64,000 nucleotides of DNA from NCBI RefSeq assembly GCF_024713975.1, contig NC_091100.1:13546001-13610000 (forward strand), read 5' to 3'. The notes beneath the pieces were generated by a model that was given only the letters and a program-made list of their open reading frames with translations, made no database searches and was not told where the DNA came from. The position numbers were made by a program, and so were the translations under genes. This DNA comes from Paralichthys olivaceus. Its lineage: Eukaryota > Chordata > Actinopteri > Pleuronectiformes > Paralichthyidae. Every line of letters begins with the position of its first letter. The first letter of the stretch is position 1. Below are positions 1 to 64,000 of the stretch, piece after piece.

Positions 1-3000
1 CTTTTTTTTTTAGATTTGGTGGTTTCACCATTTCCGAAGGTCGTAGAAGCTCGGGGATGGTCCCAATGGATCGGGCTTAGCCACATTAGTGGAGATGGAA
101 CCAACTTCCAAGTCTCTATGACCTTCAGAAAAAAAGTTATTGAAAAATATCTTGAACTCCTATAGGTTTTCATTCCTAACCCTAACCCTAATCACAACCC
201 AAAAATGTAACACTAATCACAACCCTAACACTAACCCTTCCAATGGTCGTAGAAGCTTGGGGGTGGTACCAATGGATCGGGCATAGCCACATTAGTGGAG
301 ATGGAACCAACTTCCAAGTCTCTATGACCTTCAGAAAAAAAGTTATTGGAGAATATCTTGACCTCCAATGGGTACTCCTCCCTAACCCTAACCCTAATGG
401 CAACCCTAACCCTAACCCTAATGGCAACCCTAACCCTAACCCTAATCACAACCCTAACCCTAATGGCAACCCTAACCCATATTCACCTTAGAGTGAATAA
501 CTCTGCGCTGCTTGCTCGAAACATGCTGAAATTCTGTGTGGTTGTGTGACACGCTACCCTTTACTAATCATGAAATGCCCAAATCTGTAGGACTTTCAGA
601 AAAAAAGTTATTCAAAAATATCTCGTACTTTTTTTTTTAGATTTGGTGGTTTCACCATTTCCGAAGGTCGTAGAAGCTCGGGGGTGGTCCCAATGGATCG
701 GGCTTAGCCACATTAGTGGAGATGGAACCAACTTCCAAGTCTCTATGACCTTCAGAAAAAAAGTTATTGAAGAATATCTTGAACTCCTATAGGTTTTCAT
801 TCCTAACCCTAACCCTAATCACAACCCAAAAATGTAACACTAATCACAACCCTAACACTAACCCTTCCAAAGGTTGTAGAAGCTTGGGGGTGGTACCAAT
901 GGATCGGGCATAGCCACATTAGTGGAGATGGAACCAACTTCCAAGTCTCTATGACCTACAGAAAGAAAGTTATTGGAGAATATCTTGACCTCCAATGGGT
1001 ACTCCTCCCTAACCCTAACCCTAATGGCAACCCTAACCCTAACCCTAATCACAACCCTAACCCTAATCACAACCCTAACCCTAATCACAACCCTAACCCT
1101 AATGGCAACCCTAACCCATATTCACTTTAGAGTGAATAACTCTGCGCTGCTTGCTCGAAACATGCTGAAATTCGGTGTGGTTGTGTGACACGCTACCCTT
1201 TACTAATCATGAAATGCCCAAATCTGTAGGACTTTCAGAAAAAAAGTTATTCAAAAATATCTCGTACTTTTTTTTTTAGATTTGGTGGTTTCACCATTTC
1301 CGAAGGTCGTAGAAGCTCGGGGATGGTCCCAATGGATCGGGCTTAGCCACATTAGTGGAGATGGAACCAACTTCCAAGTCTCTATGACCTTCAGAAAAAA
1401 AGTTATTGAAGAATATCTTGAACTCCTATAGGTTTTCATTCCTAACCCTAACCCTAATCACAACCCAAAAATGTAACACTAATCACAACCCTAACACTAA
1501 CCCTTCCAAAGGTTGTAGAAGCTTGGGGGTGGTACCAATGGATCGGGCATAGCCACATTAGTGGAGATGGAACCAACTTCCAAGTCTCTATGACCTTCAG
1601 AAAAAAAGTTATTGGAGAATATCTTGACCTCCAATGGGTACTCCTCCCTAACCCTAACCCTAATGGCAACCCTAACCCTAACCCTAATGGCAACCCTAAC
1701 CCTAACCCTAATCACAACCCTAACCCTAATGGCAACCCTAACCCATATTCACCTTAGAGTGAATAACTCTGCGCTGCTTGCTCGAAACATGCTGAAATTC
1801 GGTGTGGTTGTGTGACACGCTACCCTTTACTAATCATGAAATGCCCAAATCTGTAGGACTTTCAGAAAAAAAGTTATTCAAAAATATCTCGTACTTTTTT
1901 TTTTAGATTTGGTGGTTTCACCATTTCCGAAGGTCGTAGAAGCTCGGGGGTGGTCCCAATGGATCGGGCTTAGCCACATTAGTGGAGATGGAACCAACTT
2001 CCAAGTCTCTATGACCTTCAGAAAAAAAGTTATTGAAGAATATCTTGAACTCCTATAGGTTTTCATTCCTAACCCTAACCCTAATCACAACCCAAAAATG
2101 TAACACTAATCACAACCCTAACACTAACCCTTCCAAAGGTTGTAGAAGCTTGGGGGTGGTACCAATGGATCGGGCATAGCCACATTAGTGGAGATGGAAC
2201 CAACTTCCAAGTCTCTATGACCTACAGAAAGAAAGTTATTGGAGAATATCTTGACCTCCAATGGGTACTCCTCCCTAACCCTAACCCTAATGGCAACCCT
2301 AACCCTAACCCTAATCACAACCCTAACCCTAATGGCAACCCTAACCCATATTCACCTTAGAGTGAATAACTCTGCGCTGCTTGCTCGAAACATGCTGAAA
2401 TTCGGTGTGGTTGTGTGACACGCTACCCTTTACTAATCATGAAATGCCCAAATCTGTAGGACTTTCAGAAAAAAAGTTATTCAAAAATATCTCGTACTTT
2501 TTTTTTTAGATTTGGTGGTTTCACCATTTCCGAAGGTCGTAGAAGCTCGGGGATGGTCCCAATGGATCGGGCTTAGCCACATTAGTGGAGATGGAACCAA
2601 CTTCCAAGTCTCTATGACCTTCAGAAAAAAAGTTATTGAAGAATATCTTGAACTCCTATAGGTTTTCATTCCTAACCCTAACCCTAATCACAACCCAAAA
2701 ATGTAACACTAATCACAACCCTAACACTAACCCTTCCAAAGGTCGTAGAAGCATGGGGGTGGTACCAATGGATCGGGCATAGCCACATTAGTGGAGATGG
2801 AACCAACTTCCAAGTCTCTATGACCTACAGAAAAAAAGTTATTGGAGAATATCTTGACCTCCAATGGGTACTCCTCCCTAACCCTAACCCTAATGGCAAC
2901 CCTAACCCTAACCCTAATCACAACCCTAACCCTAACCCTAATCACAACCCTAACCCTAATGGCAACCCTAACCCATATTCACCTTAGAGTGAATAACTCT

Positions 3001-3107
3001 GCGCTGCTTGCTCGAAACATGCTGAAATTCGGTGTGGTTGTGTGACACGCTACCCTTTACTAATCATGAAATGCCCAAATCCGTAGGACTTTCAGAGTAA
3101 AAGTTAT

Positions 3108-3528
3108 TCAAAAATATCTCGTACTTTTTTTTTTAGATTTGGTGGTTTCACCATTTCCGAAGGTCATAGAAGCTTGGGGGTGGTACCAATGGATCGGGCA
3201 TAGCCACATTAGTGGAGATGGAACCAACTTCCAAGTCTCTATGACCTTCAGAAAAAAAGTTATTGGAGAATATCTTGACCTCCAATGGGTACTCCTCCCT
3301 AACCCTAACCCTAATGGCAACCCTAACCCTAACCCTAATCACAACCCTAACCCTAACCCTAATCACAACCCTAACCCTAATGGCAACCCTAACCCATATT
3401 CACCTTAGAGTGAATAACTCTGCGCTGCTTGCTCGAAACATGCTGAAATTCGGTGTGGTTGTGTGACACGCTACCCTTTACTAATCATGAAATGCCCAAA
3501 TCCGTAGGACTTTCAGAGAAAAAGTTAT
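3108..3528. repeat. 421-bp hybrid unit (A/B crossover)
   Basis: This unit begins like a normal unit, but directly after ccgaaggtc it switches to module B sequence (agcttgggggtggtacc). It therefore lacks module A and its hexamer run. The missing length, 206 bp relative to 627, equals the A-to-B module spacing. This is as expected from unequal crossover or slippage between the two modules. Confidence 0.85.
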
Positions 3529-5564
3529 TCAAAAATATCTCGTACTTTTTTTTTTAGATTTGGTGGTTTCACCATTTCCGAAGGTCGTAGAAGCTCGGGG
3601 ATGGTCCCAATGGATCGGGCTTAGCCACATTAGTGGAGATGGAACCAACTTCCAAGTCTCTATGACCTTCAGAAAAAAAGTTATTGAAGAATATCTTGAA
3701 CTCCTATAGGTTTTCATTCCTAACCCTAACCCTAATCACAACCCAAAAATGTAACACTAATCACAACCCTAACACTAACCCTTCCAAAGGTCGTAGAAGC
3801 TTGGGGGTGGTACCAATGGATCGGGCATAGTCACATTAGTGGAGATGGAACCAACTTCCAAGTCTCTATGACCTTCAGAAAAAAACTTATTGGAGAATAT
3901 CTTGACCTCCAATGGGTACTCCTCCCTAACCCTAACCCTAATGGCAACCCTAACCCTAACCCTAATCACAACCCTAACCCTAATGGCAACCCTAACCCAT
4001 ATTCACCTTAGAGTGAATAACTCTGCGCTGCTTGCTCGAAACATGCTGAAATTCGGTGTGGTTGTGTGACACGCTACCCTTTACTAATCATGAAATGCCC
4101 AAATCCGTAGGACTTTCAGAGAAAAAGTTATTCAAAAATATCTCGTACTTTTTTTTTTAGATTTGGTGGTTTCACCATTTCCGAAGGTCGTAGAAGCTCG
4201 GGGATGGTCCCAATGGATCGGGCTTAGCCACATTAGTGGAGATGGAACCAACTTCCAAGTCTCTATGACCTTCAGAAAAAAAGTTATTGAAGAATATCTT
4301 GAACTCCTATAGGTTTTCATTCCTAACCCTAACCCTAATCACAACCCAAAAATGTAACACTAATCACAACCCTAACACTAACCCTTCCAAAGGTCATAGA
4401 AGCTTGGGGGTGGTACCAATGGATCGGGCATAGCCACATTAGTGGAGATGGAACCAACTTCCAAGTCTCTATGACCTTCAGAAAAAAAGTTATTGGAGAA
4501 TATCTTGACCTCCAATGGGTACTCCTCCCTAACCCTAACCCTAATGGCAACCCTAACCCTAACCCTAATGGCAACCCTAACCTTAATGGCAACCCTAACC
4601 CATATTCACCTTAGAGTGAATCACTCTGTGCTGCTTGCTCGAAACATGCTTAAATTCGGTGTGGTTGTGTGACACGCTACCCTTTACTAATCATGAAATG
4701 CCCGAATCCGTAGGACTTTCAGAAAACAAGTTATTCAAAAATATCTCGTACTTTTTTTTTTAGATTTGGTGGTTTCACCATTTCTGAAGGTCGTAGAAGC
4801 TCGGGGATGGTCCCAATGGATCGGGCTTAGCCACATTAGTGGAGATGGAACCAACTTCCAAGTCTCTATGACCTTCAGAAAAAAAGTTATTGAAGAATAT
4901 CTTGAACTCCTATAGGTTTTCATTCCTAACCCTAACCCTAATCACAACCCAAAAATGTAACACTAATCACAACCCTAACACTAACCCTTCCAAAGGTCGT
5001 AGAAGCATGGGGGTGGTACCAATGGATCGGGCATAGCCACATTAGTGGAGATGGAACCAACTTCCAAGTCTCTATGACCTACAGAAAAAAAGTTATTGGA
5101 GAATATCTTGACCTCCAATGGGTACTCCTCCCTAACCCTAACCCTAATGGCAACCCTAAACCTAACCCTAATCACAACCCTAACCCTAACCCTAATCACA
5201 ACCCTAACCCTAATGGCAACCCTAACCCATATTCACCTTAGAGTGAATAACTCTGCGCTGCTTGCTCGAAACATGCTGAAATTCGGTGTGGTTGTGTGAC
5301 ACGCTACCCTTTACTAATCATGAAATGCCCAAATCCGTAGGACTTTCAGAAAAAAAGTTATTCAAAAATATCTCGTACTTTTTTTTTTAGATTTGGTGGT
5401 TTCACCATTTCTGAAGGTCGTAGAAGCTCGGGGATGGTCCCAATGGATCGGGCTTAGCCACATTAGTGGAGATGGAACCAACTTCCAAGTCTCTATGACC
5501 TTCAGAAAAAAAGTTATTGAAGAATATCTTGAACTCCTATAGGTTTTCATTCCTAACCCTAACC

Positions 5565-8500
5565 CTAATCACAACCCAAAAATGTAACACTAATCACAAC
5601 CCTAACACTAACCCTTCCAAAGGTCGTAGAAGCTTGGGGGTGGTACCAATGGATCGGGCATAGCCACATTAGTGGAGATGGAACCAACTTCCAAGTCTCT
5701 ATGACCTTCAGAAAAAAAGTTATTGGAGAATATCTTGACCTCCAATGGGTACTCCTCCCTAACCCTAACCCTAATGGCAACCCTAACCCTAACCCTAATC
5801 ACAACCCTAACCCTAACCCTAATCACAACCCTAACCCTAATGGCAACCCTAACCCATATTCACCTTAGAGTGAATAACTCTGCGCTGCTTGCTCGAAACA
5901 TGCTGAAATTCGGTGTGGTTGTGTGACACGCTACCCTTTACTAATCATGAAATGCCCAAATCCGTAGGACTTTCAGAGAAAAAGTTATTCAAAAATATCT
6001 CGTACTTTTTTTTTTAGATTTGGTGGTTTCACCATTTCCGAAGGTCGTAGAAGCTCGGGGATGGTCCCAATGGATCGGGCTTAGCCACATTAGTGGAGAT
6101 GGAACCAACTTCCAAGTCTCTATGACCTTCAGAAAAAAAGTTATTGAAGAATATCTTGAACTCCTATAGGTTTTCATTCCTAACCCTAACCCTAATCACA
6201 ACCCAAAAATGTAACACTAATCACAACCCTAACACTAACCCTTCCAAAGGTCGTAGAAGCTTGGGGGTGGTACCAATGGATCGGGCATAGTCACATTAGT
6301 GGAGATGGAACCAACTTCCAAGTCTCTATGACCTTCAGAAAAAAACTTATTGGAGAATATCTTGACCTCCAATGGGTACTCCTCCCTAACCCTAACCCTA
6401 ATGGCAACCCTAACCCTAACCCTAATCACAACCCTAACCCTAATGGCAACCCTAACCCATATTCACCTTAGAGTGAATAACTCTGCGCTGCTTGCTCGAA
6501 ACATGCTGAAATTCGGTGTGGTTGTGTGACACGCTACCCTTTACTAATCATGAAATGCCCAAATCCGTAGGACTTTCAGAGAAAAAGTTATTCAAAAATA
6601 TCTCGTACTTTTTTTTTTAGATTTGGTGGTTTCACCATTTCCGAAGGTCGTAGAAGCTCGGGGATGGTCCCAATGGATCGGGCTTAGCCACATTAGTGGA
6701 GATGGAACCAACTTCCAAGTCTCTATGACCTTCAGAAAAAAAGTTATTGAAGAATATCTTGAACTCCTATAGGTTTTCATTCCTAACCCTAACCCTAATC
6801 ACAACCCAAAAATGTAACACTAATCACAACCCTAACACTAACCCTTCCAAAGGTCATAGAAGCTTGGGGGTGGTACCAATGGATCGGGCATAGCCACATT
6901 AGTGGAGATGGAACCAACTTCCAAGTCTCTATGACCTTCAGAAAAAAAGTTATTGGAGAATATCTTGACCTCCAATGGGTACTCCTCCCTAACCCTAACC
7001 CTAATGGCAACCCTAACCCTAACCCTAATGGCAACCCTAACCTTAATGGCAACCCTAACCCATATTCACCTTAGAGTGAATCACTCTGTGCTGCTTGCTC
7101 GAAACATGCTTAAATTCGGTGTGGTTGTGTGACACGCTACCCTTTACTAATCATGAAATGCCCAAATCCGTAGGACTTTCAGAAAAAAAGTTATTCAAAA
7201 ATATCTCGTACTTTTTTTTTTAGATTTGGTGGTTTCACCATTTCTGAAGGTCGTAGAAGCTCGGGGATGGTCCCAATGGATCGGGCTTAGCCACATTAGT
7301 GGAGATGGAACCAACTTCCAAGTCTCTATGACCTTCAGAAAAAAAGTTATTGAAGAATATCTTGAACTCCTATAGGTTTTCATTCCTAACCCTAACCCTA
7401 ATCACAACCCAAAAATGTAACACTAATCACAACCCTAACACTAACCCTTCCAAAGGTCGTAGAAGCTTGGGGGTGGTACCAATGGATCGGGCATAGCCAC
7501 ATTAGTGGAGATGGAACCAACTTCCAAGTCTCTATGACCTTCAGAAAAAAAGTTATTGGAGAATATCTTGACCTCCAATGGGTACTCCTCCCTAACCCTA
7601 ACCCTAATGGCAACCCTAACCCTAACCCTAATCACAACCCTAACCCTAACCCTAATCACAACCCTAACCCTAATGGCAACCCTAACCCATATTCACCTTA
7701 GAGTGAATAACTCTGCGCTGCTTGCTCGAAACATGCTGAAATTCGGTGTGGTTGTGTGACACGCTACCCTTTACTAATCATGAAATGCCCAAATCCGTAG
7801 GACTTTCAGAGAAAAAGTTATTCAAAAATATCTCGTACTTTTTTTTTTAGATTTGGTGGTTTCACCATTTCCGAAGGTCGTAGAAGCTCGGGGATGGTCC
7901 CAATGGATCGGGCTTAGCCACATTAGTGGAGATGGAACCAACTTCCAAGTCTCTATGACCTTCAGAAAAAAAGTTATTGAAGAATATCTTGAACTCCTAT
8001 AGGTTTTCATTCCTAACCCTAACCCTAATCACAACCCAAAAATGTAACACTAATCACAACCCTAACACTAACCCTTCCAAAGGTCGTAGAAGCTTGGGGG
8101 TGGTACCAATGGATCGGGCATAGTCACATTAGTGGAGATGGAACCAACTTCCAAGTCTCTATGACCTTCAGAAAAAAACTTATTGGAGAATATCTTGACC
8201 TCCAATGGGTACTCCTCCCTAACCCTAACCCTAATGGCAACCCTAACCCTAACCCTAATCACAACCCTAACCCTAATGGCAACCCTAACCCATATTCACC
8301 TTAGAGTGAATAACTCTGCGCTGCTTGCTCGAAACATGCTGAAATTCGGTGTGGTTGTGTGACACGCTACCCTTTACTAATCATGAAATGCCCAAATCCG
8401 TAGGACTTTCAGAGAAAAAGTTATTCAAAAATATCTCGTACTTTTTTTTTTAGATTTGGTGGTTTCACCATTTCCGAAGGTCGTAGAAGCTCGGGGATGG

Positions 8501-9900
8501 TCCCAATGGATCGGGCTTAGCCACATTAGTGGAGATGGAACCAACTTCCAAGTCTCTATGACCTTCAGAAAAAAAGTTATTGAAGAATATCTTGAACTCC
8601 TATAGGTTTTCATTCCTAACCCTAACCCTAATCACAACCCAAAAATGTAACACTAATCACAACCCTAACACTAACCCTTCCAAAGGTCATAGAAGCTTGG
8701 GGGTGGTACCAATGGATCGGGCATAGCCACATTAGTGGAGATGGAACCAACTTCCAAGTCTCTATGACCTTCAGAAAAAAAGTTATTGGAGAATATCTTG
8801 ACCTCCAATGGGTACTCCTCCCTAACCCTAACCCTAATGGCAACCCTAACCCTAACCCTAATGGCAACCCTAACCTTAATGGCAACCCTAACCCATATTC
8901 ACCTTAGAGTGAATCACTCTGTGCTGCTTGCTCGAAACATGCTTAAATTCGGTGTGGTTGTGTGACACGCTACCCTTTACTAATCATGAAATGCCCAAAT
9001 CCGTAGGACTTTCAGAAAAAAAGTTATTCAAAAATATCTCGTACTTTTTTTTTTAGATTTGGTGGTTTCACCATTTCTGAAGGTCGTAGAAGCTCGGGGA
9101 TGGTCCCAATGGATCGGGCTTAGCCACATTAGTGGAGATGGAACCAACTTCCAAGTCTCTATGACCTTCAGAAAAAAAGTTATTGAAGAATATCTTGAAC
9201 TCCTATAGGTTTTCATTCCTAACCCTAACCCTAATCACAACCCAAAAATGTAACACTAATCACAACCCTAACACTAACCCTTCCAAAGGTCGTAGAAGCT
9301 TGGGGGTGGTACCAATGGATCGGGCATAGCCACATTAGTGGAGATGGAACCAACTTCCAAGTCTCTATGACCTTCAGAAAAAAAGTTATTGGAGAATATC
9401 TTGACCTCCAATGGGTACTCCTCCCTAACCCTAACCCTAATGGCAACCCTAACCCTAACCCTAATCACAACCCTAACCCTAACCCTAATCACAACCCTAA
9501 CCCTAATGGCAACCCTAACCCATATTCACCTTAGAGTGAATAACTCTGCGCTGCTTGCTCGAAACATGCTGAAATTCGGTGTGGTTGTGTGACACGCTAC
9601 CCTTTACTAATCATGAAATGCCCAAATCCGTAGGACTTTCAGAGAAAAAGTTATTCAAAAATATCTCGTACTTTTTTTTTTAGATTTGGTGGTTTCACCA
9701 TTTCCGAAGGTCGTAGAAGCTCGGGGATGGTCCCAATGGATCGGGCTTAGCCACATTAGTGGAGATGGAACCAACTTCCAAGTCTCTATGACCTTCAGAA
9801 AAAAAGTTATTGAAGAATATCTTGAACTCCTATAGGTTTTCATTCCTAACCCTAACCCTAATCACAACCCAAAAATGTAACACTAATCACAACCCTAACA
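5565..9900. repeat. 1,833-bp higher-order repeat inside the array
   Basis: Three consecutive units (603 + 603 + 627) repeat as a block. Diagnostic variants recur exactly 1,833 bp apart: module B copies at 5,608, 7,441 and 9,274; the variant tail carrying gaatcactctgtgctgc near 7,079 and 8,912; and the hexamer-rich variants at 6,795 and 8,628. Two full blocks and part of a third are visible. An earlier related block (near 3,775-4,600) is offset by 2,460 bp, which is 1,833 plus one extra 627-bp unit. Confidence 0.85.
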
Positions 9901-12108
9901 CTAACCCTTCCAAAGGTCGTAGAAGCTTGGGGGTGGTACCAATGGATCGGGCATAGTCACATTAGTGGAGATGGAACCAACTTCCAAGTCTCTATGACCT
10001 TCAGAAAAAAAGTTATTGGAGAATATCTTGACCTCCAATGGGTACTCCTCCCTAACCCTAACCCTAATGGCAACCCTAACCCTAATCACAACCCTAACCC
10101 TAATGGCAACCCTCACCCATATTCACCTTAGAGTGAATAACTCTGCGCTGCTTGCTCGAAACATGCTGAAATTCGGTGTGGTTGTGTGACACGCTACCCT
10201 TTACTAATCATGAAATGCCCAAATCCGTAGGACTTTCAGAAAAAAAGTTATTCAAAAATATCTCGTACTTTTTTTTTTAGATTTGGTGGTTTCACCATTT
10301 CCGAAGGTCGTAGAAGCTCGGGGATGGTCCCAATGGATCGGGCTTAGCCACATTAGTGGAGATGGAACCAACTTCCAAGTCTCTATGACCTTCAGAAAAA
10401 AAGTTATTGAAGAATATCTTGAACTCCTATAGGTTTTCATTCCTAACCCTAACCCTAATCACAACCCAAAAATGTAACACTAATCACAACCCTAACACTA
10501 ACCCTTCCAAAGGTCGTAGAAGCATGGGGGTGGTACCAATGGATCGGGCATAGCCACATTAGTGGAGATGGAACCAACTTCCAAGTCTCTATGACCTACA
10601 GAAAAAAAGTTATTGGAGAATATCTTGACCTCCAATGGGTACTCCTCCCTAACCCTAACCCTAATGGCAACCCTAACCCTAACCCTAATGGCAACCCTAA
10701 CCTTAATGGCAACCCTAACCCATATTCACCTTAGAGTGAATCACTCTGTGCTGCTTGCTCGAAACATGCTTAAATTCGGTGTGGTTGTGTGACACGCTAC
10801 CCTTTACTAATCATGAAATGCCCAAATCCGTAGGACTTTCAGAAAACAAGTTATTCAAAAATATCTCGTACTTTTTTTTTTAGATTTGGTGGTTTCACCA
10901 TTTCCGAAGGTCGTAGAAGCTCGGGGATGGTCCCAATGGATCGGGCTTAGCCACATTAGTGGAGATGGAACCAACTTCCAAGTCTCTATGACCTTCAGAA
11001 AAAAAGTTATTGAAGAATATCTTGAACTCCTATAGGTTTTCATTCCTAACCCTAACCCTAATCACAACCCAAAAATGTAACACTAATCACAACCCTAACA
11101 CTAACCCTTCCAAAGGTCGTAGAAGCTTGGGGGTGGTACCAATGGATCGGGCATAGCCACATTAGTGGAGATGGAACCAACTTCCAAGTCTCTATGACCT
11201 TCAGAAAAAAAGTTATTGGAGAATATCTTGACCTCCAATGGGTACTCCTCCCTAACCCTAACCCTAATGGCAACCCTAACCCTAACCCTAATCACAACCC
11301 TAACCCTAACCCTAATCACAACCCTAACCCTAATGGCAACCCTAACCCATATTCACCTTAGAGTGAATAACTCTGCGCTGCTTGCTCGAAACATGCTGAA
11401 ATTCGGTGTGGTTGTGTGACACGCTACCCTTTACTAATCATGAAATGCCCAAATCCGTAGGACTTTCAGAGAAAAAGTTATTCAAAAATATCTCGTACTT
11501 TTTTTTTTAGATTTGGTGGTTTCACCATTTCCGAAGGTCGTAGAAGCTCGGGGATGGTCCCAATGGATCGGGCTTAGCCACATTAGTGGAGATGGAACCA
11601 ACTTCCAAGTCTCTATGACCTTCAGAAAAAAAGTTATTGAAGAATATCTTGAACTCCTATAGGTTTTCATTCCTAACCCTAACCCTAATCACAACCCAAA
11701 AATGTAACACTAATCACAACCCTAACACTAACCCTTCCAAAGGTCGTAGAAGCTTGGGGGTGGTACCAATGGATCGGGCATAGTCACATTAGTGGAGATG
11801 GAACCAACTTCCAAGTCTCTATGACCTTCAGAAAAAAACTTATTGGAGAATATCTTGACCTCCAATGGGTACTCCTCCCTAACCCTAACCCTAATGGCAA
11901 CCCTAACCCTAACCCTAATCACAACCCTAACCCTAACCCTAATCACAACCCTAACCCTAATGGCAACCCTAACCCATATTCACCTTAGAGTGAATAACTC
12001 TGCGCTGCTTGCTCGAAACATGCTGAAATTCGGTGTGGTTGTGTGACACGCTACCCTTTACTAATCATGAAATGCCCAAATCCGTAGGACTTTCAGAGAA
12101 AAAGTTAT

Positions 12109-12523
12109 TCAAAAATATCTCGTACTTTTTTTTTTAGATTTGGTGGTTTCACCATTTCCGAAGGTCGTAGAAGCTCGGGGATGGTCCCAATGGATCGGGC
12201 TTAGCCACATTAGTGGAGATGGAACCAACTTCCAAGTCTCTATGACCTTCAGAAAAAAAGTTATTGGAGAATATCTTGACCTCCAATGGGTACTCCTCCC
12301 TAACCCTAACCCTAATGGCAACCCTAACCCTAACCCTAATGGCAACCCTAACCCTAATCACAACCCTAACCCTAATGGCAACCCTAACCCATATTCACCT
12401 TAGAGTGAATAACTCTGCGCTGCTTGCTCGAAACATGCTGAAATTCGGTGTGGTTGTGTGACACGCTACCCTTTACTAATCATGAAATGCCCAAATCCGT
12501 AGGACTTTCAGAAAAAAAGTTAT
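12109..12523. repeat. 415-bp hybrid unit with a different breakpoint
   Basis: This unit carries the diagnostic bases of module A (agctcggggatggtccc, gggcttagcc) through the shared middle, then becomes module B from ttattggagaatatcttgacctcc onward. It is again about 206 bp short. The switch point is about 100 bp further into the module than in the hybrid at 3,108, so it is a separate exchange event. Confidence 0.85.
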
Positions 12524-13729
12524 TCAAAAATATCTCGTACTTTTTTTTTTAGATTTGGTGGTTTCACCATTTCCGAAGGTCGTAGAAGCTCGGGGATGGT
12601 CCCAATGGATCGGGCTTAGCCACATTAGTGGAGATGGAACCAACTTCCAAGTCTCTATGACCTTCAGAAAAAAAGTTATTGAAGAATATCTTGAACTCCT
12701 ATAGGTTTTCATTCCTAACCCTAACCCTAATCACAACCCAAAAATGTAACACTAATCACAACCCTAACACTAACCCTTCCAAAGGTCGTAGAAGCTTGGG
12801 GGTGGTACCAATGGATCGGGCATAGCCACATTAGTGGAGATGGAACCAACTTCCAAGTCTCCATGACCTTCAGAAAAAAAGTTATTGGAGAATATCTTGA
12901 CCTCCAATGGGTACTCCTCCCTAACCCTAACCCTAATGGCAACCCTAACCCTAACCCTAATGGCAACCCTAACCCTAACCCTAATCACAACCCTAACCCT
13001 AATGGCAACCCTAACCCATATTCACCTTAGAGTGAATAACTCTGCGCTGCTTGCTCGAAACATGCTGAAATTCGGTGTGGTTGTGTGACACGCTACCCTT
13101 TACTAATCATGAAATGCCCAAATCCGTAGGACTTTCAGAGAAAAAGTTATTCAAAAATATCTCGTACTTTTTTTTTTAGATTTGGTGGTTTCACCATTTC
13201 CGAAGGTCGTAGAAGCTCGGGGATGGTCCCAATGGATCGGGCTTAGCCACATTAGTGGAGATGGAACCAACTTCCAAGTCTCTATGACCTTCAGAAAAAA
13301 AGTTATTGAAGAATATCTTGAACTCCTATAGGTTTTCATTCCTAACCCTAACCCTAATCACAACCCAAAAATGTAACACTAATCACAACCCTAACACTAA
13401 CCCTTCCAAAGGTCATAGAAGCTTGGGGGTGGTACCAATGGATCGGGCATAGCCACATTAGTGGAGATGGAACCAACTTCCAAGTCTCTATGACCTTCAG
13501 AAAAAAAGTTATTGGAGAATATCTTGACCTCCAATGGGTACTCCTCCCTAACCCTAACCCTAATGGCAACCCTAACCTTAATTGCAACCCTAACCCATAT
13601 TCACCTTAGAGTGAATCACTCTGTGCTGCTTGCTCGAAACATGCTTAAATTCGGTGTGGTTGTGTGACACGCTAACCTTTACTAATCATGAAATGCCCAA
13701 ATCCGTAGGACTTTCAGAAAACAAGTTAT

Positions 13730-16700
13730 TCAAAAATATCTCGTACTTTTTTTTTTAGATTTGGTGGTTTCACCATTTCCGAAGGTCGTAGAAGCTCGGG
13801 GATGGTCCCAATGGATCGGGCTTAGCCACATTAGTGGAGATGGAACCAACTTCCAAGTCTCTATGACCTTCAGAAAAAAAGTTATTGAAGAATATCTTGA
13901 ACTCCTATAGGTTTTCATTCCTAACCCTAACCCTAATCACAACCCAAAAATGTAACACTAATCACAACCCTAACACTAACCCTTCCAAAGGTCGTAGAAG
14001 CTTGGGGGTGGTACCAATGGATCGGGCATAGCCACATTAGTGGAGATGGAACCAACTTCCAAGTCTCTATGACCTTCAGAAAAAAAGTTATTGGAGAATA
14101 TCTTGACCTCCAATGGGTACTCCTCCCTAACCCTAACCCTAATGGCAACCCTAACCCTAACCCTAATCACAACCCTAACCCTAACCCTAATCACAACCCT
14201 AACCCTAATGGCAACCCTAACCCATATTCACCTTAGAGTGAATAACTCTGCGCTGCTTGCTCGAAACATGCTGAAATTCGGTGTGGTTGTGTGACACGCT
14301 ACCCTTTACTAATCATGAAATGCCCAAATCCGTAGGACTTTCAGAGAAAAAGTTATTCAAAAATATCTCGTACTTTTTTTTTTAGATTTGGTGGTTTCAC
14401 CATTTCCGAAGGTCGTAGAAGCTCGGGGATGGTCCCAATGGATCGGGCTTAGCCACATTAGTGGAGATGGAACCAACTTCCAAGTCTCTATGACCTTCAG
14501 AAAAAAAGTTATTGAAGAATATCTTGAACTCCTATAGGTTTTCATTCCTAACCCTAACCCTAATCACAACCCAAAAATGTAACACTAATCACAACCCTAA
14601 CACTAACCCTTCCAAAGGTCGTAGAAGCTTGGGGGTGGTACCAATGGATCGGGCATAGTCACATTAGTGGAGATGGAACCAACTTCCAAGTCTCTATGAC
14701 CTTCAGAAAAAAAGTTATTGGAGAATATCTTGACCTCCAATGGGTACTCCTCCCTAACCCTAACCCTAATGGCAACCCTAACCCTAACCCTAATGGCAAC
14801 CCTAACCTTAATTGCAACCCTAACCCATATTCACCTTAGAGTGAATCACTCTGTGCTGCTTGCTCGAAACATGCTGAAATTCGGTGTGGTTGTGTGACAC
14901 GCTACCCTTTACTAATCATGAAATGCCCAAATCCGTAGGACTTTCAGAAAACAAGTTATTCAAAAATATCTCGTACTTTTTTTTTTAGATTTGGTGGTTT
15001 CACCATTTCCGAAGGTCGTAGAAGCTCGGGGATGGTCCCAATGGATCGGGCTTAGCCACATTAGTGGAGATGGAACCAACTTCCAAGTCTCTATGACCTT
15101 CAGAAAAAAAGTTATTGAAGAATATCTTGAACTCCTATAGGTTTTCATTCCTAACCCTAACCCTAATCACAACCCAAAAATGTAACACTAATCACAACCC
15201 TAACACTAACCCTTCCAAAGGTCGTAGAAGCTTGGGGGTGGTACCAATGGATCGGGCATAGCCACATTAGTGGAGATGGAACCAACTTCCAAGTCTCTAT
15301 GACCTTCAGAAAAAAAGTTATTGGAGAATATCTTGACCTCCAATGGGTACTCCTCCCTAACCCTAACCCTAATGGCAACCCTAACCCTAACCCTAATCAC
15401 AACCCTAACCCTAACCCTAATCACAACCCTAACCCTAATGGCAACCCTAACCCATATTCACCTTAGAGTGAATAACTCTGCGCTGCTTGCTCGAAACATG
15501 CTGAAATTCGGTGTGGTTGTGTGACACGCTACCCTTTACTCATCATGAAATGCCCAAATCCGTAGGACTTTCAGAGAAAAAGTTATTCAAAAATATCTCG
15601 TACTTTTTTTTTTAGATTTGGTGGTTTCACCATTTCCGAAGGTCGTAGAAGCTCGGGGATGGTCCCAATGGATCGGGCTTAGCCACATTAGTGGAGATGG
15701 AACCAACTTCCAAGTCTCTATGACCTTCAGAAAAAAAGTTATTGAAGAATATCTTGAACTCCTATAGGTTTTCATTCCTAACCCTAACCCTAATCACAAC
15801 CCAAAAATGTAACACTAATCACAACCCTAACACTAACCCTTCCAAAGGTCGTAGAAGCTTGGGGGTGGTACCAATGGATCGGGCATAGTCACATTAGTGG
15901 AGATGGAACCAACTTCCAAGTCTCTATGACCTTCAGAAAAAAACTTATTGGAGAATATCTTGACCTCCAATGGGTACTCCTCCCTAACCCTAACCCTAAT
16001 GGCAACCCTAACCCTAACCCTAATGGCAACCCTAACCTTAATTGCAACCCTAACCCATATTCACCTTAGAGTGAATCACTCTGTGCTGCTTGCTCGAAAC
16101 ATGCTGAAATTCGGTGTGGTTGTGTGACACGCTACCCTTTACTAATCATGAAATGCCCAAATCCGTAGGACTTTCAGAGAAAAAGTTATTCAAAAATATC
16201 TCGTACTTTTTTTTTTAGATTTGGTGGTTTCACCATTTCCGAAGGTCGTAGAAGCTCGGGGATGGTCCCAATGGATCGGGCTTAGCCACATTAGTGGAGA
16301 TGGAACCAACTTCCAAGTCTCTATGACCTTCAGAAAAAAAGTTATTGAAGAATATCTTGAACTCCTATAGGTTTTCATTCCTAACCCTAACCCTAATCAC
16401 AACCCAAAAATGTAACACTAATCACAACCCTAACACTAACCCTTCCAAAGGTCGTAGAAGCTTGGGGGTGGTACCAATGGATCGGGCATAGCCACATTAG
16501 TGGAGATGGAACCAACTTCCAAGTCTCTATGACCTTCAGAAAAAAAGTTATTGGAGAATATCTTGACCTCCAATGGGTACTCCTCCCTAACCCTAACCCT
16601 AATGGCAACCCTAACCCTAACCCTAATCACAACCCTAACCCTAACCCTAATCACAACCCTAACCCTAATGGCAACCCTAACCCATATTCACCTTAGAGTG

Positions 16701-16817
16701 AATAACTCTGCGCTGCTTGCTCGAAACATGCTGAAATTCGGTGTGGTTGTGTGACACGCTACCCTTTACTAATCATGAAATGCCCAAATCCGTAGGACTT
16801 TCAGAGAAAAAGTTATT
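13730..16817. repeat. 1,230-bp higher-order repeat inside the array
   Basis: A two-unit block (627 + 603) recurs: corresponding module positions are 13,933, 15,163 and 16,393, and again 14,091, 15,321 and 16,551, all 1,230 bp apart. Alternate units share the variant CCTTAATTGCAA hexamer run and the gaatcactctgtgctgc tail. This is a second higher-order period, independent of the 1,833-bp one further left. Confidence 0.8.
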
Positions 16818-19800
16818 CAAAAATATCTCGTACTTTTTTTTTTAGATTTGGTGGTTTCACCATTTCCGAAGGTCGTAGAAGCTCGGGGATGGTCCCAATG
16901 GATCGGGCTTAGCCACATTAGTGGAGATGGAACCAACTTCCAAGTCTCTATGACCTTCAGAAAAAAAGTTATTGAAGAATATCTTGAACTCCTATAGGTT
17001 TTCATTCCTAACCCTAACCCTAATCACAACCCAAAAATGTAACACTAATCACAACCCTAACACTAACCCTTCCAAAGGTCGTAGAAGCTTGGGGGTGGTA
17101 CCAATGGATCGGGCATAGTCACATTAGTGGAGATGGAACCAACTTCCAAGTCTCTATGACCTTCAGAAAAAAACTTATTGGAGAATATCTTGACCTCCAA
17201 TGGGTACTCCTCCCTAACCCTAACCCTAATGGCAACCCTAACCCTAACCCTAATGGCAACCCTAACCCTAACCCTAATCACAACCCTAACCCTAATGGCA
17301 ACCCTAACCCATATTCACCTTAGAGTGAATAACTCTGCGCTGCTTGCTCGAAACATGCTGAAATTCGGTGTGGTTGTGTGACACGCTACCCTTTACTAAT
17401 CATGAAATGCCCAAATCCGTAGGACTTTCAGAGAAAAAGTTATTCAAAAATATCTCGTACTTTTTTTTTTAGATTTGGTGGTTTCACCATTTCCGAAGGT
17501 CGTAGAAGCTCGGGGATGGTCCCAATGGATCGGGCTTAGTCACATTAGTGGAGATGGAACCAACTTCCAAGTCTCTATGACCTTCAGAAAAAAAGTTATT
17601 GAAGAATATCTTGAACTCCTATAGGTTTTCATTCCTAACCCTAACCCTAATCACAACCCAAAAATGTAACACTAATCACAACCCTAACACTAACCCTTCC
17701 AAAGGTCATAGAAGCTTGGGGGTGGTACCAATGGATCGGGCATAGCCACATTAGTGGAGATGGAACCAACTTCCAAGTCTCTATGACCTTCAGAAAAAAA
17801 GTTATTGGAGAATATCTTGACCTCCAATGGGTACTCCTCCCTAACCCTAACCCTAATGGCAACCCTAACCCTAACCCTAATGGCAACCCTAACCCTAATC
17901 ACAACCCTAACCCTAATGGCAACCCTAACCCATATTCACCTTAGAGTGAATAACTCTGCGCTGCTTGCTCGAAACATGCTGAAATTCGGTGTGGTTGTGT
18001 GACACGCTACCCTTTACTAATCATGAAATGCCCAAATCCGTAGGACTTTCAGAAAAAAAGTTATTCAAAAATATCTCGTACTTTTTTTTTTAGATTTGGT
18101 GGTTTCACCATTTCCGAAGGTCGTAGAAGCTCGGGGATGGTCCCAATGGATCGGGCTTAGCCACATTAGTGGCGATGGAACCAACTTCCAAGTCTCTATG
18201 ACCTTCAGAAAAAAAGTTATTGAAGAATATCTTGAACTCCTATAGGTTTTCATTCCTAACCCTAACCCTAATCACAACCCAAAAATGTAACACTAATCAC
18301 AACCCTAACACTAACCCTTCCAAAGGTCGTAGAAGCATGGGGGTGGTACCAATGGATCGGGCATAGCCACATTAGTGGAGATGGAACCAACTTCCAAGTC
18401 TCTATGACCTTCAGAAAAAAAGTTATTGGAGAATATCTTGACCTCCAATGGGTACTCCTCCCTAACCCTAACCCTAATGGCAACCCTAACCCTAACCCTA
18501 ATGGCAACCCTAACCTTAATTGCAACCCTAACCCATATTCACCTTAGAGTGAATCACTCTGTGCTGCTTGCTCGAAACATGCTTAAATTCGGTGTGGTTG
18601 TGTGACACGCTACCCTTTACTAATCATGAAATGCCCAAATCCGTAGGACTTTCAGAAAACAAGTTATTCAAAAATATCTCGTACTTTTTTTTTTAGATTT
18701 GGTGGTTTCACCATTTCCGAAGGTCGTAGAAGCTCGGGGATGGTCCCAATGGATCGGGCTTAGCCACATTAGTGGAGATGGAACCAACTTCCAAGTCTCT
18801 ATGACCTTCAGAAAAAAAGTTATTGAAGAATATCTTGAACTCCTATAGGTTTTCATTCCTAACCCTAACCCTAATCACAACCCAAAAATGTAACACTAAT
18901 CACAACCCTAACACTAACCCTTCCAAAGGTCGTAGAAGCTTGGGGGTGGTACCAATGGATCGGGCATAGCCACATTAGTGGAGATGGAACCAACTTCCAA
19001 GTCTCTATGACCTTCAGAAAAAAAGTTATTGGAGAATATCTTGACCTCCAATGGGTACTCCTCCCTAACCCTAACCCTAATGGCAACCCTAACCCTAACC
19101 CTAATCACAACCCTAACCCTAACCCTAATCACAACCCTAACCCTAATGGCAACCCTAACCCATATTCACCTTAGAGTGAATAACTCTGCGCTGCTTGCTC
19201 GAAACATGCTGAAATTCGGTGTGGTTGTGTGACACGCTACCCTTTACTAATCATGAAATGCCCAAATCCGTAGGACTTTCAGAGAAAAAGTTATTCAAAA
19301 ATATCTCGTACTTTTTTTTTTAGATTTGGTGGTTTCACCATTTCCGAAGGTCGTAGAAGCTCGGGGATGGTCCCAATGGATCGGGCTTAGCCACATTAGT
19401 GGAGATGGAACCAACTTCCAAGTCTCTATGACCTTCAGAAAAAAAGTTATTGAAGAATATCTTGAACTCCTATAGGTTTTCATTCCTAACCCTAACCCTA
19501 ATCACAACCCAAAAATGTAACACTAATCACAACCCTAACACTAACCCTTCCAAAGGTCGTAGAAGCTTGGGGGTGGTACCAATGGATCGGGCATAGCCAC
19601 ATTAGTGGAGATGGAACCAACTTCCAAGTCTCTATGACCTTCAGAAAAAAAGTTATTGGAGAATATCTTGACCTCCAATGGGTACTCCTCCCTAACCCTA
19701 ACCCTAATGGCAACCCTAACCCTAACCCTAATCACAACCCTAACCCTAATGGCAACCCTAACCCATATTCACCTTAGAGTGAATAACTCTGCGCTGCTTG

Positions 19801-20455
19801 CTCGAAACATGCTGAAATTCGGTGTGGTTGTGTGACACGCTACCCTTTACTAATCATGAAATGCCCAAATCTGTAGGACTTTCAGAAAAAAAGTTATTCA
19901 AAAATATCTCGTACTGTTTTTTTTAGATTTGGTGGTTTCACCATTTCCGAAGGTCGTAGAAGCTCGAGGATGGTCCCAATGGATCGGGCTTAGCCACATT
20001 AGTGGAGATGGAACCAACTTCCAAGTCTCTATGACCTTCAGAAAAAAAGTTATTGAAGAATATCTTGAACTCCTATAGATTTTCATTCCTAACCCTAACC
20101 CTAATCACAACCCAAAAATGTAACACTAATCACAACCCTAACACTAACCCTTCCAAAGGTTGTAGAAGCTCGGGGATGGTCCCAATGGATCGGGCTTAGT
20201 CACATTAGTGGAGATGGAACCAACTTCCAAGTCTCTATGACCTTCAGAAAAAAAGTTATTGGAGAATATCTTGACCTCCAATGGGTACTCCTCCCTAACC
20301 CTAACCCTAATGGCAACCCTAACCCTAACCCTAATCACAACCCTAACCCTAATGGCAACCCTAACCCATATTCACCTTAGAGTGAATAACTCTGTGCTGA
20401 TTGCTCGAAACGTGCTGAAATTAGGTATGGTTGCGTGGCAGTCTCCCCTTTCTTA

Positions 20456-20940
20456 ACCCTGAAATGCCCAAGTCTCTATGATGTTCGGAACAAAAGTTAT
20501 TCAAAAATATCTTTTACTTTTTTTTTAGATTTGGTGGTTTGACCCCTTCTGAAGGTTGGAGAAGCTCGGGGATGGTGCCAATGGATCGGGCATACCCACA
20601 TTAGTTCAGATGGAACCAACTTCCAAGTCTCTATGACCTTCAGAAGAAAAGTTATTCAAGAATATCTTGATCTCCAATGGGTTTTCTTCCCTAACCCTAA
20701 CCCTAATATCAACCCAAAAACCAAACACTAATCACAACCCCAACCCTAACCCTTACAAAGGTCGTAGAAGCTCGGGGATGGTACCAATGGATCAGGCATA
20801 GCCACATTAGTGGAGATGGAACCAACTTCCAAGTCTCTATGACCTTCGGAACAAAAGTTATTCAAGAATATCTTGATCTCCAAGCCTAATTACAACCCTA
20901 ACCCTAACCCTAATCACAACCCTAACCCAAATCATCAAAA
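20456..20940. repeat. Degenerate right edge of the tandem array
   Basis: Recognisable but diverged copies of the unit modules continue here: the T-tract and agatttggtggttt at about 20,517-20,540, a module copy at 20,555-20,690, and a second at 20,757-20,885. There are many substitutions, shortened hexamer runs and altered spacing. Homogeneity falls off abruptly compared with the internal units. After about 20,940 the sequence is unrelated to the array. Divergence at the margin is the expected pattern when unequal exchange homogenises only the interior of an array. Confidence 0.85.
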
Positions 20941-22640
20941 AAAGTTGTTCAAAAATATCTCATTTTGACCAGCCAAAATGTTCTTAAAAGATCTTATCAC
21001 CATATATGTGTGATATTTTTCAGTATAATCTAACATATTCTCTTAGAAAGTGAGGAAAATGTTGAAAAATCCTGTAAAGTTGAAGAACATTATAACATTA
21101 TAGTCTTTTCCCGACTCTAACATTGAATCGATTCTACCCTGGCCCATACTTGTTTAGTTTTTCTATGCATAAATCTGCTGATTGTGAAGGTGCAGAATTT
21201 AAGGGGACAGCTATGTGCTCCTCTTAGCCAGGCAACATGTGACAGGGTGTGCCTCATGAGACATCGCAACACACACACACACACACACACACTCACACAC
21301 ACACACACACAGGCACATGCACAAACACACACACACATAGGCACAAGCACAAACACACACATACACACGCACAAACACACACATACACACACAGTGTGTG
21401 GACTTTTTAGTTCAGTGTAGCCAACAGTGTGGTGGTAAGTATAAATCAGGATCTAAGTAATCCAAGTAATCAGTAATCAGCACTGCATGAGTTTGTAATG
21501 GGTCAGGGTTAGAACATATTGTTTATTGTTATTCTTGTATGCCTTAAGAGAGATATTTTTACATATGTTGTATGATTTGTTATATGACCCCTTTCATTTT
21601 TTTGCCTTTTAATATCCTTGGAAGACACACAAATGAACATTGTGCAAATCAAACCCTCTGCCACTGTTCTTCCTCTGTTATTAGGAAATGAGGAGGGGGT
21701 GCGGCAGATTTCCCTTTTAAATCGCCTGCTGCAAGTCTTGAAACTAAATTCCATGGTCCTGCTGAATTAGTCTGGAACTTTGTCCAGTTCACATTTGTAT
21801 CTAATGTGTAAACGATTATGACTTCTGGATTTGTTTCACTGACAAACACTGCCCTTAAGTGGTCGATATGAGAACAGCACTGAGCCAGAGGCGTGCAAGG
21901 ACAATTCATGCTGAATGAAAGAGAGGAAGACAGAGGATGAGGCTACTTTAATGATCCAGAATATATTTCACCCAGCACAAAAACAACTATAATCAATATT
22001 TTTGCTATAACAAGGGATCCCGTGATTATTTCAAGTGGCAGCATGAGCTGTTTTCTATGTTAACTGTGCACTGTAACTGTGTGTGAGTATTAAGCAGCTG
22101 AAGAGACAGACATAGCTCTCTGGATTTTGTGGAGATCAAAAACAGAGTTAAAAGTGAGTGAAGGTCACCAGCTTTAAAACCATCACAACATATTAACAAC
22201 AACACAAAGATTCCACAACACAAAATAATTTATTATTTTCAGAGGCAATTTGTGGTTACAGTCATTACAAATAACTAATGTGCATTTAACAACCACTGTA
22301 CACTACTAAAACTACAGTACCTATAAGAAGTTGCTACTACATCCACTACTCACTACAACTACTATGTGTAGAATTAAAGCATGAAATAAAAACATTAACA
22401 TATTAACATACAATACAATTGCATTTGTAGCACCATTCATTGTTTTGTTTTTTTACCAGAGAGATGAAAAGAATAATTAAAATTCTTGTGGGCGTCTGCA
22501 TACTTTACAGACTCGTGTTTCCATGTGCCGCTCTCTGAAACCCTGGAAGATGCCTTTTCATACTGGACAACTAAAGCTGGTCAGATTTGCAAGGATCTGT
22601 CCCTAAAAAAACCTCCATCCAGTACTATAGCACAGGTCAA
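20941..22640. other. Gene-free flank between array and osteocalcin
   Basis: This is AT-rich unique sequence apart from the CA microsatellite listed separately. Short open frames lack coding character and splice context. No gene or RNA was recognised. The minus-strand 3' UTR of the osteocalcin gene probably ends in the last part. Confidence 0.6.
21269..21392. repeat. Interrupted (CA)n microsatellite
   Basis: A run of CA dinucleotides with scattered CT, GG and AT interruptions. It creates His/Thr-rich (plus) and Cys/Val-rich (minus) open frames that are artefacts of the repeat. Confidence 0.95.
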
Positions 22641-22646
22641 ACCCGT

Positions 22647-22652
22647 TTTTAT
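22647..22652 (-). terminator. Candidate polyadenylation signal, osteocalcin
   Basis: AATAAA on the minus strand, about 100 nt past the stop codon at 22,753. It is the first canonical signal downstream. Others further on (around 22,230) are possible. Confidence 0.5.
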
Positions 22653-22752
22653 TAAAATGATCTGCTCCTTTTTTGTATTTCAGGGGATTATTGCACCATT
22701 ATTACAAAGAGGACAAAGAGAAGAGTTCACACATGAAGAAAAAGTCTTTAAC

Positions 22753-23730
22753 TTAGAAGGGAACAGGTCCATAGTAGGCGGTGTATGCAGCGACGATACC
22801 TGCGGTCTCAGCCATCTCGTCACAGGCCACGCTCAACTCACACACCTCTTTCAGGCTGGAGAGAAATTAAAGGATGTGTCACTTTCCAGCATAAAAACAA
22901 ACTAACATGAGGTTATCCTCTGCAACATAAAGTATTTGTTTCTCACTGAGTTTACAATGAGAATAAAAAGCTGTACCTTTCCAGCTGCAGAAGGGTGAGG
23001 GCTCCTACCGCTCTTCTTCTCCTCAGGAGAACAGCAGCCAGGTCTCTCTTCATAACCACTGGAGGAGCTGAAGGGAAACAAATCATAAACTTAGACTTTC
23101 TTGAGTTTTGTTGTTGGAAACTTTAATGTAAACAATGCAGAGATTCTCTCTGGATTTTTTTCTTTGCATACCCTCAGTGCTCACTGACTCTGACTCTGAT
23201 GAGGAGGATGAGGAAGAGGAGGCAGACGAGTCAGAGGCAGAATTGGACTCGGAGGAGGCGGACTCAGAGGAAGAGGATTCAGTAGACTCAGATGACGAGG
23301 ACTCAGAGGATTCTGAGGAGGAGGAGGAGGAGGAGGAGGATGAATCGGAGGCCGAAGAGTCAGCGCTTGAGTTGGAATCGGATGCCGAGGAAGAGTCGGA
23401 GGAAGAGTCAGAAGAAGAGTTGGAGTCGGACTCAGAGGAGGAGGAGGAATCGGCAGGTGCAGCATCAGCAGCCGTGTCAGCATCAGCAGCCGTGTCAGCA
23501 TCAGCAGCCGTGTCAGCATCAGCAGCCGTGTCAGCATCAGGGTCCACGATAACCTCTGGTTCCACAGCTGATGATCACAGAAGAGAGCATTTGTTAAACA
23601 CCCCCTTGGTGCAGATAGCAGAAGGTAATATTATGACTGACAGCAGTGATGAGGAGAGTCTGTCCTTACCTCCCATGGACCAGCACACTGACAGAAGGGC
23701 GCAGATGGAGAGCAGAGTCAGAGTCTTCAT
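22753..23730 (-). CDS. bglap: Osteocalcin (bone Gla protein), large acidic prodomain isoform
   Basis: Four coding exons on the minus strand: 23,730-23,670, 23,567-23,172, 23,067-22,977 and 22,855-22,753. All junctions are GT-AG and the frame is continuous, giving 216 residues. Residues 1-20 ([13 protein letters not shown]...) are a signal peptide. Exon 2 encodes a very acidic prodomain: DTAADA hexapeptide repeats, then about 90 residues of Ser with Asp/Glu/Asn (many S-x-E/D sites, possible Fam20C-type phosphorylation). Exon 3 carries the pre-carboxylase region and an RRRR furin-type site, followed by [12 protein letters not shown]. The 45-residue mature protein has the Gla/Cys core (E11, E15, C17, E18, C23), matching the three gamma-carboxylated Glu and the disulfide of known osteocalcins, and ends YYGPVPF. 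Mature osteocalcin binds calcium and hydroxyapatite in bone matrix. A fish osteocalcin isoform with a large acidic prodomain (OC2) is described in the literature, and this gene fits it. Orthology is inferred. Confidence 0.95.
23462..23541 (-). repeat. 18-bp in-frame tandem repeat in osteocalcin exon 2
   Basis: About 4.4 perfect copies of an 18-bp unit (on the + strand, cagcatcagcagccgtgt). On the coding strand it gives the hexapeptide DTAADA in tandem just after the exon start. Copies are identical at the DNA level, so the array is young and probably polymorphic in copy number. Confidence 0.9.
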
Positions 23731-23830
23731 GATGCCTGGTGATGAGTTTCTTGCTGCAGACAAGTTGCTTTCTTGATTGCTCGCTCTTCCTCGATGGTTT
23801 GTTCTGTTTCTTTCCCCAAAGTCGAGGTCA

Positions 23831-23837
23831 ATATATA
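23831..23837 (-). promoter_or_regulatory. TATA box of osteocalcin gene
   Basis: The minus strand reads TATATAT about 100 bp upstream of the ATG at 23,730. A start site about 25-30 bp downstream would leave a 5' UTR of about 70-75 nt. Mammalian osteocalcin promoters also carry TATA boxes. No vitamin-D or RUNX element could be called with confidence. Confidence 0.6.
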
Positions 23838-23839
23838 CA

Positions 23840-25630
23840 GCAGTCCACCTCCCATGTCAGACCAGACCCACACATGGAGATAACCCTCTGATTGGACGGG
23901 GAATCAAATGTCAACGTTTCCGCTTCCACTTGTCATGAAATCTCCCTTAAACACCCACGCTGCCCCTGGCACAGAGTCCAGGAACTCATTCACCCACACA
24001 GAGACTTGCCCAGCCGCAAAAATTCCTGGCTCTCGTCTTTACGTACAGTGCATGGAACTGTATGTAAACCTAAATGTAAATGTATATATATATATGTGTG
24101 TGTATGACAGCATATATGTAAACCTTCACTTGACATCCACAACAAAAAAGGAAAACATGACCTAAGAGTTATTTTATACTTTAAAGGATTCCCCTTCTCC
24201 ATGATGCATAACAACCTTTTTCAAAAACACAGAAAAGACTCTTAAAAAATGTACATTCGACTTTAACGAACTTGTTGACCTGTAGCTGATTTACTGAATC
24301 TTAAAATACTTCCTTTCGGCTCATTGGGTAAACTGAACAATATTTTTTGCCATAAACTGCCAACGTTTGTCTGTCAATCATTTTCTGAAGACAAACCAAT
24401 CATTTTATGCTCGTTTTGTTTACCAGTCCACCAGAGTATAAATAATGAAGCAAACCTCTGCAGGTCCAAACTATTTCTTCCATAAAATACCCTTAAATAT
24501 AACTGTTTTAATCAGGCAGACCCGCTGCATGGCTCCCTCCTCAACATCACGGCTGCTAGTTGTGCCCTTGCTGTTATGCTACAACAGTCCTTGCCCCAGA
24601 TGTGATCTCCCACCCCCACAAACCCCAAACTATAGTCTGAGCCGACCACAAGCTACTAATCGAGTGACACGGAACAGCAGTGAGCCTCATTATGCGACAG
24701 AGCTTAATTAGAATGTTGCACAGTCCCACCAGAACCACAGTCAGTCACTATTTACAGATCCATCTCGCTCCAGGTCCCGGACAGATCCAGCAGAGAAGCC
24801 ACGGCCTACCAACGCCAACCAGCGGACCAACACGCAGCCTCGCTTGATATATTTCAGCATATATACAGCTAAATATAGGAAAACCCCATGTGTTGGATGC
24901 GCAGCTTTATGCATGCGGGTTTGGATGTAGCTGTTTGAGCGATATGGTTCAAATGTGGCTGCAGTTGTGGGTTTTTGATAGAAAAGAAAAAAAGGTATTT
25001 GGAGTTCACAGCTTGGACCTAAACCATGTTGCAACTTAAAAACTGTCTAGATAACCAAACATTTATGCGCATGTAACACTCCACGTATATTTATCTCAGA
25101 GCGCCCCAAAAACAGCTTCATTTATCATGAAGGCCTGCAGGGAGGAAGGTGGTGCTGCAGCAGAGTGACCTTGGTGTCCTTTGTGTTTCATAGTCTAGCG
25201 TTATTCCTGGTTTCAGGGATTTGTCTTGGAACTCGTGCCGTGTAATTTCAATGTCTGGTGCTCTGTTCATTTTTTTGGAAACACTGTAGTGTGCAGCTGG
25301 AGAAAACAATTGCAACAACATCTCAGAAGAGGCAGGAAATACAGAGTCTGGAGCGTTTTGGATCATTCACTCTTTTGTTGTTGTATCTTGGCAGTGAAAT
25401 CCCTTCATCCAGACAATGAGTAAAGCCCACTGTTTTTCACTGGGTTTACACATTCTCTTGTCTGTGCAGCAGACTATACAATACAATGCACAGATGCCTC
25501 AGAAGCTGTTGGCTAGTCAAAACCAATCAGTTCATCCATATTTGAATATATCTATATTCACCAAAACTTCACATATTATGTTGATTTCTTTCTTAATGTA
25601 CTCATTGCAAATTAGGTTGGTTTGTGCCTG
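23840..25630. other. Upstream flank of osteocalcin, no gene recognised
   Basis: Mixed sequence with a short AT dinucleotide run near 24,085-24,097. Plus-strand open frames at 24,445 and 25,416 have no recognisable family, no clear splice context and no coding bias. The moderately GC-rich part at 24,500-24,850 shows no convincing exon. Confidence 0.5.
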
Positions 25631-25634
25631 AAGA

Positions 25635-25735
25635 AGAAGAGTGGTCCAGAAAGTCAGTAGTTTGATTCCAGCCTCCCCTATTTATTGTGCCTAAGTGTCC
25701 CTGGGCAAGATACTAAACCCCAAACTGAGAGGATT
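25635..25735. mobile_element. Fish dispersed repeat fragment (SINE-like)
   Basis: Contains a tRNA-B-box-like GTTTGATTCCAGCC and the phrase gtgtccctgggcaagatact followed by aaaccccaaa. These are hallmarks I know from abundant short repeats in teleost genomes. Only a fragment is present, with no target duplication seen. Family assignment is from memory. Confidence 0.55.
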
Positions 25736-25805
25736 TCCTTGTGTTTCATTTGTAATCACAGATTTCTTCCTTTCCTTCAGATCATTTTGGGAACATCTAC
25801 TCTCC

Positions 25806-25905
25806 ACTGGTTGATCCTGTCAGTGATATATGCTTGTCTCAAAGATAAAATCATGCAAGTCTGAGTGCAGATGGTCGCTACAACGAAACAAAGAATAGCT
25901 CATCA
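25806..25905 (+). pseudogene. Degenerate 5' fragment of 18S rRNA
   Basis: Starts ctggttgatcctg and continues with atatgcttgtctcaaag, atcatgcaagtct, gaaac and agctcat. These are in the order and spacing of the first ~100 nt of eukaryotic 18S rRNA, with scattered substitutions (roughly 80% identity by eye). It lacks the rest of the rRNA and is surrounded by unrelated sequence. It is therefore an old inserted or retro-copied fragment, not a functional rDNA unit. Confidence 0.85.
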
Positions 25906-26564
25906 ATCTTGTTTAGGAAATAATCATCCTGAGTTTAGTTGAAACATCAGGAACTGACTGAAAAGGAGTCGTCACATGTGACTCAAACACAACCAGCAGA
26001 TCCACTACAATGACTAATGACAGTGGGTTAAATATTCATAAAAGTGTACAACAAATCCAACTGAGAGGCTACAACAGGAGCTATTTCTATTGTTATGCTT
26101 GATGAAGTGAACTGTATTTTTCCTTTTCTTGTCCTCACCAGCTTTTCTCCCCTCGCATGATACACATGCACTATATCACTGCAACAAACAACCTTCAAAT
26201 CACCAGCTGCAGACGTGCATTCAGGACTTTTTAAAAAACGATACCTCAGGGTGCGTGTGGAAGCTCACAGCCTAGACAGAGTGTTTCCTGTCTCTCATGC
26301 TGTTGTTCAGAGTGTGACATCATTAAGGTGCTGGGGACTGATTGAAAGGTGTTTTAATAAAAGAATTTTACTGCTGGACGTCGTGTGAAAAACAACCTAA
26401 TGTGAATTCTTCTTTTTTTAATATTACAAGTCTTTTTTTAGTTTTTTACATTGACTCTAACGAGTCACGATCTGAAAATCATGTGCATTTGTGTGTCGTG
26501 GATTGAATTTAAGGGGACAGTCGTTGGAGGGGGAACTACTGAGTGTTATTCTAGTTTTAGTATT

Positions 26565-26700
26565 ATCTCCACCAAAGAGGTTATGTTTTGTTTCTGTCTG
26601 CATTTTTGTTGTTTGTCAGCCTGTTAACAGTATTATGCAAAAAACACTGGATGGATTACCATGACAGTTAGTAGGAGGATTCAGAATGGGTCAAGAAAGA
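26565..26700 (+). mobile_element. Dispersed repeat remnant (family shared with 62,405)
   Basis: Begins ccaccaaagaggttatgtttt and continues with a TGT-rich segment, then actggatggatta and gtcaagaaagaac. The opening matches caccaaggaggttatgttttc at 62,415, and the ending matches agaaagaacccat there. It is an old copy of a dispersed repeat typical of fish genomes. Confidence 0.6.
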
Positions 26701-27334
26701 ACTATTTTGTTAACATAGTGAAATATTTAGAATGTTACTGAAGATAAATCAAGGTTTTCTTGCATGTCAATAAAAGTAAAATTGAAACTTACATATTCCA
26801 TAGGGGATAGTACATTTTGAAAATTTTAGGTGCAGGGGGTTGGACCTAAAAGTGTATTTTGCATGAAATGTGAAAATATTTTTTGCTGTGCTGTTACACA
26901 TGTATACTGTATGTACTGTATCTAACTGCTTATCAGACTGATACTAGACAGAGCAACATTTACTGTCTTCACATGTTCAGGTGTCCCAACACACCAGAGG
27001 CCTCAACTTTTACTTATCACTTGTAAAACAGCCTTTTAACACAATCTAGTGCTGCATACTGAATTTCAATTTTCTGTCAAATGGATCATGATAATCTTTT
27101 AGAAAGATAAATAACACCAGCTCCAGTTTGACTTATGGCCTAGTTTACCCGCTGCTTATTTATGGGACAAGTCTTACTTAGAGACCAGTTTTAGATGAAG
27201 ATTTATGACATTTCCTTAATGGGACTGAGAGCTTCCAAGTTGCTGCTCAGTTTAGCACAACGGCACATTGAGCTCTGCAGTGGTTTTCACTGTGTTCTGG
27301 AGAACAGAGAAGTTTGTGTTTGAGCAGGAGATGA

Positions 27335-27366
27335 AGGAGGAGGAGGAGGAGGAGGAGGAGGAGGAG
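27335..27366. repeat. (GGA)n trinucleotide repeat
   Basis: About 10 consecutive GGA/GAG triplets in non-coding sequence. Confidence 0.9.
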
Positions 27367-28164
27367 AAGTACTTCACATGTCACATCTAGAGAAAAGCCA
27401 TCAAGGCCTCATGATCATTAATTTAACACACACAGTAGCTTCTTCACCAGCGTTTCAATGGTCACCAAGATTTCCCAGGTGTAATTAATGGACATTGATG
27501 AAAAAATTTTCTCATTGATACCAATGTGTTGTCTGATTGGTAGAAGGGTACATTCATATTTAAAGTTATATGCAATGACTGGGGCTAACTCTTTAATGAA
27601 GTGGCAGCAGCTTATAGTTCACTCCACTGATGATGTCGTGTCTGTCACCCTTCAACTCCCATCATTTCACACATTGATGTAAAACTGTCACATCTGTTGT
27701 CTGTCTCAGTTGCACTGTGTGTATTTCCATCTGGTCTCTGAGAAACGTCCACCTGCCAGGCTTTCCCAGTTCCGCCGGATGTATCCACTTGGCAATACAA
27801 CACCACTAATTACCCTGATCCCAGTCTGGGCCTCGACATTCCCATCCCTCTTGAGAGAATATTTTTGGGACTTGCTCAGAACGTTTTCTCTCTTGATGCC
27901 TACACACCATCTACTGTTCTTTTATAGAGCTTTTATAGATTTTATAGCTAAATACTTTGAGTTTATATAATTTTTCTGAACTGTATGTGAGTTCTGCCTC
28001 TGATTCCTTCGTCACAGGGGATCTTTAAGTTAGTTTGTCCTGCACACATGAAGCTTCTCACTTAATTTACACACTCACCTTGCCCAGCGTGACTCACATG
28101 AGAAAGTACCACTAACTACTGTGTCTTAACTGCCCAGGGTCGGATCTTCCCTGCCTGCTCTCTG

Positions 28165-28344
28165 TCAGTCTCTCTGAGGTCGCTGTGTTGTGGTTCTGAC
28201 AATAACATTCGCGGACAGACCAGCAAACTGCGCCAGATCACTACGGCTTGCGGCCGGTGACCTGTGGTCGGGCCACAGACGGGGCTCGCACTCTCGTAAA
28301 CAGACAAAACACAACATACACAGGGTAAATAAGTGAGGACGCAT
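28165..28344 (-). CDS. Uncertain CpG-rich small ORF with signal-like start
   Basis: On the minus strand, an ATG at 28,344 opens a 59-codon frame. Its first 19 residues (MRPHLFTLCMLCFVCLREC) resemble a signal peptide, followed by a polar, Arg-rich tail ending at 28,165. The segment 28,200-28,310 is clearly richer in CpG than the surrounding AT-rich DNA. I do not recognise the protein, no TATA or splice support was found, and an overlapping frame is also open. It may be a small secreted protein, part of a missed gene or a repeat remnant. It lies in the position between a Gla-protein gene and erp27. Confidence 0.2.
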   Translation of the reverse strand: MRPHLFTLCMLCFVCLRECEPRLWPDHRSPAASRSDLAQFAGLSANVIVRTTTQRPQRD

Positions 28345-28821
28345 GATAGACACACGCACACATGCAAACCTTCACTTTGCATTGTCTCAGTTGTGCCAAC
28401 AGAAAGAAACTGCACAGACAGAGAGGAATGCAGAGTCTGCTTGTTTTTTACTGAACAAAGAATTCACATCAGATGCACCCTTTTCATTTATGTATGTATT
28501 TAATGTATAATAATGTATTTACATTTGTAGGTTGGGTTTTAGAGCTCTGTTTTGGGTTCTGCTCCAGCCTGTTTCACGTCCTGGAAAATAAAGTTAACAT
28601 GAATTGCAGCAGACAGAACAGCACTGGGGAACATATAAAACAATTAGACTTCAAGTCCACGTCAAGTCACCAATCAAGTTTATCCCAAGTGTATCTGTTT
28701 TACTTTTGCACTGAGACAAATACTTTGCCATTGAACTGAATTTATTTTCTCTTTTGTTGACGTGGCTCTCTCTGAGGCTTTTTTCCCATTAACAGTTAAT
28801 CTTTTTGGTGTCTTTACTTTA

Positions 28822-28827
28822 CTCTTG
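28822..28827 (-). other. Weak candidate for the last erp27 exon
   Basis: The minus-strand acceptor ccttaaccctcag precedes CAAGAGTAA, which in phase 0 would add only Gln-Glu and a stop. In another frame the following sequence reads KVKTPKRL, slightly like the KTPKVEL tail of human ERp27, but reaching it would need a different acceptor. The evidence is thin. Confidence 0.15.
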
Positions 28828-29567
28828 CTGAGGGTTAAGGGCAGAGGATGCTGCACCTTGCTAAGCCCTATGAGATACATTCTGATTTATGAATATTGAC
28901 TACAAATTGTTATTTGATTGATAGATTGATTCAGTTTCCCCTTGAGGTAAACAAAAGAAATTTTCCAATTGAGGATTTAACTGCACCTATATGTTTATTA
29001 TAGTAATTCATTCATTTATTCAACTTAATTTTAACTTGGACAAACACATTACAATACAGATGAGTACAGAAAATAAAGAAATCAGGACACAAAGAAAACA
29101 CAAATAAGAAGCAGCTTAATTTGCAAATTAGCAAACGTAAGAGCAAAAGTAAAAGCCTCAGGAACAAACACAGTGCATAAAATGTAATTTTAAACAAATT
29201 AACACTGGGGATAAAATAATGTAAGATAAAAAACTTAAATTGTCCTAAGGATAAAAACGAGTTCATCTGTGTGTGGTCTCTTTTGCAGGTGACTCTGCTT
29301 CAGACTTTCAAATTATTCAAATTTATACAGCTTGATTTATTTATTAATATATTTATTTTTTAGTAGTTAGCACAGAAGAGAGATGGGGGAAAAACTGAAA
29401 TAAGGAACCACATTTATCACAGTAAACAAATGGTTAAAAGCCGAGGGACATTCAAGGGGAAAATGCAATGAAAACTTTTCTTTTCCAGGCAAAGCTCCAG
29501 TTCAGAACTTGAAGAAAATCTGTGGAAAGTTGTGACTGGACCGGAGGGAAATGAACCAAACAAACAG

Positions 29568-29618
29568 CAGCAACACAACACAAACAATGACAGTGTCATT
29601 GTTTGTGTTGTGTTGCTG
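29568..29618. repeat. 51-bp near-perfect palindrome
   Basis: Two 25-bp arms are exact reverse complements (left 29,568-29,592, right 29,594-29,618) around one central G. The arms contain cagcaacacaacac on the left and its complement on the right. A transcript would fold into a tight hairpin with essentially no loop. It is too short and loopless for a typical pre-miRNA. Confidence 0.95.
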
Positions 29619-30346
29619 TTGCATGATTGATGATTTCGATGATATATAATTTTAACATACTTTCATTAGTATGTATATTTAGTTTGACACTAAATGTCAA
29701 AAAAATTGAAATATTGCATTTCTTACTCCACAACATTTATATGGCCACTCCTGTGACACCTCAACGAGGTACAACATTAAAATGCTTCCTTCATGTTGAA
29801 CAGGAATAGTAAAGTTTATAATTTTGCCAGTTACACAAAAACATTTACCGCTAACTGAACTTTAACCTGTAACTGAGTTCTCCAGTGTTATTGCTACTTT
29901 ACCTTTAAGTTAAACAATTTAGATACTTTTTTTTCCACCACTAAAGATCCAGTGCCAGTTATTTAACAGATCTATCGTGATCTGAATTGAGACTGTGTCA
30001 CACCCGGCTGCAGCTCTGTGTGGTGCGACACAGCAAATTAGTGACAGAGTGAGGTTTCCTGTCTTTTGTGTGGCACTTCTACTTCACTGTGACAACAAAA
30101 AGAGCTTTTCTTCTTCTACATCACTGGTGAGGCCTTTGTCCTCAAGGCCAGGGGAGCAGTATTCCTGTTTAATTTTTAATGTACATTTTTAAATCTTGTC
30201 TGTGCCTGTGCTGCTTATTTTTAATTCAATGAACGTTGTCACTCTTTTTCAAACTTAATCTACATCCTCTCAGTGAAATCAATAAAACATCAAAATCATA
30301 TGTTGCAGGTCAAAAACATCTCATCAGGCAAATCCTGACTGCTCAC

Positions 30347-31728
30347 CTTTAGTTCTCCTCGCAGGAACGACTGGCAAAACTCCCGCACTCGTTCAGGAGA
30401 AATATCTCCTACAGGAAGAAGCCACTTCATGTCTGAGTTACCGTCGTAGATGCCAACTCGTGGGAGGTCTTGAGACTTGATGCCAAAGTAGCCGAGTGAC
30501 CGAGAGTTGGACTTCACGGCTCCATTAATCAGCACGAACAAGAACTGGAACACAGACTCATGATTTAACCTATTGTACAGAAAGTTACTGCAGATATGAA
30601 ACTGCTTTGAGTTTTATGAAAACCATTCGGTTGTGTTGGATTTGTGATATCATAAGAATACACAAGGTTTATGCATAATTTATTACATTTTAGTTTTTTA
30701 ATACCAAAGAATATGAAATAAAGCATCATCTTCGGTGTCACGCCATCTTCATTATTATCGATGAATTCTTTGAAAAACAAATGTTTGTTTGTTAGTGAGC
30801 AGGATAACTGCTTCACTGATTTCCACAACTTTTGTGGAGGACTAAGGAAAGAACCCAATCCATTTTGCTGTGGATCTGGAACAGGAGGCGGATGCTGGAT
30901 TTCTTTTCACTTTCTTTAAATTTGTGGACAATTATAATGTTTTCATTGATTATTAATTGATGGATCTTAATGATAAAATCTGATATGTTTAGGGCACTGG
31001 TATTTATGAGTGTGTGTAATTTTTTGTAGATCCAAATAAAAATCTGGATCTGGTGAAATTAGATTTGGTTTCATAAGGGGACTGTGGGACCTTTAAAGAA
31101 TGAATACTCAATTGATTGACATTCTATCAATCAGTTCACATGAGCTAGACCATGTATGGATCACGGAACAGGTTTAGTCCAGAGGACATGTATGGGATGG
31201 GTGGTTGTACATGTCTGTGTCCACTGGCCTATTGTCTCATTATCTGCATGTCTGGACTCAGTTAAGTGAAAGAAAATATATAGATGACTTAACCAATTAA
31301 AATAATGGAGTTTTTTTGTACATCATGAATCAAGAGCTCCTTGACAGCTGTTTTCCCAAAAGCCAAGATTTTGTAACTAATATTAATGCCCATATCAGGC
31401 AAGAATAAACTTAGACCTAAAACTTTTTAGAGGTAAATTAATTTAATGCATTAGAGATTTGCAGACCTGCAGTCAATATAATTAGGCACATTATGGCCCT
31501 GCTGTGACTCTAGTTTTCATTCTTACCTTGCCTGTAAACTCAGGGGCCAAAGCTCTGAGTTGCTCCTTGAGCTCAGTAAATTCTTTAGTCCCTCTGTTGG
31601 CAAAGAGCAGGAGGTGTGACTTCACCTCCGAGTTGAACAGGCCCACTGCCGTCTGAGAGAAAAACAGAGGGTTAGGACGGGAGACGTTCTTTTTCCACTG
31701 ACAAACCATGATTAATGTGCACGTGCAT

Positions 31729-31790
<62 letters not shown>

Positions 31791-34552
31791 CTATTAATCA
31801 CTCTGGCTACCTGTCAGGTTAAAAATGGGTGGGACTACAGTGGGAATTTATGATGTCACAAATCTCTATGCACCAGAAAGAGTAATGATGGGTCAATAGG
31901 TAATCCCGCCCTGACGGGTGATACCAAATTAAAGGGAAAATGGAGCTGTCAGTCAAATTCAAGCTGTCCTCACCAACGTAGAAAGCACTTGTGCTTTAAT
32001 GGGACAGTGAATTTTTGTGTCTTCATTTGTCATCATAGCATGTGTTTAAATGAAATGAGGCTTTGATAGAATAGGTGACAGGAATAAAGTCAGAGTCTGT
32101 TAACACCATGCAAAGTATTTATATGTCAGTGATGAAGACATGTCAGTCCTACCACTTGGTTGTATTCTGTGATATATCGGATCTCATTGACGCTGATGAA
32201 ATTTATGAGACCATCAGTTTCCAGCTTCTTGGCATCCGCGACAACAAGATTGTCCTGGTGATTATCCGCCTGAATCACACAACACACAGCCACAGCATCA
32301 TCATCATTAAACTGATGGTACATCATCATCGTTGGATAATGAACAGTGATGTTGTGAAATACCTTCCTGAAGAGGGTGATGGTGTCTGAGGAGAGCTGGT
32401 ACTCAGCCCACACCTCCTTCGCTGTGCAAATGGCGACAGGAACGGAGTCGACGCGCTTTGCAGCTGCAACAAGCTCCTTATAACCACGACTCTCCTCTCC
32501 CTGAAAAACCAGAGTGAGAGAGAGAGTTACAGAACGGAGCTGTTTAACTATCTCATCTCATCACATATAGTCTTTTACTCTTTTCCAAAAGTTGTTTTTC
32601 TTTAATTATTACACATATATTGCAAATCACTTATATCCTGCTTAGCCAACACTGCATTTAACCACTGACATTTTAAAAGAAAATTTTGCCTTCATCCATT
32701 TGCAGGGTGAGATATAAGGGAAAAGAAAAGTAACCAGATACATTTACTCAAAGTACTTAAGTTTTTTAGACTTGAACAATGATGCGAACCAGTCTGCTGC
32801 ATAGTTAGTATTTTTGATACATTAATTAAATCTTGTTAATAGTACTTACATATTTTGAATCTTGAATTTTGACAATTTTTTTCATCATGGTGTTGTAACG
32901 TTTAGAAAAGAGTTATGCAACTTTACTTCATGTAAAAGATGCTGTTTTGGTGTATTTTTAAAATGTTTGTGTCAATATTTATTAAAGTCGTTTTAATCTT
33001 AATCATGCCTAGAATTAGGTTTTACACCTATAATAGAATTAGGATGGTAAAAGCATGAGACGACATATATACATGTTAATACAGTATTCTACCTTTGCTG
33101 TACCCTCAAACACCACCAGGTGCCCTTCTAAAAAAGTGCAGGAGCCACAGACGGAGACGAGGAATAGATAAATACAGTGGACCAGGAAGCTGACTCATTC
33201 AAGGTGAATCATGTCTATTTCTGAGTATTACATGAGCTCTGGCACTCTGTTTTATTATTTTGCAGCCTGTAATATGTGTTCATTCCCAATGAGTCACAGC
33301 ATCAATATTTTGGTCTCTTGTAGCCTTCAGTATGATGATCCAACTATCCTCATGAGTTATCCTCGTGTGGCCTCCTGCTCTCTCCTCCCATGAACCTTTT
33401 CCCTGCTCCTGCTCTTGTTTATGCGAGCTTCAGTGGAGCCAATCCCACAAGACTTCAGATATGCATGTATTTCCTGTCGAGTGGCCGGCCATCTTCCCCT
33501 GCGTCTGGCCAAAGGGCTCGCCTCTGTGGGGCGGCCAGCCACCCTCAGTCCTCAAAGCAGCATCAGCGTTGCCAAAGGTGTGGCCATAGGAAATACATCC
33601 TTCTTTGAGATCTATTTGTGAGAGCGGCATCACAGAGACCAAGCTGCAAACAAACACTGTATTTTGGGAGCTCTCACAGTCTCACACTCAGATAAAGATA
33701 ATCTGTCAGATCATGGTGTGCCGCATGCATGTTAACATAGTAAACTAGACCATAAAACAGTGTCTGTGGGCTTGCTTTAAAAAATGTCTGGAGGTTTATT
33801 TGAGTTCCAGGGTTGAGACTTTTTTTTTCTCTATGTGCGATTGTTTTGTCTGACCTCCAGAAATCCGATGACCACCACCTCAGCAGAGCCGATGAAGGCC
33901 TCTACAGCGTTGGTGTCATTCAGCTGAGGAAGAGCAGTGTCTGAGGAAGAAGAACACAGGTCAGCATAGTTTGTACCTCACAGTTATTGTCTCAATAAAA
34001 AAGTCTACACAATGTTAGCAAGTTAATATGCTCGCAGGTATTTATGCCCCTTTACGGGGGGCAAGGCAAAACTATATGTACAGAACATGATCACACACCG
34101 AGGTCGTTCAAAGTGCTTTACAGAAATAAAAGAGGCATATAAATACAGATCAGAAGGATCAAAGGGTAAAACATTAAAAAAAATTCAAGTAGAGAAACAG
34201 TATGAAAGCACAACTAATAAAACAGGCACATTTTGTAATATACATAAATCAAGCTAAGAATGTACATGTTTTATATATTAATAATCTTAGTTTAGTTTAT
34301 CAGCATGCTAGAATTTCCTAAGTAAAGCAGAGGCTGATGGGAAAGTTTTGTTTTTCCAGAGTTTGATCATTAATCAGAATATTGATTTATGGAGCGCTGA
34401 TCATATCAGGTTCATCTTCCACATTTAAAGCAGAGAAGAGCTAAGATGATAAATTATGAAAAAAAAAATACAAAAAAGTGTAGTTAAATCAATTTACCTT
34501 TCTTTGCAAAGGCAGAGGAGACCAGGAAGGTGAGGAACAGAGTGATCAGCAT
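30347..34552 (-). CDS. erp27: ERp27-like endoplasmic reticulum protein (3' end unresolved)
   Basis: Six coding exons on the minus strand: 34,552-34,498, 33,940-33,855, 32,500-32,363, 32,269-32,153, 31,652-31,527 and 30,544-30,347. GT-AG junctions keep frame for 240 codons. Residues 1-16 (MLITLFLTFLVSSAFA) form a signal peptide. The rest resembles the two thioredoxin-like (b and b') domains of ERp27. Landmarks that match human ERp27 in order are AVEAFIGSAEVVVIGF, FISVNEIRYITEYN, TAVGLFNS and EFCQSFLRGELK. There is no CXXC motif, so it should be a non-catalytic PDI-family member that binds unfolded clients and recruits ERp57, as known for ERp27. A good donor (AAG|GTGAGC) ends exon 6, so a further exon with an ER-retention signal is expected but was not found. 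Unspliced read-through would end at 30,296. The human position next to PDE6H supports the call. Confidence 0.85.
30800..31090. mobile_element. Dispersed repeat remnant in erp27 intron
   Basis: Similar in order of motifs to 62,480-62,710: tgtggaggac, aagaaccc, ttcactttctt, gatggatcttaatga, atgtttagggcactg and tttcataaggggactg. It is an old copy of the same fish repeat family, lying between the fifth and sixth recognised erp27 exons. Confidence 0.6.
31731..31789. repeat. (AC)n microsatellite in erp27 intron
   Basis: About 29 uninterrupted AC dinucleotides. Confidence 0.97.
34063..34215. mobile_element. Fish dispersed repeat remnant in erp27 intron 1
   Basis: Contains gggggcaaggcaa, a diverged atatgtacagaacat segment, and ttcaaagtgctttacagaaataaaa. 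This order is characteristic of a very common teleost interspersed repeat. No ends or target duplication could be defined. Confidence 0.55.
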
Positions 34553-34599
34553 GTTTCAGGTTTCCACCGACCAACGGGCTGCGGCTAAAACAAAAGAAA

Positions 34600-34830
34600 A
34601 CTCAGGAGAGGTCAGAAGACTTTTGTAGCTGTTTGACTCTTGTCCCCTCTGCTCTGTCCCTGTCTCACGCCACATGGCAGCAGCCCCTGCTGCCACAGCA
34701 ACTTTCCTGAGACGTGATTGGAGGCTTCGTGGGAACCAGCAAGGTGTTCTTGACAGGGTTGGGTGGTGGGACATAAGACTACGTGTCGCTGTTCGACAGG
34801 AGACAAACGTGTATGCGTTTGCACAATATG
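34600..34830 (-). promoter_or_regulatory. Probable promoter region of erp27
   Basis: This GC-richer stretch lies directly upstream of the ATG at 34,552. On the minus strand it has a CCAAT box (about 34,717-34,721) directly next to a GACGTG-type core (ACGTC on the same strand). This spacing does not match the canonical ER-stress element (CCAAT-N9-CCACG). A start in this region is inferred from position only. Confidence 0.35.
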
Positions 34831-34839
34831 GAAACATTT

Positions 34840-37800
34840 AGTCCTGTTGACATTTGGTCTTGTTAATTAAATCTTTTCTCGTGTCTTGACGAGTCTTGTT
34901 TGAAGCATTGTCTTTATGTCTTTGCTCTCAAAATGTCCTGAGTGTGTTACATACATGTGATGTTCATGTTTTAACTCCAGGCAGGTTTCAGACAGTTGGT
35001 TCAGAGGCCTGTGAGACAGACCTGACATTCACTGGGCTGCAATTTGGCACATTCACCACATGAGGGACACAACTGCTGCCTGATCTGTGCCAGTAAAGTA
35101 AATGTTCTATTACACCAGGAAGATTCATAGAGCAGAGGAGATATTCAAATCTTACTAGTTTTTATGCATTGTGTTTTCAAAATGTTATCTTTTGTTTCCT
35201 TAATTTTCTTCAATTTTCTTACTTTTAAATTGTATTATTTATAATATAATATTTTGTATTATTTTATGAAATTGAAAATGGCTTCAAATTCACCGGAAAT
35301 GGTGATATACATTTAGAATGTATTATATAATTATATTTATAATACATTTTTCAATTAAATGTATTAAATGATGATATGGTTAAAGTTAAAATGCATTTCC
35401 TCCATTTGAGTAAATAATTATATTATAATAAATAATTATCTGCAAACATCCTCATACTGAAGAAAACCAAACTACACCATTAGAGAGAGGATTTGATCAG
35501 ATCAGCTGAGTAACGCACAATTACTGATGTTTGAAATGAAATTTAAAAGTCATATAAACAGGCATCATTAGGTCAGACCCAGAAAGAAAAGAATTTCATT
35601 TGACAGATGCAGTGAAAAACAAATCTCTTTGTGGTGTAGAGGAGCTTATTTGCCACAGTGGAGTCAACACAACCTCATGACTGTTTGTGCAGCAGGACAC
35701 ACCACCTCTGCAAGCAAGTGTCTTGACAACAAACTAAGCAAAACAATTGTATTGACTAACTATTAAAATCTAAATTTTGAGTCAAGTGAGTCGAATAAAA
35801 AGTTTTAATTGTGACAGAAAGAGCCCTTGAACAGCAGCTCCCACAACCACCACAGAAATGTTGTCTTTTGTCGTGTTAAAGCAAAAACACAACACCTCTG
35901 AAACAGATTTATTTGTGACAGCGCCACATCTATCAAACTAAAACTAAAAAAGTTGAATTTATATAAACTTTGACATTTTACATTGTGAGCATTGTTGCCA
36001 CACAAAAGGAGTTCACTGGAAAACTGCGGGGAAGTCACAGTGTGGCCACAGGGCAGAAAAAAACCGATGGATGCACAAAAATACAATGAACTCTTTCAGG
36101 ACAATAGTTTTGGTCTGAATCCTACAAACTTTCTTTTCATAAATAAAAAGAAATCCAGGTAATTTCTAAATATAGGCTATAAAAAATTGATTCTGATTTT
36201 CAAACAAAAATAAAAGACTTATGCACAAATGTGATCAGGAAAATTTAGGAGGCTGAAATAATCTGATCCATCAAGAAAAGAGGAATAATCTAACATGGAA
36301 AATAAGAGTTGAGAATGATGAGAATATGATATTGTATATTTGCTCTTAAATTAAAACTTTTATTAAATATATCTTATAAATTGAATGTACACAACTTTCA
36401 ATCCCAGACCCACACGAATAAAATTCAAACAATAATGGAACTAAATGTAAAATGAAATGTTTCCCTTATCCAACACGTCTGATTGAAATGATTGAATACA
36501 GGTTTGTCCGTGTAGTGATGTAATATTATTATCATTAACAAAACCAAAGCTCTGACCTCATTTACAGGGTCAGGGAGAACGATGCATGTTCACAGGAGGC
36601 TTATGGAAATCACTAACACTGTGAATCAGGGCAACACTAACGTCACAGACTTCAGTAAAATACAAACTACAGACGTCACAACACGGACACCACCTGCATT
36701 AGCGTGTAGCTTCTTCCAGGTGACGACCACTGAGAATAAATCTACTTACAAATATGTTTTCTGTCTCTCTGGTGTAACCACACAGACACAGCTGAGTTTA
36801 CACACACGTTACTGTGTGATTATTTAGTTTGTACAAAGTATCCATAAATAATAGAATACATAAGTACAAGAGAAGAAGAAGAGGAGTAGTTCTGGGGTTA
36901 ATTGGGGGTGTTTCTAACATTGCTCAATACCCATTTAACAAATACACAGAACAGTATGTTGTTTCTTAAGCAAGAACCATAAAATATTTTTTGTGTTTAT
37001 GAAAATAAACAAACACAGGTTGTGTTTAAAATTGATGATTCAAATCCATGAAGGAATAGTTTTTAGCATACAGCCATTCTATTTCTTAATCTGTTTTTAT
37101 TTCACTCTGACGTTTAATCCAAACAAGAAAACGTCTGTTTGTTTAAATCGCTGCATAAATGTCTCCTTTAGGATATTTATTTCTGCTTCCAGCTGCATTC
37201 TCAAAAGCAACAAACCCTCTTTACCATCTCTAACTTACATTTGATTTACAGCATGCCTGACACATGAAGCATCCTGGAGAATGGCAAAAAATGAAAAGGA
37301 ATGAAAGGGAAAAAAGCAGAACGGACAGAAATAAATGGAAAAATGTTCTGTTTGGCAGTTTCTGACTCTTTGTGGTGCAGTGTGAAGTGTTTGACAGGCG
37401 CAGGACGGATGCAGTTGGGGTTAAAATTACAGCACCAGCTGCTTATTTAGCTGGTGCTACAAATAAACACAGCAAAAGTGATGATTAGAATCACACAGGG
37501 GCAGAAATTAAAACATCAGATTTTTTACCCTGTGTTGTTGGTTTGTTTTCTGTGGCAACACTTGGACTATTTCAGGAAAACTTAAACTCTGGAGTTTCCC
37601 AAATACTTGTCATACAATAATAAAAATAATTTTAATTTGTTTAAAATCAGAGCAGCATAAACTAGCAACAATTCATAAAACTGTAAGTTTTTAAATCTAC
37701 CATGTAGATGATGATTTTACACAATAGGTAAACTTCAGTCAGATGCTGAACATCAATGCAACTGCCATGTACTTCATATACAAACATTTTCATCCAGCAC

Positions 37801-38640
37801 TGTGCAGGATATAAATGTTTGTGTTCTACACACAAACCCTGCGGTACATCATGTCTTTTTAGATGCATCTGTCATTTCAAAGAATCATGCCATTTACTAG
37901 GTTGAATCATGTTTGCGTGAGTGCTCCCAACACATTAGACAGAATTGACATTCAGATGAGAGCTATAGGGGGTGCAGGTAAACCTGGGACGGATGGATTA
38001 CTTGTGTTTGTGTTGTGGCCTGCAGGTTTCAGACGTCACTATATTTCAGGTACACAATGTTAAACCCTGTTAAGCTTTGACACAGCCTGAGTGTGAAGGT
38101 CTCACATCATGTGGTAATAATCCTCAGACCCTGCTGCTCCTCACACTGGTGGTGGCTCACTTAAGCAATTTACTCACACAAATGTGCACATTTATCATTT
38201 GAAGAAACGAGAAACATCAAGTATGAAATATCAAGATTATTAAAATAATCACCTTTAAAGGTCTTTTTAAAGGTTTGAAATTAGATGATTGATGCATCTA
38301 CAACATTGAAGAAAAAAACAACCATTTAAGAAAACCACTTCACAATAACACACTGCATAAAATGAAAAGTAATATAAAATATCCACATCATTTGAATTTA
38401 TCAAAATTATATACTTCAAAAAATCCAAGATTTTTTAAGTGGTATGTTTGGGACTTTAAATCAGCTGTAGATGTGAATGTGAGTGTGGATGGGTCTCAGC
38501 TCTGTCCAGCGTGGACCCCACCTCTCATCCAGTGTCAGTTCAGATTCACATCGTTTTGTCTGAAGTGTCCAACTGCTGATGGTTTAGGATTAATATGATG
38601 TAGGTGAAAGTGATGGTGAAACTGTTTTCAGTTTGGATTT
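34840..38640. other. Intergenic AT-rich stretch, no gene recognised
   Basis: Long AT-rich DNA including a local AT inverted repeat near 35,315-35,347. No exon with family similarity was found on either strand. Human ARHGDIB lies between ERP27 and PDE6H, but no ARHGDI-like exon is visible here. Confidence 0.5.
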
Positions 38641-38654
38641 CATGGGTGGGTACC

Positions 38655-38716
38655 TTAGACTGAATACTGTCTGATGGGGAAGCCCTCGGCCTTGATGACA
38701 GCGTTTAATCCTTCAC
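38655..38716 (-). CDS. Orphan terminal-exon candidate
   Basis: A good minus-strand acceptor (tgtctcctgtgcag) precedes 62 nt that read, from phase 1, EGLNAVIKAEGFPIRQYSV and then stop. Third positions are mostly C or G (GTC ATC AAG GCC GAG GGC TTC CCC ATC), unlike the AT-rich surroundings, which suggests coding. I cannot name the protein. No matching upstream exons were found between here and 41,844. It may be the last exon of a small unrecognised gene or a pseudogene fragment. It cannot be spliced in frame onto the neighbouring pde6h exon. Confidence 0.3.
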
Positions 38717-38719
38717 CTG

Positions 38720-41260
38720 CACAGGAGACAGAATCTGCATCAGCATTTAATACAGGGACCAAAACATGTGGCATGACACTGCAATTACAGGCTGTGATTA
38801 TGTAATAAACAGGTGATTTGTGCACATCAGAAAATAAATGGAAATAACCACAGTGTGGAAAAGCTGATAATATCAGTTTTTTCATTTTTGTTTATTGAGT
38901 AATAATCAAGGTGGTCTGATAAAACCTGTGATTTGATGATAGTCGACCCGAGGTGAAAAATACTTCAGCACAGAAATAAAACAAAATGGCGACTGCTTAT
39001 TTACAACAGCTACTGCAGATAAATATGTCACAAGCTACGGTTTGCATCAGTTGCATGTGTATTGTTGAAACTTGTCATGATTTAAATCAAATGTTTGTAT
39101 TCTGAGCTTCATTCATTTAAAAACTATTATAATGAATGAAATTTTACATATAGAGAGGCGTGCATGATAACATCCACCCACATCTGCAATGTTTACAAAT
39201 TATGCTAAATGCATGATCATAGTTCAAATTGAACTTTTTAATGTAAAATATGGCTCAGATCACATGGTAAAAATACCATCAATGTGTGCATGTTGTAATC
39301 CTAGCTGCTCCCATGAGGAACAGCTACAGTGGATCACCTCCTGCATTTGTTTACACACCAATGTGCTTTCTTGACTTGGGTGTCGGGGAATCAGGGACTT
39401 AACCACAAACCCACAGAAAATTGCTGCCCCTGCACCTGCACCACCACTTCCCTACAAGCCTCTGCCCCCTTAATACAACTGTGTACATGTGTGTACATGT
39501 GTTCCTGTAAGTAACAGTCATGGTAAACTCTAAAGAAAACATCTCTGACTTTTAAAACCCGTGTACGTCTGTAATGACACATATGGATAAATCCCAATCC
39601 TCTTAGAGCCTAAGATGGCAGCTTACCTCGCCTCAGACTGAGAGTCATGGCTTCATGTCAGAGCAAAAAACAAAGTGGAAAACAACATCCTCTGGTCCCA
39701 AGTATCACCTGAGATAATTTCACCTTCTGCACTGAGCTCTCTGAGAAATCTTTAAAATCTAATTTTATTTTGTTCAAGCTGCTGCTGGCATTTGGAAAAG
39801 AATCTATATCTATATGTAATGTTAGAACATTGATTTGTGTAAAGATATTTAGTCAAGCTGATGTCCAGAGACATATACACAAAGTTAGAAGGGTGCAGTC
39901 ACGGACACATGGCCTTGTTGATCAAGTCTCTCCTTCTAGGAACTGTGTTTTTTTTTCCACATGCTATAATTTGTGGGTGATTCCTGGATGTCTGAGTTGT
40001 TATTGGGTAAGAGATTTTGGTATGCATCATTGTCAGCAACAACAAAACCTTATACGCTAGTGTACATGTATAAAAAAATATTTCTCATGGCTGTAGCTTT
40101 GCTCTTCATGCTCAAACTAAAATATGAATTAGAGCCATGGAAAGGGAAACAAATCTGAGATTACAAGAATAGGGCTGTAGTCTTCAAGTGGAGCTCTGGC
40201 AAATATTGGTTCTCCTTGCTGGTTATTTCCTAAATAACTTCTCATTAAATTATTACTTAATTTTTGTTCTATTAAGACTTTCTTCTCAATTTAAACTTTA
40301 TTCTCTCAATATTAAATTATTCTCAAAATCTCAAAAAAGATTTCATCCATATGGCCCTAATACTTGCAAATTAAAGAAATAGCACAAAAATCTATTTTTA
40401 GTTGAACTTGTTGTAAGTGGTAGCTCTTTGCACCCAGTGATGAGGGGCTGAAGACTACTAGAAAAATGTATCTAAAAAGTTTGGGAACCACTGCTCTACA
40501 CTGAGATGTTGTGTGGGCTTCATATGTTAAAGGCTCAGAGCTCACAGTAGAATGAGATATTGCCCCTGAGATTTCTACCTTAAAATCACTATACATACAG
40601 TCATTCATCCATCCATTCATTCATATTCACAGAAATGTTATAACTATTAACTAATATGATAATAATACAACACTTTGGTTATGTGAGGTTCATCAGTCTA
40701 AATGTCATTTTCCAGACCTTTGTTTCATCTCCTCTCACTCTTTCATTCTCTGTGTTCATCCACTTTTTCTGCTTCATGTCCCTGATGATAAAGTGGCCAA
40801 AGGATTCAACATTAGGTTTGTTATGTTTATGCCACGTTGCACAGAGCACTGTCCTCTCTGTCAGCTCCCCGTTTGAAGGCAGCTAATTGGTGCAGTGACA
40901 CAGATGCACATTGATATCTGGAGGCCACCAGCAAACAACACAAACATAGATATAACCAGAGGAGCTGCTAAATATTTCATTTATATCTTAAAGAGTGCAT
41001 GTCCTCAGTTTCTGAAGTAGCCTATATGATGTCAATGGTGGGTTAGGGTTCGTGTTAGTGTTAACTCTCTTTTCTTCTGGAGAAATAGAGTGGACCGTTT
41101 TTGTGAAGAAGAAGGTTTTGTTACCATGGAAACAACGGCTTGAAGTTTTCTTCCCTGTTTTCTATTTTCCACCAGCCTCTGTCCTTGAAGACAGATTTAT
41201 TTTTACAGTTTGAGAGATGAATATAACAGTGCGGAAACTAAAACAACAATGGACTAAGAG
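38720..41260. other. Intergenic stretch, no gene recognised
   Basis: AT-rich with no identifiable exon. Contains the hAT-like terminus listed separately and a short degenerate telomere-like ggttagggtt near 41,041. Confidence 0.5.
40430..40493 (-). mobile_element. hAT-type transposon terminus remnant
   Basis: The minus strand starts CAGTGGTTCCCAAACTTTTT, the classic terminal motif of hAT (Charlie-like) elements. The paired end and 8-bp target duplication were not identified, so it is a fragment. Confidence 0.55.
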
Positions 41261-41398
41261 CTTTATTTTGCTAAGTGTATGTGCATTGAGTGAGGCCAGT
41301 AAACAGTGAAAGTCACAAGAGGCGAAACAACATGTATGTATTTCTCTGTGTTGGTAAAAGAAAGAACACGATCACATATGTTCTATGGAAAATCCACA

Positions 41399-41404
41399 TT
41401 TATT
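41399..41404 (-). terminator. Candidate polyadenylation signal, pde6h copy 1
   Basis: AATAAA on the minus strand, about 440 nt beyond the stop. A second lies at about 41,263. Confidence 0.4.
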
Positions 41405-41843
41405 ATTTTTATGGAGTTGTTCCTCTCTACTGACAGAACAGACAAAGCAGAGACTTTTTTCCCTGGAGAACAAAATGACCAAAATTTAATCTGATTTATC
41501 CGATTAACAATATATTACATTTGTCATTTTTCCTTTGTCTAGATTTGTCAATACAGAGAAAGAGAGAAAATAGGAAAAAAAGAGAGGTTTTGGATAAAAG
41601 AGAAGGCAGGGATGAAAAAAGTATGAGAGGATGATAGTGAATTGCAGGAAAGGCAGGGGCAATTAAAGTGCATTGGACAAGACAGAGTGCCAGAATATTA
41701 TTTTTCCAGGTCAAACCTCTAAATCATGAAGGGCTGCCTCCTCTCTAAAGCACACAGGTAGTAGATCTTCAGCTGCTTAAACAACAGTAGGAATACATGA
41801 GCGACTATAGTGGCAAATAGGGGCAAAGGCAGAGGAGAGAGGT

Positions 41844-42173
41844 CTAAACAATTCCATATTTCGCCAGGTCGCTGAGCTCCATGTCGCCAAAGGCTTCCCA
41901 TGGGCAAATCACGGTGATGTCTGTTCCCAGACCCTCCATGCCCGGGATGTCATCTCCGAATCTGGAGACAAAAAACATCTGATGTTTATAAAGTCAGGCT
42001 GGTGGTAAACTGACAACAGGGTAGTTGCACACTAAGAGAAAGTGTGATCGTAATGTGTCTTACCCTTTCTGGCCTGGTTTAGGTGCCTTACTCTTGAAGG
42101 TGCGCATGGCCCTCTGCTTGAATTTAGGAGGAGCCTTTTTGTCGGCAGGTGCTGCAACGGCGACGTCTGCCAT
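41844..42173 (-). CDS. pde6h: Photoreceptor PDE6 inhibitory gamma subunit, copy 1
   Basis: Two coding exons, 42,173-42,064 (110 nt) and 41,961-41,844 (118 nt), joined GG|A for 75 residues. The protein has the PPKFKQR...FKSK polycationic region that contacts PDE6 and transducin, then [16 protein letters not shown] and the CPWEAF C-terminal inhibitory segment ending KYGIV. The family inhibits the PDE6 catalytic core in photoreceptors until transducin removes it. The N-terminus is shorter than the human 83-87 residues, and the positions of human PDE6G Thr22 and Thr35 are Ala and Met. The exon starts at an acceptor 12 nt before the ATG (42,185), and a noncoding first exon is inferred with its donor at 42,585. 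Calling it pde6h (cone) rather than pde6g rests on the erp27 neighbour and general resemblance. Confidence 0.93.
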
Positions 42174-42584
42174 TTCGTTTAGTTACTGACATAAAGAAAA
42201 AGGAGAGAAAAACATAGAATGTGAGTTTCTTGCAGATCTTTTAAACCTTGGATTAAAACTTTTCAATTTGCCACTTTGCTTGTATTCAATTTCATTTGGG
42301 CCTTCTCATTCATATCTTACACTGCGCTGTTTCCGTACACTTTTGTTAAATTAAAGTGTTTTCTATCCTCTTCAGCAAGCTGATCATCGACCAGGCCATT
42401 AACATAAGTATACACAAGTATCATTTTCAGCTCCATGTCTCTTGATAACAACTCTGAAGCCATTTGTCTGTCTGCATTGCTCTTCTCTAAGAAAACTGAA
42501 AATCTGAGGCAGCACATGTTGCCACATCAAGAAGAGCATTGAACCCCCTGAACACCAGCTGAGAGAACTGCAGTGTCATCTTAC

Positions 42585-42660
42585 CTTGTGTTGAAGTCTA
42601 TGAAGAACAGTTTTTCAAGATGCTGTCTGTTGATCTTGTCAGTTTGTCCTCTCACTGTCG
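42585..42660 (-). other. Inferred noncoding first exon of pde6h copy 1
   Basis: Minus-strand AACACAAG|GTAAGATG gives a strong donor at 42,585/42,584. The start is estimated about 25-30 bp below the TATA-like box, near 42,645. Copy 2 has the same arrangement of a noncoding exon and a coding exon. Confidence 0.5.
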
Positions 42661-42670
42661 AACTGTCCCC

Positions 42671-42697
42671 TTTTAAAGTCCTGCAGGCTGTTAATCC
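42671..42697 (-). promoter_or_regulatory. TATA-like box plus CRX/OTX site, pde6h copy 1
   Basis: The minus strand reads GGGATTAA (TAATCC on the + strand at 42,692-42,697), then 14 nt, then TTTAAAAG. GGATTA is the core bound by the photoreceptor regulator CRX/OTX. The layout mirrors the promoter of copy 2. Confidence 0.6.
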
Positions 42698-42907
42698 CCT
42701 CAGATGTTCAATCTGTCATTCTTCTATGTGCCAACTCCGCTCGCTCCTCTTCCATTCCAGATTAGCCACAAATAGACAAGATCAAGGATGAAAGATATAA
42801 ATACAAGGTGTATCTTAAGTTGGCACCGTGTGCTGGCAGTGCACCGACAGCATGACTACCAATTTAAAGACAAAACAAATCTGAACATAATACATGTATT
42901 GTCTCTT

Positions 42908-42934
42908 CTCTGTCTGTCTGTCTGTCTGTCTGTG
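42908..42934. repeat. (TCTG)n microsatellite
   Basis: About six tandem TCTG copies between the two pde6h genes. Confidence 0.9.
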
Positions 42935-43076
42935 TCACAGGCCTCCACAGTCAATTTGTTACCCACACATACCCCTGCATCATGAAAGCTTTTGTAATGT
43001 GTTTATAACATAACTTAACATCTCTAACTACTATTTGAACCTGTGTATATTATTCAAAATCATTCTATCAACATTT

Positions 43077-43357
43077 GGTAACACTTTATATTAGGGAACA
43101 CACAAAGTGAACATAAACAAGCACTTGATTGTAATTCATGTACATCGACTTCCTTACTTATCATCAATAAGCAGTAATTAGGAGGTTATTAAGGGAACAC
43201 TGTTAATCAAGGTAGTAGTTGCAGAATAAGGTAATTAAGAATAAGGCTTTAATAAGTGCTTTATAATGACTAATAAAGAGCCAATATGCCTCTAATAGCC
43301 ATGCTAATAAGCAACTAGTTAATGGTTGATATGTGTTCCCTAATATAAAGTGTTACC
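43077..43357. mobile_element. 281-bp MITE with 25-bp inverted ends and 8-bp TSD
   Basis: Left end GGTAACACTTTATATTAG... (43,077-43,101) and right end 43,333-43,357 are perfect 25-bp inverted repeats. CAACATTT flanks both ends (43,069-43,076 and 43,358-43,365) as an 8-bp target duplication. The interior has no coding capacity. An 8-bp duplication points to hAT-type transposase mobilisation, though the terminal bases are not the usual CAG. The element lies between the two divergent pde6h promoters. Confidence 0.93.
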
Positions 43358-43369
43358 CAACATTTTATC

Positions 43370-44440
43370 ATCTATACATTTTACACTTTTATAATTATAA
43401 TAGTTATACTAAACATTACAGTTTATTATTTCATTTTATGTTAGATTTCTACATTTGTTAAACTGTATTATTATGATAAATAATTACTGACTACAACATA
43501 AATGAATTAAATCATTTTCCAACTTCCCAGGATTCAAGTCCCCTACATTCTTCTTTGATTTTACTGAAGCCTACTTCTCTACTACATTTAATTGTAATAA
43601 GTAGTTTTTAGTTTTATACATGCAGTATACAGTTTATTTAAGGTCATGAATAAGCTTGAACCATTACCTGACACCTTGACAACTGAGTTCTAGTCATCAT
43701 GACACATCAGTTTTAAAAAAGCTGACTTGGCTTGGATGACCTGTGACCTCATACCTAGTTCAGACACGAGGGAGGGTTAAAGGAATGAGAGAAACTTAAA
43801 GAACAGATTAGAAACCTTTAAGATACCAAAGCCTGGGATGTACAGTGGCATGGTTTGAAAACAAACGTGCCCTGATGTCGCCTGCACACTGATCTGGAGC
43901 ATGTGATGTAAAAGAGACGTCCTGAGGCTCCGTTTAGCTCACTGCTGACAAATAAATCACTTCATCGTTCAGCTTTTAATCCCTCGTCTCATGGCAGTGA
44001 CTGAGGGTAGAGACAGAGACAATTTACCTCAACAATAATGTCACATGAAAATTGGAATCGAAGGGCAGAAATAAAAGAAAACATTAATTTAGAAAAGTCA
44101 GCAGTTATAATCCATGATCTTTATATTCTGTGACTGAAAAGTTTGACATTCAAACTCCACTTTCTATGACTTTTTCCACAGCTTTCATTTTCTCAATCAG
44201 ATGATGAAGACATTGAGATGTGGATGAAAGCTCTGCAAAAGTGAATGTTAAAACTTTCACTCATATCAGCACATTCAAGATCAGTGTTTTAAAACTGTGA
44301 AATGCATTCATTGTCATTGCAGAATAATATATCATCCTACAGTTATAATACATGAATGTATATATTATTACTGTACAATAACATTATTCTATAAGAACAT
44401 ATTCAGAAAACAATCAGGCTCTACTTTGTTTTTCTCAGAG
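43370..44440. other. Intergenic part of the divergent pde6h pair
   Basis: AT-rich with no gene recognised. It may hold shared regulatory DNA for the two genes, but no specific site was identified. Confidence 0.4.
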
Positions 44441-44532
44441 TGGCATCATTATGTAAGGTAAACATCGTCACACGTCTTGACGGATAATGGTGGAATCCTG
44501 AGCCCCCTCCCTAATCTCATAGAGCAGAAAGG

Positions 44533-44618
44533 CCAATTAGAGGATGGGGAGTTAGGAAAAAAAAAGGAGAAGTTTATGGATGAGCATGTTTGGGGGATTA
44601 GCAGGGGGTGTATATAAG
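44533..44618 (+). promoter_or_regulatory. Promoter of pde6h copy 2: homeobox, CRX and TATA sites
   Basis: CCAATTAG (44,533-44,540) resembles the photoreceptor conserved CAATTA element. GGGATTAG with core GGATTA (44,595-44,600) fits CRX/OTX. TATATAAG (44,611-44,618) is a strong TATA box. A start near 44,640 leads into a noncoding exon ending at the donor CAACAG|GTAGG (44,700/44,701). Confidence 0.65.
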
Positions 44619-44639
44619 AAGAAGCAGTACAGACGCCAG

Positions 44640-44700
44640 AAAGACTCACACTGAGAAGAGGAACTTTGGACAGAACCCATTTGTTTGACTGCGACAACAG
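44640..44700 (+). other. Inferred noncoding first exon of pde6h copy 2
   Basis: Bounded on the left by the expected TATA-directed start and on the right by the donor gtaggatcac. The intron of about 1.16 kb ends at the acceptor tctctcag before 45,857. Confidence 0.55.
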
Positions 44701-45868
44701 GTAGGATCACACTCTGAACTTCACTGTAGGACTTCAGAAAGATACAGTGAGAATCATGGAAGAGCTCTCACTGTGTATAGATCTTTAAAATATTTTAAAA
44801 TATTTGAGGAGGCATGCATGTGTACTGGGATGCACTGCTTAGCCTTATCTCTAGCTTCTTCTAAATGTATACCTTTATTAGTTTTACACATTGCATCTTT
44901 GTTTTGTATATATTGTCCTGTTTACCTTTGCTAGAACTTTGTCAATATTGTTTTTAAAAGTGTTATATAGGCAACATTTACCTAATTCATAACTTACTTT
45001 TACTTTGAAGAGACACTGAGGTCCATGGAGGTCACTTCCTTTATTCTCTGCATTGACATAATGCCATTTAGAAATTCTGACAATGCAGAGAATTTGTAGA
45101 ACCTTACCCTTTAATTATTACTATTACATCTAGTTTGCATTTTCAGTTCAATATGTGAATAAGATCAAACAATTACCTGTTCTTTCATCAAATTTGTATT
45201 TCTTTGTGTTCGGGGAGGGGGGAGGGGGTTCAGAAATCTGTTGAATTTTAGTCTTTTTCCCATGGGAAAAGACACAAATAGTATTGAATTGTAAATACAG
45301 GCAATGTCAGTGAAAGCATCTGTGATAGCAATAAATAAACTACTTATTACTAGAACTTGATCTCTGACATGTAAATTAGAAAAGATCTTATTACAATATC
45401 ATTAAGTACAGATACAAAAAATGGATGTACAACTAATTGATTAATCAACACTGATTACACGTGCTACAGTAATTTTAGTATCATCACAGAAGATTCCTGC
45501 TGATCTTTTCTGTGAGACACCACAGAGGTCAGAAATAGTTGGGATTAAAGCAGGTTGAAAATTAGTTGACTCTCAGTTTATAATTTACAAGGTACAGCAT
45601 GTGTGTTGACTAACTGTGGAATTAAGTGAATTAAATTATCCTGCAGGTCTCAAGATGTACAAGTCTGTAACTTAGCCAGGAGTAATCTTTAAAGCCAAGG
45701 AGTAAAAATAGACAAAGCTGTTTGTGTAACTGTGTCTTAAGGATCTGCACAGCTTTGGTCTAAAATTGGACCTCACCTGTGTGTGTTACATCAGCTAAGG
45801 TCTTACACATGAAGATTAACAAGATTACCTGACTTTTGACTTTTTTTTTCTCTCAGACTATAAAAAAA

Positions 45869-46190
45869 ATGGCAGACACAGCCGTTGCAGCACCCGCCGA
45901 CAAGAAGGCCCCCCCCAAGTTCAAGCAGAGGGCCGCTCGCACCTTCAAGAGCAAGGCCCCTAAGCCAGGCCAGAAGGGGTAAGTACAGGATATGAAAATA
46001 TTTCCTCAGACCAAAGGTCAAGTGAAACATAACCAGGAAATTAAAACATGTCTTTGTTTTTTGTTTTTTCAGATTCGGAGACGACATCCCCGGCATGGAG
46101 GGTCTCGGCACAGACATCACAGTGGTTTGCCCATGGGAAGCCTTTGGTGACATGGAGCTGAGCGACCTGGCGAAATATGGAATCGTCTAG
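45869..46190 (+). CDS. pde6h: Photoreceptor PDE6 inhibitory gamma subunit, copy 2
   Basis: Two coding exons, 45,869-45,978 (110 nt) and 46,073-46,190 (118 nt), encode 75 residues. The protein differs from copy 1 at only three positions: Thr4 for Val, Ala23 for Met and Val55 for Ile. The exon phase is the same and the introns differ, with many silent differences. All functional segments are kept: PPKFKQR...[22 protein letters not shown] and KYGIV. The ATG follows acceptor tctctcag by 12 nt, as in copy 1. The position equivalent to human PDE6G Thr35 is Ala. The gene is transcribed away from copy 1. Both are intact with photoreceptor-type promoters, so both are probably expressed in retina; rod or cone partition is unknown. 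Confidence 0.94.
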
Positions 46191-46716
46191 AAAACCATCT
46201 ACTTTACCTCCCTGCAACAATATTCCTTCGCCCAGTTTTCCTCCCCTTCACCCTCCTCTTCTCCCTCCCCTCCTAAAGTACCTGATCTGATGTTTGTCAA
46301 TGCGTTAGGCCCACATGGGTTTTGGGAAACATTGCACAAAAAAGAAAACCCAAAGCTGATCCAAAAACATGTCAAAATGTAATTATAAGATTATTTATTA
46401 TAATTATTTATATACACACCGAGCTGTCCATGCTTCGAGCAAAGACTGCAAACTTATTTACCTCCTCCTGATATTTTTGCACTTGGCTTGTGCACACCTG
46501 AGAGACAATGGACCAAGTCTGTTGTATGCAGGTGTAATTGCACGGTCACTCCTCTCTCCTGCCTTTTCCACTCCATGACCCTGCCCCCTCTTTGGAGTTC
46601 ACCATTCTTAATGTACAGCTGTTTATAAAAGATATATTTTGATTTTTAAGAGCTATGAATGTAAATGTGTGCACACTGTCAATAGGAATTGTGAAGAACA
46701 GCTGAATAGAACTGTC

Positions 46717-46722
46717 AATAAA
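46717..46722 (+). terminator. Polyadenylation signal, pde6h copy 2
   Basis: AATAAA in the phrase ctgtcaataaatag, 527 nt past the stop, following an uninterrupted AT-rich 3' UTR. Confidence 0.65.
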
Positions 46723-46739
46723 TAGTTTCCCCTAAGAAA

Positions 46740-47640
46740 TGACTTCTCTGCTTGTTGCAGTATAAATGTGTGGGAGTGATGATTGAATGCATCACTATCT
46801 GCATTATTGAAGCTACTATCAATATTTATGCCACTTTGGTACAGACTGTATTAGTTCAACAATTATTTAATGTATTGCCACAATAATGGTTTTCTGACAT
46901 TTCATCCTGACTCTGGTGATCTCTTGGGTTTTCCTCTAGTGCCACCATGAGGTTGAAAAGTGTGATTGAATCATCTAGACTTTTAACTTACGGGTGGAAA
47001 TTTTGGCCATTATGACATTCTTAAAAATGAATTGTACTTACTGATCTCTTCATGAGGGAGTCAAGTGGGTCTGATTATTGGCTGAGTTTCTGGAGTTAGA
47101 GACGAAAACATTGTGAAAGGAGAATTAATACTGAACTTACATTAATCAGTTGACCTGAAACAGAGTTCTTTACACGGTCGATACTAAGTCAGTAATGTTT
47201 CCATTGCAAACTTATATTTTTCAGGGATGAAAATGAAATACTTAAAATTTAAAAGAACTATCGCAGGAACTGTCGCATGGGAACTGTATCTCAGGTCAAA
47301 ATAAAAAACAGCTAACATGAAGACACCAAGGGTTACAGATGAAAATATATTGAAGATTCTCTTCCTGGTAATTTTCTTGATGACCGCTGATCTCATTTAC
47401 ACCAGAGATGACACACTGCTGAGGATTTAGTCACTTACATGAGAGATTATTGTCAAAAACAGGCAAACGACGACGGACAAGAGATTGCTTGCACCCTTTA
47501 TAGTTCAAGATAAAGTCAGAGGTAGTTTTCAGCACTAACCTCTTGACATGTGAGAATCTGGAAAACAATGCTCTCTCATCATTTTAAATAAATACAACAC
47601 CAAATAAGAGAACCCGGAAACTGGTTCACAACAAAACATT
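46740..47640. other. Intergenic stretch between pde6h and rbfox 3' ends
   Basis: No gene recognised. The two convergent transcription units probably end on either side of it. Confidence 0.5.
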
Positions 47641-50600
47641 TTATATAAAACATTTTATATGGACATTCAATAACAAAAAAACATAATGGCAGTCAAGGTG
47701 GGGATATAGACATGACAGAGGAAGAGGACTGGTCATCGAAACCATAACAACTATGAAGAATGGCCACATCGTTTTACTATAATACAGTGGCAATGAAACC
47801 ACAACAGGAAAATGATCTTTGTGCGGCAGCCATTTTGTTTGTCAGAAGGACTTCTTCACTGTACTGTTGTGTCGAACTAGCTTCAAACCGCTAGCTGCCT
47901 GTCACTCTCCACAGAGTTTATGGGTAAAGAACACAACTGGGCTCGGCTGCTCAGGAGTCAAATATGAAAGACAAGATTCATGCAAACTTCTTTTTGTTTT
48001 TTTTTTTAAACTTGACAAGACTCGCTCATGCTGGTTTGTCCATGCCTACAGGGGCTCCAGAAGTCCGACTCTGTGTGTAACACTTCTCAAGCTGGGAACC
48101 AGAACGTGCTAGGGACTGTTGGTTAGCATCTTTGGCTAGGTTCTTTACTTTTTTTCTTAGTCCAGAGCACATTCTATATCAATATGGAGATATTTTAACT
48201 GAAAAAAACAGCAGCACATTTGATAGAAAAGAAGCAACTTAATGACCTGCAGGTTTTTCCATAAATGTAAAAAAACCCATTTATTTTTCACCATTTTGGA
48301 ATATTAAAGGACCAGTGTGTGTGATTTGGATGTATTGACATTTAAATATAACATAGTATTCATAATTATGTTTTCATTCGTGTATAATCACCTGAAACTT
48401 TAATTTGTTAGTTTAAAATGAGCCCTTCATATCTACACAGAGAGCATGTCCTCTTTCACTGAACCAACAACATTGCACCGACATGTTTTTACAGTCGCCC
48501 AGAGTGGACAAGCCAATCTCTGTCTCGAGAGAGGGCCTTTCACCTATATACTCTACCTGAAGGCCACCATAGGTTCTGCTGAATGATTTGACATACAGAG
48601 GTGATGGGAGGGGTTGCAATGAACAACCTCACCAGTAGATATCACTAAATCCTACACACTGGTCCTTTAACCTGCGTGTGGTCGAGGACAACACTTTCAA
48701 GCATTTTACTGGAAATCGGCCAAGCTGACGGATTTTACAACTGAAATGTAAGGAGTTTGCATTACAAAAATGTATATTTTAAAAAAAAAACGGAAAAAGA
48801 CAAGAAAGCAGTTGGATTTTAACAAAGTGCTACAGGCCTATTTCTTCCAAATGTCTCAGTCACCTGCAAAATATGGACATGGAAAGAAAAAATAATCCAG
48901 CCTTTCCTGCATATTTTGAAATATAATAAATGTCATGCTAGCAAATCCTATAATCAACCAAAAAACCAAACAAATTCAAACACCAGCCTAGATTGACTGA
49001 ATATTTAACTAAGAGGAGGAAATAAGGTATGGTAGTGTTACAAGCATACCCGTAGTCTGTCACTACTCAGGTACGCTCTCAGCTCAAGGCCTTGCACCTT
49101 ACTGAAGAACAATTAAAGATATAAAAAATGAAAAGATGAAAGAAAGCAAATAAAGACAGCAATAGGATTATCAAGGATTATGATAACAATAATAAAGATT
49201 ATATATTTATACATACGGCAGAAAAATGTGCTTCCTACAAATCTTTGGAACAAAAACAAAAGCCAAAAAACAGCCACATTTTGGAAATACAACGGTATAG
49301 AAATATGCACAATAGTAAGGTGTTTTGCATTTAAATATTTTCTATTCATTCGCCAGCAGAATCTCTCTCTTGCTCAGTACTTGCCGCTGGCAGCGTCGCG
49401 AACACAATTACCAACTAAAGTAGGTTTCAGGAAGACTCATTCAATGTTAGACTCTGCTCTATAAAAGATGGAGCGTGAAGGGAAATATCCAAATAATAAA
49501 TCTCTACCTTTAAAAAGGATCAACAAATGCTCAAACTCCAGGATTTTGGATGGAGGATGATTTTAATCTTTTAAAAAAAACAACTAAATGAGCAAATGTT
49601 TTTTTTTTTTTAATTAGTGTAGTGTTACACTTCCTGTAGTGTTGAGTGGTGGCTGCAAACAGAGCGTAGTGAAATCCTGTGCATGAAAGGATGAAGTGAA
49701 TCTATAGTTGTGTTATGTTGACTAAAGGTGGAATATTACTTTAATAGAGGCTATTTTTCTGATTTCACTCTAATCTACACGTCCCATAACAGCAGTGGCT
49801 GCTGTGTGGCTGAGTCAAACAAAAATAATGTTTTTTTAATAAGAATAATTACAATAATAATAATAATAATTTGGTAACTTTTTTTCTCTAAACTAATTGC
49901 ATATCATAATTTTTTTTTTTAAAGTTTAAAGGTTCACCATTTCCACATACTAAGAAAACTCGAGGTAAGGAACAGCTTTGATAACCTTCCCTCCTTTAGC
50001 TTTCGGACATGATCTCTGTAGCGTTAAAAATCATCGCATCATCTCTGCACGCCGCCATCTTTCAATTCCCCCTCCTACCAGAACACAACGAGTAAGGAAA
50101 TCCTCTCTCGTTACCATCTGCCCACGTTAAAGAGGACTTCCAAAACTCATTAGTGGGTGTTTTATTGTTATAGTGACTCATCATTCTGCTTAGAAATCTG
50201 TGTTTGGATGCTCGGTCGATGCTCCTCACTCCTTCCTACTGCTCCACATTTTGTGGACACCTCGCTCTCCTGCTTCCCTCTCCTTAAATGTCGAGCGTGT
50301 GCGGGCCACAGCTTTCGGCCTGTTCGCCTTACATGGTCGACAGCTGTTTAAATGTCAGTTATCCACATACAGCCTTTGGAAGAATGCCTGGGCTCCATCT
50401 CGAGTCTTGTGCTGCTGAGTGCGGAGGGAATAAGAAGGGGACTATAATACAGCCGTGCAATAGGGAAGGTGGCCATTTTAAGTCTCTTTTTTTTCCATCT
50501 TTTTTTTTTTTAATGTAAAGGCCATTCATCAGTCTTTAATACAGCATTCCTCTATTTCTGTAGTAGCATATATAAGAAAACGTGGGACCGCTCTGGGGTG

Positions 50601-50731
50601 GGATCTGAAATTTCTTTGCTGTGGTTGAATCCACGCTTTAAAACTGGGTGCAGTCCACCTCCACGACAACAGAGGGAGCTCTTTTAGAGTAATTCAATGG
50701 AAGAAAGGAGCTCCTGGGAAATGTAGTATCC
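47640..50731 (-). other. Probable 3' UTR and downstream flank of rbfox2
   Basis: Downstream of the rbfox2 stop, AT-rich with many T/A tracts. Minus-strand AATAAA signals occur at 50,161-50,166 and 48,280-48,285, so the 3' UTR could be about 0.6 to 2.5 kb. Vertebrate RBFOX 3' UTRs are usually long. No other coding exon was recognised. Confidence 0.45.
48304..48670. mobile_element. TTAA-flanked MITE (piggyBac-like ends)
   Basis: Left TTAAAGGACCAGTGTGTGTG and right end, whose complement reads TTAAAGGACCAGTGTGTAGG, form imperfect inverted termini. TTAA lies at both outer edges, the target duplication type of piggyBac elements. This 367-bp element family is, to my knowledge, very common in teleosts. 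The minus-strand open frame at 48,413-48,619 lies wholly inside it and is not a gene. Confidence 0.85.
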
Positions 50732-53700
50732 TTAGTAAGGGGCAAATCTACTGTAGCCTCCCCTGTACAGCGTTGCCTGTAAAAGAAAAACAATTAGTGA
50801 ATAAAATCAATGACTACATTTAATATGACACCATTAATTAAGCATCTTGGTCACATTAACCGGCTGACGGCCCGAGGAAATCACCCAAAGTTTATCATAT
50901 TGTATTATATGTGCTAAGTGTACCATTTGTTGTACCAGTCATGTATTTAATATTCTGTTTTTATTGCACATATTTACCATTACATATCATTCAAGTCAAA
51001 AGAACAAATCTTCTCTAAGTTCTGTTAAGTGTTGTCCCAGAGCTGTTGCATGTTTTGCTTAGTTTACTATCCAGCCTGGATCCTAGTGGTATAAACACAA
51101 AAAGCATTTAATGCATAGTAATTTGTGGCTAAAATGTTTTCAACAAATGTACAATTTTGGAGCCTCTTTTTTAAGTTTGAATAAATTTAAATCTTCGCTT
51201 TGCATCTTGTGGCTTGGTGCTACAGACACGATAGGAACGTGCTGAGAGGCGGACGTGAGCAATGTCAGTTATAAAAAAATATAGAATAATTGGAGGCTTA
51301 TCCTTTAAATAGTAGAATATAAATGGACTTACCATGGCTCCAACTCCATAGGCGGCTGGGGCGAGTGCAGCATGATAGGGGTCTGCCGTGTACACTCGTC
51401 CATAGCTGAGAGAAAACAGCAGATACATCAAGAATTATGCATTGTATAGAATCTAAAACCATAAAAATGAATCTGTGTTCCTCAAATTAGAATCAGGCAT
51501 CATGGTATAAAAAAAATCAACATGTGACCGAGGTGAAAAAGTAGATTTTAATTGAAGGAGGTACATTTCTGTACAAAGCCCAAAATCATCTTCTAGAATC
51601 TTAGGAAGGATGGAGGTCATGTTTAAAGCTCACTTCCTGGCCGGTGATTTGTTTAGGCACTACATCTGTCTCAAGACCTAGTTCTGCAGGTGTTGTCCTG
51701 TCAGATCAGGCTCTGAGATGTACTGAATATCCCACTTACCTGTCACTGTAAGCTGCTGCTGCGGCTGCCGCCGCCGCAGGTGTTGCTACCGCAGCTGGCT
51801 GGGCGTAACGATACGCTGCATAGCCACCCTGTGAGGAGGCGATGAGGAGGAGGACAGACGGGGGAAGAGGGCATTGTGTACAGTAGCAGAGAGAGAGAGA
51901 GAGACACAAATGAAAAGAGAGAGGTGGGACGGGACAGAAAAAGAGAGTAAATGCTTGTTAACAGATTCCTGTTTTTCCTCTGCAGACTAACAGACTAGTA
52001 GTGAATCTAAAGGGTTACGTTGTGAGAAAAAATGCTGAGAAGAGAGCGGAAGATTAACAAGCAGTCAGCAAAACTGGCTAATCTGGTGCAGTACAGCATT
52101 CACAAGGACGTAGCTCAGGCTCTGTGTGTGTCTCTCCCTCCATGACAAACCCGGGGAAGGATTTTGTTGAGGATTTTACTGTTTGAAATCATTTTCTAAG
52201 TTAATATTTTTCCCACTGAGCGTTGGACAGGGAGGGAGAGAGATTTCATACCCATAACTGTGCCCCTCCCAACTTCCCCTACCAAAAACCCACAGTTAAA
52301 GAAAGGGGAGGGGGCGGCAGGATGATCGTGTCATTATTTATGTTTGGATGAACAGCTGATGAACAGACACAACAAAATAACTACAGGTGTAAGAAGACAG
52401 GTCAGCCAGTCAGATTAAAAAAACGGAAACACATACACACACACACACACACACACAAATACGCTCACGTGGCCAGTGATCAATCACTGATAGACACAGC
52501 ATGCTATCCCAACTCAGAACGTACAGTGTATTAGGGCAAAACATGTAACCTATTCATTAAAAAATAAATAAAATGCAAAAAAAAACACACACCGCCACAT
52601 TCTACCCTAAAGAATCAGTCGCGACCATGTCCCCACATTCAGGACCACACAGTTGCTGCTATGGGAAGAAGGCTGGACTGGGGGGTGGGGAAGTGGAGGG
52701 AGAGGAGGAAGGTAACATGATGATAAAGGAGGTGATATCACAGTATGTGATAAAGATTATAGGACAAAAGGAGGAGAAATTGCAGAAGAAAGTGAGAGCA
52801 GGTAAAGAAAAATGTATAGGACAGAAGATGGAATGAACAGAGGCCCTATTCACACCTGGCTTTAAAATACGTCCTGTGATCAGATCTCGCACCGTTCTAT
52901 ATGCAAATAATTATATACATGTTTGTTTTCTGTTCACTAGGACCAAATTATGTCATTTTGACCCAGTCAGAGTTTACAGATGTGCCTGATGTCCCTGTGT
53001 TGGTGTGTGTCGGCACAAGTGAGTGAGCAAGAGAGAGAGTGTCAGTGAGAGAGGAGTCAGGAGGAGCTGAATGGATCTCGTGCCACTGTGCTGTTAAGAA
53101 AGATTTTACCAGCTTACAAAAATTATCAGTCATTATGTGGTGATCAGCGTTGATATCATGGATACAAACAAATTACCGTATGGGCATTGAGTGTACTTTA
53201 GATTCACTCTGAAACTGTAGTGGTTCAAATCTGGTCCCAGGACGCATTGAGGACGCATTTAGTTGCATTCAGACCCGTGCACAGCGCTGGCCACTTGTGA
53301 TCGGATCACTCAGGGCAGATGCAAATACCAGGTCTGAACGGGGTCAGAGTGAGAAAAAGTGAAAGAAAGAGTGACAGAAAGATGGGGGGGTCTATAGAAA
53401 GAAAAGAAAAGAATGGGAGGAAATAGGGAGGACTTGGAGGGGTGGGGGGGGGTCAGCCTTGTAAGTATGTCTGCATGCTGACACTGATTCAGTTAGCATG
53501 CCACAGGTGAAACAGATAGGGAGATTCCTGGAAGGGGTCTGAATAAACTGCTGATGGAATAAATAATTTTTCTCTTGCATCCCTCTGTCAACTGCATATT
53601 CTCAGCTTTTAGTGTCTTTATTCATGTCATATTATTATTTCATAGTCTTTGCGAAGTTGCAATTACGTTATAATAATTGTTTTAGTCTTAAAGGGTATTG

Positions 53701-56700
53701 ATGAAGATGTAGTGTAACAAAATCCTGCTTTTTAACCTAAATTACCCATTTTTTAAATATTTGGAAACAAATCCTAAAAAAAAGGGTGCGAATTTGTCAA
53801 ATAATATGATATAATGTTCATTTGCCTCAAGAATTACATAAATTGCATCAAAATCCTGGATGAATTTTGATGAATGTTAGGTGATAACATCAGGGTAGAT
53901 GCCAATATTTTAGTTTTCACACTTACGAGTAAGCTAGTGTGTTATATGTGCAAAATTATCTGCACCAGATAACCACCAGTGCAGCATCCTGTTAAAGAAA
54001 GTGACCCACTGTTCAAGTTCTGTCCTTCTCTGCATCCAATTTTCCTGGAACATATAGATTCACTTCTCCTGACAAGATATTTTTTGAGAGACAGTTTTAT
54101 TTCGTATGCTCTTTAGGATTCAGATTGAAACTTAATTCTTTTCTCCCCCTTCCGCAACTCCACCCATGTCAGAATCCAGTGAGTTAGTAGAAGACAGAGA
54201 AGGCATTTCAATCTCAGATGGTCAATAATGTCTAGCAGCACGCAGTCATTGGAGACGAGGAGGATGCACACTGGCTCTCACACAGAGTGTGTCAACCCTA
54301 CCTGGGGCAATCTGCCACTAATGTCCTGAAACACTAGTCTACAGAGAGAACAGAAACAGCTATTGTCAACCTGGTCACACACACACGCACATACAACACA
54401 CCATTACACACTCAGACACATGCTCATAATCACATTGGTTCAAACTAATTCACAAATGCACAGAGACAAACCCTCGAGGAGTCTACTCATGAATGTGGTT
54501 AAGGTGTGTTTGTGTTGGATTGTTTGTGTTTCTATATGTATAGGATGGACGGTGCATGCTGATGAAAAGTGAACATAACTGGAGAAATTAACGATTGGGT
54601 ATACAGTACATAGATTGTGTCTCTTGATGAATGTAAACACCCAAAAGTACACGTCTCTGGGTTTGGTCTGTGCCGTTTCACACTTGAAAACCCACAGGCA
54701 AGATGGGGGAAACATAGGTGAGGAGGTGAGGCAGTGGAGGAGAGAGAGCGGTATACTTACATAGAGATCAGCCGCACCGTAAAAACCATCCTGATAGGCC
54801 ATCACACTGAGAGAGAGAGACGAGAAAGGAAAGAAGGAAAGGAGAGAATATAGAGGAGTGGTGGTGGAATGTCGAAACAAACAAAAAGAAATAATGGTGT
54901 GATGCGCCACCGTGTGGGCATTGCAGAAAATAACAAACGAGGGTGGCAATTGAGGGGGAGAGAGAGAAGTGAGAAAACGGTGCCAAACAGATTGTGAAAG
55001 AGAGAAGAGAAAGAGGGGTGAGATTATTACACACCGTGCAACATGCAAGACAAAAATACCACCTCTTTGTATACGAACACACCGACTACAGAGTGATACT
55101 ACTGCTACTGCAGCCGGTGAGACTAACATCTAGTAAAAATACTGTTCCATTTGATTTGAATGCACTGAAGAGTCATATCATTGCTACTCCAGAGGTACAA
55201 GGAAATGGTATTTCAGCTCAGCAAGCGATCAACGTCATTATCTTAATAAAAATATATTCAAACACACAGCATGCACAATTATAAATGACTGTTTTAACTA
55301 AGTGAACTCATGCATTTAAGAAGGTACGTATGACATAACTTTTTATTATCAGTACTGCTACTGTAGTTTGGAATGCTGTTTATGTGTGCTTACCCAGGAT
55401 ATGTAGGGATGGCAGGTTGTGGCACAGCTGCCCTGACTGCACTGTAGACGGGCCGGGCACGACCCCGGAGATGAGCGCCTCGAAAGGTCGCCGCAGTGGA
55501 AGCAGCTGCTGCCGCTGCTGGGTATGGGAACCCTGGTACTGAATGAGCAGGAGAGAGAGAGAAATCATGAAGACAGAGAGAGAGCAGCTTCTATTATCAT
55601 TTCTAATGTTTTATTTTACTTTTTTCATCACATCTCTGTTTATGTGCAGCGCCTGTTCTAATCCTGTCTGTTCGGAACGAGCTGTTTGTTTGGCCTGTGG
55701 TGATGCTGGTTGCAGATTACTTTCTGAAACTGTAAAAGTGACCTGCAGTAATCAAGCCGTGACAAGCAAAGACCAGCTGAGGGACTCGGTCCACAGAACC
55801 CTGAAGCTGCACCACCACTGCTGCACAAAGAGCTGTTCACCTGTTTGTTCAAAGTTCAGACTGAACTTATCACACTATAGTCGACATTGCACTTCCTTCT
55901 GCCTTTAACCAAACACATGCCAAGTGTTACGTCAATATGACGAACGGTTCTCAAGATATTAGAGCCACAATCAGACAGAGATTTCTAAAATTATTAAAAA
56001 AAGATGCAGATGACACGTGTCGTCTCACCTGTATAGAGCTCAGGACTGTACATCGCTCCAACCATGGGACTCAACTTCCATCCAGCTGTAGTCAACAGAA
56101 ACATGCAACACCAGTTTGTAAAAGTACTCAACAGGAAAATCCCCAAAGCGGTAACACATTTGTACGACTTGTTTAAAATAATCAAATAATCAATGTAACC
56201 GGATGACGCATGTTAAATCCCCTCATGATTATAGAATCATGGTATGATTTACAAAAGTGTATCAGTCAAATCATGATGACAAGCAAATTGTGAGGAAAAT
56301 TAACAAAATAAGTTTTTTGTCCTACACATTATCCATAAAACATAATTCATTTCATTAACATTCATAACATTTCTACATTATCTGTTTATATTGTATTACT
56401 CAAAATTGATAATGTGATACTATCTGTACAGAAAAGAGTATAGTATACACAGGATGTACTACCGTATGGAAGAGCAGCAAGGCCCTCTCCGTTCGAATAC
56501 GGCGTGGTCATCTTCTTGTTCGTCATCACTCTGGCTGTGGCGTTATTGACCTGGACACCAGAGGAAGTGGTCAGAGGCCATTTCAACCCACTTCATTAGA
56601 AACACTGGTATTGAGGAATGGTCCAAATGATGCAGAGATCGATAACGTTTTAAGTTTGTGTTTTATTCTGAAGCTGAAAAGTATAAATGATCAGAGTTTT

Positions 56701-59700
56701 CATAATATTCTTGTACTTGAAGTCTGAGGTGTCATTATACTTATAAACAGTTTCTTTTAGTTATGACGGAGGTTAATTCTGTTGATGAGCAGCGATGGTA
56801 ATTGATGCATGCGCTTCTTTTGAAGGAGAAAGACATTGAAAACAAGGATCCTGGTGAGTATCAGGCAGTTTGGCAGACAAACAATACAACCATTGGCACA
56901 CGGAACAAAGAAAACAACAAAATATTCCAGAACAGATGCATTCAAAAAGAAATCCAAGACCATTATAGTGCTACCTTTAAAAAATAAGGGAGGGAAAAAG
57001 AAGGTGAATTAAGCGGCAGATTCATCAGTTGAACACAATGCAAAAAACATCAATCCAAGAGTTCATACAAAAATTACGCACAGCCAATCAAGAGCGCATC
57101 ACATCACCAGTGGTGAGCAAAACGAGCCAATCAGCAAGCATCAGATGCAGCAAGAGACCAATCAAAAAGAGGCTGGCAGCCTTCCCAATCCAATACACAT
57201 CATACAGAAAGAGGAGGAAGGGTAGGGAGAGAGCACGACAGAGAAAAGACAGAAATATGGAGGGATGCAGGAGGAGGAGCCAGTCCACATGAAAAGACAC
57301 AGAAAAAAACATGTACATGATGGAGGAGAGAGACAGAGAGAGTGAATAATCCATCCAAATGTGCAACTCTTCTATTGAACAGACAGCAACAACAAGATGC
57401 AGCACACACACACACACACACACGCACGCACGCACAAAACACATCCTACAATTCGCCTACATTGGCTCTAACTGTATGTGAGCGATGATGAAGAAAGAGC
57501 GAATGGATCAAGAATGAGTACAGAGAGAGAACAGTCGAGAGAGGATGGGGGATGCAAATATCATTCCTCATAAAAAAAAGAAGATAAAAAATCAAATCAA
57601 ACCGAGGTTGTGAAACACTGCCAAGCATTCTAGATCAGTGTCGCACACCGGGAGAAAACCTTGAAGCACACAACCACCAACACACACCATCCAGAACCAA
57701 ACTGACCGAAAAGGTCAAATAAAGACACCTCCTTACAGGGATGATTGAAAAAAGCTAATCTGTGGCTGGGTTTGCTTTGCTGGGGTCAACTAATTATTTC
57801 ATGGCAGCTTTTTTCTTTCTTTCTTAAACATCTCAAAAGCTACATATCAAATACAAAAAGTAGATGTGCCTGAAATGAGTGTATGCTTGCATCCTTCTCT
57901 AGCTATTCCTCCACATATTTGTTCTTTATTTTGAAAGTTAAAACTGAGCAGTGGTACCTCTACAACTATCTACAGTCTACAACCATGATAAAGAAAGTCA
58001 TAATCGAGTGCTACAGCAAATCACCATGTACACATGACTATTACCCTCTCTCCAGTAAAGCTAACACAGCACTCATGCTTCAGCATGCTGTCCCACTAAG
58101 GTGCAAAAAATGCAGCTATTGGCTGACACATGACACAGAGAGATGACATAGTACTACAGTATATGGTGTCATACAGATGACAAGAAAGAGAGTAAACCAT
58201 GCAGGATATACAGCTCTGGAATTAAATGCTCAATGCAGTTAGAGAGGTGATTGGAATGAATGCATAAGAAGTGGTAGTCATAGTTGTTGCACTTGCAGAT
58301 AGATGCAGTACATTCAGTTATACAAGTGGCCTTCATTTTGCCATGCGGTCAATGGCTAATCTCGTAATCGTTTCATTCTCCACCTCCCCAAACAATCAAT
58401 CAATCACAGGATTAGCCAATCCGGTTCTATCAATCAATCGATCAATCAATCGAGCCCCCTGTGCTGAAGGGAGTCTCTCATTTTGGGTGTTGGGTGCATT
58501 TTATTTCATTTGGACGGATGGGGTGGGGGGAGGGGTCATTCAAAGATGATGCCATGTGTACACAACTTACCGTTGCCAGGGAAACGGCGTGAGGACACGC
58601 GAGCAGTTACCGTGGAGACTGACAACAACAACAACATACAAAAATCATCAGGGAAATAGAGAAAATATATGTAAGAAAGAAATGATGAACCAAAAAGAAA
58701 AAAAAAAGAAAAAAAAACAAACAAACAAAAAAACGAGGTAATGAAAGGCAACCCCCACCCTGTGGTAGAGAGGAAGTGATGTCACAGGTCACGTGTCAAC
58801 AGTCACCTACAAGTATCAGCCATTGCACGACAATCTAACCTCTACTGTTTTAAAAACCCTGCTACAAACATAGATCATACAAAGCTTAGAAAACAAATGG
58901 AAACAGATCATATCAGAAATTTAAATCTAACTTGAGAGGGAAACTGCGCAGAAAATATTTAAATCACAAAAAAATGTATTAAACTTAGTCCCATTCTCCA
59001 GAGTTTATTCTACCTGACTATATGATGGGGAGATGGACAGAGATATGGAGGGAGGGATGGACAGCAGAGATGCACAAGGGGACACAAACTGGGAGAGACG
59101 GACAGACAGACTGGCCTGGTGAGAAAGAGTGAAGAGAGATGGAGGAGATATATAAACACACACAAAAACAAAAGGAAAGAAGAGGGAACGACAGCTATCT
59201 GTTGCATTCTCTTCATTTGTTCATTCTCTCCTTGGTTTTTTTTTCAGCACACCCACACACAGAAAAGTGCAGGACATTCAAGACCATGCAGAAGAGCTTT
59301 AGTTGCTTCAAAAAAAGACTGTAAAGCGTGATTTGAAAATAAGAGCTGGAGCAAATGGCAAAAAGCGTGGTGTGTTTCATCTCCGAGGCCATTTGCAACT
59401 GAAATCCAAGCTCATGCCGACAAATTAAAGAGATATGTCACGACAAAATGCACTTCCATGAGATCTGGTTCTCTTTTTTTCAGGAGTGGTGGATGCAAGC
59501 ATGTGTGTAAACATATTGTTTTTACCATCCATCTCGCACGTCTGAAAACAGCTTCTTTTTTCTATTAAAGCATCAGAAATGACACCACATTTCTCCCGGC
59601 AGTCCCATTCCCAAAAACTGACCCCCTGAAAATGACCCCCATCATGCATCAGTCTCGTAACACATCACACATTGAAATAAAAAAGAAAAAGTGCGACCCA

Positions 59701-62700
59701 GAGGCACCTGAGCTAGTGATAGAGTAAAAAACTCCAAAGATCTGACCTCATGATCCATTCATGCAAGATACAGAATCCTCTTACAGTCACCAGCAAGCAC
59801 TTTTTTAGAGGAAAAATAACTGAGGCTGTTGACTGCTCTTCCAATCGTAACCGTAAACCAAAAACAGCCACTCGTCATGATCATGGCAGGGGTGATGATG
59901 GTGATGGAAAAGGTGCAGGAAAAGTAAGATCCTACATGCTGTGACAGAAGCGCAATTTATCGCCAAACAATCATGTCGTAGCGACGCCTCGCCGGCCATG
60001 CCTGTTGTGTAGCCACTCCACCCAGCATGCTTTGCAAACCACACAGCTTTTAAAGATCAAGGTGCAATGGACAGCCCACGACATCAACGACAAAAGAACA
60101 GACAACAGCATGAACATCAACAGGAAGTGCCGTCAGAGGAGAGACGTCTTGTGTGCGCGGCACCACTGCACCATGCTATAGTGAAGCCAGAGGGGGTTAG
60201 ATTTAAACACATACAGCCCATCTGAAAAAAAAAAAACCTTCTCTGGGGCAGCAACGACCAGAACAAAACTCATTCTCATTGTCGGACATGGGAGGGAAAA
60301 CAGAGGAGAAAATGGTCACCATTTCAAAAATTCTAAAGAAAAGTGGGGGAGGGGATGAGTTACCTCGATTTTACGTCCTTCCACCAGAGTGCCGTGAAGC
60401 TTCTCTCGGGCCCTCTCTGCGTCCGCGCTCGTCTCGAATGTCACAAAGCCGAAGCCCTGCAAGCAGAAAGAAGACGAGAATGGAAAATGAAAAGGAGGGG
60501 GCGAGTGAGAGAAGCTTAAACAGTTGTTGGGCTTCTCCTGAATTTCATTTGAGTCGATGAATTTAAGAAATTAGCCGTTGTGTACCTTGGATCCCCTCTC
60601 GTTGAAAATGATCTCCACGTCGAGGATTTTGCCAAATTGCTGACAGGAAAAAAGAAGAGAGGAGGAAAATGAGGAGGCTGCAGAGGCATGTAAGCCATGT
60701 GCTGTACTCCTGCCACGGGGTGTCAGCACTGTTCAAGCATGATGGGCTGGCACTGTGCCAGCTCTGCTAGTCCTTTTCTTCCCACCATATCTTCGCTGCC
60801 TCGGCTCTTTTCTATGCAGCACATTTTAGAGACGCTCCTCTTATAAAACATCCAGCACAAGATCACGTTTGGACACACGACTTTAGATATCCTGCTGATG
60901 AGAAATTGTTGTAGATATTCTGTCACATATGACGAGCTAAGATTTATTTGAACTGAAACCAGTATGACAGAGGCTTATGTATAATTTAGAAATGTATGAA
61001 ATATCATAGGAAATAATCAGTAAACGTCCTGTCAGGTGTTGAAGTGTGCTGACGTCACTGAGTAACTCCTTTGAGTCATTATATTTACCAAGTGTGTGTT
61101 TTGAACCAAAGCTACTTTTACATTAATAAAATATAAAAAAGAATATTCTAGTCTACAAACCCCAAACATCTGCCGCAGGTCTGGGTCTCGGAAGCGGAAG
61201 GGGATGTTGGACACGTGGAGGCGCTTGGGGGTCCCCTTGGCGTCCGAATCATCCCCGATGCTCCCCCCGCCGCCTCCTCCTCCTGAGCCAACCCCGGACT
61301 GTCCGTCAATCTGGGAGGATCCATCTGACTGCTGGGACATAAGGATGTGTGGGAGACACAGAGGAGAAAGCATAGACAAAGGAGGAAGGATTGTAAAATA
61401 AGAAATCAGTGACTCAAATAAAAAAATCTATAAGCTCATGTTTTTATTGGTTACACTGTTGAAGCTCTAGGGAATCAATTAACTGTGGTTTTCATTAATC
61501 AGTTTTTATTTTCTTGAGAAACCGATGGATGATTTTGTTGTACAACATAAATCAAATTGGTTGTATTTGATCGCAGAGGGTTTAAAATAGGCAATTGTCA
61601 CATTTCAGTTACAGAAACCAAAGCCTTTGCTATGTGTTTTCGTTGTTTGGGCATCAGCACAGGTTCTGACCTTATTAAAAACAGTTCAACATTTAGGGAA
61701 ATGTGCAATTTGCCTTCTTGCGGAGCTTTCGCTGAAAAGATCGATACTGCACTCATATCTGTCCGTTCAAGCGTAAAAACAACAAGCACAGTGTCTCGGC
61801 CGGGTAAGCTCACTTCCTGGAGTCTGACTTTAAGTGGATTCTGCCGGACATCACCAGTCACAATGAATACAGTTTGGTTCTTGTCATGATAAAGTGTCAC
61901 CGTTGCTACTGTAAAGTTCATAATCAATTTAGAAGAAAATTACTTTTACTAAAAAAGAATTCACAAACCAAAAACCATGTATATATGACTTCTCCAATTT
62001 AAGTTGGAATTACTTCACACAAATCTGCTGAAGTTAGTAGAATACAAGTGATGTCATTTAATAATGTTCATTACTGCTTTCCTTCAACTTCTTATCATTT
62101 TTTTGTGAAATCAAGTAATTCTCTTTATTTAAATGCTTAAAATCAGTGAGCAATCAACCCTCAATATGTGACAGTATGACAGTAGAGTAATAATGTAAAT
62201 ACTACAGTGGTACAGCAGTACATTTACTACTACCTAACTTAATTTCCCTTCGGGGATGAATAAAGTAATGTATCTATCTATCTACTACCACTATTATTGA
62301 AGTATACAGTACTGATCACACTGCTACCTCCCACTCATTCATGTCCTCTCCATCTGATCTACATGTGCAGCATTAATACCACATTCTTGAATTCACATGC
62401 ATTTTTACCTTCACCAAGGAGGTTATGTTTTCATCTGTGTTTGTTTGTTTATTAGTGGGATTGTGAGAAAAGAACGTATTAATGGATGGCTTTACATCTT
62501 GTGGAGGGACGTGTCCCGAGAAAGAACCCATCAAATTTCTCTGATCAGGGGGCAGATCCACAAATATTTTTCACTTTCTTCAACATTTTAAATGATTATT
62601 GAGAGAATAATTCATGAATCTTGATGAAAGAAAATGTTTAGGGGACTGATATGGAGTGTTTTCAATTTGGTGCAGACCTGGATTTAAATTCCATAAGGGG

Positions 62701-63185
62701 GCTGTTGTGCACTGGAAGTGTGCACTCTCGCAGTGTCATTCTAATTTGAATTTGTGAGGAGTTCGAGTTGAGAAAGCTACTGAAAAAGTACTGAATCTGT
62801 ACCTGTTATAAGACTTTAGCCTTGAGTATCAGAACTGGAGTGGTGTGGAAAAAGTCAGATTGGTGCAACATTTTAAATCTATAACATCTACAACACATGA
62901 ACATTTCTACACACTTTTATGCTCCATGTCCAGGAGCCTTGATGTGGACTACACCCAGAGAATGAGGCTGGCACTCACTTGGGCACTGAGGCTGTTGGCG
63001 GCGTTGGCAGCGCTGTTAGCTGCTCCACCGGCTTCCACTGGACCCTGCACAGCCCCCGCTGCATACAGGCTTCCCCCGTAATCCAGGGCCAGGCCGTTCT
63101 GGGGGGGTGGCGGAGGAGGTGGAGGGAATGCGGAGAAAGGTGGGGGTACGAGTCCCTCCTGACCACCAGCACTATCCTGGGAGCC
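50732..63185 (-). CDS. rbfox2: RBFOX RNA-binding splicing regulator (RBFOX2-like), 5' end outside
   Basis: Eleven minus-strand coding exons: 63,185-62,979; 61,331-61,161; 60,639-60,586; 60,456-60,364; 56,550-56,463; 56,085-56,029; 55,538-55,394; 54,806-54,761; 51,828-51,740; 51,405-51,333; 50,776-50,732. They join in frame for 355 residues plus stop, and all are GT-AG. The N-terminal part is Pro/Gly/Ala-rich ([14 protein letters not shown]). The RRM follows, with RNP2 LHVSNIPF and RNP1 GFGFVTF, which bind (U)GCAUG. The C-terminal part is Ala/Tyr-rich, with [34 protein letters not shown] and the end [22 protein letters not shown] and the C-terminus are closest to RBFOX2 rather than RBFOX1 or RBFOX3. 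It acts in the nucleus on neuronal and muscle exons. The first exon here starts in phase 0 at an acceptor, so the start codon lies beyond the right edge. Confidence 0.93.
52429..52457. repeat. (AC)n microsatellite in rbfox2 intron
   Basis: About 14 AC units with one AT interruption. Confidence 0.9.
52842..53345. mobile_element. ~500-bp MITE in rbfox2 intron
   Basis: The left terminus (ccctattcacacctgg, then tgatcagatc) and right terminus (gatcggatcac, then ccaggtctgaacggggtc) are imperfect inverted repeats of about 45 bp. They match a dispersed fish element type starting GACCCCGTTCAGACCTGG. No target duplication could be fixed, and the interior is non-coding. Confidence 0.7.
56463..56550 (-). 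other. Extended 88-nt rbfox2 exon after the RRM
   Basis: Encodes [21 protein letters not shown] and then nine extra codons, EGLAALPY plus one split codon. In the mammalian paralogs this exon is 61 nt and NG joins directly to WKL. Here no GT follows the NG codons, and the next donor is CCATACG|GTAGTA, 27 nt further. The next exon starts CTGGATGGAAG, which gives AGWKLSP in frame only with this longer exon. Confidence 0.8.
57402..57435. repeat. (CA)n/(CACG)n microsatellite
   Basis: About 11 CA units passing into CACG repeats, in an rbfox2 intron. Confidence 0.9.
58392..58453. repeat. (AATC)n tetranucleotide repeat
   Basis: Two short AATC runs separated by about 25 bp, in an rbfox2 intron. Confidence 0.85.
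60364..60456 (-). other. 93-nt RRM exon of rbfox2 (autoregulated exon)
   Basis: Exactly 93 nt, in phase 0, encoding RNP1 (GFGFVTF) through EGRKIE. Mammalian RBFOX genes have the same 93-nt exon. Skipping it removes half the RRM and gives a dominant-negative product, part of autoregulation. The upstream intron is only 129 nt and the downstream intron is 3.8 kb. Minus-strand TGCATG motifs occur downstream at 59,760-59,765, 59,643-59,648 and 58,198-58,203. Confidence 0.85.
62238..62286 (+). mobile_element. LINE 3'-tail remnant with TCTA repeat
   Basis: The phrase aatttcccttcggggatgaa, then taaagtaatgtatctatctatct, is the typical 3' tail of fish non-LTR retrotransposons ending in a TCTA microsatellite. 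No body of the element is recognised. Confidence 0.65.
62405..62710 (+). mobile_element. Dispersed repeat remnant (family shared with 26,565 and 30,800)
   Basis: Starts caccaaggaggttatgtttt and continues with agaaagaaccc, gggcagatcc, ttcactttctt, atgaatcttgatgaa, atgtttaggggactg and ccataagggggctg. The same motifs in the same order are split between the two remnants near 26,565 and 30,800. Confidence 0.65.
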
Positions 63186-64000
63186 CTGTTTGAAGGAAGT
63201 GAGAGAAGCATAAGAAAGGGGCTGAAAAATAATACATCTGGTTGTATCTTTTGCTGAGAGCATAACTCCATCACACAGAGACCACTTCCCTAAGAGCTTC
63301 AGTCCAAAAGTCATACAGGCGTGGATATTATATTTCCATTTCCCCGTGAGTTTGTGTATGTGTGTAAAAGTGTGCATGTATCTACACCCCCACTCATTAA
63401 ATATTCACTGCAGCCACATCTATTATTGAGGGTCAAATGCCTCCATGCGCAGTGTGTCGTACAATGGCGAGTGACTAACGCCTGCGCACACGCACTCACA
63501 CACTCCCAAACGCCTCTGCACACAAACAACCTTTGACACACCAGCGCCCACACACCTTGACGCTTGCACACAAAGGCCAGCTGATACTGAGAAAGCCTGA
63601 ATATAAGTGCTCCGTGTACGTTATTACCCCCAGAAAATACTTGTGTGAGTTACCAACGTTGGAGTGCGTAGGAGAACAATACAAGCGTCCACAAACACAT
63701 GGTGGAGACACAAAAAACATCACACAGGCTGTAACACAACACACACACACATTCCTCGCTGTTGGCAGTGGGGCATGGATACCCTAAATGGTAACAGTTA
63801 GAGAGCAGAGGGAGACAGCAGGGACGAGAGAGAGAGAGAGAGAGAGAGAGTGAGAGAGAGAGGAAGGGGGGATGGATGATAAAAGGTGATGACTGATGGA
63901 AGAGGAACAACCTGTCTCTGATCAGACCATCACTGTCTTTTACATCAACTCTCTAACCTGGATATCCTATTAAAATATGTTACTGAGGAAATGTTATGGG
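63186..64000 (-). other. rbfox2 intron running off the window
   Basis: Intronic sequence 5' of the first exon seen. Contains AC and GA microsatellites and no further coding exon that I can support. Confidence 0.6.
63826..63863. repeat. (GA)n microsatellite
   Basis: About 18 GA units with one TGA interruption. Confidence 0.93.

Follow-up and report, generated by a model that had tools for sequence, protein, structure and literature searches.

The stretch of DNA studied here, referred to below as the window (64,000 nucleotides, C8:13546001-13610000, in a 588-Mb genome of 25 contigs), carries the gene of teleost osteocalcin 2 (bgp1b, OC2, bglap-like), an already known second fish bone protein. 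This gene very probably descends from a duplicated chromosome segment, most likely through the teleost genome duplication, with mgp being kept together with the ordinary osteocalcin gene, bgp1a, on C5. The data point to the acidic gene being a segment-duplication copy of ordinary osteocalcin, the tandem step between mgp and osteocalcin probably being older. The excerpted text of Leurs et al. (2021, PMC8006282) shows that the gene arrangement of the window is already published for other teleosts. The exon-by-exon comparison of both osteocalcins within one genome is an addition of the present analysis.

Osteocalcin 2 was read as a complete four-exon gene on the minus strand, encoding 216 residues and a stop in a spliced model with AG/GT at all junctions (Table 1). 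A composition count of the 132 residues of exon 2 gave 63 Ser, 18 Asp, and 12 Glu, and the exon contains four DADTAA repeats and 9 Ser-x-Glu sites. It thus has the hallmark of OC2/bgp1b, a large prodomain that is both Ser-rich and acidic (63 Ser and 30 Asp+Glu among 132 residues). The spliced frame places a signal peptide exon and a predicted furin-type site ahead of the mature protein. The Gla motif ExxxExC is present as ESLKEVCE, formed by exons 3 and 4, and is accompanied by an osteocalcin C-terminus. The mature part of 45 residues matches the solved fish osteocalcin 1vzm with E 2.4e-16, the best of the 11 chains listed, among which are nine more osteocalcin entries. Pfam returned 0 families for an 84-residue version of the protein without the acidic exon, and neither osteocalcin 2 nor the C5 osteocalcin is among the 16 matches of a genome-wide Pfam search with PF00594 (Gla). 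Since Pfam missed the gene, its identity leans on the osteocalcin match. The ANxF carboxylase docking motif is absent from the 216-residue protein.

Table 1. Features read in the window, numbered from its first nucleotide
Feature	Position	Strand	Reading
Osteocalcin 2 exon 4	22753..22855	-	Gla domain, two Cys, C-terminus AYYGPVPF, stop (ends 22753)
Osteocalcin 2 exon 3	22977..23067	-	Last part of propeptide, furin-type RRRR site, mature protein begins
Osteocalcin 2 exon 2	23172..23567	-	Acidic Ser-rich prodomain; AG/GT sites and composition
Osteocalcin 2 exon 1	23670..23730	-	Signal peptide; ATG to GT donor
erp27	30347..34552	-	Six exon readings, limits approximate (about 34499-34552, 33855-33941, 32363-32497, 32156-32269, 31527-31652, 30347-30544); last coding end not located; 4f9z match
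Extra pde6h copy	41844..42173	-	Two exons, intact, 75 aa; PF04868 E 2.4e-40
pde6h, orientation as expected from C5	45869..46190	+	Two exons, intact, 75 aa; PF04868 E 1.5e-40
rbfox-family gene (anchor exons)	50735..61241	-	2cq3 E 4.3e-14

The earlier note on this DNA had reported an osteocalcin with a large acidic prodomain beside erp27 and pde6h, and this was borne out by the 1vzm match, by the match of erp27 to human ERp27 (4f9z, E 1e-38, best of 12), and by PF04868. The setting is also that of OC2/bgp1b: erp27 adjoins the gene, and the window is without a detectable mgp exon. The Pfam label of the pde6h genes is 'PDE6 gamma' only, the letter h coming from the earlier note and the literature. 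The two copies lie head to head on opposite strands and share 72 of 75 residues. It is the plus-strand copy that has the orientation expected from C5, so the minus-strand one seems to have arisen as an inverted duplicate at this site. This second copy had been missed before and is added by the present analysis.

The left third of the window (32-20352) is filled with a satellite array of period 206 bp, which ends 2.4 kb from osteocalcin 2. Its open frames repeat about 600 bp apart and are rich in PNPNGNPN. They recur through the 20 kb to the left (C8:13526001-13546000), so that the array is about 40 kb or longer. CA/TG simple repeats occur near osteocalcin 2 (21117-21452) and inside an erp27 intron (31730-31790).

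A search of the genome with osteocalcin 2 minus its acidic exon gave 5 matches. Three of them are exons of osteocalcin 2 itself, and one is an osteocalcin on C5 (E 1.1e-10), around which 200 kb were then examined. The fifth, also on C5 (E 0.6), is not credible. The C5 gene, osteocalcin 1 (bgp1a), occupies C5:19329852-19331092 and has four exons of 58/39/85/103 nt, exon 2 being placed through AG/GT sites and the reading frame. The exons of osteocalcin 2 measure 61/396/91/103 nt. All three intron phases are identical in the two genes, and a tenfold difference in length is confined to exon 2, which has 396 nt in the acidic gene and 39 nt in the ordinary one. The mature osteocalcins have 29 of 45 residues in common. 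On these likenesses, osteocalcin 1 on C5 is the closest relative of osteocalcin 2 found in this genome.

The mgp gene was found about 3 kb upstream of osteocalcin 1 on the same strand (about C5:19325743-19326729). It reads MRSLLQFLALCAVASVCVCYG, an ANSF motif, then ERRAETCEDYSPCRFYAYRHG, and its Gla core is ERRAETCEDY. The other C5 neighbors were read from filtered open frames, among the matches listed, so genes may be missed. Downstream of osteocalcin 1 they include ddx47 (3ber E 2.1e-29, the next-best match being 8.4e-13), a FYVE-domain gene, and a non-muscle myosin heavy chain. A further downstream frame is presumably wbp11-like, Pfam giving no family for it. On the upstream side there are pde6h, rbfox, and a receptor which we take to be gprc5, Pfam giving 7tm_3 only.

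The reading frames of C8:13566501-13630000 were searched against the 200 kb of C5 with a limit of E 1e-6. Matches were obtained at 16 anchor places, 12 of which are strictly collinear in inverted order: one in osteocalcin, two in the plus-strand pde6h, and nine in or around rbfox, including its 5′ exon, which lies outside the window at C8:13629283. Two others correspond to the exons of the second pde6h, the one on the minus strand. The remaining two, near C8:13611046, look repeat-like, since they match two separate spots and a control locus. The control, nine loci totaling 28 kb from other parts of the genome, produced 2 places, of which one is the same repeat; the test region was seven times as large as the control. 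The C8 and C5 blocks are collinear and inverted, which argues for duplication of the segment; judging by these matches, the C5 block is the paralogous, inverted counterpart of the window block. The genes are split between the two, with erp27 and osteocalcin 2 on C8 and mgp, osteocalcin 1, and ddx47 on C5.

The earlier note had proposed that the acidic osteocalcin is a tandem duplicate at the MGP locus which kept its linkage. The grouping of the gene with erp27 and pde6h agrees with this proposal, as does the published scenario, which makes Mgp and Bgp an old tandem pair (PMC8006282, excerpted text). However, the partner of the acidic gene is osteocalcin 1 and not mgp, as seen from the mature residues and the common exon structure, and mgp lies on C5 in one of two paralogous blocks. 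Because the C5 block is the collinear counterpart, the acidic osteocalcin would be a copy of ordinary osteocalcin and not of mgp. A tandem origin of osteocalcin 2 from mgp was rejected on the osteocalcin 1 likeness together with the collinear C5 block, and we consider the proposal as a whole highly improbable. Parts of it survive. The acidic osteocalcin does lie in one part of the old Mgp/Erp27/Pde6h block. Similarly, an ancient tandem step is retained for the Mgp/Bgp pair, as the excerpted text of PMC8006282 has it, but not for the acidic gene. The earlier note had also named, as an outcome that would speak against it, mgp lying elsewhere with its own conserved block. In the literal sense this is what C5 shows, yet the C5 block is a duplicate of the window block. 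The case shows how linkage to an old locus can be mistaken for descent by tandem duplication if the whole locus has been copied.

Relics of mgp were sought in the window, and erp27 on C5. Exons 1, 3, and 4 of mgp served as queries against the window with a limit of E 50, and among the matches listed none was better than E 0.24. That match, the best for exon 1 (8 of 17), is the signal exon of osteocalcin 2 itself and no mgp relic. For exon 3 the best was E 0.97 among the matches listed, and for exon 4 it was E 0.63. The best window match of the exon 4 core (E 0.98) is likewise osteocalcin 2's own Gla exon. The pattern ExxxExC..C..G, when scanned for, occurred nowhere in the window and twice on C5, one of these two matches being mgp. 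No second mgp was found within the window, the examined C8 flanks, or the 200 kb of C5. The erp27 exon readings had no match in the same 200 kb of C5 at E up to 0.01.

Leurs et al. described two settings of osteocalcin genes in fish. According to the excerpted text of their article (PMC8006282), mgp accompanies bgp1a and ddx47/wbp11 in all the teleosts screened except bonytongue, and bgp1b accompanies erp27, without mgp, in the screened teleosts, again except bonytongue; the zebrafish bgp1b contig was too short for syntenic markers. Bonytongue has two bgp1 loci, in each of which the osteocalcin is found with an mgp, and pde6h is present in both regions. The same text treats OC2 as bgp1b, the teleost genome duplication having left two bgp1 copies, and infers that the ancestor of jawed vertebrates already had Mgp and Bgp as a tandem pair. 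The human MGP is on chromosome 12 and BGLAP on chromosome 1. The authors call for more teleost data on the scenario. Some of their nodes, based on 129 positions, are weakly supported. The acidic isoform itself was described by Laizé et al. (2006), as cited in the excerpts of PMC3517302 and PMC10043431, the former characterizing the OC2 propeptide as Ser-rich, potentially phosphorylated, and calcium-binding.

These reports bear on the age of the duplication. The C8/C5 anchors come from one genome and give an order and no date, which would leave room for a recent duplication, segmental or chromosomal, within the lineage of this fish in place of the teleost genome duplication. We assign such a recent event a marginally smaller chance still than the tandem proposal. 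It is opposed by the same split in the screened teleosts (bgp1a/mgp/ddx47/wbp11 vs. bgp1b/erp27) and by the two bgp1 loci of bonytongue, both taken from the excerpted text of PMC8006282. Furthermore, the mature osteocalcins differ at 16 of 45 positions.

The origin that we favor, duplication of a segment, can be outlined as follows. An ancestral segment with rbfox, pde6h, erp27, mgp, bgp, and ddx47 would have been duplicated. The C5 copy would have kept mgp, bgp1a, the wbp11-like gene, and ddx47, and the C8 copy, that of the window, where no mgp was found, would have retained erp27 and bgp1b. The event would most likely be the teleost genome duplication, a dating that we adopt from the excerpted text of PMC8006282. 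Exon 2 of bgp1b, about ten times that of bgp1a, most likely grew after the duplication, this being the direction in which we read the change. On balance, we incline to the view that it expanded in place via short in-frame repeats, from 39 nt to 396 nt, into an SCPP-like, probably phosphorylated mineral-binding prodomain, with the intron phases kept. The osteocalcin 2 precursor would be secreted, and, by analogy with the family, its Ser-rich acidic prodomain would be phosphorylated and bind calcium. A furin-type protease would then be expected to cut after RRRR, as in other family members, and the 45-residue mature protein would presumably be carboxylated on conserved Glu and bind bone mineral, as the family suggests. 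With both blocks present in one genome, they offer a clean comparison for studying how one osteocalcin came by its acidic prodomain. The C8/C5 pair also frames the question of mgp retention on one side only.

In general, osteocalcin 2 can be set against three known systems. Matrix Gla protein, encoded on the other chromosome (C5), resembles it weakly in the signal-peptide exon (8 of 17, E 0.24) and in the Gla exon (E 0.98); it carries the ANxF motif (as ANSF), whereas osteocalcin 2 is without ANxF. Teleost bgp1a (osteocalcin 1) is like it in having four exons, in intron phases, and in the layout of the mature protein, but its exon 2 is 39 nt long as compared to 396 nt, it adjoins mgp, and it lies near ddx47. 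With teleost bgp1b (OC2) no substantive difference was found: the acidic Ser-rich prodomain, the Gla domain, the erp27 neighbor, and a flank in which no mgp was found are the same, and the present genome adds an extra copy of pde6h in inverted orientation and, close to the gene, a long satellite array.
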